Positions 1 through 64,000 of a DNA stretch of 64,000 nucleotides are shown here, piece by piece. Origin of the DNA: Bacillus sp. EB01 (lineage in GTDB: Bacteria > Bacillota > Bacilli > Bacillales > Cytobacillaceae); assembly GCF_000613125.1 (NCBI RefSeq), contig NZ_HG964497.1:5058378-5122377 (forward strand), written 5' to 3'. The translations under genes were made by a program, and so were the position numbers. Under the pieces are notes generated by a model. That model searched no databases and had not been told where the DNA came from. It was given only the letters and a program-made list of their open reading frames with translations. Each line of letters opens with the position of its first letter. The first letter of the stretch is position 1.

Positions 1-511
1 TCCAGGGGCCAGGGCAGCAATTAAAAATACCGAAAACTATCATGTTGGCGTCATTGGAACCATTGGCACGGTAAAAAGCGGCGCCTACGAAAAGGCATTG
101 AAGTCACTCGTCAGCAGAGTGTCCGTCGTCAGCCATGCGTGCCCGAAATTTGTTCCGCTTGTAGAAAGCGGCGAGGTGAAAGGCGAGCTTGCCGAACGGA
201 TTGTCGCCGAGGCTCTCGAGCCCTTAAAGGGACAAAAACTCGATACGCTCATCCTTGGATGTACCCATTATCCGTTGCTAGAACCGTTAATCAAGCAGTA
301 TATGGGTACGGATGTCAAAGTCATTAGCTCCGGCGACGAAACAGCCAGAGAAGTGAGCACAATCCTAGATTATCGCGGATTGATCGACCAAGATAATGAC
401 CTTCCGAAACATGAATTTTACACAACCGGTTCTGATGTTATTTTTTCAAAAATAGCATCAGAATGGCTTGGCTATGAGGTAACTGGTGTCAAAACAATTA
501 AATTGGATTAA
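1..511 (+). CDS. racE: Glutamate racemase, C-terminal part (5' end outside window)
   Basis: This is the last 169 residues of a cofactor-independent glutamate racemase, which makes D-glutamate for peptidoglycan in the cytoplasm. The frame is open from base 2, so the gene starts upstream of the window. Family landmarks are the PGARAA stretch, GVIGTIGTV, and LGCTHYPLL at about nt 250-275, whose Cys is the second of the two catalytic cysteines. The first catalytic Cys would lie outside the window. The following gerM matches the B. subtilis racE-gerM order. A hairpin with a T-run follows the stop directly. The family call is secure; racE rather than a second racemase paralogue rests on synteny. 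Confidence 0.95.
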   Translation, partial: PGARAAIKNTENYHVGVIGTIGTVKSGAYEKALKSLVSRVSVVSHACPKFVPLVESGEVKGELAERIVAEALEPLKGQKLDTLILGCTHYPLLEPLIKQYMGTDVKVISSGDETAREVSTILDYRGLIDQDNDLPKHEFYTTGSDVIFSKIASEWLGYEVTGVKTIKLD

Positions 512-516
512 TTCTT

Positions 517-545
517 AAAGCTCCCAATCGGGGGCTTTTCTTTTT
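517..545 (+). terminator. Intrinsic terminator after racE
   Basis: An 8-bp stem (AAGCTCCC with GGGGGCTT, one G-T pair) and a short loop are followed by TTTTCTTTTT. It lies six bases after the racE stop. Confidence 0.85.
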
Positions 546-614
546 GGTGGCTCAATCTGAGATTATAGGTGGTTCAAGTTGTAGTTGTTTGTGTAACTAA
601 ATTTTTGTCGGATG

Positions 615-1184
615 CCTAGTGAGTCACCGAGTATTGCTAGTGAAAACCAACCAACCAAGAATTTGAACTGGCAATAAAGTGTGGTTCAGAAAAGTAGTCA
701 TTTGTAGTACTACTCGGTGACCTACTAGTTTACAGTTGATTACCTAGTGAATGTCCGAGTACTGCTAGTGAAAACTAACCAACCAAGATTTTGAACTGGC
801 AATAAAGTGTGATTCAGAAAAGTAGTCCTTTGTAGTACTACTCGGAGACCTACTAGTTTTTACTGTTGATTACCTAGTAGGTGTCTGAGTACTACTAGTG
901 AAATCTAACCACCATGAATTTCGACTGGCAATAAAGTGTGGTTCGGAAAAGTATTCCTTTGTAGTACTAGACATATTTACTGTTGATTACCTAGTGAGCG
1001 TCCGAGTATTGCTAGTGAAAACTAACCAACCAAGAATTTCGACTGGCAATAAAGTGTGGTTCAGAAAAGTAGCCCTTTGTAGTACTACTCGGAGACCTAC
1101 TAGTTTTTACTGTTGATTACCTAGTGAGTGTCCGAGTACTGCTAGTGAAAACTAACCAATCAAAAGTCTCGACTAGTAATAAAG
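615..1184. repeat. Tandem array, about 4.5 copies of a 117-130 bp unit
   Basis: Copies start with CCTAGT at 615, 743, 873, 990 and 1120, and the last stops after AATAAAGTGTG. Each unit carries CCGAGTACTGCTAGTG near its left end and TAGTACTACTCGGAGACC near its right end. These are imperfect inverted repeats about 70 bp apart, so a unit can fold into a long hairpin. The middle (AACTGGCAATAAAGTGTGGTTC) is the best conserved part. The copy at 873 has lost part of its right arm and is shorter. CTAG occurs about fifteen times. The array fills the gap between racE and gerM, and open frames through it look like by-products of the repetition. Confidence 0.95.
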
Positions 1185-1327
1185 TGTGCTTAACCACAGC
1201 TTCACTTTTACTAATGCAATTTTTAAAGATTGTAAGCAGCAACCCACTGTTTTATTTTTCAAGGCTTGGTCTAAAATCTCCCGGGGCTCGTATACATGTA
1301 GTACAAACTGTCTCGGGAGGGATTTTC

Positions 1328-2380
1328 ATGTCCACAACTAAACCTAAGGTGCTGGCATCGGCTGTGCTGGTCACTTCGATTTTGCTATCAGGGTGCGGCC
1401 TATTCGGAAATGAAACGGTCAAAAAGATTGACCCGCCAAAAAGCACTTCTTTTGAAAATGAAAAAGGGGTAACAGGTACACCAGAAGAAGGTGAATCGGC
1501 AGAAACACAAGGCACTCTTAAAACAGAGCTCTATTTGATCGATAAAAATGGCTTCGTGGTTTCCCAGGCACTCGAGCTGCCAAAAACAAATTCAATCGCC
1601 AGACAGGCTTTGGAATACCTTGTTGAAAACGGACCAGTATCTGAAATGCTGCCGAATGGCTTCCGGGCAGTCCTTCCAGCGGACACAGACATATCAGTCG
1701 ACATCAATGATGACAAAGTTGCCACAGTGAATTTTTCAAAGGAATTCAAGAACTACCAGCCTGAAGATGAATTGAAAATCCTGCAGTCTGTCACCTGGAC
1801 ATTGACCCAGTTTGACTCAGTTGACAAAGTCAAGCTGAAGCTAAACGGGCACGAGCTCACTGAAATGCCAGTCAATGGCACACCAATTAGCGATTCCTTG
1901 TCAAGGGATTCGGGTATTAACCTCGACTCCTCAACCGTAACGGATATCATGAACACCAGACCGGTCACAGTTTACTATGTTGGCGGCGAAGAAGGCTCCT
2001 ACTACTATGTACCTGTGACAAAGCGCGTTAGCAATTCAGTCGCCAGCGACATAGAAGCTGCTGTCCAGGAGCTAGCGAAAGGACCATCAACAACCAGCCT
2101 TGAAAGTGAATTCATGAACCAGGTAAAACTTCTCGACGATCCAAAAATTGAAGGCGAAAAAGTCACGCTCAACTTCAATGAAGCGGTCTACCACAGCTTT
2201 GAAGAAAAAATCATTTCCGAACAGCTCATGGATGCCCTTGTCCTCTCCCTCACAGAGCTGGATGGCATCAAGGAAGTATCCATCCTAGTTGATGGCAAGG
2301 CCGAACTCGTCCAAGAAGATGGAAAGAAATTGACAGCGCCGGTCACGCGCCCTGAAAAAGTCAATACTGGTAGTTTCTAA
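1328..2380 (+). CDS. gerM: Spore germination lipoprotein GerM
   Basis: GerM is a membrane-anchored lipoprotein with two GerMN (sporulation/germination) domains, needed for sporulation and later germination in B. subtilis. The 350-aa product begins with a lipoprotein signal (LLSGC, Cys23). It has two related domains at about residues 70-180 and 200-335, separated by a Ser/Asp-rich linker. I chose the ATG at 1328 because GGGAGGG lies 7 bases upstream and the lipobox falls at the proper distance. The frame is open back to 1124, but that extension is only repeat sequence. Arms CTCCCG and CGGGAG flank the leader, and the second covers the ribosome site. A TATACA sequence at 1291 might be a sigma-E-like -10, but its -35 is poor. 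Confidence 0.93.
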   Translation: MSTTKPKVLASAVLVTSILLSGCGLFGNETVKKIDPPKSTSFENEKGVTGTPEEGESAETQGTLKTELYLIDKNGFVVSQALELPKTNSIARQALEYLVENGPVSEMLPNGFRAVLPADTDISVDINDDKVATVNFSKEFKNYQPEDELKILQSVTWTLTQFDSVDKVKLKLNGHELTEMPVNGTPISDSLSRDSGINLDSSTVTDIMNTRPVTVYYVGGEEGSYYYVPVTKRVSNSVASDIEAAVQELAKGPSTTSLESEFMNQVKLLDDPKIEGEKVTLNFNEAVYHSFEEKIISEQLMDALVLSLTELDGIKEVSILVDGKAELVQEDGKKLTAPVTRPEKVNTGSF

Positions 2381-2415
2381 AAAACAATATTTGTTATACT
2401 ATATAGAGAAAATCA

Positions 2416-2448
2416 AAGAGGCAGCCCAAAAGCCGCCTCTTCTTTCTT
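2416..2448 (+). terminator. Terminator-like hairpin between gerM and rph
   Basis: AGAGGC and GCCTCT arms around an 11-12 base loop are followed by a T/C-rich tract (TTCTTTCTTTTTTT). It probably ends gerM transcripts. Confidence 0.7.
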
Positions 2449-2503
2449 TTTTTGAAAAATGGGTCGACACTCATTTAAGAGCTAAATTAGGGAGGACTTT
2501 CAT

Positions 2504-3259
2504 ATGCGATACGATGGCAGGGAACCACTTCAATTACGCAATATACATATTGAAACCAATTATTTAAAACATCCAGAGGGGTCCGTTCTAATCTCCGTTG
2601 GTGACACAAAAGTCATTTGCTCAGCCAGCATCGAGGAACGAGTCCCTCCGTTTATGCGCGGCGCAGGTAAGGGATGGATTACTGCTGAATATTCCATGCT
2701 TCCCAGGGCCACGGAGCAGCGCAACATCCGTGAATCGTCCAAGGGCAAGGTGACCGGCCGGACGATGGAAATCCAGCGCCTGATCGGGCGCGCTCTCAGG
2801 GCGGTTGTTGACCTTGAGGCGATTGGCGAAAGAACAGTTTGGATTGACTGCGACGTCATCCAGGCAGATGGGGGAACCAGAACCGCCTCCATTACCGGAG
2901 CATTTATAGCCATGACGCTAGCCCTCAACGGTCTCGCCCAAAAAAGGGGTCTGACCCCATTTCCGATAACCAATTTCCTCGCGGCTACAAGCGTTGGAAT
3001 TCTTGAGGATGGACATGCTGTTCTTGATTTAAATTATGTAGAAGATTCAAAAGCATTGGTTGATATGAATGTCGTCATGACCGGAAGCGGTGAATTTGTT
3101 GAGCTCCAGGGAACTGGAGAGGAGTCAACTTTTTCACGGCAACAGCTAAATCAAATGCTTGAGGCCGCAGAAGCTGGGCTGGTTGAATTGTTTGAGCAGC
3201 AAAGAATTGCGCTTGGCACAGACATTTCGGGTAAAATAGACTCTAGGATTTCAAAGTAG
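2504..3259 (+). CDS. rph: Ribonuclease PH
   Basis: A phosphate-dependent 3'-5' exoribonuclease that trims extra nucleotides after CCA in tRNA precursors; the family forms a hexameric ring. The 251-aa product is full length for the family and begins with MRYDGREP. It has the conserved stretches [33 protein letters not shown] and [19 protein letters not shown], the last carrying the phosphate-site Asp/Thr/Arg cluster. The ATG follows GGGAGGA with normal spacing. It is the first gene of a tight rph-rdgB-yfcE-type unit, with a 16-base gap to the next gene, as in B. subtilis rph-ysnA-ysnB. Confidence 0.97.
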
Positions 3260-3275
3260 TTAGGAGGCAGATCCT

Positions 3276-3884
3276 ATGAAAGAAGTAATCATAGCAACCA
3301 AAAATGCCGGAAAGGCGAAGGAATTCGAAGCCATTTTTGCAGAAAAGGGCATTAAAGTCCTGACGCTGCTGGATTTTCCAAATGCGCCTGATGTAGAAGA
3401 GACAGGAACGACCTTTGCAGAAAACGCGATTCTCAAAGCAGAAACAATCTCCAAGAAGCTGGGTAAGGCAGTAATCGGTGATGATTCAGGCCTTGCAATC
3501 GATGGGCTGGAAGGCCGACCTGGTATTTATTCAGCGCGTTATGCAGGAGAAGCGAAAAACGATGAGGCCAATATTGATAAGGTTCTCGAAGAATTAAATG
3601 GTACTACCGAAGAAAACCGTACTGCCCGCTTCCATTGCGCCCTGGCATTCGCAGTTCCAGGACAAGAGACGATTACCGTAGAAGGTACATGCGAAGGCAT
3701 CATTCTTACAGAGCGGCACGGCACAAACGGTTTCGGCTATGACCCAATTTTTTATGTGCCGAGCCTTGGCCGGACAATGGCTGAGCTTTTAAAGGAAGAG
3801 AAAAATGCGATCAGCCACCGGGCTAATGCCTTATCGAAGCTTCGAGTGGTGCTTGATTCGAAGAATGGTGCTGATTTGGCATGA
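3276..3884 (+). CDS. rdgB: XTP/dITP pyrophosphatase (Ham1/RdgB family)
   Basis: A housecleaning nucleotide pyrophosphatase that hydrolyses XTP, ITP and dITP to monophosphates and keeps deaminated purines out of nucleic acids. The 202-aa product has the family signatures IATKNAGKAKEF near the N-terminus, ENAILKAE, GDDSGLAIDGLEGRPGIYSA with the metal-binding Asp pair, NGFGYDPIFYVP, and SHRANALSKL at the C-terminus. The start has TAGGAGG 8 bases upstream. Its stop overlaps the next start (ATGA at 3881), so the two are probably translationally coupled. It corresponds to B. subtilis ysnA. Confidence 0.96.
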   Translation: MKEVIIATKNAGKAKEFEAIFAEKGIKVLTLLDFPNAPDVEETGTTFAENAILKAETISKKLGKAVIGDDSGLAIDGLEGRPGIYSARYAGEAKNDEANIDKVLEELNGTTEENRTARFHCALAFAVPGQETITVEGTCEGIILTERHGTNGFGYDPIFYVPSLGRTMAELLKEEKNAISHRANALSKLRVVLDSKNGADLA

Positions 3885-4396
3885 AAAAGGTATTGGTTTT
3901 AAGTGATAGCCATGGCTCGGCAGCTCCGATGAGGACGCTTAAGGACAGGCACCCCGATGTGGATGTGTTCATCCATTGCGGTGATTCCGAATTGCCAAAG
4001 GATGACGAGGCATTGAAGGGGTTTGTCGCCGTCGGCGGAAATTGCGACTTCCACCCTGGCTATCCAGATGAAGAAATCGTTGAGGTAGCCGGCAGAAAAA
4101 TTCTCGTGACACACGGGCACCTATACTCCGTCAAATCGACATTGATGAGCCTGTTGTACAAAGCTCGCGAGGCAGGCGCAGACATTGTCTGCTTTGGACA
4201 TTCACATCTTCTTGGTGCAGAAATGTCAGGAGGCATCCTGTTCGTGAACCCGGGAAGCATCAGGCTGCCAAGAGGGCTTAAGGAGAAAACATACCTGATC
4301 CTGGGCATTCATGAGGACCATGTAGTGGTCAATGTTTTTGATTTGGAAAAAGGCGAACTTCCCGAATTCAAACAGCAATTCCTCTTAAAACAGTAA
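3881..4396 (+). CDS. ysnB: YfcE/MJ0936-type metallophosphoesterase
   Basis: A small cytoplasmic phosphodiesterase of the calcineurin-like superfamily, 171 aa. Metal-ligand motifs appear in order: SDSHG (res 8-12), HCGDSE, GGNCDF, THGH and FGHSH. The family cleaves model phosphodiesters with Mn2+ or Ni2+; the natural substrate is unknown. It overlaps rdgB by 4 bases and is the last gene of the rph unit, being followed by a strong hairpin. Position and size match B. subtilis ysnB. Confidence 0.92.
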   Translation: MKKVLVLSDSHGSAAPMRTLKDRHPDVDVFIHCGDSELPKDDEALKGFVAVGGNCDFHPGYPDEEIVEVAGRKILVTHGHLYSVKSTLMSLLYKAREAGADIVCFGHSHLLGAEMSGGILFVNPGSIRLPRGLKEKTYLILGIHEDHVVVNVFDLEKGELPEFKQQFLLKQ

Positions 4397-4402
4397 AAGA
4401 CT

Positions 4403-4440
4403 GGAAAAAGCGGATGCAAACCGAGCACCGCTTTTTCCGT
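4403..4440 (+). terminator. Terminator after ysnB
   Basis: An 11-bp perfect stem, GGAAAAAGCGG with CCGCTTTTTCC, with a 14-base loop. Because the A-run and T-run lie inside the stem, it could act in both directions. Confidence 0.7.
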
Positions 4441-4475
4441 TAAATTTCCAGTTGAAGAAACTTTGAGAAAACTTG

Positions 4476-4504
4476 TTGACAACTGCTTACTTGGCTACTA
4501 TAAT
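4476..4504 (+). promoter_or_regulatory. Consensus sigma-A promoter without an adjacent CDS
   Basis: TTGACA (4476-4481), a 17-base spacer and TATAAT (4499-4504): a perfect match to consensus. No coding frame follows. The first things downstream are a palindrome, a tRNA-like structured segment and then tRNA-Arg. Confidence 0.85.
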
Positions 4505-4511
4505 TAAAAAT

Positions 4512-4526
4512 GTTCGTTAAACGAAC
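4512..4526. promoter_or_regulatory. Perfect palindromic operator at the transcription start
   Basis: GTTCGTT-A-AACGAAC, with 7-bp perfect arms, lies 8 bases after the TATAAT at 4499, over the expected +1. Position and form suit a repressor site of the TetR kind (inference). No TetR gene lies in the window next to it. Confidence 0.6.
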
Positions 4527-4545
4527 GGATTCACTTTTCTATCAT

Positions 4546-4642
4546 GTCCCAGTACTCAGCTCGCTGAATATGCTTCTTTGAATAACATCAGCGCACCTGC
4601 CGAGCGACTCCTTGAATTAACTTTCTGAGGCAGGGGTGGGAT
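4546..4642 (+). ncRNA. Putative structured RNA or decayed tRNA upstream of tRNA-Arg
   Basis: The segment begins with the same 14 bases that begin the real tRNA region (ATCATGTCCCAGTA, at 4541 and 4689). Three 6-bp helices nest as a junction: GTCCCA 4546-4551 with TGGGAT 4637-4642 (one G-T), CGCTGA 4562-4567 with TCAGCG 4588-4593, and CCTGCC 4596-4601 with GGCAGG 4629-4634. Gaps between the helices are 10, 2 and 2 bases. The anticodon and T arms of a tRNA are not recognisable. It could be a remnant tRNA with its acceptor helix kept, or a new small RNA. It is transcribed from the promoter at 4476 if that is active. Confidence 0.4.
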
Positions 4643-4692
4643 AGTATCAAGACAGTTTGTGTAAAATAAACTTTATTTTATTTTTTTATCAT

Positions 4693-4766
4693 GTCCCAGT
4701 AGCTCAGCTGGATAGAGCACACGCCTTCTAAGCGTGCGGTCGGGAGTTCGAATCTCTCCTGGGACG
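4693..4766 (+). tRNA. tRNA-Arg (anticodon TCT)
   Basis: A 74-nt cloverleaf. Acceptor GTCCCAG pairs with CTGGGAC, the D stem is GCTC/GAGC, and the anticodon stem is CACGC/GCGTG with loop CTTCTAA (anticodon TCT, reading AGA/AGG). The variable loop has 5 bases, the T stem is GGGAG/CTCTC with loop TTCGAAT, and the discriminator is G. No CCA is encoded. The nearest good promoter is the one at 4476. Confidence 0.97.
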
Positions 4767-4772
4767 CTATAC

Positions 4773-4810
4773 TAGCCGGTAACCTCAAAACGAGGCTGCC
4801 GGCTTTTTCT
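4773..4810 (+). terminator. Terminator after tRNA-Arg
   Basis: The arms TAGCCGG...CCTC and GAGG...CCGGCT are followed by TTTTTCTTT. Confidence 0.85.
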
Positions 4811-5039
4811 TTATCTCAAAATAGTTACTTGAACTTGCCGTGGGTAAGGAATTTCAGAAGCTATACGTGATACTACGCTTAAAAGTATCTTTTTCGGAAG
4901 TTAGTAGGGAACGTTTATTGAAATACTATATAGAAGAGATAAATTTGATATATGTTACTCCTGCTATAAATTGTATTTTTACAAACTCCATGCTAAACTT
5001 TTTTCAACTAAAGCATGTATGACTTAAAGGATGATTTTT

Positions 5040-6071
5040 ATGAAAAAGGAAGATGGAGACAATATTGTCCTTTTTCCAAATGTTGAACGGCGGTTAGTCG
5101 AAAAAGGGATTGAAGCTCTGCAGGATAAACAATTTCGGGAAGCAATTGAGCTGCTCGAGCAGGGGTATGAACTTGACTCCGATAATGAGGATGTTATGGC
5201 CGCGCTCGTTCTGGCTTATTTTGAGGCGGGAGCACTGAACAAGGCAAAGGAACTATGCAAGGAAATGCTTATAGTCGGTCAGGGAGATTATTTTCAGATC
5301 GTAGAAATGTATATCACGATTCTTATTCAGCTTCATGAATATAAAGAAATCACGAAAATTTTGGAAGCATTAATTGAGGAAAAGGAGGTGCCAGCTGAGA
5401 AGAAAGAGCATTTCATCACAATCCTCCAGTTTTGTCAGAGGCTCTCGGAACAGGAACCTGTCCAACCTCTTGAGGAGATGGAAGCAGAAACTTCTCATCA
5501 GGAAGAACTCAAACCGGGAGACCTGGATTTGTTCTCGAAAACGGACTTGAACGAGCAGGTAGGAATTGCCGGGAAACTTTCCAACCAGAACATCCGCCCG
5601 TTTGTAGAGGAAATTTCAACTTTCCTATCAGCCGAAGAGGGCCATCCATTCCTGAAGACAATGCTGTTGAATATCTTGCGAGAGCAGGAAGTCACGAATG
5701 TTATCAATGTAAGGAAGTTTGGGATGCTGGAAAAAATAAATCCAGAAGAGCTTAAGCCACCCCATTCCCAGCCAAACGATAATGAGGCGGGAGTTCAGCT
5801 AATCAAGGCTCTTGAGCATCAGGACCCGCTTTTGCTGGAAAGTGCATTAAGCCTGTTGGCACGACACGCATTTGCTGTGTATCCATTCGAATTATTACCG
5901 GCCGATCAAGCTGCGTGGGCTGCAGCGTTTGAATATACTGCACTCCTCTACCTTGGCAATGAGCCTGATATTGAGAGATTAGCCGAAAAATACGGTACAA
6001 TCGCAGAGCATGTGAGTGAAGCTGCCAGTTGGATTAGAAAAGTGGAGGAAATTTCTTATCCTATAATTTAG
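5040..6071 (+). CDS. ysoA: TPR-repeat protein YsoA
   Basis: A cytoplasmic protein of 343 aa. Two TPR-like helical pairs lie near the N-terminus (about res 20-95: EKGIEALQDKQFREAIELLEQG, then DVMAALVLAYFEAGALNKAKELC), followed by a long, mostly helical, acidic region. No catalytic motif is visible; TPRs normally bind other proteins. The place directly before tig matches B. subtilis ysoA, which has no well defined role. I prefer the ATG at 5040 to the one at 5031, because AAAGG ends at 5030 and only the later start has usable spacing. The gene has its own transcription unit, since tig has a promoter after it. Confidence 0.85.
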   Translation: MKKEDGDNIVLFPNVERRLVEKGIEALQDKQFREAIELLEQGYELDSDNEDVMAALVLAYFEAGALNKAKELCKEMLIVGQGDYFQIVEMYITILIQLHEYKEITKILEALIEEKEVPAEKKEHFITILQFCQRLSEQEPVQPLEEMEAETSHQEELKPGDLDLFSKTDLNEQVGIAGKLSNQNIRPFVEEISTFLSAEEGHPFLKTMLLNILREQEVTNVINVRKFGMLEKINPEELKPPHSQPNDNEAGVQLIKALEHQDPLLLESALSLLARHAFAVYPFELLPADQAAWAAAFEYTALLYLGNEPDIERLAEKYGTIAEHVSEAASWIRKVEEISYPII

Positions 6072-6080
6072 GCCCCAGAG

Positions 6081-6108
6081 TTGAAAGAACAAAATCGTAT
6101 GTTATAAT
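6081..6108 (+). promoter_or_regulatory. Sigma-A promoter of tig
   Basis: TTGAAA (6081-6086), 16 bases, TATAAT (6103-6108). It lies just after the ysoA stop and about 95 bases before the tig start. Confidence 0.75.
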
Positions 6109-6202
6109 GTAGTGGTTGCAATGTGTAAAAACAGCTTATGCCTTACATAGCGAGCGATTCTACCATTGGTAAATTAGGAAATAGATTGTTGGAGGGAACA
6201 AA

Positions 6203-7495
6203 ATGTCTGCTACTTGGGAAAAATTAGAAGGGAACCGCGGTGTCCTTACTGTAGAAGTAAGTGAAGAAAAAGTTGCGGAGTCTCTTGATATTGCTTTTAA
6301 AAAAGTTGTAAAGCAAGTTAACGCGCCTGGCTTCCGTAAAGGAAAAATGCCTCGTCCGCTTTTTGAAAAAATGTATGGAGTTGAAGCACTCTACCAGGAT
6401 GCTATCGACTACCTTTTGCCGGAAGCTTATTCTTCCGCACTTGACGAAACTGGCATTGAGCCAATTGACCGTCCTGAAGTTGATGTTGAGAAGTTCGAAA
6501 GAGGCTCAAGCGCAGTATTCAAAATTACTGTTGAAGTAAAGCCTGAAGTAAAACTTGGCGAATACAGAGGCCTTGAAGTAACTGAATTTGATACAACTGT
6601 AAGCGAAGAGGACGTTGACGCTGAAATCAAGACTATGCAGGAACGTCATTCCGAGCTTGTTGTTAAAGAAGAAGGCGCGGCTGCAGAAGGCGATACTGTC
6701 GTAATGGATTTCAAAGGTTTCGTTGATGGCGAAGCATTTGAAGGCGGCGAGTCTGAAAACTATTCCCTGGAGCTTGGTTCTGGTTCATTCATCCCTGGTT
6801 TCGAAGAGCAGCTTGTAGGCGTTTCTGCTGGTGAATCAAAGGATGTTGAAGTAACATTCCCAGAGGAATACCATGCTGCAGAACTTGCTGGCAAAGCAGC
6901 TAATTTCCAGGTAACTGTTCATGAAATCAAGTCAAAGGAACTTCCTGCACTTGATGATGAGTTTGCCAAGGATGTAGATGATGAAGTTGAAACTCTTGAT
7001 GAGTTGAAAGCTAAGATCCGTTCACGCCTTGAGCATGACAAAGGACATCAAAAAGAGCATCATGTCCGCGATTCTGTTGTAGAAAAAGCTGCTGCAAATG
7101 CAGAAGTCGAAGTTCCAGAAGCAATGGTCCGTAACGAAACAGACCGTATGCTTCAAGAATTCGAACAGCGTCTGCAAATGCAAGGAATGAACATGGAGCT
7201 TTACTACCAGTTCTCCGGGCAGGATGAAGCAGCTCTTCGCGAACAAATGAAGAGTGATGCTGAACAGCGTGTCCGTGTAAGCCTTGTGCTTGACGCAATT
7301 GCTGAAGCTGAAAACATCGAAGTTTCCGAAGAAGATGTTAATGCAGAACTAACTAAGATGTCCGAGATGTACAACATGACTCCAGAGAACATCATCATGG
7401 CTCTTGGCGGAACTGAAGGCATCAAGTCTGACCTTAACAAAAATAAGGCAGTTGACTTCCTGGTTGAAAACAGCAAAACAGTTGCTGCTGAATAA
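6203..7495 (+). CDS. tig: Trigger factor (ribosome-associated chaperone, prolyl isomerase)
   Basis: Trigger factor docks on L23 at the ribosome exit and shields nascent chains; its FKBP domain has peptidyl-prolyl isomerase activity. The 430-aa product has the N-terminal ribosome-binding domain with the signature [17 protein letters not shown] (res about 44-60), an FKBP domain at about 150-245 ([19 protein letters not shown]...[11 protein letters not shown]), and a helical C-terminal chaperone domain. Length and order are normal. The start has TTGGAGGG upstream. A strong terminator separates it from clpX. Confidence 0.97.
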
Positions 7496-7511
7496 TTCTA
7501 TATAACATAAA

Positions 7512-7546
7512 AAAACAAGGCGCGATTTATCGTGCCTTGTTTTATA
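7512..7546 (+). terminator. Terminator after tig
   Basis: A 10-bp stem, ACAAGGCGCG with CGTGCCTTGT, loop ATTTAT, then TTTTAT. Confidence 0.85.
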
Positions 7547-7994
7547 CAATTTAGCGATTACATATTATAATAAGAGTAGAACTTTATATTGAAAAAGTGG
7601 ATTAAAGAAATTCAGCAGTTCGATTGAAGCTGAAGGCTCCACGCCAGCAGCGGAAATCTTAAGTTTCATCTATTATACATATCAAAAGTTTTTAGGCATT
7701 GGGCTTAATTCATGCTAAATGTGGTTAAGCTTTAGTAAGTACATAGGAAAGCGGAAGCGCACGGTAGTGCTGAAGCTGGACAAGAGATACCGTTTGGCCA
7801 TGCAGGTTATTTCGGAATTTGTGGAAGATTTTAGGCGGAATCGGCGAGAGTTATCATTTCCAGAAAGCATGTATCATGTGGTACAATGCAATACATAACG
7901 CCTTTTGCTTGTAAGATTGTTCCCAAATTTCAAATTTAAGCCTGCAAATAAGCAGCTTATTAATAAGAGAATCCGTTTTAGAGGGGTGAAAGAT
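7547..7994. other. Long leader/intergenic region before clpX
   Basis: No gene is visible. It holds one copy of the dispersed GCGGAAGCGC element (7748-7782), a TACAAT at 7882 that may be a -10 without a clear -35, and a small hairpin (TAAGCCTGC/GCAGCTTA, about 7936-7962) ahead of the clpX ribosome site. Confidence 0.6.
7748..7782 (+). repeat. Dispersed hairpin element, short copy
   Basis: It begins AAAGCGGAAGCGCAC and ends GTGCTGAAGCTGGAC, with a GGTA loop. GCAC pairs with GTGC, next to an internal GGAA/TGAA loop and outer GC pairs. The same ends recur at 20783, 43955 and, inverted, 45240. Confidence 0.75.
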
Positions 7995-9257
7995 TTGTTC
8001 AAATTCAATGATGAAAAAGGGCAGTTAAAATGTTCCTTCTGTGGCAAGACGCAGGATCAGGTCCGCAAGCTTGTCGCTGGTCCTGGAGTATATATATGTG
8101 ATGAGTGCATTGAATTATGTACTGAAATCGTCGAGGAGGAGCTTGGCACTGAAGAGGAAGTCGAGTTCAAGGATGTTCCTAAGCCAAAGGAAATCCTCGA
8201 AATCCTTGATGAATATGTCATCGGTCAGGAAAAGGCAAAAAAGTCGCTTTCTGTGGCAGTTTACAACCACTACAAGCGCATTAACTCCAATAGCAAAATC
8301 GATGATGTTGAACTTTCAAAGAGCAATATCTGTATGATTGGGCCTACTGGCAGCGGGAAAACTCTCCTCGCTCAGACACTTGCCCGCATCCTGAATGTAC
8401 CGTTCGCGATTGCAGATGCTACCTCGCTAACTGAAGCAGGTTATGTCGGTGAAGACGTCGAAAACATTTTGCTGAAATTGATCCAGGCTGCCGACTATGA
8501 TGTCGAAAAGGCAGAAAAAGGGATCATTTATATTGATGAAATTGACAAGGTTGCACGTAAATCTGAAAATCCATCTATTACAAGAGATGTTTCAGGTGAA
8601 GGTGTTCAGCAGGCGCTTCTAAAAATCCTTGAAGGAACTGTTGCGAGCGTTCCTCCACAGGGAGGCAGGAAGCATCCTCACCAGGAGTTCATCCAAATCG
8701 ATACCACAAATATTCTGTTCATTTGCGGTGGAGCTTTTGATGGAATCGAATCGATTATCAAGCGCCGCCTAGGCCAGAAGGTCATCGGTTTCGGCTCTGA
8801 TGTAAAGCAGGTAGAAGTCAGCCAGAAGGAATTGCTTTCTAAGGTCCTTCCAGAAGACTTGTTGAAATTCGGGCTTATCCCTGAATTCATCGGCCGTCTT
8901 CCAGTTATTGCGAGCCTTGAACAGCTTGACGAAGATGCGCTGATTGAAATCCTTACAAAACCAAAAAACGCTCTAGTTAAGCAGTATCAGAAGATGCTTG
9001 AGCTTGATGAGGTAGAGCTTGAATTTGAAGAGGGTGCCCTAGTGGAAATTGCTAAAAAAGCAATTGAGCGTAAAACAGGGGCACGCGGCTTGCGTTCCAT
9101 CATTGAAGGAATCATGCTGGATGTCATGTTCGACCTTCCTTCCCGCGATGATATTACAAAATGTATCATCACGAAGGAAACAGTCACAGACAACAGCGTT
9201 CCAAAGCTTGTCAATGAGGAAGGCACCGTCATCAACGAAGAGCGTACATCCGCCTAA
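7995..9257 (+). CDS. clpX: ATP-dependent unfoldase ClpX
   Basis: A hexameric AAA+ unfoldase that feeds substrates to the ClpP peptidase. The 420-aa product has the N-terminal C4 zinc domain (Cys13, 16, 35, 38), Walker A GPTGSGKT at about 116-123, Walker [10 protein letters not shown], and the ClpP-docking IGF loop in [11 protein letters not shown] place the start at TTG 7995, giving [10 protein letters not shown] and the exact B. subtilis length; GAGGGGTGAA lies just upstream. The frame is open back to 7905, but that extra segment has no family counterpart. A TTG start may lower its translation compared with B. subtilis (inference). Confidence 0.97.
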
Positions 9258-9267
9258 ACGTAAATAC

Positions 9268-9302
9268 TGCTGTCCGGCCACTGTGCCGGGCAGCTTTTTA
9301 TT
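9268..9302 (+). terminator. Terminator after clpX
   Basis: A 10-bp stem, GCTGTCCGGC with GCCGGGCAGC (one T-G pair), followed by TTTTTATTG. Confidence 0.88.
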
Positions 9303-9356
9303 GTTTTCGGCAATGGCTTTTTTAAAATGTACCTGGCTGGCTCAAGAAACAATAGT

Positions 9357-9575
9357 GTACTTGAAAAAAATTTTCCGAGTGCGAATTTAATTTTTGAAGG
9401 AGTGAAATGTCCTTGAAATATGTTTTCGAGTACGATTTCAACTTTTTTTGGAATGAAATGTCCTTGAAAGAGGGTTTCAAGTACAATTTCAATTTTTTTA
9501 AGGGTGAAATGTCCTTGAAATATGTTTTCGACGGACAATTTCAATTTCTTAGACAGTGAAATGTCCTCGACACTA
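9357..9575. repeat. Tandem array, about 4 copies of a 51-bp unit
   Basis: The core GAAATGTCCT starts at 9404, 9455, 9506 and 9558 (spacings 51, 51, 52), with a diverged half-copy from 9357. Each unit folds: GTCCTTGAAA pairs with TTTCAAGTAC in the third copy, and CTTGAAA pairs with TTTCGAG in the second, where a T-A pair has become T-G. Most changes keep the pairing. The array lies between the clpX terminator and the lonB promoter. Because 51 is a multiple of 3, a minus-strand frame stays open through it. Confidence 0.92.
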
Positions 9576-9718
9576 GTTCCTCCAAAAAAACAGGTTAGCT
9601 GCTTACGGTGTTTCTTTTATTCTGTACAAGGAACGTTATAAATCTTTGGTCTCCGCAGGGTCATACTCCTGTCTTTGTAAACCTCACTTTTTACCACTCC
9701 AATATTCAGTAACTTTTT

Positions 9719-9747
9719 GTTTATTCGAACCCTTCAACGGAAATACT
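9719..9747 (+). promoter_or_regulatory. Sigma-F type promoter of lonB
   Basis: GTTTA (9719-9723), a 15-base spacer and GGAAATACT (9739-9747) fit the forespore sigma-F/G pattern. B. subtilis lonB is known to be transcribed by sigma-F, which supports this reading. Confidence 0.6.
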
Positions 9748-9786
9748 AACAAGTAACGGAAAACGTATTGTTCAGGAGGGAAAAGG

Positions 9787-11502
9787 ATGAGTTGGATGGG
9801 AATCGCCTTGTTTGTACAGCTCTTCTTCGGAATCATTATCGGGCTGTATTTTTGGAATTTGCTAAAGAATCAACGTACTCAAAAGGTCACTATTGATAAA
9901 GAATCTAAGAAGGAAATGGAACAGCTCCGCAAAATGAGATCGATTTCTCTGACAGAGCCGCTTGCGGAAAGAGTAAGGCCGGCCTCCTTTGATGATATTG
10001 TAGGTCAAAAAGATGGAATTAAAGCGTTAAAGGCAGCACTTTGCGGACCTAATCCCCAGCATGTCATTGTGTATGGTCCTCCGGGTGTCGGTAAAACTGC
10101 TGCAGCGAGACTTGTATTGGAGGAAGCAAAGCGAAACCAAAAGTCACCGTTTCAGCAATCCTCCGTCTTTATAGAACTTGACGCGACAACAGCAAGGTTT
10201 GACGAACGAGGCATTGCCGATCCTCTAATCGGTTCTGTCCATGACCCTATTTATCAGGGAGCAGGGGCAATGGGGCAGGCCGGGATTCCGCAGCCAAAAC
10301 AGGGTGCAGTTACCAATGCCCATGGTGGAGTTCTTTTCATTGATGAGATTGGCGAGCTGCACCCAATTCAAATGAACAAGCTTTTAAAGGTGCTTGAGGA
10401 TAGAAAGGTTTTTCTTGAAAGTGCGTATTACCACGAAGAAAACCCCTCGATTCCAACCCATATACATGATATTTTCAAAAATGGCCTTCCGGCTGACTTC
10501 CGGCTGATTGGTGCAACGACGAGGACCCCAAATGAAATACCGCCTGCCATCCGTTCTCGCTGTATGGAGGTATTTTTCAGAGAGTTAAGCCAGGACGAAA
10601 TCATGACCGTTGCGAAAAAAGCTGCGGACAAGGTTGAGATGGCAATCAATGAAAGCGGCCTTGAAATCCTTTCAAATTATGCACGAAATGGGCGTGAAGC
10701 AGTCAATATGATTCAAACAGCTGCCGGGCTTGCCATTACCCAGGACAGGAAAGAAATTAAAGACGAAGATATTGAGTGGGTTATCCATTCCAGCCAGGCA
10801 TCACCGAGAATGGAACGGAAAATCAACGACCTGCCTGCGATAGGGCTTGTTAATGGGCTGGCGGTTTACGGACCTAATTCAGGTGCTCTTTTAGAAATTG
10901 AAGTGAGTGTCATTCCGGCAAAAGAAAAAGGTTCAATCAATATTACCGGGATTGTCGAGGAAGAAAGCATTGGCGGCCAGGGAAAATCGATTCGGCGCAA
11001 GAGTATGGCGCGCGGCTCGATTGAAAATGTTATTACCGTCCTAAGAACAATGGAAGTTCCGGCGGATGAGTTTGATATTCATGTGAATTTCCCCGGAGGC
11101 ATCCCAATCGACGGGCCTTCCGCAGGGATTGCGATGGCAACTGGAATTTACTCTGCTATTTATAAAATCCCGGTTGATAACCGTGTGGCAATGACAGGTG
11201 AAATTTCCATCCATGGGCATGTAAAACCAATCGGAGGCGTTTTTGCGAAGGTTGTCGCTGCCAAAAAAGCTGGTGCCAAAACTGTGATTGTCCCTGCTGA
11301 GAACATGCAGTCTATCCTCAATGAGATAGATGGTATTGAAATTATACCGGTCACACACTTTAATGAAGTAATCGATCTTGCTCTCAAAAAAGATTCTTCA
11401 AATAACGCCGTCCCACAAAGTGGCGGAACTCATGTGATTGCTGAAGGGGACGGAACTGTCATCCCCGCAGCCGTTCAAATGTCCAAAAAGGAATCTGTAT
11501 AG
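9787..11502 (+). CDS. lonB: Forespore ATP-dependent protease LonB
   Basis: A membrane-anchored Lon-type AAA+ serine protease made in the forespore in B. subtilis. The 571-aa product has one N-terminal membrane helix (res 5-25), AAA+ Walker [10 protein letters not shown] (about 96-104), Walker B VLFIDEIGEL, arginine-rich sensor segments, and a Lon protease domain. Catalytic Ser445 is in IDGPSAGIAM, with Lys488 43 residues later, the expected spacing. The long LonA N-domain is absent, as usual for LonB. The start has AGGAGGG 6 bases upstream. It is about 20 residues longer than the B. subtilis protein, with a loose C-terminal tail. Confidence 0.96.
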   Translation: MSWMGIALFVQLFFGIIIGLYFWNLLKNQRTQKVTIDKESKKEMEQLRKMRSISLTEPLAERVRPASFDDIVGQKDGIKALKAALCGPNPQHVIVYGPPGVGKTAAARLVLEEAKRNQKSPFQQSSVFIELDATTARFDERGIADPLIGSVHDPIYQGAGAMGQAGIPQPKQGAVTNAHGGVLFIDEIGELHPIQMNKLLKVLEDRKVFLESAYYHEENPSIPTHIHDIFKNGLPADFRLIGATTRTPNEIPPAIRSRCMEVFFRELSQDEIMTVAKKAADKVEMAINESGLEILSNYARNGREAVNMIQTAAGLAITQDRKEIKDEDIEWVIHSSQASPRMERKINDLPAIGLVNGLAVYGPNSGALLEIEVSVIPAKEKGSINITGIVEEESIGGQGKSIRRKSMARGSIENVITVLRTMEVPADEFDIHVNFPGGIPIDGPSAGIAMATGIYSAIYKIPVDNRVAMTGEISIHGHVKPIGGVFAKVVAAKKAGAKTVIVPAENMQSILNEIDGIEIIPVTHFNEVIDLALKKDSSNNAVPQSGGTHVIAEGDGTVIPAAVQMSKKESV

Positions 11503-11516
11503 ATCTCAAATGAACA

Positions 11517-11553
11517 GGGAACTTCGGATACGTTTGGCCGAGGTTCCTTTTTT
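11517..11553 (+). terminator. Terminator after lonB
   Basis: GGAACTTCGG pairs with CCGAGGTTCC across a 10-base loop, followed by TTTTTT. Confidence 0.88.
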
Positions 11554-11842
11554 AACTGAGATTAGACTTCTCATAATTGACGGCCCAATGTGTATTTAAC
11601 AATGGAGATTCAAGGAAGTCTTATAAGAGGAATGCCCTCCGTCTTCTTCTAAAAGAATTTTTTAATAGAAACAACATAAATACTAACTCGAACAGGATAC
11701 TAAGAAGGCGGGTACACTTGCCTAAACCTAAAAGGATTAGGGATGATATATTAGACACGTTTTCTTAAATAAGATAGAATTGAACAAAGACAAATTCCCC
11801 CTAAAAAGGGATAAATGAATGCATTTTGGAGGTGCATGGGTA
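11554..11842. other. Gap between lonB and lonA
   Basis: An AT-rich region. The only open frame (11577-11768, TTG start, 63 codons, basic) has no convincing ribosome site and no recognised relatives, so I do not call it. No repeat array is seen here, unlike many neighbouring gaps. The lonA promoter should be here, but I cannot fix it. Confidence 0.5.
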
Positions 11843-14170
11843 ATGGCAGAAACGAATGAGAAACAAGTCCCCCTCCTGCCGCTTAGAGGGCTGCTGGTCT
11901 ATCCAACAATGGTGCTCCATCTGGATGTTGGCCGTGAAAAATCGGTTCAAGCGCTCGAACGGGCAATGGTCGATGACCATCTAATATTTTTAACAACCCA
12001 AAAAGATATTTCGATAGACGAGCCGTCTGAAGATGACTTATATAACATGGGTACGTTGACAAAAGTAAAGCAAATGCTAAAGCTGCCAAACGGAACGATC
12101 CGTGTTCTCGTGGAGGGGCTAAAGCGTGCCAAGATTGTCTCCTTTTATGACAGGGAAGAATACTTCTCTGTAACTGTTGAGGAGTTTGAAGACAAAGAAA
12201 CAAAGGATGTTGAAGATCAGGCATTAATGAGAACAATGCTTGATTATTTTGAACAATACATAAAGATGTCAAAGAAGATTTCCGCGGAGACATATGCGTC
12301 CGTTACAGACATCGAAGAGCCAGGCAGGATGGCGGATATCATTTCATCCCATCTTCCTCTCAAGCTGAAGGATAAGCAGGAAATTCTTGAGACGATTGAT
12401 GTGAAGGAACGGATGAGCAAGGTAGTCGATATCATCCACAATGAGAAGGAAGTTCTTAACCTCGAGAAGAAAATTGGCCAGCGTGTCAAACGGTCAATGG
12501 AACGCACCCAGAAGGAATACTACCTCCGTGAGCAAATGAAGGCCATCCAGAAAGAACTTGGTGACAAAGAAGGAAAAACTGGTGAAGTTGCCGAACTCAC
12601 AGAGAAAATTGAGATGGCAGGGATGCCGGAATCAGTCCAGGCTGTTGCATACCGTGAACTGGACCGTTATGAAAAAGTACCGTCAAGCTCGGCGGAAAGC
12701 GCTGTAATCCGTAATTACATTGAATGGCTTGTTGTGATTCCATGGACAAAAAGGACCGAAGATGACCTGGATATCGCAAGAGCAGAAGAAATTCTCAATG
12801 AAGACCATTATGGGCTCGAAAAAGTAAAAGAACGTGTCCTTGAGTATCTGGCAGTCCAAAAGCTGACTAATTCTCTGAGAGGGCCGATTCTTTGCCTTGC
12901 GGGACCTCCGGGAGTTGGGAAGACGAGTCTGGCCAAGTCAATTGCCCGCTCGCTTAACCGCAATTTCATCCGTGTTTCTTTGGGCGGTGTCCGGGATGAA
13001 TCCGAAATCCGCGGCCACAGACGGACGTATGTCGGGGCAATGCCAGGACGCATCATCCAAGGCATGAAAAAAGCTGGTACAATCAATCCGGTTTTCCTTC
13101 TCGATGAAATCGACAAGATGTCGAGCGATTTCCGCGGGGATCCATCAGCGGCCATGCTTGAAGTGCTTGACCCTGAACAAAACTTCAATTTTAGCGATCA
13201 TTACATTGAAGAGCCATATGATCTTTCCAAAGTTATGTTCATCGCGACCGCCAATAACCTTGCGACCATTCCGGGTCCATTGCGTGACAGGATGGAAATC
13301 ATTACGATAGCTGGTTATACGGAAGTTGAGAAAGTCCATATTGCAAAGGATCATTTGCTTCCAAAGCAAATTAAAGAAAACGGTCTTTCAAAAGGTACTC
13401 TCCAGATTAGGGAGGAGGCCATCCTGAAGGTTGTCCGTTATTATACAAGAGAAGCGGGTGTCCGCAGCCTTGAGCGCCAAATGGCGAAGATTTGCCGGAA
13501 AACCGCAAAAATTATTGTTGCTGGTGAAAAGAAAAAGGTTGTTGTTACGGAAAAAAATCTTGAGGAATTCCTTGGCAAACCAGTTTTCCGTTATGGTCAG
13601 GCTGAGCTTGAGGACCAGGTTGGTGTTGCGACAGGTCTTGCTTATACAACTGTGGGCGGCGATACACTTCAGATTGAAGTGTCAATTTCCCCTGGAAAAG
13701 GCAAGCTTGTTTTAACAGGAAAGCTTGGGGATGTTATGAAGGAAAGTGCTCAGGCTGCGTTTAGCTATATCCGTTCAAATGCGTCCGAACTTGGAATCGA
13801 TCCAGACTTCCATGAAAAACATGATATCCATATCCACGTTCCAGAGGGCGCTGTTCCGAAAGACGGTCCTTCCGCGGGGATTACAATTGCAACTGCGCTT
13901 GTTTCAGCATTATCGGGTAAGCCGATTCGCCGTGAAGTCGGGATGACAGGCGAAATTACTTTGAGGGGGCGCGTACTGCCAATTGGCGGATTGAAGGAAA
14001 AAACCCTAAGCGCTCATCGTGCCGGACTTACGAAGATTATTTTACCGAGAGACAATGAAAAAGACATTGATGATATCCCAGAAAGTGTGCGCAACCAGTT
14101 GGAATTCGTTCTCGTTTCCCATGTCGATGAGGTGCTGAAGCATGCGCTATCGGATGGAGGAAAAGCATGA
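11843..14170 (+). CDS. lonA: ATP-dependent protease LonA
   Basis: A cytosolic homohexameric AAA+ serine protease that degrades misfolded and selected regulatory proteins. The 775-aa product has an N-terminal substrate domain (res 8-200), a coiled segment, AAA+ with Walker [10 protein letters not shown] (354-362) and VFLLDEIDK, and a Lon protease domain. The catalytic dyad is Ser677 (KDGPSAGIT) and Lys720 (GLKEKTL), the same numbers as in B. subtilis LonA, which supports the start. I use ATG 11843 because GGAGGTG is 8 bases upstream; the ATG at 11819 would put that ribosome site inside the gene. It overlaps engB by 4 bases. Confidence 0.98.
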
Positions 14171-14775
14171 AGGTAACAAGTGCAGACATAGTAATAAGCG
14201 CGGTCAAGCCGGATCAGTATCCTGATTCGGCTTTGCCAGAGTTTGCTTTAGCCGGCCGTTCGAATGTCGGGAAAAGCTCATTTATAAACAAGATGCTGAA
14301 CCGGAAGAATTTGGCGCGGACTTCCTCGAAACCAGGGAAAACGCAGACGCTGAATTTCTATCTAATCAATGAAATCCTTCACTTCGTTGATGTACCGGGC
14401 TATGGCTATGCCAAGGTTTCGAAAACGGAACGGGAAGCCTGGGGGAAAATGATTGAAACATACATCACGTCCCGTGAGCAGCTGAAGGCGGTCGTCCAAA
14501 TTATCGACCTTCGCCATCCGCCCTCAAAGGATGATGTAACGATGTATGAATTTCTAAAGCACTATAACATTCCATGCATTATTATTGCGACCAAGGCTGA
14601 TAAAATCCCAAAGGGAAAATGGCAAAAGCATCTGAAGGTCGTCAAGCAAACCTTGAATGCCGACCCTAATGACCCAATGGTACTGTTCTCGTCCGAAACT
14701 GGACTTGGAAGGGATGAAGCCTGGGGAGTGCTGAAGAGCTATATGAAAGAAGATAACAGGACGAATAGCGAATAA
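14167..14775 (+). CDS. engB: Ribosome biogenesis GTPase EngB/YsxC
   Basis: A small TRAFAC-class GTPase, essential in B. subtilis for late assembly of the 50S subunit. Its 202 aa carry G1 GRSNVGKSS (30-38), G2 in the [10 protein letters not shown] region, G3 DVPGYG, G4 TKAD and G5-like SSETG. It overlaps lonA by ATGA, so translation is probably coupled, as in B. subtilis lonA-ysxC. Confidence 0.97.
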
Positions 14776-14776
14776 T

Positions 14777-14827
14777 AAAAAAAGCTGGGGGGAAGCCATA
14801 TTTGGCCTGCCTCCAGCTTTTATTTTT
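14777..14827 (+). terminator. Terminator after engB
   Basis: An AAAAAGCTGG...AAGCC arm pairs with GGC...CCAGCTTTT, followed by TATTTTTT; a long stem with small mismatches. Confidence 0.8.
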
Positions 14828-14904
14828 TGGAGTTAAGCAAGAAGGTTGTAGCGGGTCCATAAAGGAAAGCTTCATAGAATAATCAACGGGTGTATGCGGT
14901 AAAG

Positions 14905-15035
14905 TAAAAGCTAAGTGACCTTGTAGGTAACTGAGCACATCGTAAGGTAACTTATAGAAGCTCTAAGTAACTTTATTGATGGCCAAGCTCTTCATAAAGT
15001 TACTGATAGCAGCTCTTAGTAACCTATCGTTGATT
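14905..15035. repeat. Tandem array, about 2.5 copies of a 50-52 bp hairpin unit
   Basis: AGCT(CT)AAGTRAC begins copies at 14909, 14959 and 15011. The second unit holds a perfect 11-bp stem, AGTAACTTTAT (14966-14976) with ATAAAGTTACT (14994-15004). The first has the matching stem AGTGACCTT with AAGGTAACT, in which both sides have changed together. It lies between the convergent engB and minus-strand membrane-protein genes. Confidence 0.85.
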
Positions 15036-15059
15036 GCTGGAATTTAAAGTCACTAATAA

Positions 15060-15096
15060 AAAGAGAGCCATGTATTTAACATGAACTCTCACAGAC
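15060..15096 (-). terminator. Terminator of the minus-strand membrane-protein gene
   Basis: On the minus strand, GAGAG...CATGT pairs with ACATG...CTCTC and runs into TTTTTATT. It lies 25 bases after the stop at 15121. Confidence 0.75.
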
Positions 15097-15120
15097 TTTT
15101 GGTCATATAACGACCTTGGC

Positions 15121-15606
15121 TTACTTTCTCCTGAATAGGACCATCCACGCCCCGGCAAGGACGAGAAGAAGCGGCCAGAATTTCCAGATCAGTGAAATGC
15201 TGCTCTCGACAAGGCTAAGCCAAACCCCGACCTTGTCAGTGAACAAAAGCAGGATTGCAACGATCAGAAATAGGAGGCCGTTTAGTAGCCCTTTACCTGT
15301 TTTTTGGTATTGGAGCAAGAAGCCAACTGCGATAATGGCCAAGAATGTCCCGATATGCGGGGGCCAAAATGGGAGCTTCCCTACCACATGAAAATGGAGC
15401 CCAAAGCCAGCCAGAATGATTCCTGGCAAGATTGAGGTATGGTCTTTGGCCAAATAGCCCTGGCAGAGAAAAGCAACTCCGACAATCAATAGAAGAGTAG
15501 GCCATGTATAGAATTGTTTTAATGCTGTGAAGCCTGATTGCTCCAAAAAGAAATAAGCTCCGAAGCCGATTAGAATAACCCCGGGGAATATTTGCTGCGT
15601 TCTCAT
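15121..15606 (-). CDS. Small membrane protein with LiaI/LiaF-like helices
   Basis: 161 aa, almost entirely hydrophobic: about six to eight short membrane helices in pairs, with IFPGVILIGFGAYF and SILPGIILAGFGLHF repeated near the N-terminus and a basic end (FRRK). The repeated pattern resembles the LiaI/LiaF-like membrane domain of cell-envelope stress proteins. The location between engB and hemA is that of B. subtilis ysxD, so it may be the orthologue. The function is unknown. It is divergent from hemA and ends at its own terminator. Confidence 0.8.
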   Translation of the reverse strand: MRTQQIFPGVILIGFGAYFFLEQSGFTALKQFYTWPTLLLIVGVAFLCQGYLAKDHTSILPGIILAGFGLHFHVVGKLPFWPPHIGTFLAIIAVGFLLQYQKTGKGLLNGLLFLIVAILLLFTDKVGVWLSLVESSISLIWKFWPLLLVLAGAWMVLFRRK

Positions 15607-15746
15607 TCATTCACATCGCTTCCAGTAAGGTATCCTTGAAAAAACTAGCTAAATTTGCTAATGTACATAGGGACGAACTATTAATTTTTGATTAATTTAT
15701 TCTTAATATTAACATAGAGTTTCGCTTTCTGTTCACATTTTTCAGG

Positions 15747-15774
15747 TTGGCTGCTAAATTGGCCATGATATAAT
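15747..15774 (+). promoter_or_regulatory. Sigma-A promoter of the hem operon
   Basis: TTGGCT (15747-15752), 16 bases, TATAAT (15769-15774), about 46 bases before hemA. No clear PerR or other operator was identified. Confidence 0.65.
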
Positions 15775-15819
15775 CTCAGTAGTTAGTTACGTGATAAAGT
15801 TGGGGGTGTTAGTTAACAC

Positions 15820-17166
15820 ATGCATATTTTAGTGGCAGGACTAAATTATAAAACCGCCCCTGTTGAAATTCGTGAGCGACTGACGTTCAATCCGAATGAT
15901 CTTGGGAAGGCGACGGCCGCCCTGAACGCCAAAAAGAGCATTCTCGAGAACGTCATCTTGTCAACATGCAACAGGACAGAGATATATGCAGTTGTGGACC
16001 AGATCCATACTGGACGGTACTATATAAAAGAATTCCTCGCTGATTGGTTTGGGCTGGAGCAGGCTGAATTCTCGCCATACCTATTCATATATGAAAGTGA
16101 TGGAGCCGTGGAACATCTTTTTAATGTTTCCTGCGGTTTGAACTCAATGGTTCTTGGCGAAACCCAAATCCTTGGACAGGTAAGGTCGAGCTTCCTTCTT
16201 TCACAAGAGGCGAAGACGACAGGGACTGTATTCAATCATTTGTTTAAACAAGCTATTACCGTTGCCAAACGTGGCCATGCTGAAACTGATATTGGTGCCA
16301 ATGCGGTATCAGTAAGTTATGCAGCAGTTGAACTTGCCAGGAAGATTTTTGGATCGCTTGAAGATAAGCATGTCCTGATTTTCGGAGCTGGCAAAATGGG
16401 TGAACTCGCTGCGCAGAACCTTCATGGATCTGGCGTTGGCGGCGTGACAGTCATAAATAGGACCTATGAAAAAGCACTTGTACTGGCCGAAAAATTTGGC
16501 GGACAGGCAAAGCAGCTTTTCGAACTTAAAAATTCACTTGTTGAAGCCGATATTTTAATTAGCTCGACTGGTGCAAGTAATTTCGTGATTACAAAGGAAA
16601 TGATGGAACAGGTTGAAAAGCGACGTAAAGGGAAGCCATTGTTCATGGTTGACATCGCAGTGCCGCGCGACCTCGACCCTCGCATTTCCGAATTGAATAG
16701 TGTGTTTTTATATGATATTGATGACCTTGAGGGAATTGTTGAGGCTAACCTTCAGGAGCGGAAGAAAGCTGCTGCGGCCATCATGATGATGATTGAGAAG
16801 GAAATTGTTGATTTTAAACAGTGGCTGAACACGCTTGGAGTTGTGCCCGTCATCTCGGCGCTTAGGGAAAAAGCCCATGTAATCCAGTCCGAAACTATGG
16901 TCAGTATCGAGCGCAAACTGCCACACCTTTCCGATAGGGATAAAAAGGTATTGAACAAGCATACGAAGAGCATAATTAATCAGCTGCTTAAAGATCCAAT
17001 CCTCCAGGCAAAAGAACTGGCCGCGCGCCCTGATGCCGATGAGGCTCTCGATTTGTTCATGACAATCTTTAATATCAAAGAGCTTGTCGAGGAGCAACAA
17101 CAATCGAAAGCAGCCGAAACCGCGAAAGATTTGGTTCATGCACCGCAGGCTTCCTTTCAGTCATAA
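15820..17166 (+). CDS. hemA: Glutamyl-tRNA reductase
   Basis: The first committed step of C5 heme synthesis: NADPH-dependent reduction of glutamyl-tRNA to glutamate-1-semialdehyde. The 448-aa product has the catalytic domain with the thioester Cys50 in STCNRTEIY, the conserved [13 protein letters not shown] start, EQ..ILGQV-type segment [10 protein letters not shown], a Rossmann NADPH domain ([18 protein letters not shown], about 188-205) and a helical dimerisation domain. It is the first gene of hemAXCDBL. In B. subtilis its level is controlled by heme together with HemX. Confidence 0.97.
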
Positions 17167-17180
17167 GAGGGGTAATGTCT

Positions 17181-18014
17181 ATGTTTGACATCCACATGAC
17201 GCGACTGCACGAATTGACGGTTATCCTATATGCCTTAAGCGTGCTGTTATATTTCTTTGATTTTATCCACCATAACCGGAAGGCGAATAAGGTTGCCTTC
17301 TGGTTACTTGCATTTGTATGGGTTTTGCAAACGGGCTTCTTAATTTTTTATATGGTCAATACCGGACGGTTTCCTGTCCTGACGATATCCGAGGGCCTTT
17401 ATTTTTACACATGGGTACTGATAACGCTCTCACTGGGAATTAACAGGCTTCTAAAAATGGATTTTATCGTATTTTTCACGAACATACTTGGTTTCATCAT
17501 CATGGTCATCCATATTTTCACACCGGACCAGTATGAATCTCATTTGATTAGCGAGCAGCTCATTTCCGAGCTACTCCTTATCCATATAACGATGGCTATT
17601 TTGTCCTACGGGGCATTTACTATGTCATTTGTATTTTCCCTGCTTTACATGATTCAGTATGATTTGTTGAAAAGAAAAAAGTGGGGAGCCAGGCTCATCC
17701 GTATCGCGGATCTTTCCAAGCTCGAACAATTCAGCTATCTTCATGCAGTGATTGGCGTACCTATGCTTCTTCTAAGCCTGATTCTCGGGCTTCATTGGGC
17801 ATACTGGAAGGTGCCGGAAATGCCCTGGTATGACTCCAAGGTGCTTGGCTCTTTCATCTTGCTTGGAGCGTATAGTGTTTACCTTTATTTGAGAATTGTA
17901 AAAAACATTGCAGGCAGGCAGCTTGCGATATGGAATATAGCCGCTTTCCTATTTGTGTTGATCAACTTCTTCCTTTTTGGAAAATTGTCGTCATTCCACT
18001 TTTGGTATTCGTAG
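17181..18014 (+). CDS. hemX: HemX, membrane regulator of HemA
   Basis: An integral membrane protein of 277 aa with about eight helices, of the cytochrome c assembly (CcsA/CcmC-like) superfamily. In B. subtilis it lowers the amount of HemA. Visible features are N-terminal TRLHELTVILYALSVLLYF, the mid-protein ISEGLYFYTW and the LGLHWAYW segment typical of heme-handling loops. I choose ATG 17181 over 17175, because GAGGGG sits at 17167-17172 and only the later start has proper spacing. Confidence 0.92.
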   Translation: MFDIHMTRLHELTVILYALSVLLYFFDFIHHNRKANKVAFWLLAFVWVLQTGFLIFYMVNTGRFPVLTISEGLYFYTWVLITLSLGINRLLKMDFIVFFTNILGFIIMVIHIFTPDQYESHLISEQLISELLLIHITMAILSYGAFTMSFVFSLLYMIQYDLLKRKKWGARLIRIADLSKLEQFSYLHAVIGVPMLLLSLILGLHWAYWKVPEMPWYDSKVLGSFILLGAYSVYLYLRIVKNIAGRQLAIWNIAAFLFVLINFFLFGKLSSFHFWYS

Positions 18015-18029
18015 ATTAGGAGGCATCAT

Positions 18030-18968
18030 ATGAGAAAAATAATAGTAGGTTCCAGACGCAGCAAATTGGCGCTTACCCAGACAAATTGGGTTATCGAGCA
18101 ATTAAAGGAAATTGCGGGGCCATCGTATGAATTTGAAGTGAAGGAAATTGTCACAAAAGGGGACCGAATCCTTGATGTTACGCTCTCAAAAGTGGGTGGC
18201 AAAGGCCTTTTTGTAAAAGAAATCGAACAGGCCATGCTTGATAAAGAAATCGATATGGCCGTTCACAGCATGAAAGATATGCCTGCTGTCCTTCCAGAAG
18301 GTTTGACAATCGGCTGCATCCCGTTCCGTGAAGATCATCGTGATGCTCTAATTTCAAGAGACCACGTGAAATTAATGGACCTTCCTGCAGGTGCGGTTGT
18401 TGGAACAAGCAGCCTGCGCCGCAGCTCGCAGTTGCTTTTAAAGCGGCCGGATCTTGAGATCAAATGGATCCGCGGAAATGTTGATACACGCCTCGAGAAG
18501 CTGAATAACGGCGAATACGATGCTATTATTCTCGCTGCAGCTGGGCTTTCCCGCCTTGGCTGGGCAAAGGAAGTAGTCACTGAATTCATCGATGCCGAAA
18601 CCTGTATTCCGGCTGTTGGCCAGGGTGCATTGTCAATTGAGTGCCGTGAAGATGATACTGAACTGCTCGAGATTTTTGAAAAATTCACCTGTAAAAAGAC
18701 TGCGCTTGCTGTGCGTGCTGAGCGCTCCTTCCTGCAAAAGATGGAAGGCGGCTGCCAGGTGCCAATCGCAGGGTTTGCAACTGCTGAAGAAGACGGAGAA
18801 ATTTCACTTAACGTACTTGTCGCTTCTCCAGATGGCAAAGAAGTCTACAAAGACACAGTTACAGGCACAAACCCAGAAGAGATTGGGGAAAAGGCTGCCA
18901 GCCTCCTGATCGAAAAAGGCGCAAAAGAACTTATTGATAAAGTAAAAGAGGAGCTGGAAAGTGAATGA
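18030..18968 (+). CDS. hemC: Porphobilinogen deaminase (hydroxymethylbilane synthase)
   Basis: Joins four porphobilinogens into hydroxymethylbilane using a dipyrromethane cofactor. The 312-aa product starts [18 protein letters not shown]. It has the Lys/Arg-rich active-site segments [10 protein letters not shown] and [18 protein letters not shown], and the cofactor-bearing Cys242 in GGCQVPIAG. The start has TAGGAGG upstream. It overlaps hemD by ATGA. Confidence 0.97.
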
Positions 18969-19744
18969 TTACCTCGGAGCCCCTGGCAGGTAAACAAGTA
19001 TTGATACCGAGGGGGGCCGGCCAGGCCAAATCATTTTCACGGCTCATTGAAAAGTACGGAGGGATTCCAGTCGAAATCCCTCTTATTTCCTTTAAGCCAA
19101 TTAGCTTGGATGGGAACCTCAAGCAAGTGCTAAATTCACTGGAATCGTATGATTGGATTGTTTTTACAAGCAATACGACCGTCGAAACTTTCCTGTCTTT
19201 CTTCCCGGAAGGATCGCCTGCACACCTCCCAAAGGTTGCCGCAATCGGGGAAAGGACAGGCATTCTTTTGGAGAAAAAAGGTCTTGGACCGCACTTTGTA
19301 CCTTCCAAATACGTTGCGGAGGTTTTCGCCGAAGAGTTCATCGCCCATATTAATCCGGGTTCCCGGGTCCTGATTCCAAAAGGAAATCTGGCAAGGGAAC
19401 TTATTGCGATGACAATCAGGGAAAACGGCTCGTATGCTGATGAAATCGTTGTATATGAAACGTTACTTCCTGAACCGAGCAAACTAAACCTAAAAAAAGC
19501 CCTTTCTGAGGGTGGACTTGATATTCTCATGTTCACTAGCCCTTCGACCGTGAATCATTTTATGGAAGCGGTTGAAGAGTATGGACTTCGGGATGAGGTT
19601 GACCGCTGCATTGTGGCATGTATCGGGCCTGTCACCCATCAGCGGCTGCTTGAATTTGGCTTTACTGTCCATGCGTCGCCGGAGCAGTATACAGTTGCGA
19701 ATATGGTTGAGAGTACCATCGAATATTTGGAAAGCGTTCAATAA
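18965..19744 (+). CDS. hemD: Uroporphyrinogen-III synthase
   Basis: Cyclises and inverts ring D of hydroxymethylbilane to give uroporphyrinogen III. Its 259 aa form the usual two-domain HemD fold. The family is weakly conserved, but [38 protein letters not shown] and [10 protein letters not shown] are typical. It is translationally coupled to hemC (4-base overlap). Confidence 0.94.
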
Positions 19745-19807
19745 GCTAGTACAATAGAAAAAGAATACGATTCTGGTTTTACCAGAAATAGTCCGGAGGT
19801 AAGAATT

Positions 19808-20782
19808 ATGGAACTTCAATTTTCACGTCATCGCCGCCTGCGCACTAGCGCGAATATGAGGGCACTTGTCAGGGAAACCCATCTTCATGTCGATGATTTC
19901 ATTTACCCTATGTTCATCATTGAAGGCGAGAATATTAAAAATGAAATTTCCTCAATGCCAGGAGTGTTCCAGGTATCAATGGACCTGCTTGGTGCCGAAA
20001 TTGATGAAGTCGTTGAGCTTGGAATCAAATCGGTCATCCTGTTCGGTGTTCCACAGGATAAGGACGAATGCGGAACCGGAGCATTCCACGACCATGGGAT
20101 TGTCCAGGAAGCAACACGTTTCATTAAAGAACGCCACCCAGAAATGCTAGTTGTAGCGGATACATGCCTGTGTGAGTATACAAGCCATGGCCATTGCGGA
20201 GTTGTTGAAGGAAGCCGGGTCCTGAATGACGAGTCGCTTGAACTGCTTGTCAAAACAGCAGTCAGCCAGGCAAAAGCAGGCGCTGACATCATTGCTCCTT
20301 CCAATATGATGGACGGCTTCGTGGCTGCAATTCGTGCCGGGCTTGATGAAGCTGGCTTCCTTGAAGTTCCGATTATGAGCTACGCTGTTAAATATTCATC
20401 TGCTTTTTACGGGCCATTCCGTGAAGCAGCAGAAAGCACACCGCAATTTGGCGACAGGAAAACCTATCAGATGGACCCTGCCAACCGGATTGAGGCTATG
20501 CGCGAAGCAGAATCCGATGTCCTTGAAGGAGCGGACTTCCTTATCGTCAAGCCGGCTCTGTCTTATCTGGACATTGTCCGCGATGTGAAAAATAACTTCA
20601 ACTTGCCTGTTGTTGCCTACAACGTAAGCGGCGAATATTCGATGGTCAAAGGTGCGGCCCAACAAGGCTGGATCGATGAAAAAGCAATTGTCCTTGAAAT
20701 GCTGACCGGGATGAAACGCGCCGGCGCTGACCTGATCATAACGTACTTTGCCAAAGACGCAGCGAAATGGCTGAAAGAATAG
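19808..20782 (+). CDS. hemB: Delta-aminolevulinic acid dehydratase (porphobilinogen synthase)
   Basis: Condenses two 5-aminolevulinates to porphobilinogen. The 324-aa product has the three-cysteine zinc site [14 protein letters not shown] (Cys120, 122, 130), so it is a zinc-type enzyme, and the two Schiff-base lysines in [14 protein letters not shown] and [10 protein letters not shown]. The start has CCGGAGG upstream. It comes before hemC-type chemistry in the pathway although it lies later in the operon. Confidence 0.97.
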
Positions 20783-20823
20783 AAAAGCGGAAGTGCTTAT
20801 TCTACGGGCACTGAAGCTGGACA
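20783..20823 (+). repeat. Dispersed hairpin element, short copy
   Basis: AAAAGCGGAAGTGC and GCACTGAAGCTGGAC surround a 13-base centre. The inner stem is GTGC/GCAC where another copy has GCAC/GTGC, so pairing is kept while sequence changes. It lies between hemB and hemL inside the operon, where it could act in the mRNA. Confidence 0.75.
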
Positions 20824-20864
20824 ATGTAGTGACTATCCTTAAATAGAGAAATGAGGGAACCGTG

Positions 20865-22151
20865 ATGCGCTCTTACGAAAAATCAATTGCAGCTTTTAAA
20901 GAAGCGAAACAACTTTTGCCAGGCGGTGTTAACAGCCCTGTCCGCGCGTTCAAGGCGGTCAATATGGAACCGATCTTCATGGAGCGGGGTAAAGGCTCTA
21001 AAATTTACGATATTGATGGCAATGAATACATCGATTATGTATTATCCTGGGGTCCGCTGATTCTTGGCCATACAAACGATAAAGTCGTTGAAGCAATCAA
21101 GCAAGTTGCTGAGCTTGGTACAAGCTTTGGCGCTCCGACCTTGATGGAAAACGAAGTGGCAAAGCTCGTTATTGACCGTGTTCCTTCCATCGAAATCGTT
21201 CGAATGGTTTCATCCGGAACTGAAGCGACAATGAGCGCTTTGCGCCTAGCACGTGGTTTTACTGGCCGAAACAAGATTCTTAAGTTCGAAGGCTGCTACC
21301 ATGGCCACGGTGACTCCTTGCTGATTAAAGCAGGCTCCGGTGTTGCGACACTTGGGTTGCCTGACAGCCCTGGCGTACCGGAAGGCATTGCAAAGAATAC
21401 AATTACAGTTCCTTACAATGACCTTGAAGCAGTCCGCTATGCGTTTGAACAATTCGGCGAAGACATTGCCGGTTTAATCGTTGAACCGGTTGCAGGCAAT
21501 ATGGGCGTTGTTCCTCCGCTGCCAGGTTTCCTTGAAGGCTTGCGGGAAATCACCACTCAATATGGTTCATTGTTGATTTTTGATGAAGTTATGACTGGAT
21601 TCCGCGTTGACTACAATTGTGCACAGGGGTACTTTGGCGTTACACCAGACTTGACATGCCTTGGCAAGGTTATCGGCGGCGGACTTCCGGTAGGTGCATT
21701 CGGCGGCCGTGCCGACATCATGCAGCAAATCGCGCCAGCCGGCCCAATTTACCAGGCAGGCACTCTGTCCGGCAACCCGCTTGCAATGACTGCAGGTTAT
21801 GCGACCTTGAGCCAGCTGACTCCTGAAACATACAAAGAGTTTGGACGCAAGGCTGATATGCTTGAAAAAGGCCTGAGTGAGGCTGCCGAGAAACATGGCA
21901 TCCCTTACTGCATCAACCGTGCAGGTTCTATGATCGGCATTTTCTTTACAAACGAAAAAGTCACCAACTATGACATTGCCAAGACATCGAACCTTGAATT
22001 CTTCGCGCAATACTACGCGGAAATGGCCAACCAGGGCGTCTTCCTGCCACCATCCCAGTTCGAAGGTCTGTTCCTGTCTACCGCTCACAGCGACGAAGAC
22101 ATCGAAAAGACCATTCAAGCTGCTGAAGTGGCATTTTCGAAGCTAAAATAA
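20865..22151 (+). CDS. hemL: Glutamate-1-semialdehyde 2,1-aminomutase
   Basis: A PLP enzyme that converts glutamate-1-semialdehyde to 5-aminolevulinate. The 428-aa product has [11 protein letters not shown], the phosphate-binding [36 protein letters not shown] and the PLP Lys268 in [14 protein letters not shown] place the start at ATG 20865 rather than the GTG 3 bases before, from GAGGG at 20853. It is the last gene of the hem operon. Confidence 0.97.
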
Positions 22152-22158
22152 ATTAGTT

Positions 22159-22197
22159 AGGCATTCCCTTTCTTTGGATCGGGGGTGCTTTTTTTAT
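22159..22197 (+). terminator. Terminator after hemL
   Basis: GCATTCCC pairs with GGGGGTGC (two T-G pairs) across 12 bases, followed by TTTTTTTATTTT. Confidence 0.8.
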
Positions 22198-22261
22198 TTT
22201 GGCTGTTGGGTAGGGTGGCTTTTGATTTTAAATTCAGTTTTCAGAATGGAAAACCACACTT

Positions 22262-22530
22262 TTTCACTAGTGAATATTTTTCTGATATAGCTACTGCCGT
22301 GCAGGGGTTAGTTACTGTCAGGCAGGTTTCATATTCTTTTTTACTAGAATATAGTCAACGGTTAGTCATCGGATTTAGTTAGTTTTCACACTCTATCACT
22401 AGCCATTTCCTTTTCTAAAATAGTTACTGCCGTGCAGGGATTAGTTACTGTCAGGTAGGTATCATAAATTATTTAGTTAATTCTAACCACCAAAGCAACA
22501 AATTCGTGACTACTTTTCACTAGCCACAAC
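22262..22530. repeat. Tandem array, two copies of a 132-bp unit plus remnant
   Basis: ACTGCCGTGCAGGG followed by TTAGTTACTGTCAGG occurs twice, 132 bp apart, each preceded by TCACTAG (22264, 22396) with a third TCACTAG at 22517. CTGCC pairs with GGCAG in the first copy and with GGTAG in the second. The first copy begins in the 12-base palindrome TTCACTAGTGAA. No gene lies in 22198-22677. Confidence 0.85.
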
Positions 22531-22677
22531 CCGAAACCTACAACCCCCCCGCACCTCTCAATCCCAATTGTCTTCAATAACAAAATGCACTAAGACGGTT
22601 TTTATCTCTCCATCACAACCTATCCCACTATGACGGAAGGTATTTAACATTTGCCTGGGCCAGACTCCTCGTTTTAA

Positions 22678-22706
22678 TCATAATCGCCCAAAAATTTTCA
22701 TAGAGT
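22678..22706 (+). promoter_or_regulatory. Sigma-E type promoter of spoVID
   Basis: TCATAAT (22678-22684), exactly 14 bases, CATAGAGT (22699-22706), against a sigma-E pattern of KMATATT-N14-CATACAMT. B. subtilis spoVID is a mother-cell sigma-E gene, which agrees. Confidence 0.6.
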
Positions 22707-22755
22707 GTAAGTGACATGGTGATTTTTTACGAAAGAGATGAAAGGAGGAGTCGCT

Positions 22756-24054
22756 TTGTCTCAGGAGAATAAATCGTCTTTGCGATTTACTTTAGAAGAA
22801 TCCTTATGGTTTCGGAAAGGACAGGAAGTCGATGAACTTGTCTCGATTTCGCTGAGCCCGGACATAACAGTCCAGGAGAGCGACGGATACATCAGCATCC
22901 GTGGTGCGCTTGATTTGACAGGAGAATATGAGTGCAACGGGGATGGGCCGCAGGAATATGATGAAGCTGAGCCGGCTCTAAGATATGTCCAGTCCGCAGC
23001 GTGGCGTGAGGAGGGGGTTTGGGAGTTTGCTCACAGGTTCCCCGTTGACATTACCATTCCGGTAAATCGGATTGAAAGCATCTATGATATTGATGTAATT
23101 GTGGATTCATTTGATTATTCTTTTACGGAAAGAAGCTGCATGAAACTGACTGCAGAGCTGATTATTAGCGGCATCTATGCGGGAGAGCCTGAAGTGAAAG
23201 AGGAGCCAGAAGAAATTTTCCTGGAAGCTCAGCTCCGTGAATACGAGACTGAGGAAGAACTCGAAGAAGAATATGCGGCAGAGGAAGAAGAAGAAGAGGA
23301 AGAAGAAGAACAGGAAGACGAGGAGTTGGTTTTTGAAGCGGAAGCCAGAAGAATGCCGGAAGAAAATCCCGATGAACTGGCGACATTCTCTGCATTTCCA
23401 TTCAATCCTTCGTTTGCGTCGTATTGGAATCAAGCACAGTCTGTGGCAGGGAGGGGCGAAATGCAGCCAGGACTGGCTCAGCCATTCCAACAGCCTCTAG
23501 CACAGCCGCCAGTACCTCAACCGCAGGTGCAGCAACAGCCAGGGGCAGCTCAATACCCAGAGGCAACCCAGTACCAAACAGGCGGTCAGCCTGGAGTAAC
23601 CAAGTATCCAGAAGTAAATAATCAACAGGGCTTCCAGCCTGAAGCAGCACATGAACAAGCTCAGCAGCAAGACGTCATATCTAATTCTGAGGATCAGCAG
23701 TCTGCAGTAGACCAGATGGAATCTGAAGGCGCAGCCCAGGTTGAACAGCCTGCCGCTCCGGTAGCGGAAACAGAGGAAGTCGAGCATGAATCGTCATCGT
23801 CTCCACCTGTTCAAAAGAAGAAGGCCAAGAAGAACAGCATGTCACTGACTGAATTTTTTGCCCGCAGGGACGAACAGGAGAGGCATGCAAAGTTGAAGGT
23901 ATGCATAGTCCAAAAAGGCGATTCTCTTGACAGCCTGTCAGACAGGTACAGCGTCTCGGTTCAAAATATACTCCGCTATAACAACCTTGAAATAAACCAG
24001 GATGTCTTTGAAGGGCAAGTGCTTTATATACCTGAAGCATTTGCAAAGAAATAA
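22756..24054 (+). CDS. spoVID: Spore coat morphogenetic protein SpoVID
   Basis: SpoVID is needed for the coat to encase the forespore; it works with SpoIVA and SafA at the forespore surface on the mother-cell side. The 432-aa product has the conserved N-terminal region (FTLEESLWFRKGQEV...SIRGALDLTGEY, res 1-145), a very acidic segment (runs of Glu, about 155-195), a Gln/Pro/Ala-rich linker (230-350) and a C-terminal LysM domain (KVCIVQKGDSLDSLSDRYSV to the end). I use TTG 22756 because AAAGGAGG is 7 bases upstream and the upstream ATG at 22738 precedes that site. Confidence 0.94.
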   Translation: MSQENKSSLRFTLEESLWFRKGQEVDELVSISLSPDITVQESDGYISIRGALDLTGEYECNGDGPQEYDEAEPALRYVQSAAWREEGVWEFAHRFPVDITIPVNRIESIYDIDVIVDSFDYSFTERSCMKLTAELIISGIYAGEPEVKEEPEEIFLEAQLREYETEEELEEEYAAEEEEEEEEEEQEDEELVFEAEARRMPEENPDELATFSAFPFNPSFASYWNQAQSVAGRGEMQPGLAQPFQQPLAQPPVPQPQVQQQPGAAQYPEATQYQTGGQPGVTKYPEVNNQQGFQPEAAHEQAQQQDVISNSEDQQSAVDQMESEGAAQVEQPAAPVAETEEVEHESSSSPPVQKKKAKKNSMSLTEFFARRDEQERHAKLKVCIVQKGDSLDSLSDRYSVSVQNILRYNNLEINQDVFEGQVLYIPEAFAKK

Positions 24055-24064
24055 CTGCAATCTC

Positions 24065-24103
24065 AGTTGAGCGGGCACCATGCTCGCTCACTGTTTTGTT
24101 ATT
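24065..24103 (+). terminator. Hairpin between spoVID and ysxE
   Basis: AGTTGAGCGGGC pairs imperfectly with GCTCGCTCACT, followed by GTTTTGTTATTTT. It may reduce rather than stop transcription into ysxE. Confidence 0.55.
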
Positions 24104-24131
24104 TTACAATCCGGAAGTGAGCTGAATTCCG

Positions 24132-25163
24132 ATGAATGAACAAAACCGGTTGAGGGAATTCGCGCCATTGTTGCAGCAATACGGGATTGAACCTTATTTT
24201 ATAGAGGACTTCGGCAATATCAAAAAAATATACAGCAACAAAGGGTCATTTGCTCTTAAGTCTATCGATGCGCATACAGGGATCGATTTCATCAAGCATG
24301 TCCAGTACCTCTATCAGCGCGGCTATAACAGAATTGTTCCTATCTATCCGGCTCTTGATGGCAGGTATGGAATCTTGTCGGGCCAAAGGCTTTATTATCT
24401 GATGCCATGGCTGCCGAACGAGGCGCAGCAGGCATACAGGGAAAGAAGTATGCAGATGGTCCGCGAACTTGCCCGCCTTCACACTCTTTCTGCACGAGAA
24501 GTAAAGGTGGATAAAGAAGAGCGCTCGGAACATTTTGAAAAAATGACCCTCCATTATGATAAAAATCAGGAGTTCCTGGATGGATTCATTGAAGCTTGCG
24601 AAAAGAGAACCTATATGTCGCCGTTTGAGCTGCAGTTCTGCCTTTATTACAATGAAATCAGCCAGGCGGTGAAATACTCAAAGGAAAAGCTTCAGGAATG
24701 GCAGGAAAAAACTAAGGATGATGAAAAGGCCAGGATGGTCATTGTCCATGGAAAATTAAAGCCGGAGCACTTTGTTTATAACGAGAATGGCTATGGTTAT
24801 TTTATAAACTTTGAAAGAGCTGGCTTAGGTTCGCCTATCCATGATTTACTTCCGTTCATCTCAAAGATGCTCAGGACCACGCCGAAGCAAAATGAAGAGG
24901 CGGTTGCAACGACAACCCACTATTTTAAGTATTTTCCCTTCAAGCCTGACGAGAAGCTGCTTTTTTATAGTTACCTGGCGCATCCGCTTCAAATCACAAG
25001 AGTAGCGGAAGCGTATTTTAACAATGAGAAAGGACGGAACGAGTATGCCTTTTCCAGAAGGCTGCTAAAGGAATATTGGCATTTGAAAAATACCGAATAT
25101 CTTGTCATCCGGCTTGCGGAAATGGACCGCCAGGCGGAGGCACAAAAAGAAGGAGCCCAGTGA
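24132..25163 (+). CDS. ysxE: Spore coat kinase-like protein YsxE
   Basis: A 343-aa member of the CotS/YutH/YsxE family of spore coat proteins with an aminoglycoside-phosphotransferase/protein-kinase-like fold. FALKSI resembles the ATP-lysine strand, VIVHGKLKPEHFVYNENG the catalytic loop, and FINFERAGLGSPIHDL the metal segment. In these two motifs the usual HGD and DFE-type acidic residues are replaced (HGK, NFE), so it may be catalytically dead; B. subtilis YsxE is needed for late coat encasement. It follows spoVID and likely shares its sigma-E transcript. Confidence 0.9.
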   Translation: MNEQNRLREFAPLLQQYGIEPYFIEDFGNIKKIYSNKGSFALKSIDAHTGIDFIKHVQYLYQRGYNRIVPIYPALDGRYGILSGQRLYYLMPWLPNEAQQAYRERSMQMVRELARLHTLSAREVKVDKEERSEHFEKMTLHYDKNQEFLDGFIEACEKRTYMSPFELQFCLYYNEISQAVKYSKEKLQEWQEKTKDDEKARMVIVHGKLKPEHFVYNENGYGYFINFERAGLGSPIHDLLPFISKMLRTTPKQNEEAVATTTHYFKYFPFKPDEKLLFYSYLAHPLQITRVAEAYFNNEKGRNEYAFSRRLLKEYWHLKNTEYLVIRLAEMDRQAEAQKEGAQ

Positions 25164-25185
25164 CCACATCACTTGGCTCCTTAAA
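25151..25185. terminator. Bidirectional hairpin shared by ysxE and the minus-strand gene
   Basis: AGGAGCCCAGTGA pairs with TCACTTGGCTCCT over a 5-base loop (12 of 13 paired). The ysxE stop lies inside it and the convergent gene ends at its edge (25181). The T-run is weak on both strands. Confidence 0.6.
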
Positions 25186-25375
25186 TGATTTCAAGGTATA
25201 AGGCAGTTGCTAGTAAAATTAATCCCGCTAGCAGGAGTACATCAAATGTCGTTGGCAGCAGAATCGTCCGAATTCCTTGAAAGATACAGAATGGGATGCT
25301 GAACTGGGCTGCAACCGCTCTAATTGTCCTCACCCACGGAGGATAAGTATAAATGTTGAATCTTCTCCTTTTCAC
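25181..25375 (-). CDS. Small membrane protein, unknown function
   Basis: 64 aa with the N-terminal basic MKRRRFNIYTYPPWVR, a mildly hydrophobic middle and one clear membrane helix at the C-terminus (DVLLLAGLILLATALYLEII). I prefer the GTG at 25375, because GGGGGAAG precedes it at good spacing; the ATG at 25411 has none. The function is unknown. It points towards ysxE and away from valS. Confidence 0.65.
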   Translation of the reverse strand: MKRRRFNIYTYPPWVRTIRAVAAQFSIPFCIFQGIRTILLPTTFDVLLLAGLILLATALYLEII

Positions 25376-25553
25376 CGCACTTCCCCCTTTTTGCTTAAAA
25401 AAACCACCCAAATTTCTTCAACTGAATACCAGTCGTGGTAAAGCCATACTAATGGAAGTTTCACTTTATAAAGTGTATGATGAGAAAGCTTGATAGGTGA
25501 ATGCCCATTTTCGCAAAAAACGCATGCAATTTAAAAAAATTGGCCATCCTGAT

Positions 25554-25582
25554 TGACGTAAGCTAGGTTTTTTGGATATGAT
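25554..25582 (+). promoter_or_regulatory. Sigma-A promoter of valS leader
   Basis: TTGACG (25554-25559), 17 bases, TATGAT (25577-25582), about 20 bases before the T-box leader. Confidence 0.7.
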
Positions 25583-25605
25583 ATAAAATAAATTAATAAC
25601 TAAAA

Positions 25606-25860
25606 GCAAAGACAGGGAAAAGTACAATGACCCGCATGCTTTCCAGAGAGGGAGACTTACCAGCTGAAAGGTTTCCCAGGCTGCCCATTGGAAAGGTCAC
25701 CCTCGAGCTTCTTCCGCCAACGGCTAGTGCCCAGTAGTGGAAGACGGATCAACTCCGTTAAAAACATGAGAGCCGGCTCTTTTTTATGCCGGAAAAAAGG
25801 TGGTACCGCGAGCGAACTCCATTCGTCCTTTTATTAGGGATGAGTGGAGTTTTTTATTTT
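25606..25860 (+). promoter_or_regulatory. T-box leader controlling valS
   Basis: A tRNA-sensing antitermination leader. Visible parts are AGTA near the base of stem I, the AGAGAGGGAG...GCTGAAAGG distal stem-I segment, a GTC (Val) specifier at 25696-25698 on the 3' side of stem I, the T-box GGTGGTACCGCG at about 25799-25810, and the terminator formed by ACTCCATTCGTCC with GGGATGAGTGGAGT and a T-run. The reading is that uncharged tRNA-Val pairs with GTC and its NCCA end with the T-box bulge, giving readthrough into valS. Confidence 0.93.
25815..25860 (+). terminator. T-box regulated terminator
   Basis: AACTCCATTCGTCC pairs with AGGGATGAGTGGAGTT, then TTTTTATTTT. Its 5' arm is also the 3' part of the antiterminator. 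Confidence 0.9.
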
Positions 25861-25899
25861 GGCTCTGTTTGTATTCATTTTTGATTAACGTAGAGGTGG

Positions 25900-26095
25900 A
25901 GAATTTATTAGAGGGAGAATTTACCGCTATTGTATGCAGGGGGATCCTAAGAAGCAGAAATAAGGGGAGATATTTCCCTTAACCTCTCAAAAGAAGGCAA
26001 AATCCCTGCGTTTTAATTAAATAAGCGGAAAAACTCCCCTTATTAATAGGGAAATATGAATATTTACCGATTTAAAGGTAATTTCTCCCTTTATT
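25900..26095. repeat. Cluster of interleaved inverted repeats before valS
   Basis: GAGGGAGAATTTACC (about 25911-25925) is mirrored by GGTAATTTCTCCC (26077-26089). AATAAGGGGA (25959-25968) is mirrored by TCCCCTTATT (26035-26044). ATATTTCCCTTA (25970-25981) is mirrored by AATAGGGAAATAT (26045-26057). The pairs overlap in an a-b...a'-b' order. No frame or known motif explains them. They lie downstream of the T-box terminator, in the valS mRNA leader. Confidence 0.75.
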
Positions 26096-26160
26096 TTTCA
26101 AACAGAGTGGAATCACCATCAGAGCTATTTTTAATCAGCTTTTTATAAGGAGGAATCAAA

Positions 26161-28803
26161 ATGGATCAAAATGAAATTAGCATGCCGACGAAGTACGATC
26201 CGCAATCAATTGAGCAAGGTCGTTACGAGTGGTGGGTGAAGGGCAAGTTTTTCGAGGCGAAGGATGATGAAACCAAGAAGCCATACACAGTGGTTATTCC
26301 GCCGCCAAACGTTACCGGTAAGCTTCACCTTGGTCATGCATGGGATACAACCCTTCAGGATATCATCACCAGGATGAAGAGGATGCAGGGCTATGATACA
26401 CTATGGCTTCCTGGAATGGACCATGCCGGAATTGCGACGCAGGCAAAGGTTGAGCAAAAACTTCGCAGCGAAGGGAAATCACGCTATGACCTTGGCCGTG
26501 AGAAGTTTGTTGAAGAAACGTGGAGATGGAAGGAAGAGTACGCCGGCCACATCCGCGAGCAATGGGCAAAGCTTGGGCTTGGCCTTGATTACAGCCGTGA
26601 GCGGTTCACTCTTGATGAAGGGCTTTCCGATGCTGTTAAAAAAGTATTCGTTGCTCTTTATGAAAAAGGCCTAATTTACCGCGGTGAATATATTATTAAC
26701 TGGGACCCCGCTACAAAAACTGCCCTTTCAGATATTGAAGTTATCCACAAGGATGTCCAGGGCGCGTTTTATCATATGAGGTATCCTTTGGCTGATGGCT
26801 CCGGCCACATTGAAATCGCGACGACTCGTCCGGAGACAATGCTTGGCGATACTGCGGTAGCTGTTCACCCTGAAGATGACCGCTACAAGCATCTCATCGG
26901 CAAAACGGTTATCCTGCCAATCACTGGCCGGGAGATTCCAATTGTCGGTGATGATTATGTTGATATGGAATTTGGCTCAGGTGCTGTTAAAATTACGCCG
27001 GCACACGACCCGAACGACTTTGAAATTGGCAACAGGCATAACCTTGAGCGTATCCTTGTTATGAACGAAGACGGATCGATGAATGCACGCGCAGGTAAAT
27101 ATCAGGGCATGGACCGCTTCGAATGCCGCAAGCAGATTGTCAAAGACCTTCAAGAGCAGGGTGTATTGTTCAAAATTGAAGATCACCTTCACTCGGTAGG
27201 CCATTCCGAGCGGAGCGATGCTGTTGTCGAGCCTTACCTGTCAACACAATGGTTCGTTAAAATGCAGCCGCTAGCTGACGAAGCCATCGCACTTCAGCAA
27301 AAGGAAAACAAAGTAAACTTTGTTCCTGACCGCTTTGAAAATAACTATTTGCGCTGGATGGAGAATACCCGTGACTGGTGTATTTCACGTCAGCTTTGGT
27401 GGGGCCACCGAATTCCTGCTTGGTACCATAATGAAACTGGTGAGCTCTATGTTGGTGAAAATCCACCAGCAGATTCAGAAAACTGGACACAGGACAAGGA
27501 CGTTCTTGATACATGGTTCAGCTCAGCTCTATGGCCATTCTCGACAATGGGCTGGCCTGATACGGAAGCGGCGGACTACAAGCGTTACTTCCCAACCGAT
27601 GTGCTTGTTACCGGCTATGACATCATTGGCTTCTGGGTATCAAGGATGATTTTCCAAAGCCTTGAATTCACCGGAGAGCGCCCATTCAAGGATGTTCTTA
27701 TCCACGGTCTCGTTCGCGATGCGGAAGGCCGCAAGATGAGTAAATCGCTTGGAAACGGTGTTGACCCGATGGATGTAATCGCCCAGTATGGTGCCGATTC
27801 ACTCCGTTACTTCCTTTCAACCGGAAGCTCGCCTGGCCAGGACCTTCGCTACAGCACGGAAAAGGTTGAGGCAACCTGGAACTTTGCGAATAAGATTTGG
27901 AATGCGTCGCGCTTTGCATTGATGAACATGGCAGAGCTGACTTACGCTGAGATTGACTTCAGCGGTGAAAAATCGACTGCCGATAAGTGGATTCTGACTA
28001 GGCTGAATGAAACAATTGAAACTGTTACCCGCCTGTCAGAGCGCTATGAATTTGGTGAAGTCGGCCGTGCGCTGTACAACTTCATCTGGGATGATTTCTG
28101 TGACTGGTATATTGAAATGGCAAAGCTTCCTCTTTATGGGGAAGACGAGGCTGCCAAGAAGACAACCCGCTCAATTTTGGCATACGTTCTTGATAACACA
28201 ATGAGGCTGATGCATCCTTTCATGCCGTTCATCACAGAAGAAATTTGGCAGCACCTGCCGCACAATGGCGAGTCAATTACGACTGCCGAATGGCCAAAGG
28301 CAAACCCTGAACTGACAGATGAAGCCGCGGCTGAAGAAATGAAGCTGCTCGTTGAAATCATCCGCTCGGTCCGCAACATCAGGGCCGAAGTGAACACACC
28401 TTTAAGCAAAAAAATCAAAATGCTTGTTAAAGCGAAGGACGACAGCTATCTGGCTATGGTTGACAAGAACCGCGCCTACATTGAGCGTTTTTGTAATCCT
28501 GAAGAGCTGCAGATTGGCACCGAGCTCGCAACTCCTGACAAGGCAATGACAGCGGTAATTACCGGTGTTGAAATCATCCTCCCGCTTGAAGGACTGATCA
28601 ACATCGAGGAAGAAATCGCCCGTCTTGAAAAAGAAAAGGCCCGTCTTGATAAAGAAGTTGAACGTGTTCAGAAGAAGCTTGGCAACGAAGGCTTTGTTAA
28701 AAAAGCTCCTGCTCACGTGATTGAAGAAGAGCGCGCCAAAGAAGCTGATTACTCCGAGAAGAGGGCAATCGTAGAAGCTCGGATCAAGGAGCTTCGCGGG
28801 TAA
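26161..28803 (+). CDS. valS: Valyl-tRNA synthetase
   Basis: A class Ia aminoacyl-tRNA synthetase that charges tRNA-Val. Its 880 aa have the HIGH-type motif GKLHLGHAW (53-61), the CP1 editing domain ([11 protein letters not shown], about 223-233), the signature KMSKSLGN (525-532), an anticodon-binding helical domain and a C-terminal coiled coil rich in Glu/Lys ([22 protein letters not shown]). The ribosome site is AAGGAGG. It is regulated by the upstream T-box and followed by folC, as in B. subtilis. Confidence 0.98.
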
Positions 28804-28824
28804 TAAGACTTAAATAGACAATCT

Positions 28825-28856
28825 GAAGACGGATTCCGTAGCGGAATTCGTCTTCG
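28825..28856 (+). other. Strong hairpin between valS and folC
   Basis: GAAGACGGATTCC pairs with GGAATTCGTCTTC over a 5-base loop (13 pairs, one G-T). It has no T-run, so it is unlikely to terminate; it may mark an mRNA 3' end or protect one. The folC ribosome site follows within 20 bases. Confidence 0.6.
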
Positions 28857-28882
28857 GTATGTTTGCAAATGGAGGCATTACT

Positions 28883-30187
28883 ATGTTTCAAACCTATAAT
28901 GAAGCACTCGAATGGGTCCATGGGAGACTGAGGCTGGGCATGAAACCAGGCCTATCAAGAATGGAATGGATGATGGAAAGGCTAGGCAATCCAGAGAATA
29001 AGGTGAAATCAATCCATGTCGGCGGTACGAATGGAAAAGGCTCAACTGTTACGTTTCTCCGGTCGATTTACGAGGCAGCGGGATATACTGTCGGCACCTT
29101 TACATCACCATACATTGAGACCTTTAACGAGCGGATTAGCGTTAATGGACAGCCGGTATCGGACGAAATAATCCTCCAACTGGCAAACAGGATTAAGCCG
29201 CTGGCTGATGAGCTTGACCAATCAGAACTTGGCGGGCCGACCGAATTTGAAATCATCACGGCAATGGCATTTGTCTATTTTGGCGAGACCGAGGGAATTG
29301 ATCTTGCCATTTTTGAAGTCGGGCTTGGAGGCAGGTTCGATTCGACAAATATCCTGAAACCAATGGTTTCAATTATTACAAATATTGGCCTGGACCATGT
29401 TGCGATTCTTGGAAATACATACGAGGAAATAGCTTTTGAAAAAGCTGGAATTATTAAAGAGGGCATTCCTACTATTACAGGAACCCTTCAATCGGATGCC
29501 CTTAAGGTCTTGGAAGAACAAGCTGAAACCAAGGACTCCAGCTTATTTAGACTTGGTAATGAGATTATGATTAGTGGCCATGGCAGGGCAAAGCGTGGTG
29601 AACGGTTCACAGTCTCAAGTCCATTTGGAAAGCTAGATGACCTGGAAATTACTATGATTGGTGAGCATCAAACTGCCAACACCGCACTCGCTGTAACTGC
29701 TGTCGGATATTTAAATGAACAGGGTATGGTAAAGGCAAACGAGCAGGCAATCAGGCAAGGCTTGAAGGATGCCTTTTGGCCGGGGAGGCTGGAGATTGTC
29801 TCAGAGAATCCGTTCATTATCCTTGACGGTGCCCATAATACCGAAGGAGTTCAAGCACTTGTCGAGGAGCTGTCATCCCGTTTCAGAAAGGAACAAATCC
29901 GTATTGTCTTTGCTGCGCTGAAAGATAAGCCGCTCGACAGTATGATTGCCCAGCTGGAAGAGGTCTCATCAACCCTTACTTTTGTATCATTTGACTTCCC
30001 GCGTGCGGCAACTGCGAATGAACTATTTAAAATAGGAACCAAATCTACTAACTCGGCAGTAGATGATTGGAAGAGTGTAATTTTTCATGAAAAGCAAAAA
30101 CTTCATGGTAATGATGTACTGGTCATTACTGGTTCGCTTTATTTTATATCTGAGATTCGCCAATATTTAGGAAAATATATTTTGTAA
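28883..30187 (+). CDS. folC: Folylpolyglutamate synthase / dihydrofolate synthase
   Basis: A Mur-ligase-like enzyme that adds glutamates to folates, ATP-dependently, in the cytoplasm. The 434-aa product has the P-loop HVGGTNGKGST (45-55), TFTSPYIETFNERI, the omega-loop metal residues in GLGGRFDSTN, NIGLDHVAILG and LDGAHN. I chose ATG 28883 because GGAGG is 7 bases upstream; an in-frame ATG at 28859 has no such site. In B. subtilis comC follows directly; here the pilus island does. Confidence 0.96.
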   Translation: MFQTYNEALEWVHGRLRLGMKPGLSRMEWMMERLGNPENKVKSIHVGGTNGKGSTVTFLRSIYEAAGYTVGTFTSPYIETFNERISVNGQPVSDEIILQLANRIKPLADELDQSELGGPTEFEIITAMAFVYFGETEGIDLAIFEVGLGGRFDSTNILKPMVSIITNIGLDHVAILGNTYEEIAFEKAGIIKEGIPTITGTLQSDALKVLEEQAETKDSSLFRLGNEIMISGHGRAKRGERFTVSSPFGKLDDLEITMIGEHQTANTALAVTAVGYLNEQGMVKANEQAIRQGLKDAFWPGRLEIVSENPFIILDGAHNTEGVQALVEELSSRFRKEQIRIVFAALKDKPLDSMIAQLEEVSSTLTFVSFDFPRAATANELFKIGTKSTNSAVDDWKSVIFHEKQKLHGNDVLVITGSLYFISEIRQYLGKYIL

Positions 30188-30200
30188 TTCAAACTTATTA

Positions 30201-30231
30201 TTGTGACAAGCTTCTTAAAGTTTGATAAAAT
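30201..30231 (+). promoter_or_regulatory. Possible promoter of the diguanylate cyclase gene
   Basis: TTGTGA at 30201 with GATAAA (17-base spacer) or TAAAAT (19-base spacer). It is a weak match. Confidence 0.35.
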
Positions 30232-30276
30232 GATTTTAAAAAATTGTGATTATTTGTTAAAAAGGGGGGGATGGAA

Positions 30277-31989
30277 TTGAGCGTAAATTCAAAGGTTAAA
30301 AAAGCTATATTCTTGTTATGGCTGTTGCTCGTTCCTCCCGGTCTTGTACTTACATACACTTTTTTTCCACCTCAGGCCGATATAAACATACTTGATATTA
30401 TCGGATTTCTTGCACTTGCTTCCATAGTTGCCTCTATGCCGATGATCATTAATGGTACACCCGTCTTCTTAATCCAATGGGTATCCATCGCTGTTTTTCT
30501 TCGCTATGGCCTTTTCGTTGAGATGATAACAGTACAGGTTTCCGTACTTGTTCTTCTTTTAAAACTTAAGCTTCCAAAAGAAGGCCTATTCAGACTGCCC
30601 CTTAACTCGTTAATGTTTTTTATAGTATCACTGTGCAGCGGTCTCGTTTACGTTAGTATGGGAGGAAAAATCGAACCAAACTTTGATGATGGCGGAAATC
30701 CAATTTGGATAGCTCTGGCATATGCATTCTTTTATTATGTACTTCACCAACTGATTATTATGTTTTTCCAAAGAGTTGTATATAAATCCAAGGAGTCTTA
30801 TTTTGGTAAAGATTTCGTCTGGGAATCGATAACCACGATGATTACATTCCCGCTTGGATTTGTGCTTTATAAGCTTCATTTAGATATGGAATCGTCTGCG
30901 CTAATACTAATGGGCGGTCCATTTGCTAGCGTCGCGCTGCTCCTGAGGGCTTTTTCCAGAACACAAGTTATCAACGAATACCTTCAGAAGGCCGCTGAAA
31001 TTGGCCACCAGCTTGCCGAGCAAAGCAAGGTAAATGAAGTAACCGACCTTTTCTTACAAAAGCTTTCAGGCATGCTCCCGATTGATTATGCATTTGTCAT
31101 CGAAGTTCAGGAAAATGACCAGCTTGTGATGGTAAGAAGAATCGAGAATGGGACTGTCCTTCCGAATCGCCAATTTGCAATGAAGAAAAATCAGGGAATC
31201 AGCGGCACCGTTTGGGGAACAGGAAAGCCGGTCCTTTTTGGAACTAAAAAGGAATGGTCCCATATTGTTAGTTCCCATGTTCCGGATGACGCGGAAAGCA
31301 TACTTGGAGTGCCCATGATGAAAAATGGCAAAACAATGGGCATCCTTGTGTTAGCATCAAGACGAAAGCGCGCCTATGAAAAGTCGCTCCTTATAATTGT
31401 CGATATCCTTTGCTCGCACTATGCCATAGCTGTCGAAAATGCCCGCCATTATGAACAGGCCAAAGAGGAAAGTGAGCGTTGTTCCCTTACCAGGCTTCAT
31501 AACTATCGGTATTTTGAAAGGGTACTTAACAGGGAATTTAATCTGCTTTTACAGCACAGTCGTGAACGTTTAGCTTTGATTATTTTGGACATAGATCATT
31601 TTAAATCGGTTAATGATACATATGGACACCAAAGCGGAAATGAAGTATTAAGGGAATTAGCGTCCCGAATCGAAAGGATTGTTGGGGAAGCCGGAACTGT
31701 CGCTCGCTATGGCGGGGAGGAATTTGTCATACTCCTGCCAGAGGCAACTACCAAGGAGGCGTACAATCTAGCAGAACTTATCCGACAGTCAATTGCAAGC
31801 TGGCCGTTTATCCTGACAGAAAACATCGAGGGCGAGAAGCTTTCAATAAAGATCACTGCATCGTTTGGGATTGCATCTGCCCCTAATGACGCAGATGATG
31901 CACTGGCACTTCTCCGGCATGCCGACCGTGCCCTTTATGTTGGGGCAAAGAGGGCTGGCAGGAATAGGGTTGCGGCGTATGTGAAATAA
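30277..31989 (+). CDS. Membrane GAF-GGDEF diguanylate cyclase
   Basis: 570 aa. An N-terminal membrane region of about six to seven helices (res 8-215) is followed by a GAF-like domain (about 245-390) and a C-terminal GGDEF domain (400-570). The active-site loop is RYGGEEF (GGEEF at about 479-483), which is catalytically competent; DIDHFKSVNDTYGH is intact. The product-inhibition I-site (RxxD five residues before the loop) is absent: that stretch reads EAGTVA. It should make c-di-GMP without feedback. GGGGGGG abuts the ATG at 30271, so the TTG at 30277 is the better start. It is the first gene of the pilus island and is followed by a bidirectional terminator. Confidence 0.9.
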   Translation: MSVNSKVKKAIFLLWLLLVPPGLVLTYTFFPPQADINILDIIGFLALASIVASMPMIINGTPVFLIQWVSIAVFLRYGLFVEMITVQVSVLVLLLKLKLPKEGLFRLPLNSLMFFIVSLCSGLVYVSMGGKIEPNFDDGGNPIWIALAYAFFYYVLHQLIIMFFQRVVYKSKESYFGKDFVWESITTMITFPLGFVLYKLHLDMESSALILMGGPFASVALLLRAFSRTQVINEYLQKAAEIGHQLAEQSKVNEVTDLFLQKLSGMLPIDYAFVIEVQENDQLVMVRRIENGTVLPNRQFAMKKNQGISGTVWGTGKPVLFGTKKEWSHIVSSHVPDDAESILGVPMMKNGKTMGILVLASRRKRAYEKSLLIIVDILCSHYAIAVENARHYEQAKEESERCSLTRLHNYRYFERVLNREFNLLLQHSRERLALIILDIDHFKSVNDTYGHQSGNEVLRELASRIERIVGEAGTVARYGGEEFVILLPEATTKEAYNLAELIRQSIASWPFILTENIEGEKLSIKITASFGIASAPNDADDALALLRHADRALYVGAKRAGRNRVAAYVK

Positions 31990-32003
31990 AGGGCTTTTAT
32001 AAA

Positions 32004-32047
32004 GCAAAAAGGCTAAAGCGGATTTTGTCCGCCTTTAGCCTTTTTCA
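32004..32047. terminator. Bidirectional terminator between convergent genes
   Basis: GGCTAAAGCGGA pairs with TCCGCCTTTAGCC (one bulge), with AAAAA before and TTTTT after. It serves the cyclase gene (+) and the minor-pilin operon (-). Confidence 0.9.
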
Positions 32048-32962
32048 GTATGTTACTTTTATTCCTTCATTTGGATTAAAAAACCATTCGCTTGTGTCTG
32101 GCTTTGCACAAGTATTTCTAGGGATAGGATAGGAAATAAGCTTAGCCTTTGTTGAATCCAGCAAGTATGTTTTTCCAGTGATACATATTTTATAGGCGTT
32201 TCCAATTACCGTTATTTCTTTTTCGAAAATTGCATCTCCATTAATTTGTATGGCTGCAGAACCCTGGAGTTCCAAGTCTTTAAAATATGCCTCTCCATTT
32301 ACTGTTAATATCCGATTCCCTTGGATTGTTACTTTTCCTTTAAAGTAAGTAGAGTTGTTATTTGTTTTAAATTTCGGTGGTTTATTTAAGAGTTCTACTG
32401 GATAGTTCTCAATAATTTTGTAATGAGAAGGGACAGGAGTTAGTTCACCGACTCTGCTTTTTGTTGTACTTTTCTTAATAGTAAAGAACCCCGTTAAAGG
32501 CAATTTTTCATTGTTCGTTTCTCCCATACTTTCAAACTTTATTATCAACTCATTTAGTTTTTCAGGATTTGGAGTAAGGGATTTAAATGTTATTTGAAAA
32601 TTATTATTGGGTGTATCAACATTTACTTGAGCATTATTTGTTTGTAAGAGGGTTGTTAATTCACTTTTGAAGATTTGATCCAAATAATCATCACGTTGTT
32701 GTTGAGTAGGTGTTTTTCCAGAAAAGTTTTGCTGAGTTTTAGTTGCTGCTGTGCTTTTAGCAGTATTAACGTGTTTTTCTACAACTTTTTGATAATATGT
32801 TACTCCCATTTCTGCTAAGTCCGTAGCTTTGTTAATGTTATCTGTTTTATTTAGCTGGGCTCTAGTTGATAATGCCAAACCACTTAGAGAAAGAGCAAAG
32901 ATCATTGTTAAGGTAGCTATTATCATAACTATTAACAAGGCATAGCCTCTTTCACTTTTCAT
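32045..32962 (-). CDS. PilX/GspK-like minor pilin or pilus assembly protein
   Basis: 305 aa. The short leader MKSERG is followed by YALLIVMIIATLTMIFALSLSGLAL, a prepilin-type cleavage site and helix in which the usual Glu at +5 is Ile, as in GspK/PilX types that sit at the pilus tip. The rest is a soluble, Asn/Thr/Lys-rich region with a C-terminal beta-rich part containing repeated 'GNRILTVNGEAYF'-like strands. It is the third gene of a minus-strand operon; AAGGGGG precedes the ATG. The exact orthologue is not recognised. Confidence 0.75.
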   Translation of the reverse strand: MKSERGYALLIVMIIATLTMIFALSLSGLALSTRAQLNKTDNINKATDLAEMGVTYYQKVVEKHVNTAKSTAATKTQQNFSGKTPTQQQRDDYLDQIFKSELTTLLQTNNAQVNVDTPNNNFQITFKSLTPNPEKLNELIIKFESMGETNNEKLPLTGFFTIKKSTTKSRVGELTPVPSHYKIIENYPVELLNKPPKFKTNNNSTYFKGKVTIQGNRILTVNGEAYFKDLELQGSAAIQINGDAIFEKEITVIGNAYKICITGKTYLLDSTKAKLISYPIPRNTCAKPDTSEWFFNPNEGIKVTY

Positions 32963-32973
32963 ACATTTCCCCC

Positions 32974-33429
32974 TTAATATTGTTTAATAATAGTTTCAAT
33001 TTCGTAGGTTTGATTTTGATGATTTTCTACCTTTAAGTAAATATAAAGCGGATCAGCGGTGTTGATCTTCTTTTCTCCAGAAAAGCTTGCACCATCAATT
33101 TCCACATATACAGTCATCGTGTCAGGCTGTAATGGAACGAGAGTGGCAGATGACTTTCCAATGAATCCCTTTTTGAGTAATGGATCATATTTTAGTACAT
33201 ATGTTTCAGACTTATCAGCTTCAACAGTGTGCAGTTCTTGTTTATGATGGTAATTGTTTATAGTTGCTAAGATTAAGTTCGCTTCCCGATTTAGATTTCC
33301 TTTTTCGGAGATGGTGTCATAGTTTTTATTTGTACCAATTAAAACCCCATATAATAATCCGGATACCACTAGAATTAGTGATAAAGCTGCTAACAGTTCA
33401 ATTAAGGTTACCCCTCTATCATTTTTCAT
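32974..33429 (-). CDS. Type IV prepilin-like protein (PilW-like minor pilin)
   Basis: 151 aa with the class III signal MKNDRG/VTLIELLAALSLILVVSGLLYG; Glu at +5 is present. The globular part is small and beta-rich with no cysteines. GAAGGTGAG precedes the start, and the previous gene's stop lies 4 bases upstream. It is probably a minor pilin of the adjacent pilus machine, processed by the PilD at 40641. Confidence 0.8.
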   Translation of the reverse strand: MKNDRGVTLIELLAALSLILVVSGLLYGVLIGTNKNYDTISEKGNLNREANLILATINNYHHKQELHTVEADKSETYVLKYDPLLKKGFIGKSSATLVPLQPDTMTVYVEIDGASFSGEKKINTADPLYIYLKVENHQNQTYEIETIIKQY

Positions 33430-33432
33430 GGC

Positions 33433-33888
33433 TCACCTTCGAATATAAGTATATGTTTCCGATTTATCATTACTATCAGCTGGATTTTGAACAATAACCT
33501 TAAACATGATTAGATTCTCGGTAGTACTATTAATGGTAAACGAACTATTATCCATCAAAGCACTAATAGTATAGTCGCTAGCTATTGGTTCACCTAAATA
33601 TTGTTCAAGCTCCAATTTAGTTAAAGACTTTGGTTTATTTAAAACGATTCCATTGGCATCAATTAAATTTAAAACAATTAAATCTTGTTTCTCTATATTA
33701 ATTTCAATCATATTTACAATTCTTTGTGCTGTCTGCATCGTATCTAGCTTTTGCTCATTTTTTTTATTAAAGATCGCCGACTGGGTAAAAAAGCCCAGGA
33801 AGGAAGTCATTATTATCGTTAATAGGACAATTGATAAGAGAACTTCTAATAACGTAAATCCCTCTTGATTTAAGGAATTTTTGTTCAC
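33433..33888 (-). CDS. Type IV prepilin-like protein (PilV-like minor pilin)
   Basis: 151 aa. The ten-residue leader ending NQEG is followed by FTLLEVLLSIVLLTIIMTSFLGFF, a full prepilin motif with Glu at +5. I chose the GTG at 33888 over the GTG at 33900, because GAGG directly touches the latter. It is the first gene of the minus-strand operon (pilV-, pilW-, pilX-like). On the minus strand a TATAAT lies at about 33928-33933 upstream, without a clear -35. Confidence 0.8.
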   Translation of the reverse strand: MNKNSLNQEGFTLLEVLLSIVLLTIIMTSFLGFFTQSAIFNKKNEQKLDTMQTAQRIVNMIEINIEKQDLIVLNLIDANGIVLNKPKSLTKLELEQYLGEPIASDYTISALMDNSSFTINSTTENLIMFKVIVQNPADSNDKSETYTYIRR

Positions 33889-34032
33889 TCTGGCCTTCAC
33901 CCTCTTTTTTAATTAGTAAGTTTATTATACAATAATCTGGAAGTGGAAAATGTCATATTTTATATATTTCAGTGGTATTTTGCAAACATTTGAAAAATCT
34001 AGCAGTATATTTTAGGGGAAAAGGGGATTTTT

Positions 34033-34752
34033 ATGGAAGTATTTGTTTTTGGTATAGGGTCGCTCGTATTGCTCATCCCCATTTTATACCTGCTCCCGCT
34101 CGGATTAACGGCGAAAGGAAAGGTTGTTACTGCACTAATTGCCTCGTTTTTGGCCATTGTAACCGCTCTTGGAGACGGGATATTTGAACTATGGCAAATG
34201 GCCCTTTTGCTGTTTTTGTTTTCTGGATTAATTGCTTATGTCATGAATGGAAAGCTAGGAGACTTTCTTTATACTAAAAAAGTACAAGTGGAAGGATGGA
34301 ATCCACAGATACAAAAAGAAACTACTGATGACCATCACCGTTTGCCTGAACTAGACGAGGTAGTTTTTAAGGATAAGAGGGAGGATGTCTTAATCGCTGC
34401 TAAGATTCCTCAGGTGGGAGAAGATTTGCAAATATCAATAGATGAAAATGACCTCTATCAAATTTCTTACCTATCAGAAATTGCTGTTTCGAGCATGGAT
34501 AATGAGGTTGAAGTCTCCTTTCTTGATGATATTGGGTTCGATATAAGTACGGAAGCTTCTCCGGTAGAACCATCTGTTATCATCTCTGAGGAAAAACCAG
34601 GTTCTGTTGATGAAACCCTCCCGATGCTGGAATTCGATATTGTTGATCCGAATCAATCTAAAGAAGTGCAGGGATCTATGATAGAAGTCGAAGAGGAATA
34701 CTTATCCGCTGTACTTGAGGTTGCCGCTGGAATAAAGCAGGCTGAAACATAA
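34033..34752 (+). CDS. Membrane protein with acidic cytoplasmic tail, unknown
   Basis: 239 aa. Three closely spaced membrane helices (about res 4-24, 33-50, 55-72) are followed by a soluble, strongly acidic tail to residue 239 with no recognised domain. AAAAGGGGA precedes the ATG. It starts the plus-strand pilus operon ahead of the VanW-like gene and pilB. It may be an accessory factor of the pilus base (inference from position only). Confidence 0.7.
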   Translation: MEVFVFGIGSLVLLIPILYLLPLGLTAKGKVVTALIASFLAIVTALGDGIFELWQMALLLFLFSGLIAYVMNGKLGDFLYTKKVQVEGWNPQIQKETTDDHHRLPELDEVVFKDKREDVLIAAKIPQVGEDLQISIDENDLYQISYLSEIAVSSMDNEVEVSFLDDIGFDISTEASPVEPSVIISEEKPGSVDETLPMLEFDIVDPNQSKEVQGSMIEVEEEYLSAVLEVAAGIKQAET

Positions 34753-34794
34753 TAGTGAAATACTTGGGTACCCAATAGGAAGGGGTTTTTTCCT

Positions 34795-36192
34795 TTGAAA
34801 AAAAACCAGCAATTTGTAAAACTTTTTATCGTCATGTTCCTTTGTTCTGCTTATGTATTTGGGTTTTCCAATTATGGAGCTAAAGCCTTCGGTTCACTTT
34901 TCGCTGGTGGCGAAGGATACCTGCCGGGAACTGCAGTTGGAACAATTAACCTTGAAGGGAAATCCCCAAAAGAAGCATTAGATTTGCTAAAGGCTGGCCT
35001 GGCAGAGTGGCAGGCAAATACTGAGTATAAATTAGTTTACAAAGAAAAAATGATAGAGTTGGATAAAGAACAGTTCTCTTTTGATTTTGAAGGAACCGTT
35101 ACATCACTAGTCAATGGCCGGCAAAATGCACTGATTGCCAGTGTAGACGAATCGGTAATTCTAGAATGGATTACTATGATTTCTCCCCAGCTTATAGGCA
35201 AGGAAATCAACCTTAATGACCTTCATGCAAAACTTGTAGAACCGGCATCGTCTTTACAGTCTGGGGAAGTGGTTATAAAGCTTGCTGAATTTATTGTTGG
35301 AGAAATTCAGAAAACTGAAGTCATTTCTACAGGTACTGTAAACGTCAAAGAGGTTTCCCACGAACTCGAAATGGCTGTTGAAGCTTTTCAAGGAATTACA
35401 ATTCAAGCAGGTTCAGAATTTTCATTCCTTCGTTATATAGAAAATGAGAAGTTGGAGAGCCTTTCACCCAACGCGCTCAGTATGATGGCATCTGCAGTGT
35501 ACATAGCGGTGCTCGGAACTAATTTTGACCTAATTGAACGAAATATTAGTAAAGAACTCCCGGAATATAGCGATCTCGGTTCGGAAGCACGAGTTGAGCC
35601 GGAGCGGGGAATTGATTTCTCTTTTTATAACCCAAATGAGACTGAATTCAAATTGGATTTTGAATTTGCTGGAGACAGGCTTAATGCAACCATAACTGGA
35701 ACGCCATTCCTTTTTGAATATAAGGCTGTTTCAGAAGGAAAAGAGGCATTTAAGCCAAAAACGATTATTCAAAACAGTCCTCTTTTAACAACTGGCCAGG
35801 TAACGATTGAAGAAGAAGGTAAAGAAGGAAAAATCATTACCATTTACCGAGAAGTGTACAGCAATGGAACACTGATTGACACAGTTGCAATCTCCGAGGA
35901 TTATTATCCTCCTGTACCTAGGGTAGAGATTAGGGCGCTGACTGCAGTTCAGACAAATCCCGTTAGCCCAAAGCCTGATGGGACGACAGATCCAGCTCCT
36001 GGAACAAACCCGGTTGAAGGGAATCCCGTTACAGTTACGCCTCCACCTTCAGAAGGGGCAAGTGATCCTGCTGTCTCTGACCCATCAACATTGCCAGTTG
36101 AAGTTGATGATGGTGATACTCCGATTGAGGAGCCTAGTGAAAGTGGCGATGATGGCGGTCTTTGGGGCAAGCCAAACGAGCAACCTAAATAA
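34795..36192 (+). CDS. VanW/G5-like secreted or membrane-anchored protein
   Basis: 465 aa. An N-terminal signal/anchor helix (LFIVMFLCSAYVFGFSNYG) is followed by a peptidoglycan-binding-4/VanW-like region (about 45-290, with VGTINLEGKSPKEALDLL and ASAVYIAVLGTNFDLIERN), a G5-like segment (about 330-385) and a disordered Pro/Thr/Asp/Gly tail. The VanW active-like cysteines are missing. TTG start with GGAAGGGG upstream. It is likely extracytoplasmic and may help the pilus cross or bind the wall; this is inferred from domain and context. Confidence 0.7.
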   Translation: MKKNQQFVKLFIVMFLCSAYVFGFSNYGAKAFGSLFAGGEGYLPGTAVGTINLEGKSPKEALDLLKAGLAEWQANTEYKLVYKEKMIELDKEQFSFDFEGTVTSLVNGRQNALIASVDESVILEWITMISPQLIGKEINLNDLHAKLVEPASSLQSGEVVIKLAEFIVGEIQKTEVISTGTVNVKEVSHELEMAVEAFQGITIQAGSEFSFLRYIENEKLESLSPNALSMMASAVYIAVLGTNFDLIERNISKELPEYSDLGSEARVEPERGIDFSFYNPNETEFKLDFEFAGDRLNATITGTPFLFEYKAVSEGKEAFKPKTIIQNSPLLTTGQVTIEEEGKEGKIITIYREVYSNGTLIDTVAISEDYYPPVPRVEIRALTAVQTNPVSPKPDGTTDPAPGTNPVEGNPVTVTPPPSEGASDPAVSDPSTLPVEVDDGDTPIEEPSESGDDGGLWGKPNEQPK

Positions 36193-36212
36193 ACAATAAG
36201 CAGGGATGTTGA

Positions 36213-37874
36213 ATGAGACAAGCACGAAAACGACTCGGAGATCTGCTTACCGAAGCAGGAATTATTTCAGAAGAACAACTTCAGGCTGCTTTAAAGGATA
36301 AAGCACCGAAACAAAGGCTTGGAGAAGCATTGGTGCAGCGTGGATATATTACTGAACATCAGCTAATTGAAGTGCTGGAGTTCCAGTTGGGTATTCCCCA
36401 TATCAGCCTTTTTAACTATCCATTTGATAAAAATCTCTTTAGTCTTGTTCCAAAGGAGCTAGCAAGAAGGCATTTAATCATACCTCTTAAAAAAGATGGG
36501 GACAAACTCTTTATCGCAATGTCGGACCCGATGGACTTTTTAGCCATTGATGATCTTAGGTTAATGACTGGTTTTCATATTGAAACAGCTATTGCCACGA
36601 AGGATGACATTCTTCGGTCTATCAATAAATATTACAATACGGATGAAGGTCTTGAAGAACTTCTTGGCGAGCTTCCGACCAGGGATGGAACCGCCAGTGA
36701 TGATGTTACTGACCTTGATTCACCAATCGTCAGGCTTGTAAACCAGATTCTAATCAATGCCGCTGTTCAACGAGCCAGTGATATCCATATCGACCCGCAT
36801 GAAACAAAAGTAGTGATTCGTTACCGGATAGATGGAGTATTACGGGTGGAGAGAACTCTCCCAAAAAACATGCAAAACATTCTTGCTGCAAGAATCAAGA
36901 TTATGTCCAATCTCGATATTACTGAATACCGGATCCCTCAGGATGGGCGGATAAAGCTGAATATTGATTTTCATCCTATTGATTTACGGGTTTCCACGCT
37001 TCCAACTGTTTATGGGGAGAAAATTGTCCTCCGGCTTCTTGATATGGGAAGCGCCTTGAATGATTTGGCCAAGCTTGGTTTCAATCAGCTTAATCACAAA
37101 CGATTCATCGAGATGATAGAGCGGCCTACTGGGATTGTATTAATAACCGGGCCGACCGGGTCGGGTAAATCTTCAACACTATATGCTGCTCTAAACAAGC
37201 TGAACAGTGAAGCCGTTAATATAATTACAGTTGAGGATCCGGTCGAGTACCAGCTTGAAGGAATTAATCAAATCCAGGTAAACCAGAATGTCGGGATGAC
37301 ATTTGCAGCCGGTTTGCGCTCTATTCTTCGCCAAGACCCAAACATTATAATGGTTGGGGAAATCAGGGATAAAGAAACAGCCGATATTGCTGTCCGTGCT
37401 TCCTTGACAGGACATCTTGTTCTAAGCACCCTTCATACGAATGATGCGTTAGGTACGGTTTCAAGGCTGATTGATATGGGTGTAGAGCCCTTCATGGTTG
37501 CTGCATCATTGAGCGGGATAGTAGCACAGCGCCTTGTAAGGAAGGTTTGCCGAGATTGTGCGGAGATGGTCGAACCGTCGAAACGGGAACTTGAGATTTT
37601 CACGAAACGCGGGATCAGAATTGAAAAGGTTCCGCGTGGAATAGGGTGCTCATCCTGTAATATGACCGGCTATAAGGGGCGTATTGCACTGCACGAGGTT
37701 CTTCCAATTAATGACGACATGAAACGCCTGATAATGGACGGGGAATCAATCCAGCGCCTCAAGGAAATTGCCATAAAAAATAAAACAATTTTTCTAATAG
37801 ATGATGGCCTGCTAAAAATAAAACAAGGATTGACAACAACTGAGGAAGTACTTAGAGTGGCGATCCTGGAGTAG
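36213..37874 (+). CDS. pilB: Type IV pilus extension ATPase PilB
   Basis: A hexameric cytoplasmic ATPase that powers pilin polymerisation. The 553-aa product has an N-terminal MshEN region with two motif copies, RLGDLLTEAGIISEEQLQAAL (res 7-27) and RLGEALVQRGYITEHQLIEVL (res 35-55), the type known to bind c-di-GMP. The GspE/PilB core has Walker A GPTGSGKSS (313-321), Asp box, Walker B MVGEIRDKET and the His box HLVLSTLHTND. A C4 zinc site (CRDC ... CSSC) follows. It is not the competence ComGA, which lacks MshEN. The ribosome site is weak. pilT follows at 9 bases. Confidence 0.95.
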   Translation: MRQARKRLGDLLTEAGIISEEQLQAALKDKAPKQRLGEALVQRGYITEHQLIEVLEFQLGIPHISLFNYPFDKNLFSLVPKELARRHLIIPLKKDGDKLFIAMSDPMDFLAIDDLRLMTGFHIETAIATKDDILRSINKYYNTDEGLEELLGELPTRDGTASDDVTDLDSPIVRLVNQILINAAVQRASDIHIDPHETKVVIRYRIDGVLRVERTLPKNMQNILAARIKIMSNLDITEYRIPQDGRIKLNIDFHPIDLRVSTLPTVYGEKIVLRLLDMGSALNDLAKLGFNQLNHKRFIEMIERPTGIVLITGPTGSGKSSTLYAALNKLNSEAVNIITVEDPVEYQLEGINQIQVNQNVGMTFAAGLRSILRQDPNIIMVGEIRDKETADIAVRASLTGHLVLSTLHTNDALGTVSRLIDMGVEPFMVAASLSGIVAQRLVRKVCRDCAEMVEPSKRELEIFTKRGIRIEKVPRGIGCSSCNMTGYKGRIALHEVLPINDDMKRLIMDGESIQRLKEIAIKNKTIFLIDDGLLKIKQGLTTTEEVLRVAILE

Positions 37875-37883
37875 GAGATCAAC

Positions 37884-38936
37884 ATGAAGGACCAAATAGA
37901 CCAGATTCTTAGAGCCGCCTCTGAACACAAGGCATCAGATGTTCATTTGACAGTAGGTGTTCCGCCAATTTTAAGAATCAATGGCGACTTGAAGAGGTAT
38001 GGCAAAGAGCCACTTAAACCGGCTGATACAGAAAGCATGGCTAAGGCAATTATTCCGGAGACAATGTGGCAAATTTTTAAGGAAAAAGGGGAGCTTGATT
38101 TTTCCTATAGTGTACCAGGTGTTTCCCGGTTTAGGGTAAATACGTACCATCAGCGAAATTGTATAGCCATAGCCTTACGGACGGTGCCATCTAAAATACC
38201 AACCATTGAAAAATTGGGAATGCCCGATACGTTGAAAAAGTTGATGGAAAAGCCGCAGGGCCTCGTGCTTGTAACTGGTCCAACCGGCAGCGGGAAGTCA
38301 ACAACTCTTGCTTCGATGATTCATTACATGAACATGACAATGCGGAATCACATTATTACCCTTGAAGATCCGATTGAGTATTTGCATAAGCATGGAAATT
38401 GCATTATAGATCAACGGGAAGTTGGCTTCGATACCGGCAATTTTGCCAATGGGCTTCGCGCGGCGCTCCGGCAGGATCCTGATGTCATCCTGGTAGGAGA
38501 AATGCGCGACCTTGAAACAATCCAGACAGCGATCACAGCAGCGGAAACAGGTCATCTTGTCCTCGGGACACTGCACACATCAAGTGCACCGGCAACAATC
38601 AACAGGATTATCGATGTATTTCCACCCAACCAGCAGCCACAAATACGGATACAGCTTGCTTCAGTACTTGTCGGAATTATTTCTCAACGGCTTTTTCCTA
38701 CTGCAGATAGGACAGGGCGGAGGGCCGCAACTGAAATCATGGTTAACAACCCGGCGATTGCCAACTTGATTCGCAATGAAAAGATTCACCAAATAGCGAG
38801 TATTATGCAAACTTCACGTGCCCTCGGGATGCATACTCTCGATTCTTCTATTAAAGAATTGATTGACCGGGGGACTATCCTCAAGGATGTCGCAGAGCCT
38901 TACTTGCAGGAGTTGATTTTCAATGGCCAGGTTTAA
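37884..38936 (+). CDS. pilT: Type IV pilus retraction ATPase PilT
   Basis: A 350-aa hexameric ATPase that depolymerises pili and allows twitching. It has the N-terminal PAS-like domain starting ASDVHLTVGVPPILRING, Walker A GPTGSGKST (about 132-140), Walker B ILVGEMRDLET, HLVLGTLHTSSA, and the C-terminal retraction helix region NLIRNEKIHQIASIMQTS...GMHTLD. A PilT means the pili are retractile, unlike the ComG pseudopilus. It overlaps pilC by 14 bases. Confidence 0.95.
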   Translation: MKDQIDQILRAASEHKASDVHLTVGVPPILRINGDLKRYGKEPLKPADTESMAKAIIPETMWQIFKEKGELDFSYSVPGVSRFRVNTYHQRNCIAIALRTVPSKIPTIEKLGMPDTLKKLMEKPQGLVLVTGPTGSGKSTTLASMIHYMNMTMRNHIITLEDPIEYLHKHGNCIIDQREVGFDTGNFANGLRAALRQDPDVILVGEMRDLETIQTAITAAETGHLVLGTLHTSSAPATINRIIDVFPPNQQPQIRIQLASVLVGIISQRLFPTADRTGRRAATEIMVNNPAIANLIRNEKIHQIASIMQTSRALGMHTLDSSIKELIDRGTILKDVAEPYLQELIFNGQV

Positions 38937-40137
38937 ATATGAGGGCCGTGACAGGCGCGGCTCAAGGCAGGGTGTTATCAATGCTGTTTCAAAACGCGAA
39001 GCACTTCTTAAATTAAAGGAAGATGGGGTCCGGGTTGTTGATATAAGCGAAGTCCCAGAAACACTTCTGACAAAGGATATTACAATTGGGAATCCTGTAA
39101 AGCTAGAGCATTTTGTTATTTATATTCGCCAGTTTGCAACATTGTTAAAAGCAGGGGTAACAGTGGTTGATGCGACAGCCATTCTTTCTCAGCAAACTGA
39201 AAGCAAACCGCTAAGAAAAGCACTGCTTTCGATTGAATCGGAATTGCGGGAAGGACACCCGCTTTCGCAGGCATTAACGAAGCATAAGAAGATATTCACC
39301 CCGATGTTTGTAAATATGCTCCGGGCTGGAGAAGCGAGTGGTAACCTTGACGGGACGCTTGAAAGATTAGCCCAGCATTTTGAGAAACAGCATCATACTA
39401 AGCAGAAAATAGTTTCCGCTTTGTCATATCCTGCTGTCATCGGCTTTATAGCGGTTGGGGTTGTCATTTTTCTCCTCGTATCAGTCGTCCCAACCTTCGT
39501 AGACATGTTTGATGGGATGAATGCGGAATTGCCGGGAATTACAAAGTTTGTCCTTTCGGCAAGCGATTTTGTTCAACAATTTTGGTGGCTCCTTTTATTG
39601 CTTGGTGTATTTGTTAGCGGGGCGTTACTTGTTATGAAGAGGAACAAGGACACGAAGTATTATCTTGACTATGCGTTACTGAGAATGCCAATCTTCGGGA
39701 AGCTTCTGCAAAAAGCAGCTTTGGCAAGATTAACAAGAACATTAAGTTCGTTATTTTCCAGTTCAGTTCCGATTTTGCAGGCGATGTCCATAGTTGAGAA
39801 TGTAGTTGAAAATGAAGTCATTGCAAGGGTAGTAAAAAAGTCACGGGATTCTTTAGAAAAAGGGCAATCGATGACAATTCCTATGGATGAGCACTGGGCC
39901 TTTCCACCTCTCGTCACGCAAATGATATCGATAGGGGAACAAACCGGTTCCCTTGATGCAATGCTGGACAAAGTGGCAGAATTCTACGAAAAAGAAGTAG
40001 ATACAGGGACAGACCGCTTGAAGTCGCTGATAGAGCCACTAATGATTGTGGTACTGGCAGGGTTAGTAGGAACCATTGTTTTGAGCATTATGGTTCCAAT
40101 GTTCGAGATGTTTAATCAATTTGACAAGAACTACTAA
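38923..40137 (+). CDS. pilC: Type IV pilus inner-membrane platform protein PilC
   Basis: A polytopic platform protein on which PilB and PilT act. The 404-aa product has two copies of the T2SSF domain (about 70-190 and 270-395) and three membrane helices, with FVIYIRQFATLLKAGVTVVDA and the C-terminal LIEPLMIVVLAGLVGTIVLSIMVPMFEM characteristic of the family. It is coupled to pilT. Confidence 0.95.
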   Translation: MARFKYEGRDRRGSRQGVINAVSKREALLKLKEDGVRVVDISEVPETLLTKDITIGNPVKLEHFVIYIRQFATLLKAGVTVVDATAILSQQTESKPLRKALLSIESELREGHPLSQALTKHKKIFTPMFVNMLRAGEASGNLDGTLERLAQHFEKQHHTKQKIVSALSYPAVIGFIAVGVVIFLLVSVVPTFVDMFDGMNAELPGITKFVLSASDFVQQFWWLLLLLGVFVSGALLVMKRNKDTKYYLDYALLRMPIFGKLLQKAALARLTRTLSSLFSSSVPILQAMSIVENVVENEVIARVVKKSRDSLEKGQSMTIPMDEHWAFPPLVTQMISIGEQTGSLDAMLDKVAEFYEKEVDTGTDRLKSLIEPLMIVVLAGLVGTIVLSIMVPMFEMFNQFDKNY

Positions 40138-40164
40138 AAATAGTGATATATTTACAAAAATCCA

Positions 40165-40193
40165 TTTTTTACTTAATTAATCTGTTGTATAAT
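40165..40193 (+). promoter_or_regulatory. Possible separate promoter for the pilin gene
   Basis: TATAAT at 40188-40193 with a poor -35 (TTTTTT at 40165, 17-base spacer). A separate pilin promoter between pilC and the pilin gene would fit the need for excess pilin. Confidence 0.4.
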
Positions 40194-40243
40194 GAGAAGG
40201 TACTAATTTCATAGGTTTTAAGACCTTAAAAGGAGCGGGGAAA

Positions 40244-40651
40244 ATGTTCAAAGCTTTGAAAAAGAAAATGAAAGATCAACGTGGTTTGACGCTTATTGAA
40301 CTGTTGGCCGTTATCGTTGTTTTGGGAATTATCGCAGCAATTGCAGTACCAGCTATTGGTGGGTTGATTGATAAGACAAAAAATGATGCAGAAGTTGCAG
40401 AAGCTCTGCAAATCATAAGTGCTGCTAAACTTCAACATGCATCAAATGCAACTAAAGTCACTTGGACACATACTGAACTAGCAGATCTTGTTGAAAATGT
40501 TAAAGATACTTCTGGTTTTAACGTTAAATATGATTCTTCAACAAAAGAATATTCCATTCAAAATCATGATGCAGCAGATCATATCACAGAAGATGACACA
40601 ACAAATCATTGGGTAACAGAAGATGAACTGTTAGAGTACAGTGGAAACTAA
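40244..40651 (+). CDS. Major type IV pilin
   Basis: 135 aa. The basic leader MFKALKKKMKDQRG (14 residues) is followed by LTLIELLAVIVVLGIIAAIAVPAIGGLIDKT, the class III prepilin signal with Glu at +5. The globular part is small, acidic, without cysteines. The strong ribosome site AAAAGGAGCGGGG and its place in the operon suggest the main fibre subunit. It resembles ComGC-type pilins only in the N-terminal helix. Confidence 0.9.
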   Translation: MFKALKKKMKDQRGLTLIELLAVIVVLGIIAAIAVPAIGGLIDKTKNDAEVAEALQIISAAKLQHASNATKVTWTHTELADLVENVKDTSGFNVKYDSSTKEYSIQNHDAADHITEDDTTNHWVTEDELLEYSGN

Positions 40652-41399
40652 TTTATTACTAGTAATTATTTTTCTATACGGCATCACCCTCGGCTCCTTC
40701 TACAATGTGGTCGGTCTAAGAGTGTCAGAAGGAAAATCAATTGTCCGCCCTGGCTCATCTTGTCCGAAATGCGGGCATAAGCTTAGAGCGTTGGAATTGG
40801 TTCCAGTAGTTTCATATTTCTTTCAACGGGGGAAATGCCGTGGCTGTGGGTCGCGGATTTCCCCTATTTATCCAATTATGGAGCTTGTGACGGGTATTCT
40901 ATTTGTCCTAGCACCTGTTCTCCTCGGGTGGAGCTGGGAGTTAGTGGTTGCCTGGTCGTTGATTTCACTGTTTATCATCATTACTGTATCCGACATCGCT
41001 TATATGCTCATCCCTGATAAAATCTTGATTGTGTTTGCAGGGATTTTTTTGTTTGAACGTATTCTTTGGCCGCTTTCCCCCTGGTGGGATTCCCTAATCG
41101 GTGGTGTTGCCGGATTTAGTCTTCTTTTACTGATTTCAATTATCAGTAAAGGCGGGATGGGCGGAGGAGATATTAAGCTTTATGCTTTAATTGGTTTTAT
41201 GCTTGGAACAAAGCTGATGCTTTTATCTTTCTTCCTCTCCACATTATTCGGAGCGTTATTTGGAATTGTGGGGATATTTTTAAAAATTGTTAAGCGGCGC
41301 CAGCCGATACCGTTTGGGCCATTTATTGCCCTGGGAACGCTGGTTGCGTATTTTTTCGGAAACGATTTAATTAAGATGTATATAAATTTATTTATATAG
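40641..41399 (+). CDS. comC: Prepilin peptidase / N-methyltransferase (ComC/PilD)
   Basis: A polytopic aspartic protease that removes prepilin leaders and methylates the new N-terminus. The 252-aa product has the cytoplasmic C4 zinc loop (CPKC...CRGC, about 41-69) and the two catalytic Asp at about 118 (VSDIAYMLIPD) and 177 (GMGGGDIKL), and ends in the membrane. It starts at GTG 40641 inside the pilin stop region (11-base overlap); no other start is available. It is positioned between folC and spoIIB like B. subtilis comC, so it probably serves both competence pseudopilins and these pili. Confidence 0.93.
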   Translation: METNLLLVIIFLYGITLGSFYNVVGLRVSEGKSIVRPGSSCPKCGHKLRALELVPVVSYFFQRGKCRGCGSRISPIYPIMELVTGILFVLAPVLLGWSWELVVAWSLISLFIIITVSDIAYMLIPDKILIVFAGIFLFERILWPLSPWWDSLIGGVAGFSLLLLISIISKGGMGGGDIKLYALIGFMLGTKLMLLSFFLSTLFGALFGIVGIFLKIVKRRQPIPFGPFIALGTLVAYFFGNDLIKMYINLFI

Positions 41400-41433
41400 T
41401 AGTGTGTAACCTGATAACAAAGGGGTAGTTTGC

Positions 41434-42429
41434 ATGGCTTTTTCCCTTTCGCTTGGCAACAAACGAACGATTAATATCATATTCAACGACCACAGCATAC
41501 GCTTTCTGGAGCTTAAGTCTGCCGAGCCTCCTGTGGCCCAAAGATGGGGAGAGCGCCTTCTTCCTCCCGGGATTATTGAGGAAGGGAAAATTGTGGACTT
41601 TGAGACTCTTTCTACTATTCTCGATGAGTGTATTGATGAATGGAAGATTAGCAGGCGACCTATCCATTTTGTTGTGCCAGATCCCCTGGTTATTATTCGT
41701 AAAATCACGATTCCAGGGGACATAGAGGAAGACGAGATTCAGAGCCACCTTTATATGGAGCTCGGTGCCAGCATCCATTTACCGTTTGAAGACCCGGTCT
41801 TTGACGCTTATCCGCTTGGCGAAAAGGATGGAAAGAAAGAACTGCTCTTGTTTGCATCTCCCGAAAAATTTGTTATGGAATATTCGGAGCTATTATCAGG
41901 GTTAAGGCTTGTTCCTGTCTCCGCAGATATTTCACCCCTTGCGTTATATCGCCTTTATAATTCCTTGAATGGCCCTCAGCCAAATGAGCGCCTGTTTACA
42001 GTCCAGGTAAATATGACGTCTGTCAGTATGTGTATCTTTGAGGATCATATCCCTTATTTTATGAGGCAGTTTCAGCTTGATTTTGACGTAAACAATTGGG
42101 AAATTCAACATGATCGATCCGGGTCAAGCGAATACAAGTTTGTTGGGGAGGAGTTTCAGCTCCAATGGCAATTTTCGAATATCTATTCTGAAATGGTCAA
42201 ACTAATGGATTTCTATAAGTATTCTGCGAGTGTTGAGACTTTAGGAATAAACAAAATCCTTCTCGTTGGGGATCATCCGATGCTAGACCGTATCCATGAA
42301 GAAATGAATGAGCAATTTGCAGTTCCTGTAGTTATTTTTCCAACTGACCAACTACAGAACAACCGGAGTACCACTTTTCCCCAAACACATACACTTGCAC
42401 TTGGGCTTTCACTGAAAGAGGTGAGATGA
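41434..42429 (+). CDS. pilM: Pilus assembly protein PilM (actin-like ATPase)
   Basis: A cytoplasmic actin/FtsA-like protein that docks to the N-terminal tail of PilN under the membrane. The 331-aa product has VVPDPLVIIRKITIP, the EIQSHLYMELG segment typical of PilM, and DISPLALYRLYNS. The nucleotide-binding motifs are diverged. It overlaps pilN by ATGA, so pilM-pilN-pilO form one coupled unit. Confidence 0.88.
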   Translation: MAFSLSLGNKRTINIIFNDHSIRFLELKSAEPPVAQRWGERLLPPGIIEEGKIVDFETLSTILDECIDEWKISRRPIHFVVPDPLVIIRKITIPGDIEEDEIQSHLYMELGASIHLPFEDPVFDAYPLGEKDGKKELLLFASPEKFVMEYSELLSGLRLVPVSADISPLALYRLYNSLNGPQPNERLFTVQVNMTSVSMCIFEDHIPYFMRQFQLDFDVNNWEIQHDRSGSSEYKFVGEEFQLQWQFSNIYSEMVKLMDFYKYSASVETLGINKILLVGDHPMLDRIHEEMNEQFAVPVVIFPTDQLQNNRSTTFPQTHTLALGLSLKEVR

Positions 42430-43064
42430 TGCTAATTGATATTAATTTGCTCCCAAAAAAGAAGCAAGCTAGCAAAAAGATCCTCACTTCCACATTCGTT
42501 TTGGCACTTCTGTTTATCGTAGCGGGGGGAGCACTTTTTTGGCAAGTTTCCTCTTTGAAAACTGATGTTGCTGTTGTTGAAAATAGAATTGATACTACTA
42601 AAAAATTGATAGAGCTGGAACAAAAGAAAACAACCGAGCTTACTTCGGAGGATTCTGCATCCAAGCTTGATCAGTCTGTTGTTTGGGCTGAAGAGTATAT
42701 AGTCCCGTCTGTACCGGTAATGCGGGAATTCACCTCGCTATTGCCTGAACGAGGATTTATCCAGACTTTTGCTTATCAAGAAACTGGCGCACTTTCACTA
42801 ACAGTTCAATTTGACACTAGTAGGGAAGCTGCTTATTACCTAAACAGGCTGAACGAGTCTGAATGGGTAAAGGAAGCGATGCTTTCCAATTTGACTGCGA
42901 CACAGCAAGTCGGGGAGCAGGCAACTGACACTGCTTTAAACTTGGATAATGATAAAGAGGAAGAAATACTGCCTCGCTACCAGGGGCAATTTGAGATAAA
43001 GCTCAATATGGACACAGTGAAGGCTTCAGTCCTTAAAGATGGGGAAGGGGAGAGCGGGCTATGA
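42426..43064 (+). CDS. pilN: Pilus alignment protein PilN
   Basis: A bitopic membrane protein. The short cytoplasmic tail begins with LIDINLLPKK, the PilM-binding INLLP motif of PilN, followed by one membrane helix (about 22-42), a coiled-coil stretch (48-75) and a periplasm-side fold. 212 aa with stop/start overlaps on both sides. It works with PilO to align the platform. Confidence 0.9.
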   Translation: MMLIDINLLPKKKQASKKILTSTFVLALLFIVAGGALFWQVSSLKTDVAVVENRIDTTKKLIELEQKKTTELTSEDSASKLDQSVVWAEEYIVPSVPVMREFTSLLPERGFIQTFAYQETGALSLTVQFDTSREAAYYLNRLNESEWVKEAMLSNLTATQQVGEQATDTALNLDNDKEEEILPRYQGQFEIKLNMDTVKASVLKDGEGESGL

Positions 43065-43876
43065 GGCTGAATCCGAAAAAGCAAAACCTTATCATAGTCA
43101 GTCTTTCTGTCCTGTTCGTCTTATTTGCTGCTGGCGGTTATTTCCTTTGGGTTCAGCCATTAAAGGCAGACCTTGAAATGAAGGAAGCGTCACTTAAAAC
43201 AGATGAACAGCTTTTAGAAGTTTTACAGGGGAAGGAAAATGAAGCTAGAGAGAACGCAACAGAAAGTACAACTCAGCTTCAAACAAAAATTCCGGTTAAA
43301 CCGCTTGTCGAACAATTGATTCTTGATTTTGAAAAGGCAGAAGTAGTATCTGGCTCCAAAATTCTTTCAATGTCATTTTCACAGGATGGCAGTATCGAAA
43401 AGCCGGAAGAAAATGCCGAGGGAGCTACGACTGAAACAAGCACTACCGAAACAACAGAGACTTCAGTCGAAGTTGAAACTACAACGACCGACGAATACGG
43501 GCAGCCTTCCGAGCCAAAATCAGTCATTGCGGTTCCCGAAGGAGTCAAAAAAGTAACCGTCCAGCTTGCCCTTGAAGCAGCAGGATATGAGGAAATTGAA
43601 AAGTTTATTTCAACCCTTGAAAATCTTAAGCGGATTGCTGTTGTTGAATCGATAAACTATATCGGTAACCCTGAAGTAACCACTATTTTAGCTGAAGAAC
43701 CATCATTGAAATTTACAATAACTATTTCAGCCTTTTACATGCCGGACCTTGCTGATCTTGCCAAGCAGACGCCAACTATCGATGCGCCTGAGCCTGCTAA
43801 TAAGCGGAATCCGTTAACAACATTCTCGATACCTGAGAAGAAAGAAACTGAAACAGACGATAACATTGAAAATTAA
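43061..43876 (+). CDS. pilO: Pilus alignment protein PilO
   Basis: 271 aa: one N-terminal membrane helix (about 8-28), a coiled coil, and a ferredoxin-like domain split by a Thr/Glu-rich insertion (about res 125-148) with many TTE/TST repeats that looks disordered. The family call rests on topology, size and its place after pilN. A terminator follows, ending the pilus operon. No PilQ secretin or PilP is expected in a Gram-positive and none is seen. Confidence 0.82.
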   Translation: MRLNPKKQNLIIVSLSVLFVLFAAGGYFLWVQPLKADLEMKEASLKTDEQLLEVLQGKENEARENATESTTQLQTKIPVKPLVEQLILDFEKAEVVSGSKILSMSFSQDGSIEKPEENAEGATTETSTTETTETSVEVETTTTDEYGQPSEPKSVIAVPEGVKKVTVQLALEAAGYEEIEKFISTLENLKRIAVVESINYIGNPEVTTILAEEPSLKFTITISAFYMPDLADLAKQTPTIDAPEPANKRNPLTTFSIPEKKETETDDNIEN

Positions 43877-43899
43877 ATCAGTAATTGGCGAAAGCATCT

Positions 43900-43937
43900 T
43901 ATAACAAGGCGACAAAAACCTTGTTATTTTTTTTTGT
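43900..43937 (+). terminator. Terminator of the pilus operon
   Basis: ATAACAAGG pairs with CCTTGTTAT over a 9-base loop, then nine T. Confidence 0.92.
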
Positions 43938-43954
43938 CTGTATGGTAGGATTAC

Positions 43955-44070
43955 AAAAAGCGTAAGCGACTTGATCAGGACCGACCTGCTTAAGACGGAG
44001 TCCGAAGGATGGGCCTGCCCTCCGGAGGGAAACGGCTTAAGACCTCGAGGTCCTAGCGCTGAAGCTGGAT
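43955..44070 (+). repeat. Dispersed hairpin element, long copy before spoIIB
   Basis: It starts AAAAGCGTAAGCGACTTGATCAGG and ends TAGCGCTGAAGCTGGAT, 116 bp. The inside has further palindromes: GACCTCGAGGTC, CCTCCGGAGG, and CTTAAGAC flanking both. Ends match the elements at 7748 and 20783; the Bacillaceae commonly carry intergenic elements of this kind (from memory). The open frame through it (from 43971) is spurious. Confidence 0.85.
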
Positions 44071-44108
44071 TAAAACAAATCCGCCGTGGCAGAAGGGATG
44101 CGCGAATT

Positions 44109-45146
44109 GTGGACAAGCTGAAGAACAATACCATAAAGATTAAAATAAATGGCGATAGCAGGCCGTATAAAGAAGAACTCAAGAGGCAAGAGACGGTCAG
44201 GGAACCCGAGGCAAAAGAAATGGTCACTCCGGCCCAGCCTGAACAGGCTGCTGCTCTAGAAGCAGGGGAAGAAAGCTTTGAATGGATTTTACCGGAATTT
44301 GAACCAGCCGAAGCACCTAAAGAATACATAATAAAGGAAGCAACTGAAAGTGCCTCCATCTATCCGAAAGCAGCCAAGCCTGCTAAATCTTCAAAACCAG
44401 CTTTTAAATTTAATACCCTTAACTTGAAACCAATTATTGTTCCGGTTATTTTCGCGATATTAATCGGGGTTACATTAGGAGCTGGGATGCTTAAGCTGCT
44501 TAAACCGGGTGATGCCGTTGAAGAGTCTGTCACACCGACCAATGCCGTTACCCCTGCCGATAAAGAGAAACCGGTATCTACTGGCAAAACTGCTGCGGCC
44601 ACACTGCAGCCAATTACAACCTTTGCAGTCCAGGAAGGGATCTATACAAATAAAGATTCAGCATCTTCAGTAAAGGATGAACTTCTCTCAAAAGGGATTC
44701 CTGCTGCGGTATTTGATAAAGATGGCCAGGCGATGATGCTTGTTGGTGTTGCAGCGAGTATCGAGGACGCGAAAGAAGTTGGAGCCGCCATGAAGGCAAA
44801 GGGAATAGAGATTTATGCAAAAGAGGTTGATTTCCATGAGAAGGACGCCGGAAAACTCGGTGAACAGGATGCGGCTTTTTTAAAGAAAGTCCCTGAACTT
44901 TATGAAGGCCTTAGCAATGCGGCTGCCGCAAGTATCACGGGAGGCAGTACGGGAGAAGCCGCAAAAAACGCGCAGTCCGAGCTTCAAAAAATTGATGGAA
45001 GCAAACTGAAAAACGATGCTGTCAAAAAATTGTACGGAGAGCTGACTGGTGCGGCTACTCTGCTTGCAACGGATCCTGATGAATCAGGCAGCATCAAAGC
45101 ACAGCAGCACCTCCTTGACTTCCTTGCACAATACCAATCCTTTTAG
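44109..45146 (+). CDS. spoIIB: Sporulation protein SpoIIB (SPOR-domain engulfment factor)
   Basis: A bitopic septal protein that helps septal peptidoglycan thinning and engulfment. The 345-aa product has a cytoplasmic N-terminus with LKNNTIKIKINGDSRPYKEE (compare LKVTINGKEE in B. subtilis), one membrane helix at about 108-130 (PIIVPVIFAILIGVTLGAGM) and a SPOR domain at about 160-230 (FAVQEGIYTNKDSASSVKDELLSKGIPA), then a helical tail. I place the start at GTG 44109 with AGAAGGG upstream; the in-frame ATG at 43971 lies inside the repeat element and would add 46 residues of repeat translation. Confidence 0.88.
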   Translation: MDKLKNNTIKIKINGDSRPYKEELKRQETVREPEAKEMVTPAQPEQAAALEAGEESFEWILPEFEPAEAPKEYIIKEATESASIYPKAAKPAKSSKPAFKFNTLNLKPIIVPVIFAILIGVTLGAGMLKLLKPGDAVEESVTPTNAVTPADKEKPVSTGKTAAATLQPITTFAVQEGIYTNKDSASSVKDELLSKGIPAAVFDKDGQAMMLVGVAASIEDAKEVGAAMKAKGIEIYAKEVDFHEKDAGKLGEQDAAFLKKVPELYEGLSNAAAASITGGSTGEAAKNAQSELQKIDGSKLKNDAVKKLYGELTGAATLLATDPDESGSIKAQQHLLDFLAQYQSF

Positions 45147-45148
45147 AG

Positions 45149-45182
45149 ATACTCGGGCACATCGCCCGGGTATTTTTATTTC
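45149..45182 (+). terminator. Terminator after spoIIB
   Basis: ATACTCGGGC pairs with GCCCGGGTAT over ACATC, then TTTTTATTT. Confidence 0.88.
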
Positions 45183-45239
45183 GTTTACCAAATTCTAAAT
45201 TTCGCGACTATGGATACCCGATTTATTGAGTGTGTCTAC

Positions 45240-45446
45240 GTCTAGCTCCAGCGCCTATCGCATAGCAAACTTCAGGTCTCCTCCCTATGATAAGTCATCA
45301 TCGAATCGCCTTAAGCTCTTCGTGATTCCTTTATCTCAGTCGAAGCCCCTCCATTTTGTACGGCGATGACCACTAAGGGAAGCTTCAGAGAATATTCATC
45401 GCAGGGACAGGCGCACTTTGCCTGTCACGAAGGCGCTTCCGCTTTT
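45240..45446 (-). repeat. Dispersed hairpin element, long inverted copy
   Basis: On the plus strand it starts GTCTAGCTCCAGCGCC and ends GGCGCTTCCGCTTTT, the reverse complement of the end sequences at 7748, 20783 and 43955. It is about 207 bp. GCGCC pairs with GGCGC. It fills most of the 419-bp gap between spoIIB and maf; the rest of that gap holds nothing I can name. A related piece (TTTGCCTGTCACG) recurs at about 58868. Confidence 0.8.
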
Positions 45447-45565
45447 GTTCATGTATAAGAAAGGAAAAATTTCGACACTTTAATCATTAGAAATTGTTTG
45501 CCGGGGCGAAGTTTGATACGATTGGAATGTATCTCCCCAAACAAAGCAAAAAGAAAGGTGATTGT

Positions 45566-46138
45566 ATGCCGAACCTCATTTTAGCCTCTTCATCTCCGCG
45601 GCGAAAGGAACTTCTTGAAAATCTCCAGCTTACTTTCCACATTTACAGCTCAGATGTTGACGAAAGCTTTGCACCTGGCTCATCTCCTGAAGACATTGTG
45701 ATGGGGCTTGCCGAACGAAAGGCGATGGCCGTATCTCATGACCATCCCGGTGATTTTGTCATTGGCGCCGATACCATTGTTGTTGCAGACGGTAATGTGC
45801 TAGGGAAGCCCGCCGATCGCGAGGAAGCTATCAGGATGCTGAAGCTTTTGTCAGGCAGTGTCCACCATGTTTACACCGGGGTGGCTATCATCTCCCCGGA
45901 AACAAAGTCGTGTTTTTATGAAAAAACTGAAGTCCATTTCTGGGAGCTGACGGACAGGGAAATCGAATATTATTCGGATAGCGGTGAGCCGCTGGACAAA
46001 GCAGGCGGCTATGGCATCCAGGGTCTGGGCGGCATGCTTGTCAAAAAAATTGACGGCGATTATTTTAGCGTTGTCGGGCTGCCTGTTTCCAGGACAGTCC
46101 GGGAGCTTGCCAAGGCAGGCTACCCGCTTCCGTATTGA
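45566..46138 (+). CDS. maf: Maf nucleotide pyrophosphatase
   Basis: A dTTP/UTP pyrophosphatase of the Maf/Ham1 superfamily, linked to septum and cell-division arrest when overproduced. The 190-aa product starts PNLILASSSPRRKELLENL, with VIGADTIVV, the GKPADREEA segment and GEPLDKAGGYGIQG. I chose ATG 45566 with AAAGGTG upstream; the frame extends to 45494 but has no homology there. It is the first gene of maf-radC, preceding mreB. Confidence 0.96.
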   Translation: MPNLILASSSPRRKELLENLQLTFHIYSSDVDESFAPGSSPEDIVMGLAERKAMAVSHDHPGDFVIGADTIVVADGNVLGKPADREEAIRMLKLLSGSVHHVYTGVAIISPETKSCFYEKTEVHFWELTDREIEYYSDSGEPLDKAGGYGIQGLGGMLVKKIDGDYFSVVGLPVSRTVRELAKAGYPLPY

Positions 46139-46204
46139 TTGAAAGGTTCCGGGCAATAGGAGACGCCTTGTCCGGCTCTCCCTACTATAAGGGAGGAAAC
46201 ACGT

Positions 46205-46894
46205 TTGACGAGCAATACATTAATGATCCGTGATTACCCCCAGGAGGAAAGGCCTCGGGAACGATTCATTTCCGGCGGACCATCCAGCCTTTCAAATCAT
46301 GAATTGATTGCACTGCTGTTAAGAACAGGAACAAAGGATGAGTCTGTCCTTCAATTGGCAAATCGGCTCCTGTCCCATTTCGAGGGACTCCGGCTTCTAA
46401 AGGCTGCCTCACTTGAGGAAATAACGGCAATTAAAGGCATCGGCCAGGCGAAAGCCATCCAGCTATTGGCGGCGCTTGAGTTGGGAAGCCGGGTTGCCAA
46501 CCTCTCCAACAATGAGCGTTATGTCATTCGTTCCCCTGAAGATGGGGCAAACTATGTGATGAACGAGATGCGCTTCCTGAGCCAGGAGCACTTCGTTTGC
46601 CTCTATCTCAACACAAAGAACCAGGTTCTCCACAAACAGACAATCTTCATTGGCAGTCTGAACGCCTCGATTGTCCATCCTCGCGAGGTGTTCAAGGAGG
46701 CTTTCCGCAGGTCGGCCGCTTCCATTATTTGCCTCCATAATCACCCCTCAGGCGACCCTACTCCTAGCAGGGAGGATATTGAAGTGACGAAAAGGCTGTC
46801 GGAGTGCGGCAAGATCATTGGAATAGATGTACTCGACCATTTGATTATCGGGGAAAATAAATTTGTGTCTCTGAAGGAAAAAGGTTACTTGTAA
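46205..46894 (+). CDS. radC: RadC/YsxA JAMM-family protein
   Basis: 229 aa. A helix-hairpin-helix region (LEEITAIKGIGQAKAIQLLAALELG, about 77-101) is followed by a JAMM/MPN metalloprotease-like domain with ligands in CLHNHPSGDPTPSRED (His178, His180, Asp near 191). Despite the name, a DNA repair role is not established. Start is TTG 46205, 8 bases after GGGAGG; this gives MTSNTLMIRDYPQEERPRER, which matches relatives. Stop is followed by the mreB promoter region. Confidence 0.95.
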   Translation: MTSNTLMIRDYPQEERPRERFISGGPSSLSNHELIALLLRTGTKDESVLQLANRLLSHFEGLRLLKAASLEEITAIKGIGQAKAIQLLAALELGSRVANLSNNERYVIRSPEDGANYVMNEMRFLSQEHFVCLYLNTKNQVLHKQTIFIGSLNASIVHPREVFKEAFRRSAASIICLHNHPSGDPTPSREDIEVTKRLSECGKIIGIDVLDHLIIGENKFVSLKEKGYL

Positions 46895-46908
46895 TACTAT
46901 GTTTTTAT

Positions 46909-46938
46909 TTGACGTTACGCTATAATAAAGCTTATGAT
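46909..46938 (+). promoter_or_regulatory. Possible mreB promoter
   Basis: TTGACG (46909-46914), 18 bases, TATGAT (46933-46938). A better TATAAT at 46921 has no -35 at the right distance. One of the two probably drives mreBCD. Confidence 0.4.
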
Positions 46939-47069
46939 TTTTTAGGGCCTGCCCATTAAAAAATACGAATTAATTGCTGAGTTTTTCAACAATTTTATGA
47001 TATGAACACCCTCTTTTTCGCCAGGAGGGTTAATGACAGAATTTTTGCTACGGAAAGGGAGATACGCGT

Positions 47070-48095
47070 ATGTTTGGATTAGGATCAAGAGATCTTGGCA
47101 TAGATTTGGGGACTGCCAATACACTTGTTTATGTTAAAGGAAAAGGAATCGTCTTAAGGGAGCCATCAGTTGTTGCTTTTCAGACGGATACAAAAGATAT
47201 TGTCGCTGTCGGAAATGAAGCGAAAAATATGATCGGAAGGACTCCTGGTAATATTGTAGCTTTAAGGCCGATGAAGGATGGAGTTATTGCCGATTATGAT
47301 ACAACGGCGACTATGATGAAGTATTACATTCGGGAAGCTACGAAAAGTAAAGGTATTTTTAAGAGCAGCAAGCCGTATATCATGGTTTGTGTTCCATCCG
47401 GAATTACTGCTGTTGAACGCCGGGCTGTTATTGACGCAACAAAACAAGCCGGTGCGCGTGATGCCTTTCCAATAGAAGAACCTTTTGCGGCTGCGATTGG
47501 CGCGAACCTTCCTGTTTGGGAACCGACAGGAAGCATGGTTGTTGACATCGGCGGCGGTACGACCGAAGTGGCGATCATTTCCCTTGGAGGGATCGTGACA
47601 AGCCAGTCAATCCGTATTGCCGGTGATGAAATGGATGAAGCAATCATTCAGTATATTCGTAAAAACTATAACTTGATGATTGGCGACCGTACTGCGGAGA
47701 CAATCAAAATGGAAATCGGCTCGGCCGGAAATGCGGAAGGTATTGAAAATATGGAAATCCGCGGCCGCGACCTTTTAACTGGTCTGCCGAAGACGATTGA
47801 AATCACTGCCGCTGAAATTGGCGGAGCGCTTCATGACACGGTGTATGCGATTGTTGAAGCGGTAAAAAGCACGCTTGAAAAAACACCACCTGAGCTTGCC
47901 GCTGATATCATGGATAGAGGGATTGTCCTGACTGGCGGAGGAGCCCTTCTGCGCAACCTTGATAAGGTCATTGGCGAAGAAACGAATATACCAGTCCTAA
48001 TCGCGGAAAATCCGCTTGATTGTGTGGCAATTGGGACAGGTAAGGCGCTTGATCATATCGACCTGTTTAAAAACAAAAGCAGGGAATCTAAGTAA
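47070..48095 (+). CDS. mreB: Rod-shape actin homologue MreB
   Basis: A membrane-associated actin-like filament protein that guides lateral wall synthesis. The 341-aa product has phosphate-1 [11 protein letters not shown], connect/phosphate-2 [15 protein letters not shown] and the adenosine motif [13 protein letters not shown] short basic/hydrophobic N-terminus precedes the fold. AAAGGGAG is upstream. It is the first gene of mreBCD-minCD. A 34-codon frame with a stronger ribosome site (47033-47137) overlaps its start in another frame. Confidence 0.98.
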
Positions 48096-48120
48096 ATGAT
48101 TGCAAAACGAGGTGTGAATG

Positions 48121-49002
48121 ATGCCACAATCTTTTTTTAACAAACGCCTCATTATCCTGTTAGTTAGTGTCATTATCCTGGTTGCGTTAATTGGATTTTC
48201 ATTAAGAGAACGTGATAGGCTGACGTGGCCGGAGCAGTTCGTAAAGGACTCTACCGGCTGGCTTCAGTCGCTTGTCTCTACTCCCGTCCAGTATGTTGCG
48301 GGCTTTTTCGAAAATGTCTCGGATCTCCAAGATACATACAATGAAAATAAGAAGCTGAAAACAAGAGTAGTAGATATTGCGCGGCTTGAAGCAGAGGTCT
48401 ATCAGCTTGAAAAAGAAAATGAAGAACTTCGCAAGACGCTCGATAAAACGGAGTCTTTGACCAATTCGGATATCATACAGGCAACAATTATGGGTCGGAA
48501 CCCGGACCGCTGGAATGAACTGATTATCATCAACAAGGGCTCAACAGACGGGCTTGAAAAGAATATGGCTGTTATTACAGCTGAAGGCCTAATCGGCAAG
48601 GTTAAAAGCGTTAATGATTTTTCCTCGACAGTCCAGCTTCTCAGTGCGATGGATCCTAAGAACAGGATTTCTGTTGTAACCCAGGGAAAAGAGGAAATCT
48701 ATGGTTTTGTCGAAGGATATGATGAGGAAAAGAAGCTTCTTCAAGTAAAAAAAATTCCGTATGAAGCGAAAGTGAAAAAGGGACAGACAGTCGTGACTTC
48801 GGGCCTTGGCGGAGTGTTCCCTAAAGGGCTTTTGGTAGGGAAAATCGAGGAAGTCCAGCCTGACCAATACGGATTGAACCAGATTGCCTTTGTGAAGCCT
48901 GGTGCAAACTTCTACGACATTAGTGAAGTAATAGTAATTAAACGGTTAATGGACAAGCCGCTTGCTTCAGAAATGGTGGATGATAAGGAGGAAGAATTGT
49001 GA
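48121..49002 (+). CDS. mreC: Rod-shape protein MreC
   Basis: A bitopic protein outside the membrane that links MreB to the synthases. The 293-aa product has a membrane helix at about 10-28, a coiled coil (about 62-108, LEAEVYQLEKENEELRKTL) and a beta-rich MreC domain with VTSGLGGVFPKGLLVGKI. ATG 48121 fits GAGGTG at 48109 better than the ATG three bases earlier. It overlaps mreD by 4 bases. Confidence 0.96.
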   Translation: MPQSFFNKRLIILLVSVIILVALIGFSLRERDRLTWPEQFVKDSTGWLQSLVSTPVQYVAGFFENVSDLQDTYNENKKLKTRVVDIARLEAEVYQLEKENEELRKTLDKTESLTNSDIIQATIMGRNPDRWNELIIINKGSTDGLEKNMAVITAEGLIGKVKSVNDFSSTVQLLSAMDPKNRISVVTQGKEEIYGFVEGYDEEKKLLQVKKIPYEAKVKKGQTVVTSGLGGVFPKGLLVGKIEEVQPDQYGLNQIAFVKPGANFYDISEVIVIKRLMDKPLASEMVDDKEEEL

Positions 49003-49514
49003 GGCGTGTCTTCCTTCCTCTTTTGTTGTTTCTATTTTTTACAATAGAAAGTATCTTTGTCCTGCTTCTACCATCGGAATACTTTATGGATAAATACATT
49101 TTGGTGCCTAGATTCCTAATTGGCATCCTGATGCTGTTCGCGATTTATGGCAAACAAAAACAAGCCGTTATTTATGGATTTGTGTTTGGGCTTCTTTTTG
49201 ACATCGTTTATACTGAAATAATCGGAGTCTATTTATTCCTGTTTCCATTGACGATTGTCATGGTATCAAGGCTGATGCGGGTTTTCCATGCAAACGTTCT
49301 TGTCGCGATTGTGGCGATACTTGCAGCTATTTCAGCCCTTGAAATTGTGATTTATAAATTGAACAATTTTATTGGCATTACAGAAATGCCGTTTTCAGCA
49401 TTCGCTGAAGTGCGCCTTTTGCCGGTCATTGTCCTGAACTTTGTTTTCCTGGCAGTGGCCTTTTATCCATTCAGGCGCTTTTTTGAAAAATTGGCACAGG
49501 ATGAAAGCCTTTAA
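48999..49514 (+). CDS. mreD: Rod-shape membrane protein MreD
   Basis: 171 aa, five to six membrane helices, the integral membrane member of the MreBCD elongation complex. GTG start at 48999 overlapping the mreC stop, with AAGGAGG inside the end of mreC, so the two are coupled. The sequence is hydrophobic with poorly conserved detail; context decides the call. Confidence 0.93.
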   Translation: MRRVFLPLLLFLFFTIESIFVLLLPSEYFMDKYILVPRFLIGILMLFAIYGKQKQAVIYGFVFGLLFDIVYTEIIGVYLFLFPLTIVMVSRLMRVFHANVLVAIVAILAAISALEIVIYKLNNFIGITEMPFSAFAEVRLLPVIVLNFVFLAVAFYPFRRFFEKLAQDESL

Positions 49515-49611
49515 AAAGGATTTTTGGCAATGTATGTCGAAATGTAATAAAGGCAGTCTGTACCCTGGATAGCCAGGGAAGGTTGGGTGTTTGATGATCG
49601 GGGTGAAAGGC

Positions 49612-50292
49612 GTGAGCAAACGGCAACATGTGACGATTAAAGGGACGAAGGATGGCATCACGCTGTTCCTTGATGACCTTTGCTCGTACGAAGAATTAAA
49701 GCGGGAATTGGAAAACAAGCTTTCAATTCATGAAAATAGCAGCGGGGACGGCAACCTCCTTCATGTGAATGTGAAGTCCGGGAACCGATTCTTAACAAAT
49801 GAGCAGCAGGAAGAATTGAAGCAACTCATCCGAAAAAAAAAGCATCTTGTTGTCGAAACGATTGAATCAGATGTTATCTCGATACAGGAAGCTAAACAAC
49901 TGGCGGAAAGGTCGCAAGTTAGCACCGTGGCTAGAGTGATTCGCTCTGGCCAGGTTCTTGAAGTGCCCGGCGACCTGTTGCTGATTGGCGATGTCAATCC
50001 TGGTGGGGTAGTAATGGCCGGGGGCAATATTTTTATCATGGGAATCCTCAAGGGGATTGCCCACGCAGGTTGTTATGGCGATACTGAAGCCATTATTGCT
50101 GCTTCTGCCATGGCGCCATCGCAGCTAAGGATTAGCCAGAATGTACTGACTCTGCCGAATATAAATGGTCCAGAAAATATGCGTGACATGGAATGTGCGT
50201 ACATAGATCAAGAAAATGAAATTGCACTTGGCAGGCTTCAGTCATTGGCAGGTTTAAGGCCTGGATTAACTAGATTAGAAGGAGGGCGTTAA
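49612..50292 (+). CDS. minC: Septum site-determining inhibitor MinC
   Basis: Blocks FtsZ assembly away from mid-cell when recruited to the membrane by MinD. The N-terminal FtsZ-inhibiting domain covers about 1-100, and the C-terminal beta-helix MinD-binding domain (GDLLLIGDVNPGGVVMAGGN, GILKGIAHAG, ECAYID) follows. Starting at GTG 49612 gives 226 aa, the B. subtilis length, and VSKRQHVTIKGTKDG lines up with that protein; GGGGTG lies 6 bases upstream. Alternatives in frame are TTG 49591, ATG 49594 and GTG 49603. Confidence 0.92.
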   Translation: MSKRQHVTIKGTKDGITLFLDDLCSYEELKRELENKLSIHENSSGDGNLLHVNVKSGNRFLTNEQQEELKQLIRKKKHLVVETIESDVISIQEAKQLAERSQVSTVARVIRSGQVLEVPGDLLLIGDVNPGGVVMAGGNIFIMGILKGIAHAGCYGDTEAIIAASAMAPSQLRISQNVLTLPNINGPENMRDMECAYIDQENEIALGRLQSLAGLRPGLTRLEGGR

Positions 50293-50293
50293 C

Positions 50294-51097
50294 GTGGGGG
50301 AAGCAATCGTAATTACATCCGGGAAGGGCGGCGTCGGCAAGACGACGACTTCCGCTAATTTAGGTACAGCCCTTGCCCTGCAGGGGAAGAAGGTCTGCCT
50401 GGTCGATACCGATATCGGGCTTAGGAATCTTGACGTTGTTATGGGACTTGAGAACAGGATTATTTATGACCTGGTCGATGTTGCCCAGGGCCGCTGCAAA
50501 ATGCATCAGGCGCTTGTAAAGGATAAGCGATTTGACGGGCTTCTCTATTTATTGCCTGCAGCCCAAACAGAGGATAAGACCGCTGTCACGCCCGAACAGG
50601 TAAAAACGCTCGTTGAACAGCTTAAGCAGGATTTTGATTATATTATCATCGATTGTCCTGCCGGGATTGAGCATGGTTACAGGAATGCTGTCGCTGGCGC
50701 TGACAAGGCGGTTGTCGTGACAACTCCGGAAAAATCGGCTGTCCGCGATGCTGACCGTATTATTGGCCTCCTTGAAAAAGAGGAAAACATTGAATCGCCA
50801 AAATTGATTATCAACCGAATCAGGCCGCAAATGATGAAAAACGGCGAAACAATGGATGTTGAGGAAATTACTTACCATCTTTCAATCGAACTGCTGGGAA
50901 TTGTTGCTGATGATGATGAGGTCATCAAGGCATCGCATTACGGTGAGCCTATCGCAATGAACCCGAACAGCAAGGCATCGATTGCCTATCGGAACATTGC
51001 CCGCAGGATTCTCGGTGAATCAATACCGCTTCAACAGCTTGAGGACGACAACAAAGGTGTATTTACGAAAATTAAGAGATTTTTTGGTGTTAAATAA
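50294..51097 (+). CDS. minD: Septum site-determining ATPase MinD
   Basis: A deviant-Walker ATPase that dimerises with ATP and binds the membrane, bringing MinC. The 267-aa product has GKGGVGKTT (10-18, with the signature Lys11), VDTDIGLRNLDVVMGLE, and a C-terminal amphipathic membrane-targeting helix (FTKIKRFFGVK). GTG start one base after the minC stop, with GGAGGG upstream. No MinE; position in the cell would come from DivIVA/MinJ elsewhere (family knowledge). Confidence 0.97.
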   Translation: MGEAIVITSGKGGVGKTTTSANLGTALALQGKKVCLVDTDIGLRNLDVVMGLENRIIYDLVDVAQGRCKMHQALVKDKRFDGLLYLLPAAQTEDKTAVTPEQVKTLVEQLKQDFDYIIIDCPAGIEHGYRNAVAGADKAVVVTTPEKSAVRDADRIIGLLEKEENIESPKLIINRIRPQMMKNGETMDVEEITYHLSIELLGIVADDDEVIKASHYGEPIAMNPNSKASIAYRNIARRILGESIPLQQLEDDNKGVFTKIKRFFGVK

Positions 51098-51116
51098 GTA
51101 GATTAATAGAGAATAT

Positions 51117-51162
51117 GAAGCCCTGCTGGAATCATTGTGATTCGGCAGGGCTTATTTGTGCA
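51117..51162 (+). terminator. Terminator of the mre-min operon
   Basis: AAGCCCTGCTGGAATCA pairs with TGATTCGGCAGGGCTT around TTG, then ATTTG. The stem is very stable; the T-run is short. Confidence 0.8.
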
Positions 51163-51233
51163 TGGTTTTTGCCATACTCGAAACAAGTTGGGGGAAAACG
51201 GAAGCTTGTTCACTAGTTATTTTATGATAGTAC

Positions 51234-51465
51234 TCACTAGTTACCACACCACCCGGGCAAGACCCTGACTATATAAAAAAATAAAATATAGTAAGTTTTT
51301 GCTATAAAATTAGGGGTTATTTTTCTGAAAAGACTACTCAGGTTCATAGTCATGGCTATTTTTACAATGATCCGGGCCAGACCCTGGCTATGGTCAATTC
51401 GGAATTTAGTAAGTTCTAACTAGTGAGATTTAGGTTATAGCTGAAAACACACCTTAATCACTGTT
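51234..51465. repeat. Tandem array, two copies of a 120-bp unit
   Basis: CCCGGGCAAGACCCTGACTAT (51252) and TCCGGGCCAGACCCTGGCTAT (51371) lie about 120 bp apart, each followed after some 20-25 bases by TAGTAAGTT. ACTAG(T) occurs at each border (51208, 51234, 51418). GCCAG-ACC-CTGGC is a hairpin in copy 2, and ACTATAT/ATATAGT one in copy 1. It occupies the gap between minD and spoIVFA. Confidence 0.75.
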
Positions 51466-51513
51466 GGAAATCCCCTTCAAAAGACCTTTTAAAATGAACT
51501 CCTCCATTCGGTA

Positions 51514-51542
51514 GCATACACCGGACAACTCCTTCATAGACT
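51514..51542 (+). promoter_or_regulatory. Sigma-E type promoter of spoIVFAB
   Basis: GCATACA (51514-51520), exactly 14 bases, CATAGACT (51535-51542). Seven of eight -10 positions fit CATACAMT. The spoIVF operon is a sigma-E operon in B. subtilis. Confidence 0.65.
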
Positions 51543-51577
51543 TGTACAAAAACGTGGTAAAAAAGGTTGGTGGAGAT

Positions 51578-52363
51578 ATGCAGCCAAGCAAGGAGGAAAT
51601 CCGCAGGCGAATAGCTCAGCGGAAAAAGGAACGGAGTCGGCGGACAAGCAATAAATTACCTGAAAGACCTGGCAAAACGCCAGTACCTGGCTGGCTCCAG
51701 GACGATGAGAACTACCGATTCAATGAGATGATTTCCTATGAAACCGGACCGGATGAGGGCAGCCATCCCTTATTTAAGAAGGAAGTGTTTTTCTTTAAGC
51801 TGCTTGGTTCAGCGGTATTATTCCTGGCGATTGCCATCCTGTTCCGCAGTCAGTCACCTGCGGCGGATCCGGCGAGGGAGCTTATTTTAAAAGGATTCAC
51901 AGAAGACTTCCAGTTTGCCACGGTCAGCCAGTGGTATGAAAATAAATTCGGCAAGCCGCTTGCCTTGCTCCCCCAGCCAAAAAGTGATGAGCCGGTGCAG
52001 ACTGACTTTGCCATGCCAGCCTCGGGAAAAATACTCGAAAACTTTGAAAAAAATGGCCAGGGTATCATGATTGGGACTGATAAGGATGCAGCGGTGGAGG
52101 CGATTAAAGAGGGGCTCGTCAAGTTTGCCAGTGTAAAGGAGGGGCTTGGGAAAACTGTCATTATTCAACATGCTGATAACACCGAGTCCTGGTATGGGAA
52201 CCTTGAATCAATTTCAGTCGGCCTTTATGACCACGTTGGGAAATCCAAGGAAATTGGCAGGGTAGGGCCAAGTGCCGATGAAACAAAAGGGGAGTTTTAT
52301 TTTGCGATAAAAAAGAAAGAAGAGGGCTTCATCGATCCAATCAAGGTGATTTCATTTGAATAA
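51578..52363 (+). CDS. spoIVFA: SpoIVFA, regulator of the pro-sigma-K protease
   Basis: A membrane protein of the outer forespore membrane that, with BofA, holds SpoIVFB inactive until SpoIVB cuts it. The 261-aa product has a basic N-terminal cytoplasmic part (about 1-75), one membrane helix at about 77-95 (FFKLLGSAVLFLAIAILF) and a degenerate M23/LytM domain in the intermembrane space (about 155-255). Catalytic His/Asp of M23 are not recognisable, as in B. subtilis. I use ATG 51578 from GTGGAG and length; the frame extends to 51542, overlapping the promoter. Confidence 0.92.
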   Translation: MQPSKEEIRRRIAQRKKERSRRTSNKLPERPGKTPVPGWLQDDENYRFNEMISYETGPDEGSHPLFKKEVFFFKLLGSAVLFLAIAILFRSQSPAADPARELILKGFTEDFQFATVSQWYENKFGKPLALLPQPKSDEPVQTDFAMPASGKILENFEKNGQGIMIGTDKDAAVEAIKEGLVKFASVKEGLGKTVIIQHADNTESWYGNLESISVGLYDHVGKSKEIGRVGPSADETKGEFYFAIKKKEEGFIDPIKVISFE

Positions 52364-53225
52364 AGCCGCATCACTGCTGGGGCTTGTCCATATCCATCCC
52401 CTGTTATGGCTCGCAGCAGCCCTGGCAGTCGTTACCGCCCACTTTCAAGAGCTTTGTATGCTGCTGTTTATCATTTTCATTCATGAAATCGGCCATGCGT
52501 TTGCAGCAGCTATGTTTTCGTGGCGGATTAAGCGGATCACGCTGCTTCCATTTGGCGGAGTGGCGGAAATGGATGAGCATGGCAACCGGCCGCTAAAGGA
52601 AGAAGCCATTGTCATTCTGGCCGGCCCACTTCAGCATGTATGGATGATAGCTGCAGCCTATGTTCTGCACAGCTCTGGGTTCATCCTCGATTCTACCTTT
52701 GAATTATTTCTAGATTATAATATCATGATTCTCGTTTTCAACCTGCTTCCAATTTGGCCGCTTGATGGCGGAAAGCTTCTCTTCTTGGGATTGTCCCTTT
52801 GGAAACCTTTCCCCGAAGCGCATCGATGGGCTTTGATTGCTTCGTTTGCAGCTCTTATCGTATTCACCCTTGGTATCTTGGCGATTGCTCCGCTGCATTT
52901 GAATAGCTGGATTATTGCCGGATTCCTTTACTTTACGTTATTTTTTGAATGGAAGCAGCGCCACTATGTGTTCATGCGGTTTTTACTGGAGCGTTATTAC
53001 GGAAAGAAAGATAGCAATCTTTCGGGATTACAGCTAATAAAAGCAAACGAAGGGGAACCAATCCTGGAGGTATTAGCAAAATTCCGGCGCGGGTTCAAGC
53101 ATTCTATCATCATTGACAGCGCTGCTGGAGAAAAAGGCATTCTCGATGAAAATGAAGTACTTCATGCATGCTTTTCCGAGCATCGGATATCCGGAAAAAT
53201 CGGAGACTTGTTTTTTGTATATTGA
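52356..53225 (+). CDS. spoIVFB: SpoIVFB, intramembrane metalloprotease for pro-sigma-K
   Basis: A site-2-protease family zinc enzyme that releases sigma-K in the mother cell. The 289-aa product has about six membrane helices, the zinc motif HEIGH (His43, Glu44, His47) and Asp137 in LPIWPLDGGK, the same number as in B. subtilis, and a C-terminal CBS-type domain (from about 225). TTG start at 52356, overlapping spoIVFA by 8 bases. Confidence 0.96.
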   Translation: MNKAASLLGLVHIHPLLWLAAALAVVTAHFQELCMLLFIIFIHEIGHAFAAAMFSWRIKRITLLPFGGVAEMDEHGNRPLKEEAIVILAGPLQHVWMIAAAYVLHSSGFILDSTFELFLDYNIMILVFNLLPIWPLDGGKLLFLGLSLWKPFPEAHRWALIASFAALIVFTLGILAIAPLHLNSWIIAGFLYFTLFFEWKQRHYVFMRFLLERYYGKKDSNLSGLQLIKANEGEPILEVLAKFRRGFKHSIIIDSAAGEKGILDENEVLHACFSEHRISGKIGDLFFVY

Positions 53226-53228
53226 TTG

Positions 53229-53269
53229 GAAAGGTATTCCCGGGTTCCGCCTGGCGAATGCCTTTTTTG
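53229..53269 (+). terminator. Terminator after spoIVFB
   Basis: AAGGTATTCCCGG pairs with CCTGGCGAATGCC (minor mismatches), then TTTTTT. Confidence 0.8.
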
Positions 53270-53450
53270 CGCTACCCCGATTAACGGGAAGTAAGATCCC
53301 CACCTCAAAATTCTGAGCAAAAAAGAAAGGGTGGAGATCACTGCCGTAAATGCCCGATTGGTTAAACTAACAATCAGTGGGATAAAAAATCCCCATTGAC
53401 TGAAGTTTAACTTTATAATGAGTAGAGATTTAGAGAAGCGGGGTTTACTC

Positions 53451-54905
53451 ATGAACCAATTAATTATTAATTACGGTGCCCGGGAAAAACGGGCAGCCTA
53501 TTTAAAGGACGGCAAAGTGGAAAGAATCGAACTTAGCCGCGAAGACAGCCAAACTCTTGTCGGAAGTATTTTTCTGGGGATTGTCACCAAGGTGCTTCCT
53601 GGCATGAATGCGGCCTTTGTGGACATTGGAACCGGGAGGAACGCGTATCTGCATCGCGATGCTCTTGCCTCATTTGTCCAGTCGGTTGAGCCTAATGAAG
53701 CAAAAGCAAAGAAGTCGGTTTCATCGTATGTCAGCCAGGGTGAGCGGCTGCTCGTTCAGGTGGAAAAAGATCCAGTGGGAACTAAGGGTGCGAAGGTGAC
53801 CGGGATCCTCGAGTTTGGCGGCGCGCATCTTGTCTATATGCCTCAGGGAAAACAGGTGGCTGTTTCAAAGAAAATGGGTTCTTCTGAGAGGCGTGAGCAA
53901 ATTAGGAACCTGGGCCGTGAAGCCATAACCGAACCGGAAGGTGTATTGTTCAGGACTTCCTCCGAGACAGTCGGCGATGAAGACCTCCTGGACGAACTGA
54001 ATCAGCTACGCGAGGAAGCAACTTTGCTTTTTCAAAAAGCAGCAGGGTTAAAGAAGCCCTTCCTCCTTTCCTCGAGCAATCATTTCCTTGAAAAAGTTCA
54101 GGAATTGCTGACTACAATCAAGGAAGGAGACGTGATGGCTGACGACCTGGCATTCCTTGAAAAGCTGAAGGCTTTTGGAAAAGGTCATTTATTTTCGTAT
54201 TATTCAGGCAAAGCGAATATATTTGATGCATACGGAGCTGATAAAGAGCTTGATAAGCTGCTTCGAAGAGTGGTTTGGCTAGAAAATGGCGGCTATTTGC
54301 TTTTTGAAGAAACAGAAACATTGATCGCTATTGATGTGAATACAGGCAAGTTTTCCGGAAAAAACAACTTGCGGGAAACGGTCTTAAAAACAAACATGCT
54401 GGCAACAGAAGAAATCGCCAGGCAAATAAGGCTTCGCGACCTGGCCGGAATTATTCTGATTGATTTCATTGATATGAAGCAAGATGAGGACCGTGAGCTT
54501 GTTGCTAAAAAGATGGAAGCGGAGCTGAAAAAGGATTGGCGGCGGACGAGGCTGGCCGGGTTTACGTCGCTCGGAATTCTCCAGATTACCAGAAGGTGTG
54601 TTGGGGAGTCTTTCGGAGAAACACTCACAGTGAAATGCCCGTCATGTGAAGGGACGGGAAGGGTGCAAAGCCCGGAAACAGTGGCGTTCAAGCTGGAACG
54701 CGAGTTGTGGGAATACCGCGGCAGCCTTGAGGATGCAGTCCTTATTGAGGCGACCGAGCAGGTCAGGTCAGTTTTTAACGGGGAAGGAAATATCCATTTA
54801 AATAGGATTGAAAAGTCACTGGGTATGAAAATTATCTTTAGTGTTGCTGCTTCGCCGATTCATTTTTATAATATTTTGCAGTTTGGTTCTGCGGATGAAC
54901 TTTAG
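53451..54905 (+). CDS. rng: Ribonuclease E/G family endoribonuclease
   Basis: A metal-dependent endoribonuclease of the RNase G type for mRNA decay and rRNA 5' maturation. The 484-aa product has an N-terminal S1-like domain (GSIFLGIVTKVLPGMNAAFVDIGTGRNAYLH, about 35-65), an RNase H-like/5' sensor core, the catalytic segment with LIAIDVNTGKFSG and IILIDFIDM (the two metal-binding Asp), and the zinc-link cysteines CPSCEGTG. There is no long C-terminal scaffold. ATG 53451 with GAAGCGGGG is better than the frame's first ATG 53418. B. subtilis lacks this gene. Confidence 0.94.
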   Translation: MNQLIINYGAREKRAAYLKDGKVERIELSREDSQTLVGSIFLGIVTKVLPGMNAAFVDIGTGRNAYLHRDALASFVQSVEPNEAKAKKSVSSYVSQGERLLVQVEKDPVGTKGAKVTGILEFGGAHLVYMPQGKQVAVSKKMGSSERREQIRNLGREAITEPEGVLFRTSSETVGDEDLLDELNQLREEATLLFQKAAGLKKPFLLSSSNHFLEKVQELLTTIKEGDVMADDLAFLEKLKAFGKGHLFSYYSGKANIFDAYGADKELDKLLRRVVWLENGGYLLFEETETLIAIDVNTGKFSGKNNLRETVLKTNMLATEEIARQIRLRDLAGIILIDFIDMKQDEDRELVAKKMEAELKKDWRRTRLAGFTSLGILQITRRCVGESFGETLTVKCPSCEGTGRVQSPETVAFKLERELWEYRGSLEDAVLIEATEQVRSVFNGEGNIHLNRIEKSLGMKIIFSVAASPIHFYNILQFGSADEL

Positions 54906-54925
54906 GAAAAAGCCCGTAATTTAGG

Positions 54926-54955
54926 TTGACACTACGTGCCAAGTTGTGATAGTAT
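54926..54955 (+). promoter_or_regulatory. Sigma-A promoter of rplU
   Basis: TTGACA (54926-54931), 18 bases, TAGTAT (54950-54955). Confidence 0.65.
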
Positions 54956-54964
54956 TTTCATGTT

Positions 54965-55069
54965 ATGTTTGTAGCGCACCCGTGCTACAACCGCTCAGAA
55001 CAGGTTTCAAGATTTGCGAGAGCAAACGCCTGGGTTGGCGAGTCTTAGACTAAGAGGAGGTGCAAGTTC
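54965..55069 (+). promoter_or_regulatory. L21 leader (autoregulatory mRNA element)
   Basis: The rplU leader starts with the hairpin GTAGC-GCACCCGT-GCTAC (54971-54988), then CCGCTCAGA, CAGGTTTCAAG and GCGAGAGCAAACGCCTGGGTTGG before GAGGAGGTG. The arrangement fits the known Firmicute L21 leader family, thought to bind L21 or a partner and limit the operon's expression. Confidence 0.8.
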
Positions 55070-55378
55070 ATGTACGCAATTATCGAAACAGGCGGTAAGC
55101 AAATCCGTGTAGAAGAAGGCCAAGCCATCTACATCGAAAAGCTGAACGCTGAAGCAGGCGAAACAGTTACATTTGATAAGGTTCTTTTCGTTGGCGGTGA
55201 AGATGTTAAGGTTGGCAGCCCGGTTGTTGAAGGCGCGACTGTTACAGCTACTGTTGAAAAGCAGGGCCGTGCAAAGAAAATCATCGTATTCAAGTACAAA
55301 GCGAAGAAAAACTACCGTAAAAAGCAAGGTCATCGTCAGCCATACACTAAAGTTGTAATCGGCAAAATCAACGCGTAA
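55070..55378 (+). CDS. rplU: Ribosomal protein bL21
   Basis: A 102-aa protein of the 50S subunit that binds 23S rRNA domain I. It starts [18 protein letters not shown] and ends with the RNA-binding [19 protein letters not shown], both diagnostic. Very strong ribosome site (AGAGGAGGTG). It is followed 8-11 bases later by the Prp protease gene. Confidence 0.98.
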
Positions 55379-55389
55379 GGCGTGATTTG

Positions 55390-55737
55390 ATGATAAATGT
55401 AGCGATTATTCGAAATGACACCGGCTCAATTGATTCGTTTTCAATCAGTGGCCATGCGTTTTTTGCAAAACGGGGCGAGGATATCGTCTGTGCGGGCGTA
55501 TCCGCGGTTTCGGTTGGTGCAATCAATGCCATCCATGAGATTACGGGAGTCGTTCCCGAAACGGAGATCGATTATGAAGAAGGTCTGCTCCGCTGCGTGA
55601 TTCCGGGAAACCTATCGGCGCAGGAGCAAGCTAAAATTCAGATTCTTCTCGAAGGAATGTACTACTCGCTGAAAACGATCGAAGAAGAGTACGGAAAGCA
55701 CATACGAATTACCTTCAAAAACCAGGAGGTGGAATAA
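55390..55737 (+). CDS. prp: Ribosomal-processing cysteine protease Prp
   Basis: Cuts the N-terminal extension from bL27 in Firmicutes; required because uncut L27 is incompatible with the peptidyl-transferase site. The 115-aa product has the His/Cys pair in ISGHAFFAKRGEDIVCAGVSA. It is sandwiched between rplU and rpmA, as in all species with extended L27. Start: ATG 55390 from AAGGCG, rather than TTG 55387. Equivalent to B. subtilis ysxB. Confidence 0.95.
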   Translation: MINVAIIRNDTGSIDSFSISGHAFFAKRGEDIVCAGVSAVSVGAINAIHEITGVVPETEIDYEEGLLRCVIPGNLSAQEQAKIQILLEGMYYSLKTIEEEYGKHIRITFKNQEVE

Positions 55738-56031
<294 letters not shown>

Positions 56032-56045
56032 GTTAACGTTCTGAA

Positions 56046-56081
56046 AACTCTAGCCTCCATGGCTGGAGTTTTCTTTTTGTG
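56046..56081 (+). terminator. Terminator after rpmA
   Basis: AACTCTAGCC pairs with GGCTGGAGTT over TCCAT, then TTCTTTTT. Confidence 0.85.
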
Positions 56082-56178
56082 TTTTTACTGGAAAAAGAAG
56101 GAAACTTTAAAAAGGAAGCCAGCGAAGCTAGAAAAGATACATATCCAAACCAGAATTTTCCGATAGTGCCAAATTTGC

Positions 56179-56206
56179 TTACGAACCAGGCTTTTTTTGT
56201 TATACT
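56179..56206 (+). promoter_or_regulatory. Possible promoter of spo0B
   Basis: TTACGA (56179-56184), 16 bases, TATACT (56201-56206). Moderate match. Confidence 0.45.
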
Positions 56207-56241
56207 ATGAGCAAATGAGCATTAGGTATAAGGAGTAATGT

Positions 56242-56775
56242 ATGGAAAAGAATTGGGATCTTGTTGAAGTTCTCAGGTATTCCCGACATGACTGGCTGAA
56301 CAGGCTGCAGCTGATAAAAGGGAATCTTGATTTGGATCGGATGGATTGTGCAAAAGCTGTTATTGATAAAATCATTATTGAGACTCAACAGGAATCGAAG
56401 CTTTCGAATCTTAAAATGCCCGAGCTTGCCTCTCAGCTGCTAAGAGCAAATTGGGAAGGACACCATTTCACGCTTGAATACGAGGTTTTGTACGAACAAC
56501 AATCAAAGCCGGTTGATGAAACTGCGATTACAGAGTGGGTGGCTGAATTCTTTTCCATATTGGATCAATCTGTTGAACCTTACCAGGAGAACAGCCTCTC
56601 CATCTGCCTGAACCAGGTCGAGGATGGGATAAGTTTCAATTTTGATTTTAGCGGAATAATAAAAGAGACGATGCTGCTTGGCGAACTCCTTCAGAAAGGC
56701 AGCGGCTTGAAAATTTCTGTAAGGGAGCTTACCCACGAGGAGCTCGATCTTGAGGTTTTTGTGCCGTTCTGCTAA
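56242..56775 (+). CDS. spo0B: Sporulation phosphotransferase Spo0B
   Basis: Moves phosphate from Spo0F to Spo0A in the sporulation phosphorelay. The 177-aa product has the histidine-kinase-like helical hairpin with phospho-His16 in YSRHDWLNRLQLIKGNLDL and a degenerate ATPase-like C-terminal domain. It is shorter than the 192-aa B. subtilis protein. AAGGAG precedes the start. It precedes obg, as in B. subtilis, and may share its transcript. Confidence 0.93.
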   Translation: MEKNWDLVEVLRYSRHDWLNRLQLIKGNLDLDRMDCAKAVIDKIIIETQQESKLSNLKMPELASQLLRANWEGHHFTLEYEVLYEQQSKPVDETAITEWVAEFFSILDQSVEPYQENSLSICLNQVEDGISFNFDFSGIIKETMLLGELLQKGSGLKISVRELTHEELDLEVFVPFC

Positions 56776-56922
56776 CGGATGTCCCGCCGTGTAGATCAGA
56801 AGGAAAAGTTAGTGAATGGATATGGCCATCGGGGCATGGATTTGGTCTTTTCAAGTATGACCCATAAGCGGACCCAAACCATCCACTTATGCTTTTCGAT
56901 ACAGACGGGAGGATTTTGAAAA

Positions 56923-58215
56923 ATGTTTGTTGATCAGGTGAAAGTTTATGTAAAAGGCGGGGATGGCGGCGATGGTATGGTCGCGTTCCGCCGTGAAAAA
57001 TATGTACCAAATGGCGGCCCTGCTGGCGGTGACGGCGGCAAGGGAGCCAATGTTATTTTCCAGGTTGAGGAAGGACTTAGCACTTTGATGGATTTCCGCT
57101 ATAAGCGCCATTTTAAGGCTGACCGCGGAGAACATGGCATGTCGAAAAACCAGCATGGGCGTGGTGCCAAGGATATGATTGTCAAGGTTCCACCTGGCAC
57201 AGTCGTATATGATGAAGAAACGAATGCGATCATCGCCGACCTTGTAGAAAATGGCCAAACTGCCGTTATCGCAAAGGGAGGCCGTGGAGGACGCGGCAAT
57301 TCACGGTTTGCCACTCCGCAAAATCCAGCTCCCGAGCTTTCCGAAAAAGGCGAGCCAGGGCAGGAGAGGAACGTTATACTCGAATTGAAGCTGCTTGCTG
57401 ACTGCGGGCTTGTCGGTTTTCCTAGTGTCGGAAAATCCACGCTTCTTTCCGTTGTATCTTCAGCAAAGCCGAAGATTGCCGAGTACCATTTTACAACAAT
57501 CGTACCGAACCTCGGTGTTGTTGAAACAGAAGATGGCCGCAGTTTTGTCATGGCGGATCTTCCAGGCTTGATTGAAGGTGCCCATCAGGGAGTCGGCCTT
57601 GGACATCAATTCCTGCGCCATATTGAGCGCACCAGGGTTATAGTCCATGTGATTGACATGGCAGCAACTGAAGGCCGGGATCCTTTTGAGGATTATACAA
57701 AAATTAATCAAGAGCTTCAGCAATACAATCTTAGGCTGACCGAGCGTCCGCAAATCATTGTTGCAAACAAGATGGACATGCCGGAAGCAGAGGAAAACCT
57801 GAAGGCTTTCAAGGAGCAAATCCAGGAAGATTATCCTATTTTCCCAATCTCCGCGGTTACAAGGCAGGGGCTGAGGGATTTGCTGTTTGCCATCGCTGAT
57901 AAAATTGCTGAAACACCTGAATTCCCGCTCCATGAAGAAGCACTTGAGGATACCAGTGTGAACAGGGTTGTTTATAAGCATGAGAACGAGCCGGAGCAAT
58001 TCAAAATTACCAGAGATCCAGATGGCGCTTATGTTATTTCTGGTGACAGTCTAGAAAGATTATTCAAAATGACGGACTTCTCCCGTGATGAGTCGGTTCG
58101 CCGCTTTGCCCGCCAGCTGCGCGGCATGGGTGTCGATGATGCACTAAGGGAGCGCGGCGCCCAGGATGGCGACATTGTCAGGCTGCTTGAATTTGAATTT
58201 GAGTTTATTGAGTAA
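56923..58215 (+). CDS. obg: Ribosome-associated GTPase Obg
   Basis: An essential GTPase tied to 50S assembly and, in Bacillus, to the stress response and start of sporulation. The 430-aa product has the glycine-rich Obg fold (res 1-158: [30 protein letters not shown]), the G domain with G1 GFPSVGKST (165-173), [26 protein letters not shown], and the C-terminal OCT domain (about 350-430). GGGAGGA is 9 bases before the ATG. Confidence 0.98.
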
Positions 58216-58239
58216 TGGCTTAAGCGGGGTGTGGTTGGT

Positions 58240-58695
58240 TTGAGTTATAAAAAGGGAGATTTGAAATTTTATCTGGTCAGGGAAGATGTATTGCCGGAAG
58301 CGATGAAAAAGACCATTGATGCAAAGGAACTGCTTGATCGGGGCAAAGCTTTGAATGTTGGCGAAGCTGTCCGCCAGGTTGACCTTAGCCGGAGTGCTTT
58401 TTACAAGTACAAGGATACGGTCTATCCATTTTCACAAATTGTGAAGGATCGGCTTGTCACACTCGTTTTCCATTTGGAGGATCGTTCCGGCACGCTATCG
58501 CAGCTGCTTGGCATAGTTGCAAATGCCGGCTGCAATGTCCTGTCCATCAATCAATCCATCCCACTTCAAGGTAGAGCAGTTGTTACACTATCCCTTAATA
58601 TTAAAGAAATTAAGGTGGATATAGAAGACTTGCTTGAAACCTTAAAGCAGCTTGAATACGTTGAAAGTGTCGAAATACTCGGCACAGGAGCTTAA
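58240..58695 (+). CDS. pheB: ACT-domain protein PheB
   Basis: A 151-aa protein with an N-terminal helical region (about 1-70, [25 protein letters not shown]-like [12 protein letters not shown]) and a C-terminal ACT domain ([28 protein letters not shown]). The exact function is not known. B. subtilis pheB precedes pheA (prephenate dehydratase); here a terminator follows instead. TTG 58240 suits GGGGTG at 58226; the GTG at 58231 is an alternative start. Confidence 0.92.
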
Positions 58696-58701
58696 ATTTT
58701 T

Positions 58702-58747
58702 GTAAAGGGTGTTCCAAGTATGCTTGGGACACCCTTTCTTTCGATTG
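58702..58747 (+). terminator. Terminator after pheB
   Basis: AAAGGGTGTTCCAAG pairs with CTTGGGACACCCTTT around TATG, then CTTTC. It ends the obg-pheB unit. Confidence 0.88.
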
Positions 58748-58819
58748 TATGATTTCCGCTGCAAAAAGGGAATGTCCCAAGAATAATCATCATAGGGATA
58801 CAAAGGAAACCATCTGTGA

Positions 58820-58940
58820 ATTAACATCGCAGAGACAAGGCGGCTCTTTGCTTGGCTTGAGGTGCATTTTGCCTGTCACGTGGAATTTCGGCGTATAGGG
58901 CGGCCTGGAGTGCCAGTCCAGCTCAGAGCCTAGCCAGTTT
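58820..58940. repeat. Degenerate piece related to the dispersed element
   Basis: ATCGCAGAGACAAGGC, TTTGCCTGTCACG and CAGCTCAGAGCC resemble parts of the element at 45240 (CATCGCAGGGACAGGC, TTTGCCTGTCACG, CTCCAGCGCC). The order is partly kept and the ends are decayed. The surrounding 58748-59138 holds no gene I can support. Confidence 0.45.
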
Positions 58941-59138
58941 TCATCCTTAACATAGCTTACTTGATTATCTTGTTACAATTATGGCTTGGATATCTTAATT
59001 GCTACAACTTCAGCTGATGGTAAGACTTATCCTTCAGGCCACCACAAGAGTATACTTCGAAAGCATATACATCGCACGTAATTATGCGATAGCACACCGG
59101 AAAACTTCCATGAAAAAATGAGTGAGAAGTGTTTAGAA

Positions 59139-59352
59139 AAGGATTTAGTAGACGAGCCGGCAGAGTGAGATTCGTCGAGAAAAAGGTATTTACTAGACGG
59201 AACTAGGTCCGGCGGGGTGAGATTCGTCTAGAAAAAGGTGTTTACTAGACGGAACTAGGGCCTGCGGAGTAAGATTCGTCGAGAAAAAGGTATTTACTAG
59301 ACGGAACTGGGGCCGGCAGAGTGAGATTCGTCTAGAAAAAGGTATTTACTAG
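59139..59352. repeat. Tandem array, 4 copies of a 52-bp hairpin unit
   Basis: ATTCGTC starts at 59170, 59222, 59274 and 59326, exactly 52 bp apart, with a preceding half-copy from 59139. Each holds TTCGTC(T/G)AG, then AAAAAGGTRTTTA, then CTAGACGGAA: a 7-bp stem CGTCTAG/CTAGACG in the second unit, with one mismatch where the copy reads CGTCGAG. Units alternate between CGTCGAG and CGTCTAG. It lies upstream of the niaR terminator. Confidence 0.95.
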
Positions 59353-59410
59353 CACCAATAATTTGAAGAAGAAGTTGGTGCGGCAGTCAATAAGGAATGT
59401 GAAGTAGAAA

Positions 59411-59475
59411 AATGCAAAAAAGGCTGTCCCGACAGGTCATGGATTTCAATGACCTTTTAGGACAGCTTCTTTTCT
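59411..59475 (-). terminator. Terminator of the nifS-niaR operon
   Basis: On the minus strand GCTGTCC ... AGGTCAT pairs with ATGACCT ... GGACAGC, then TTTTTT. Confidence 0.8.
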
Positions 59476-59484
59476 GTTTGAGAT

Positions 59485-60024
59485 TTAGTTCGGAATCAGG
59501 AACCCAGCCTTCTGAAGGGTTTGTTCTGCTCTTTCAAGTGCTTCCTTTGAACCTGCGGTCAGCGTGTGCAAATGATAACCGCCAGTCAGCTCGGATAGGA
59601 AGGAAGCATTTGTTTCCCTGACCCTTGCCATGAATTTTGAGACTTCAGGGCGATTCGAGACCATGATTGATGCTGTCAGGTCTCCGTAGACAGGATGTTC
59701 GATTTTGACATCCTTAACGGTGACTCCTTCGTCCACGATGGCGATTAATTCCTGCTCTGTTTTATCAGGAGCATGGAAGCAGGCTATGGTCTTTTCATAA
59801 ACTGGCGCCTGAGTATTTTGTTTCAAATACAAATATCCCTGGCTTGTAGCGATGATCGGTTCGCTTTTGGCTTTTAGCAGCGTGATGTCACCTACAATGA
59901 TCTGTCTGCTGACGTTCGCCCTTGCAGCCAGATCGCTGCCTGTAATCGGCTCGTTACTTTCCTTCAAAAGCGACAAAATAATCGCTCTCCGCTCATCTCC
60001 AAGCAATTTCTTTTGTTCACCCAT
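59485..60024 (-). CDS. niaR: NAD biosynthesis repressor NiaR
   Basis: A nicotinate-responsive repressor of NAD synthesis genes (B. subtilis YrxA). The 179-aa product has an N-terminal winged HTH (LGDERRAIILSLLKESNEPITGSDLAARANVSRQIIVGDITLL) and a C-terminal 3H domain with its three histidine elements (CFHAP, EHPVYG, GGYHLHTL) that bind nicotinic acid with metal. I use ATG 60024 with GGGAG at good spacing; TTG codons at 60030 and 60033 are alternatives. It follows nifS on the minus strand. Confidence 0.94.
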   Translation of the reverse strand: MGEQKKLLGDERRAIILSLLKESNEPITGSDLAARANVSRQIIVGDITLLKAKSEPIIATSQGYLYLKQNTQAPVYEKTIACFHAPDKTEQELIAIVDEGVTVKDVKIEHPVYGDLTASIMVSNRPEVSKFMARVRETNASFLSELTGGYHLHTLTAGSKEALERAEQTLQKAGFLIPN

Positions 60025-60089
60025 ATACAACAACTCCCGGTAGGATGGTTATCCCTATTTTAGCATAAGCTTCAATAGATATCCTTCAA

Positions 60090-61220
60090 TCAAAATTTGC
60101 CGGCTATTCCGACAATGGAGGCGGCGAGTTTTTTTACATCAGTTTCGCTAGTCGAGGTTCCGAAAGAAATTCTTACAAACTCTTTTGCCTGCTTGCCATC
60201 AATCCCGATTGCCTGCATCGTCTTGGATGGGGATTGCATCCCCGAGTGGCAGGCGGTTCCGGTTGAAATCGCATAACCGAGCCGGTTGCATTCGAGCATA
60301 AGCCATTGTCCTTCAATGCCGGTAATACCAAGTCCGATAATCGCAGGATATTGTTTTTCCCCGGTTGAACCGAATATGGCATGTTTTCCTCTTAAAGGTT
60401 CCAAGCCCAGTAAAAATTCAGTTCGCAGTGCCGCAAACCTATTTAAATTCTCTGGAATATGTCTTACTGCCTTTTCAGCAGCAGTTGTCATCGCAGCGAT
60501 GGCGGGCACGTTCAATGTTCCTGGCCTTAAGCCTCTTTCGTGGGATGTTCCGGGAAAGAACGGCTTCCAGGCAACTTCGGGGTTAATGTAAACACAGCCA
60601 ATGCCCTTTGGGCCATATAGTTTATGGCCAGACACGGAGAAGCTTGAGACAGAAGATGTAAGCGGACGAATGTCCATTTTTCCGGCAGCCTGGACAAAAT
60701 CGGAATGAAAGAGAATACCGCTGCTTTTGCAAATCATGCCGATCTCCTCAATAGGCTGTATTGTACCGATTTCAGGGTTCACCAGCTGAATTGCTGCTAC
60801 TACTGTATCAGGCCTGATAGCGTCCTTGAAGGCACTCATATCAATCGTGCCAGACGATGTAAAGGGAAGCCTTGTGATTTCGTATCCGTTGTTCTCCAGC
60901 CGGTTTAAGACCCCGCTCACGGATGAATGTTCCGCATAGGCTGTAATGATATGCTTGCCTTCCTTATGACGGGCTGAGAGCAGTGCCTCGATGCCGAGAA
61001 AATTCCCTTCAGAACCGCCACTGGTAAAATAAAGCCCTTCTGAACTGACGCCAAAACTTTGCGCAATAAGGATGCGTGATTCCTCGACAATATCTCTAGC
61101 AGCACCTCCACGGTCATGAAGGCTGTTTGGATTGCCAAAGAACTGAGTGGATACCTGGTTATATACTTCTAGTGCTTCCCTGCCCATAGGCGTGGTCGCT
61201 GCAAAATCAAAATAATTCAT
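60090..61220 (-). CDS. nifS: Cysteine desulfurase NifS (for NadA Fe-S cluster)
   Basis: A PLP-dependent cysteine desulfurase; in B. subtilis this NAD-locus enzyme matures the [4Fe-4S] cluster of NadA. The 376-aa product has YFDFAATTPM, the PLP Lys in SVSGHKLYGPKGIG and the persulfide Cys in STGTACHSG, set in a short loop of the class II type. GGAG precedes the ATG. It is divergent from nadB, sharing a 110-bp control region. Confidence 0.94.
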   Translation of the reverse strand: MNYFDFAATTPMGREALEVYNQVSTQFFGNPNSLHDRGGAARDIVEESRILIAQSFGVSSEGLYFTSGGSEGNFLGIEALLSARHKEGKHIITAYAEHSSVSGVLNRLENNGYEITRLPFTSSGTIDMSAFKDAIRPDTVVAAIQLVNPEIGTIQPIEEIGMICKSSGILFHSDFVQAAGKMDIRPLTSSVSSFSVSGHKLYGPKGIGCVYINPEVAWKPFFPGTSHERGLRPGTLNVPAIAAMTTAAEKAVRHIPENLNRFAALRTEFLLGLEPLRGKHAIFGSTGEKQYPAIIGLGITGIEGQWLMLECNRLGYAISTGTACHSGMQSPSKTMQAIGIDGKQAKEFVRISFGTSTSETDVKKLAASIVGIAGKF

Positions 61221-61263
61221 CTTCTATTCTCCTATACTCATATTCTTCTAGGGTGAAAATTAC

Positions 61264-61291
61264 TTGTAAATAGTCTAATTGTGTGTAAAGA
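61264..61291 (+). promoter_or_regulatory. Possible nadB promoter
   Basis: TTGTAA (61264-61269), 16 bases, TAAAGA (61286-61291). The NiaR operator begins four bases after the -10, over the start site. Confidence 0.4.
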
Positions 61292-61301
61292 TATATGTCA
61301 A
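61272..61301 (-). promoter_or_regulatory. nifS-niaR promoter
   Basis: On the minus strand TTGACA (61301-61296), 18 bases, TAGACT (61277-61272). The -35 lies inside the NiaR operator. Confidence 0.6.
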
Positions 61302-61307
61302 GACACC
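61295..61307. promoter_or_regulatory. NiaR operator
   Basis: ATGTCAAGACACC; read on the minus strand, GGTGTCTTGACAT. It contains the half-sites TGTC and GACA and fits the known NiaR/YrxA pattern GTGTCTTGACA. It would block both divergent promoters when nicotinate is plentiful. Confidence 0.75.
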
Positions 61308-61331
61308 TGTTTAGTCAGGAGGTAAGCTCCA

Positions 61332-62903
61332 TTGGAATCAACAGATATTTTAATCATTGGAAGCGGGATTGCAGCACTGCAGCTGGCAACCCACATAGAT
61401 GTTTCTCGAAAAGTGAAGCTTCTCACAAAAGCAACGGTAAAGACGTCAAATTCCTACCTAGCACAGGGGGGAATTGCTGCGGCAATCAGCGAAACCGATT
61501 CTCCAGCTTTTCACAAACAAGACACACTGGAGGCTGGGCGCTACCATAACCGGCCGGATATAGTGGAAGCGGTATTGAATGAAGCTCCCTCACTGATTCA
61601 TGAAATAGCTGATGATGCACTAGTTTTTGATTTGGATCAAAATGGCACGATCGTTCTTGGCATGGAAGGGGCCCATTGCCGAAACAGAATTGTCCACGGG
61701 GGCGGCGATGCCACAGGCAGGACGGTCATCGACTATTTTTTGGAAAAAATTCGGGGCAATATCGAAGTAGAAGAAAATATGTACACATACGAACTACTCC
61801 TAAATGATAAAAAATGCATTGGAGCCAAGGCAAAGACAGCTGATGGAAAAATTAAGACTTTTTATGCTAACCAGGTCATTCTGGCCACAGGCGGGTGCGG
61901 CGGTCTGTATGAATTTACATCGAACTCAAGCGCGGTAACCGGAGATGGAATTGCGATGGCGTATCGGGCCGGAGCGGAGATAGCCGATATGGAATTCATC
62001 CAATTTCACCCAACACTTCTTTTTGTAAATGGGAAAACAAGAGGACTTGTTTCTGAGGCGGTAAGGGGAGAAGGAGGAGTCCTTGTAACTGGAGACGGCC
62101 GGCCAATCATGGAAGGGGTTCATCCATACAAAGACCTTGCCCCGCGGCATATTGTCGCTCAAACGATTTTTAGCTATATATCAAGCGGGATGCAGATCTA
62201 TTTGGATATTTCCCGGATAGACAACTTTGAAAAGAAATTTCCAACTGTAACCGAGATTTGTATGAAAAACGGGGTGGATTTTTCAGGGAGGCGGATTCCA
62301 GTTGTACCTGGAAGCCATTTCCTAATGGGAGGGGTTAAAACAGACCTGATTGGAAGGACCACAATTAAAGGGCTTTTTGCTATCGGGGAAGTGGCTTGCA
62401 CCGGTCTTCATGGTGCAAACCGGCTCGCCAGCAATTCCCTCCTGGAAGGATTGTATCAAGGAAAAATGCTTGCGGAATGGCTGAATGAAAATCCAGGCAG
62501 AAGAGTTTCCATGCCAGTGGGGACTATCCAGAAAGCCGCTGGCAAGCCTTTAAATCTTCCTTCAATAAAAACCATAAAGCAAACGATGATGAAACGGGTG
62601 GGGATTGTCCGGTCTGCACAAGGGTTGATTGAACAATTGGAATGGCTTGCTAAATTCCCTGTAGATAACCTGGAGTCCCTGGACGCTTTTACCACAGATG
62701 AACTCACAAAACTATTTATGCTGATTACAGCAAAGCTTGTTACCGAGTCAGCACTTGAACGGACTGAAAGCCGAGGCGGGCATTATCGGGAAGATTATCC
62801 GGCAGAGGATAATGAAGCCTGGCAGGGGCGAGTTATTTTACACAGAAGAAATGGAAAGGAGGATGGGGAGAATGAATACCTTCAAACTGCGCTCGCTACT
62901 TGA
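61332..62903 (+). CDS. nadB: L-aspartate oxidase
   Basis: An FAD enzyme that oxidises L-aspartate to iminoaspartate, the first step of de novo NAD synthesis. The 523-aa product has the FAD-binding ILIIGSGIAALQLA (7-20), the SYLAQGGIAAA active-site segment, FAD contacts ILATGGCGGLY, the succinate-dehydrogenase-like EFIQFHPT and LHGANRLASNSLLEG. TTG start at 61332, 8 bases after AGGAGGT. nadC starts inside its 3' end. Confidence 0.96.
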   Translation: MESTDILIIGSGIAALQLATHIDVSRKVKLLTKATVKTSNSYLAQGGIAAAISETDSPAFHKQDTLEAGRYHNRPDIVEAVLNEAPSLIHEIADDALVFDLDQNGTIVLGMEGAHCRNRIVHGGGDATGRTVIDYFLEKIRGNIEVEENMYTYELLLNDKKCIGAKAKTADGKIKTFYANQVILATGGCGGLYEFTSNSSAVTGDGIAMAYRAGAEIADMEFIQFHPTLLFVNGKTRGLVSEAVRGEGGVLVTGDGRPIMEGVHPYKDLAPRHIVAQTIFSYISSGMQIYLDISRIDNFEKKFPTVTEICMKNGVDFSGRRIPVVPGSHFLMGGVKTDLIGRTTIKGLFAIGEVACTGLHGANRLASNSLLEGLYQGKMLAEWLNENPGRRVSMPVGTIQKAAGKPLNLPSIKTIKQTMMKRVGIVRSAQGLIEQLEWLAKFPVDNLESLDAFTTDELTKLFMLITAKLVTESALERTESRGGHYREDYPAEDNEAWQGRVILHRRNGKEDGENEYLQTALAT

Positions 62904-63723
62904 GCAATTTTTTATAGAAGATATTGGTGAACAGGATGTTACGACCGACCTGCTTTTTCCAGAGGGAGCCGCCGGAGAGATTGTATTTTGGGCAAAGGAA
63001 GATGGAATTTTCTGTGGTACGGATGTAATTAACACCGGTTTTGCTTTATTGAATCCAGCGATTGAGGCTGAGCTGTTTATTAAGGACGGGGAGAGGATTG
63101 AAATCGGCCAGCGTATTGCAACTGCGACTGGCCCGATTCGCGACCTTCTGAAAGGTGAAAGGGTCATCCTGAATCTTGTCCAGCGGATGAGTGGGATTGC
63201 AACTCTGACAAAAAAAGCGGTCGATGAGCTGAACAGTACCCACACCAAAATTTGTGATACAAGAAAAACTATGCCGGGACTGCGGATGCTTGATAAGTAT
63301 GCTGTCCGGGTCGGCGGTGGCTATAATCATCGTTTCGGTCTTTACGATGGCGTTATGGTCAAAGACAACCATATTTCCTTTGCTGGGTCCATTACTAATG
63401 CCGTGCGGGCGATTAAGGAAAAAGCTGGCCACATGGTCAAAATAGAGGTCGAAACAGAATCCGCTGAACAGGTTATTGAAGCGATAGAGGCAAAAGCGGA
63501 TGTTATTATGTTTGACAACCGGACACCTGATGAAATCCGGGAGTTGATTAAGCTTGTTCCAGAGGGAATTGTAACGGAAGCATCCGGTGGAATTCAGCTT
63601 GGCAATCTAGCATTATATGGCGAGACGGGTGTAGATTACATATCACTCGGTTTCCTCACTCATTCGGCGAAAGCGCTTGATATTAGTGTGAAGGTTTCCT
63701 TTAGGAAGGAGAATGAACGATGA
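62872..63723 (+). CDS. nadC: Quinolinate phosphoribosyltransferase
   Basis: Joins quinolinate with PRPP to give nicotinate mononucleotide, releasing CO2. The 283-aa product has [60 protein letters not shown] (as separate catalytic Arg/Lys residues) and EASGGI. I chose ATG 62872, 9 bases after GGAGG; earlier in-frame ATGs precede or touch that site. It overlaps nadB by 32 bases and nadA by 4. Confidence 0.96.
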
Positions 63724-64000
63724 GCATCCTTGCAGCTTTGAAAAAAAACACCATGATTCCCGACCGCTATCGGGAAATGTCAGTAGAAGAATTGGAAGCT
63801 GGAGTAAGGACAATCAAGGAGAGGTTTGGTGCGAAACTGTTCATTCCTGGCCACCATTACCAAAAGGATGAGGTCATTCAGTTCGCTGATGCGACCGGTG
63901 ATTCTCTTAAACTTGCACAGCTGTCCGCGGAAAATAAAGAAGCGGAATTCATTGTGTTTTGCGGCGTCCATTTTATGGCGGAGACCGCAGATATTTTAAC
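63720..64000 (+). CDS. nadA: Quinolinate synthase, N-terminal part (3' end outside window)
   Basis: A [4Fe-4S] enzyme that condenses iminoaspartate with dihydroxyacetone phosphate to quinolinate. 93 residues are visible: [27 protein letters not shown], and [14 protein letters not shown], whose Cys is the first cluster ligand. ATGA overlap with nadC; AGGAAGGAG upstream. The cluster need explains the neighbouring nifS. Confidence 0.95.

What the first reader, a model, noticed from the sequence alone, without database searches (positions are those of the whole stretch)
615..59352. Six unrelated intergenic arrays fall into two period classes, about 51 bp and about 125 bp
Seen: 9357-9575 (51, 51, 52 bp), 14905-15035 (50, 52) and 59139-59352 (52, 52, 52) form one class. 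615-1184 (128, 130, 117, 130), 22262-22530 (132) and 51234-51465 (120) form another. Copies inside an array are alike, but I see no alignment between arrays beyond a shared taste for ACTAG(T) at borders and inverted arms within units. Inference: one mechanism builds arrays of fixed unit length and architecture from local sequence, or arrays diverge as a family and are kept uniform locally by gene conversion. This is not how transposed elements look, where copies match between loci. About 51 bp is close to five helical turns.
Basis: partly seen in the sequence, partly recalled or inferred. Interest (0 to 1): 0.8.

Follow-up and report, generated by a model that had tools for sequence, protein, structure and literature searches.

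The report
Two kinds of bacterial satellite DNA
The spaces between genes in this bacillus hold two unrelated kinds of short tandem repeat: one of about 130 letters that sits beside small transposase genes and looks spread by them, and one of 52 letters, already described in print, whose different-looking versions share a hidden layout of paired sites that look made for a DNA-binding protein.

Summary
The two period classes are real but are two different things. (1) ~125 class: A1 (130 bp, ~4.6 copies) and its decayed kin A4 and A5 are dispersed CTAG-rich repeats of 108-132 bp. Relatives of A1 and A4 lie directly upstream of RAYT-like (REP-associated tyrosine) transposase genes: in the genus 10 of 16 such genes have at least 5 CTAG in the 600 bp upstream, 0 of 16 downstream, background 7 of 660 windows. 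I read them as RAYT-linked, BIME-like elements, though repeats flank the gene on one side only. (2) ~51 class: A2, A3 and A6 belong to the 52-nt constant-length, variable-sequence satellites already published for Bacillus (PMC8161180). What I did not find there: inverted ~14-bp half-sites recur across sequence families, often with a GTC core. In family F1, 115 of 120 spacings are exactly 52 bp, opposite half-sites are 20 or 32 bp apart, half-sites are nearly invariant while loops are near-random, and variable stem positions show no pairing covariation. That favours double-stranded DNA-binding sites over RNA hairpins. The 20/32 geometry is firm in F1 and holds in about half of the families. The binding protein is unknown.

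The parts
615..1188 (+). A1: tandem array, 130 bp x ~4.6, CTAG-rich, RAYT-linked class (nearest to the repeats of RAYT loci L205/L209/L164)
   Evidence: TRF; 11 further rows at E<=0.001 in the genome; matches repeats upstream of RAYT genes L205, L209, L164 at E 1e-32, 1e-25, 6e-17 and, weaker, L210 at 6e-11; reversed control empty
9356..9570 (+). A2: tandem array, 51 bp x 4.2, 52-nt class, family F2 (TGTCCTTGAAA / TTTCGAGTACA half-sites)
   Evidence: TRF; orthologous array in G007 (51 bp x3.4); F2 units in 10 fetched loci; inverted half-site centres 19 and 32 bp apart
14905..15035 (+). A3: decayed 52-nt class array (AAGTNACTT half-sites)
   Evidence: 25-bp sub-period at 14934-15023; 52 bp x3.2 in G007 at the same gap; no array at this gap in G005, a related array elsewhere in G005
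22262..22530 (+). A4: decayed two-copy member (~132 bp spacing) of the CTAG-rich RAYT-linked class, nearest to RAYT locus L166
   Evidence: 80-bp internal repeat at 82%; match to the stretch upstream of RAYT L166 at E 2e-6, reversed control empty; second genomic locus at E 2e-36
51210..51465 (+). A5: decayed likely member (~120-132 bp) of the CTAG-rich class; no RAYT partner found
   Evidence: 20-bp repeat at 119 bp spacing; two short weak matches (E 0.06 and 4.65) 126 bp apart at L281, a 132 bp x2.3 array with ACTAGT borders; only E 0.048 matches to RAYT flanks
59156..59352 (+). A6: tandem array, 52 bp x 3.8, 52-nt class, family F3 (TTCGTCTAGTAAA half-sites); absent at this gap in G007
   Evidence: TRF; one of 19 F3 matches in the genome; no array in the G007 gap and a 52 bp x4 array of other sequence after the same gene in G002

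Best explanation
Two unrelated classes. The ~130-bp class consists of tandem arrays of non-autonomous repeats that were most likely spread and multiplied by RAYT-like HUH tyrosine transposases encoded elsewhere in the genome; repeat subfamilies of these arrays lie upstream of three of the four RAYT genes. The 52-bp class consists of arrays of inverted ~14-bp half-sites, in family F1 exactly 20 and 32 bp apart (about two and three helical turns, five in all), so that sites of one orientation recur on one face of the DNA. I infer that a sequence-specific, cooperatively bound DNA-binding protein, or a family of such proteins, holds the spacing fixed, while copy number changes by slippage or unequal recombination. 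Shown: dispersal, RAYT linkage, F1 geometry, conserved half-sites against near-random loops, no pairing covariation in F1. Inferred: transposase action, protein binding, function.
For: ~130 class: arrays of 129-131 bp (one of 117/126) in 9 of 14 loci tested; four RAYT-like genes in the genome, over the Pfam cut-off, best NCBIfam match REP_Tyr_transpos at 53.7-76.7 bits; CTAG>=5 in the 600 bp upstream of 10 of 16 RAYT genes in the genus, downstream 0 of 16, background 7 of 660 windows; matches A1 to L205/L209/L164, A4 to L166, the L044 array to L210/L163; no evident strand preference among 11 loci (3 sense, 3 antisense, 5 between convergent genes). 52 class: 115 of 120 same-strand F1 half-sites exactly 52 bp apart, opposite-strand distances 20 (61 cases), 32 (81), 31 (3); 62 of 62 bracketed half-sites keep >=9 of 10 core bases; identity 0.93 in boxes, 0.34 in loops, 0.26 by chance; pairing at variable pairs mostly not above expectation. 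Across families, by rule (highest TRF score in each of 17 clusters of 74 arrays): inverted arms score >=7 in 10 of 17 (null 6.2%), GTC in both arms of 7 of those 10, in at least one arm of 9; half-site information 5.93 against 4.18 +- 0.25 permuted (0 of 100). In 27 published families of other species arms score >=7 in 16 (null 2.6%), GTC in both arms of 6 of 16 (null 8.8%).
Against: RAYT: CTAG repeats lie upstream only; the unit is 108-132 bp, not a 20-40 bp hairpin; NCBIfam scores of the four are under the curated cut-off of 80; only 3 of 6 units fold at z<-2; 6 of 16 genus RAYTs and 22 of 23 loci in other genera lack the CTAG enrichment; A5 has no RAYT partner; A1 also matches the repeats of a second RAYT type (L210). 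52 class: no protein identified; no cognate neighbour gene. The 18-21.5 bp distance holds in 5 of 10 rule-chosen clusters and in 8 of 14 by cluster median (null 22%), and in 7 of 16 published families (null 26%), so it is modest outside F1. The higher figures (9 of 13) used arrays that I picked. The half-site orientation test gives 3 of 200 with my picks but 16 of 200 by rule. 3 of 16 published families hold GAC instead. 3 of 9 units fold strongly, so hairpins in some families are not excluded; 52-nt repeats are reported to be transcribed in B. coagulans (PMC8625621, passages).
Confidence: 0.55

Rival explanations
1. The 52-bp arrays act as RNA: tandem hairpins in 3' regions that protect transcripts, serve as small RNAs or sponge a protein (one of the two ideas in PMC8161180).
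For: Arrays rarely lie between divergent genes (tandem 22, convergent 7, divergent 2 of 31; all gaps of 30 bp or more: 361, 97, 96); inverted arms are common; 3 of 9 units fold at z<-2; transcripts reported in B. coagulans (PMC8625621, passages).
Against: In F1 variable stem positions show no excess Watson-Crick pairing (pair 7:39 0.11 against 0.37 expected, 10:36 0.35 against 0.53; one weak exception, 19:27); 6 of 9 units do not fold at z<-2; an RNA role does not by itself explain the constant period.
Confidence: 0.17
2. The 52-bp arrays are REP- or MITE-like mobile elements of an unidentified transposase; the arms are its binding sites, and tandem copies arise as in BIMEs.
For: F1 and F3 are dispersed with about 20 matches per genome; F3 is expanded in G000 (19) against G007 (6) and G005 (2); different families share gaps.
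Against: No 52-class family found beside 39 RAYT loci (seven families searched; one marginal F3 match at E 0.09); no cognate neighbour gene; half-sites stay conserved although loops are near-random, which dead copies would not do; no clean empty site with a target duplication seen (only A6/G007 looked at).
Confidence: 0.25
3. Mutational origin only: replication slippage on quasi-palindromes yields units of preferred length without selection.
For: Copy number differs between orthologous arrays (A1 4.6/1/3.1; P1 3/5/2).
Against: Half-sites are conserved and spacing exact while loops are near-random in F1.
Confidence: 0.08

Closest known systems
52-nt (and 20-21-nt) constant-size, variable-sequence tandem repeats of Bacillus (Subirana and Messeguer 2021, PMC8161180, main text read)
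   Same: Period 51-53, several sequence families per genome, not coding, partly conserved between relatives with changed copy number, short sequences often present with their reverse in one repeat; a protein needing a constant repeat size is already proposed there.
   Different: That paper states that there is no sequence conservation between species, and its main text has no hit for transpos, 130 or palindrom. Here: inverted half-site layout measured in F1, GTC-centred half-sites across families, no pairing covariation in F1, and a separate RAYT-linked ~130-bp class.
REP/BIME elements and their RAYT transposases (PMC2817692, PMC3733652, PMC6006769: passages; PMC3116915: listing only)
   Same: Intergenic repeats, several in tandem, linked to RAYT genes, with repeat subfamilies matched to RAYT paralogs.
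   Different: Tandem unit of 108-132 bp instead of a 20-40 bp palindrome; CTAG instead of GTAG/CGTC prominence; repeats upstream of the RAYT gene only; host is a Bacillaceae genus. Word counts: firmicutes 0 and bacillus 0 in PMC2817692; firmicutes 0 and bacillus 2, both bcr1, in PMC3733652; bacill 0 in PMC6006769.
bcr1 repeat of the B. cereus group (named in PMC3733652, passage)
   Same: Dispersed repeat of a bacillus.
   Different: Listed there among MITEs; not compared by sequence here.

Membership tests
52-nt constant-size satellites of Bacillus | Repeat length 51-53 in many sequence families of one genome | tested here: met
   17 of 24 intergenic arrays at 51-52 in 464 kb of G000; 15 of 19 at 51-53 in 320 kb of G007
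52-nt constant-size satellites of Bacillus | Partial conservation between close relatives, array length seldom kept | tested here: met
   A6 absent in G007; A2 4 against 3 units; copy number differs at 2 of 5 orthologous F1 loci
REP/BIME with RAYT | RAYT-family Y1 transposase encoded in the genome | tested here: met
   PF01797 above its cut-off; best NCBIfam match NF047646, but at 53.7-76.7 bits under the curated 80
REP/BIME with RAYT | RAYT gene flanked on both sides by inverted repeats of the family | tested here: not met
   CTAG>=5 upstream in 10 of 16, downstream in 0 of 16
REP/BIME with RAYT | Repeats dispersed elsewhere and matched to the RAYT paralog | tested here: met
   reversed control empty; but A5 has no partner and A1 also matches L210
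REP/BIME with RAYT | 20-40 bp hairpin with a conserved head tetranucleotide | tested here: inconclusive
   3 of 6 units fold at z<-2; head not mapped
REP/BIME with RAYT | Cleavage of the repeat by the transposase | not testable with these tools
   Needs purified protein and single-stranded DNA
Structured RNA element | Compensatory base changes in the stem | tested here: not met
   F1 only, 75 units: no excess pairing at variable pairs except a weak one at 19:27 (27 of 500 permutations); other families not tested
Structured RNA element | Match to an Rfam family | tested here: not met
   Window and 7 of 20 sampled stretches: only T-box, tRNA, L21 leader and c-di-GMP-I, none in an array
CRISPR array | Repeats separated by unique spacers | tested here: not met
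   Units are head to tail (sequences)
MITE | Target-site duplication at an otherwise empty site | tested here: inconclusive
   Only A6 had an empty relative looked at, and its gap is wholly replaced

The most novel reading that the evidence does not exclude
All 52-nt (and perhaps 20-21-nt) satellites of Bacillaceae are docking arrays for one diversified family of DNA-binding proteins that read half-sites around a GTC core, spaced by two and three helical turns: a bacterial satellite chromatin in which the recognition sequence drifts from species to species while the mounting geometry stays.
Probability: 0.25. Interest if true: 0.85.

Novelty: new variant of a known kind. Interest (0 to 1): 0.58.

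Why it matters
The fixed 52-nt length with variable sequence was left in print without an established explanation (PMC8161180). A measured half-site layout gives a direct test: which protein binds, and whether half-turn misphasing breaks it. The ~130-bp class would extend RAYT-linked repeats to long tandem arrays in a Bacillaceae genus with several transposase-repeat pairs in one genome, a setting for studying how transposase and repeat coevolve.

Tried and rejected
One mechanism for both classes: rejected, different partners. RNA hairpin selection in F1: no covariation. A cognate gene beside 50-ish bp arrays: 131 flanking proteins (108 after removing pairs over 70% identical) compared all against all; besides orthologs only one group at 24-34% identity (L036, L175, L178/L183, L179) and one pair at 55% (L145, L146) recur; none was annotated. 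52-class families beside RAYT genes: none in 39 loci but a marginal F3 match. RAYT tree: one starred branch only, so whether the array-bearing RAYTs form a clade is unresolved. Predicted synteny offsets between G000 and G007 failed for most stretches, so the orthologous comparison is limited to the window and five F1 loci. CTAG arrays beside RAYTs in other genera: 1 of 23 loci. Rfam: nothing in arrays.

Mended after checking: my first count of half-site distance (9 of 13 families) and the half-site test used representatives that I picked by hand; one search repeats both by rule and gives weaker figures, which I use. I had also placed the G005 array of L148 at the A3 gap; it lies in another gap.

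Literature. My statement that I did not find the RAYT link or the half-site layout in print rests on these nine searches, on PMC8161180 (main text, parts 1-5; supplement not seen) and on passages of PMC8625621, PMC2817692, PMC3733652 and PMC6006769. PMC3116915 was seen in listings only. PMC5001198 (passages) held nothing relevant. The 2020 J Bacteriol paper by the same authors was not held and was not seen.

Rows dropped: of the 26 PF01797 rows I examined 18; 16 had an intact ORF and enter; IS200-type and fragment rows were left out; arrays with coding cover >=0.5, under 2.4 copies or under score 120 were left out.
Full report
What was checked. The window is G000:C1:5058378-5122377 of a 5,282,259-bp single-contig genome. 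TRF finds A1, A2 and A6 as arrays and not A3, A4 and A5; the latter look decayed and are supported by relatives to different degrees.

Period classes. In 464 kb of this genome 24 intergenic arrays pass score 120: sixteen of 52 bp, one of 51, one each of 20, 46, 84, 117 and 130, two of 21. Five dinucleotide shuffles of the same DNA give none. G007 (320 kb) has 19 intergenic arrays, 15 at 51-53. In 80 kb each, G001 and G002 show one 52-bp array, G005 one of 51, one of 42 and one of 130, G018 one of 51 (2 copies) and one of 98, G012 one of 21 and a 52-bp one counted as coding. Two genomes of other families, 40 kb each, show no intergenic array. Among 61 named loci near pheB, 52-bp arrays occur in Neobacillus dielmonensis, N. 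muris and Aquibacillus kalidii, a 53-bp one in a Ruminococcus MAG and a 103-bp one in Heyndrickxia camelliae, of 15 intergenic arrays in all. The 52-nt class, and a 20-21-nt class, are published (PMC8161180).

The ~130-bp class. A1 has 11 further rows at E<=0.001 in its own genome, 67-74% identical for the six longest and 73-81% for the short ones. TRF shows arrays of 129-131 bp (one of 117/126) in 9 of 14 loci examined, with 85-93% match between adjacent copies. The genome encodes four RAYT-like Y1 proteins besides IS200-type ones; their best NCBIfam match is the REP-associated tyrosine transposase, under the curated cut-off. Right upstream of RAYT L164 lies a 130 bp x3.9 array; upstream of L163 and L166 lie CTAG-rich repeats of two other subfamilies; L167 lacks them. 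Across the genus the pattern recurs with units of 130, 117 and 108 bp. CTAG counts of at least 5 in 600 bp occur upstream of 10 of 16 RAYT genes, downstream of 0 of 16 and in 7 of 660 background windows. A1 matches the repeats of L205, L209 and L164 and, weaker, L210; A4 those of L166; the L044 array those of L210 and L163, with an empty reversed control; A5 has only marginal matches, but two short weak matches point to L281, a 132 bp x2.3 array with the same ACTAGT borders. Outside the genus 1 of 23 RAYT loci has the enrichment. So the class works like a RAYT-mobilised repeat. I do not file it as REP, because the gene is not flanked on both sides and the unit is long.

Orthology. G007 keeps about one unit at A1 where G000 has about 4.6, and G005 has 3.1. 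A2 and A3 have arrays in G007; at the A3 gap G005 has none, and its related array lies elsewhere. A6 is missing in G007, where pheB is followed by a short terminator-like stretch and the next gene; after the same gene G002 has a 52 bp x4 array of another sequence. Of five F1 loci with orthologs the unit count differs in two (P1 3/5/2, P3 4/1) and is equal in three.

The 52-bp class in detail. Family F1 has 19, 22 and 27 matches in G000, G007 and G005 and none in five other genomes of the genus at E<=0.01. Its unit is ATTGGNNNCRTTTYR, 15 variable bases, the inverse, and a 7-bp linker. Of 120 successive same-strand half-sites 115 are exactly 52 bp apart, 4 are 51 and 1 is 49; opposite-strand centres are 20 (61 times), 32 (81) or 31 (3) bp apart; all 62 half-sites lying between two detected ones keep at least 9 of 10 core bases, so the conservation is not only a detection effect. 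Mean pairwise identity is 0.93 in the boxes, 0.34 in the loop and 0.26 by chance (156 rows that include both-strand readings of palindromic units). At variable stem positions pairing is mostly not above expectation (75 units). This argues for inverted double-stranded half-sites.

Across families. By rule, 74 arrays fall into 17 sequence clusters, and I take the array with the highest TRF score in each. Ten of 17 have inverted arms of score 7 or more (null 6.2% of 19,290 shuffled units). The arm centres lie 18-21.5 bp apart in 5 of these 10; taking the median over members, in 8 of 14 clusters (null 22%). Half-sites read towards the close dyad share A/T flanks and a core: information 5.93 bits against 4.18 +- 0.25 for permuted half-sites (0 of 100 reach it), but random orientation reaches it in 16 of 200. 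GTC stands in both arms of 7 of the 10 and in at least one arm of 9. With representatives picked by hand the figures were higher (9 of 13 distances; 3 of 200 orientations); I do not rely on them. On 27 published family consensuses from other species arms are significant in 16 (null 2.6%); GTC stands in both arms of 6 of these 16 (null 8.8%), GAC in 3 (null 9.3%); the 18-21.5 bp distance holds in 7 of 16 (null 26%). Inverted half-sites are thus general, the GTC core is well supported though its orientation is not settled, and the 20/32 distance is exact in F1 and modest elsewhere. A TGTC-N-TTCAT form recurs by eye in F6, F13, coagulans_8 and litoralis_42.

Mechanism. For the 52 class I infer a protein that reads ~14-bp sites and needs fixed phase: 20 and 32 bp are close to two and three turns, 52 to five. 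PMC8161180 makes a similar remark for 20-21 nt and already proposes a protein that polymerises on the DNA. The factor is unknown: no cognate neighbour gene was found, and no 52-class family lies clearly beside RAYT genes.

Verdict. The 52 class is known; the half-site layout and the RAYT link of the ~130 class were not found in the papers searched.

Noticed in passing
window 25600-25833 and 54979-55055: T-box leader and ribosomal protein L21 leader, both above the Rfam gathering score.
   Followed up: no
window 32001-36000: GC drops to 0.366 against 0.41-0.48 in the other 4-kb bins, with three ORFs on the minus strand at 32045-33900; possibly acquired DNA.
   Followed up: no
L155 17368-17814 (G007): Intergenic array of 32 bp x13.9 at 97% identity, close to three helical turns.
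   Followed up: no
L035 9700-9855 and L047 19102-19225: 21-bp direct arrays whose reverse complement reads GAAAAGTGCCC / GAAAAGTGTCC, resembling by eye the half-sites of the 52 class.
   Followed up: no
L040 15785-16105: Array of 84 bp x3.8 with a 42-bp sub-period.
   Followed up: no
L191 645-1654 and L179 1117-1609 (both G005): Two kinds of array side by side in one gap: F3 x15.7 next to F1, and a 130-bp array next to F1.
   Followed up: no
L146 15569-15682 (G005): A 42 bp x2.7 array that by the alignment falls in the gap where the window has A5.
   Followed up: no
L201 976-1062 and 2399-2484 (G004): 42-bp repeats holding AGAACCGTCCC on both sides of a 262-aa RAYT of another clade.
   Followed up: no
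L202 and L215 (G007), L165 (G000): Broken Y1 transposase copies with in-frame stops.
   Followed up: no
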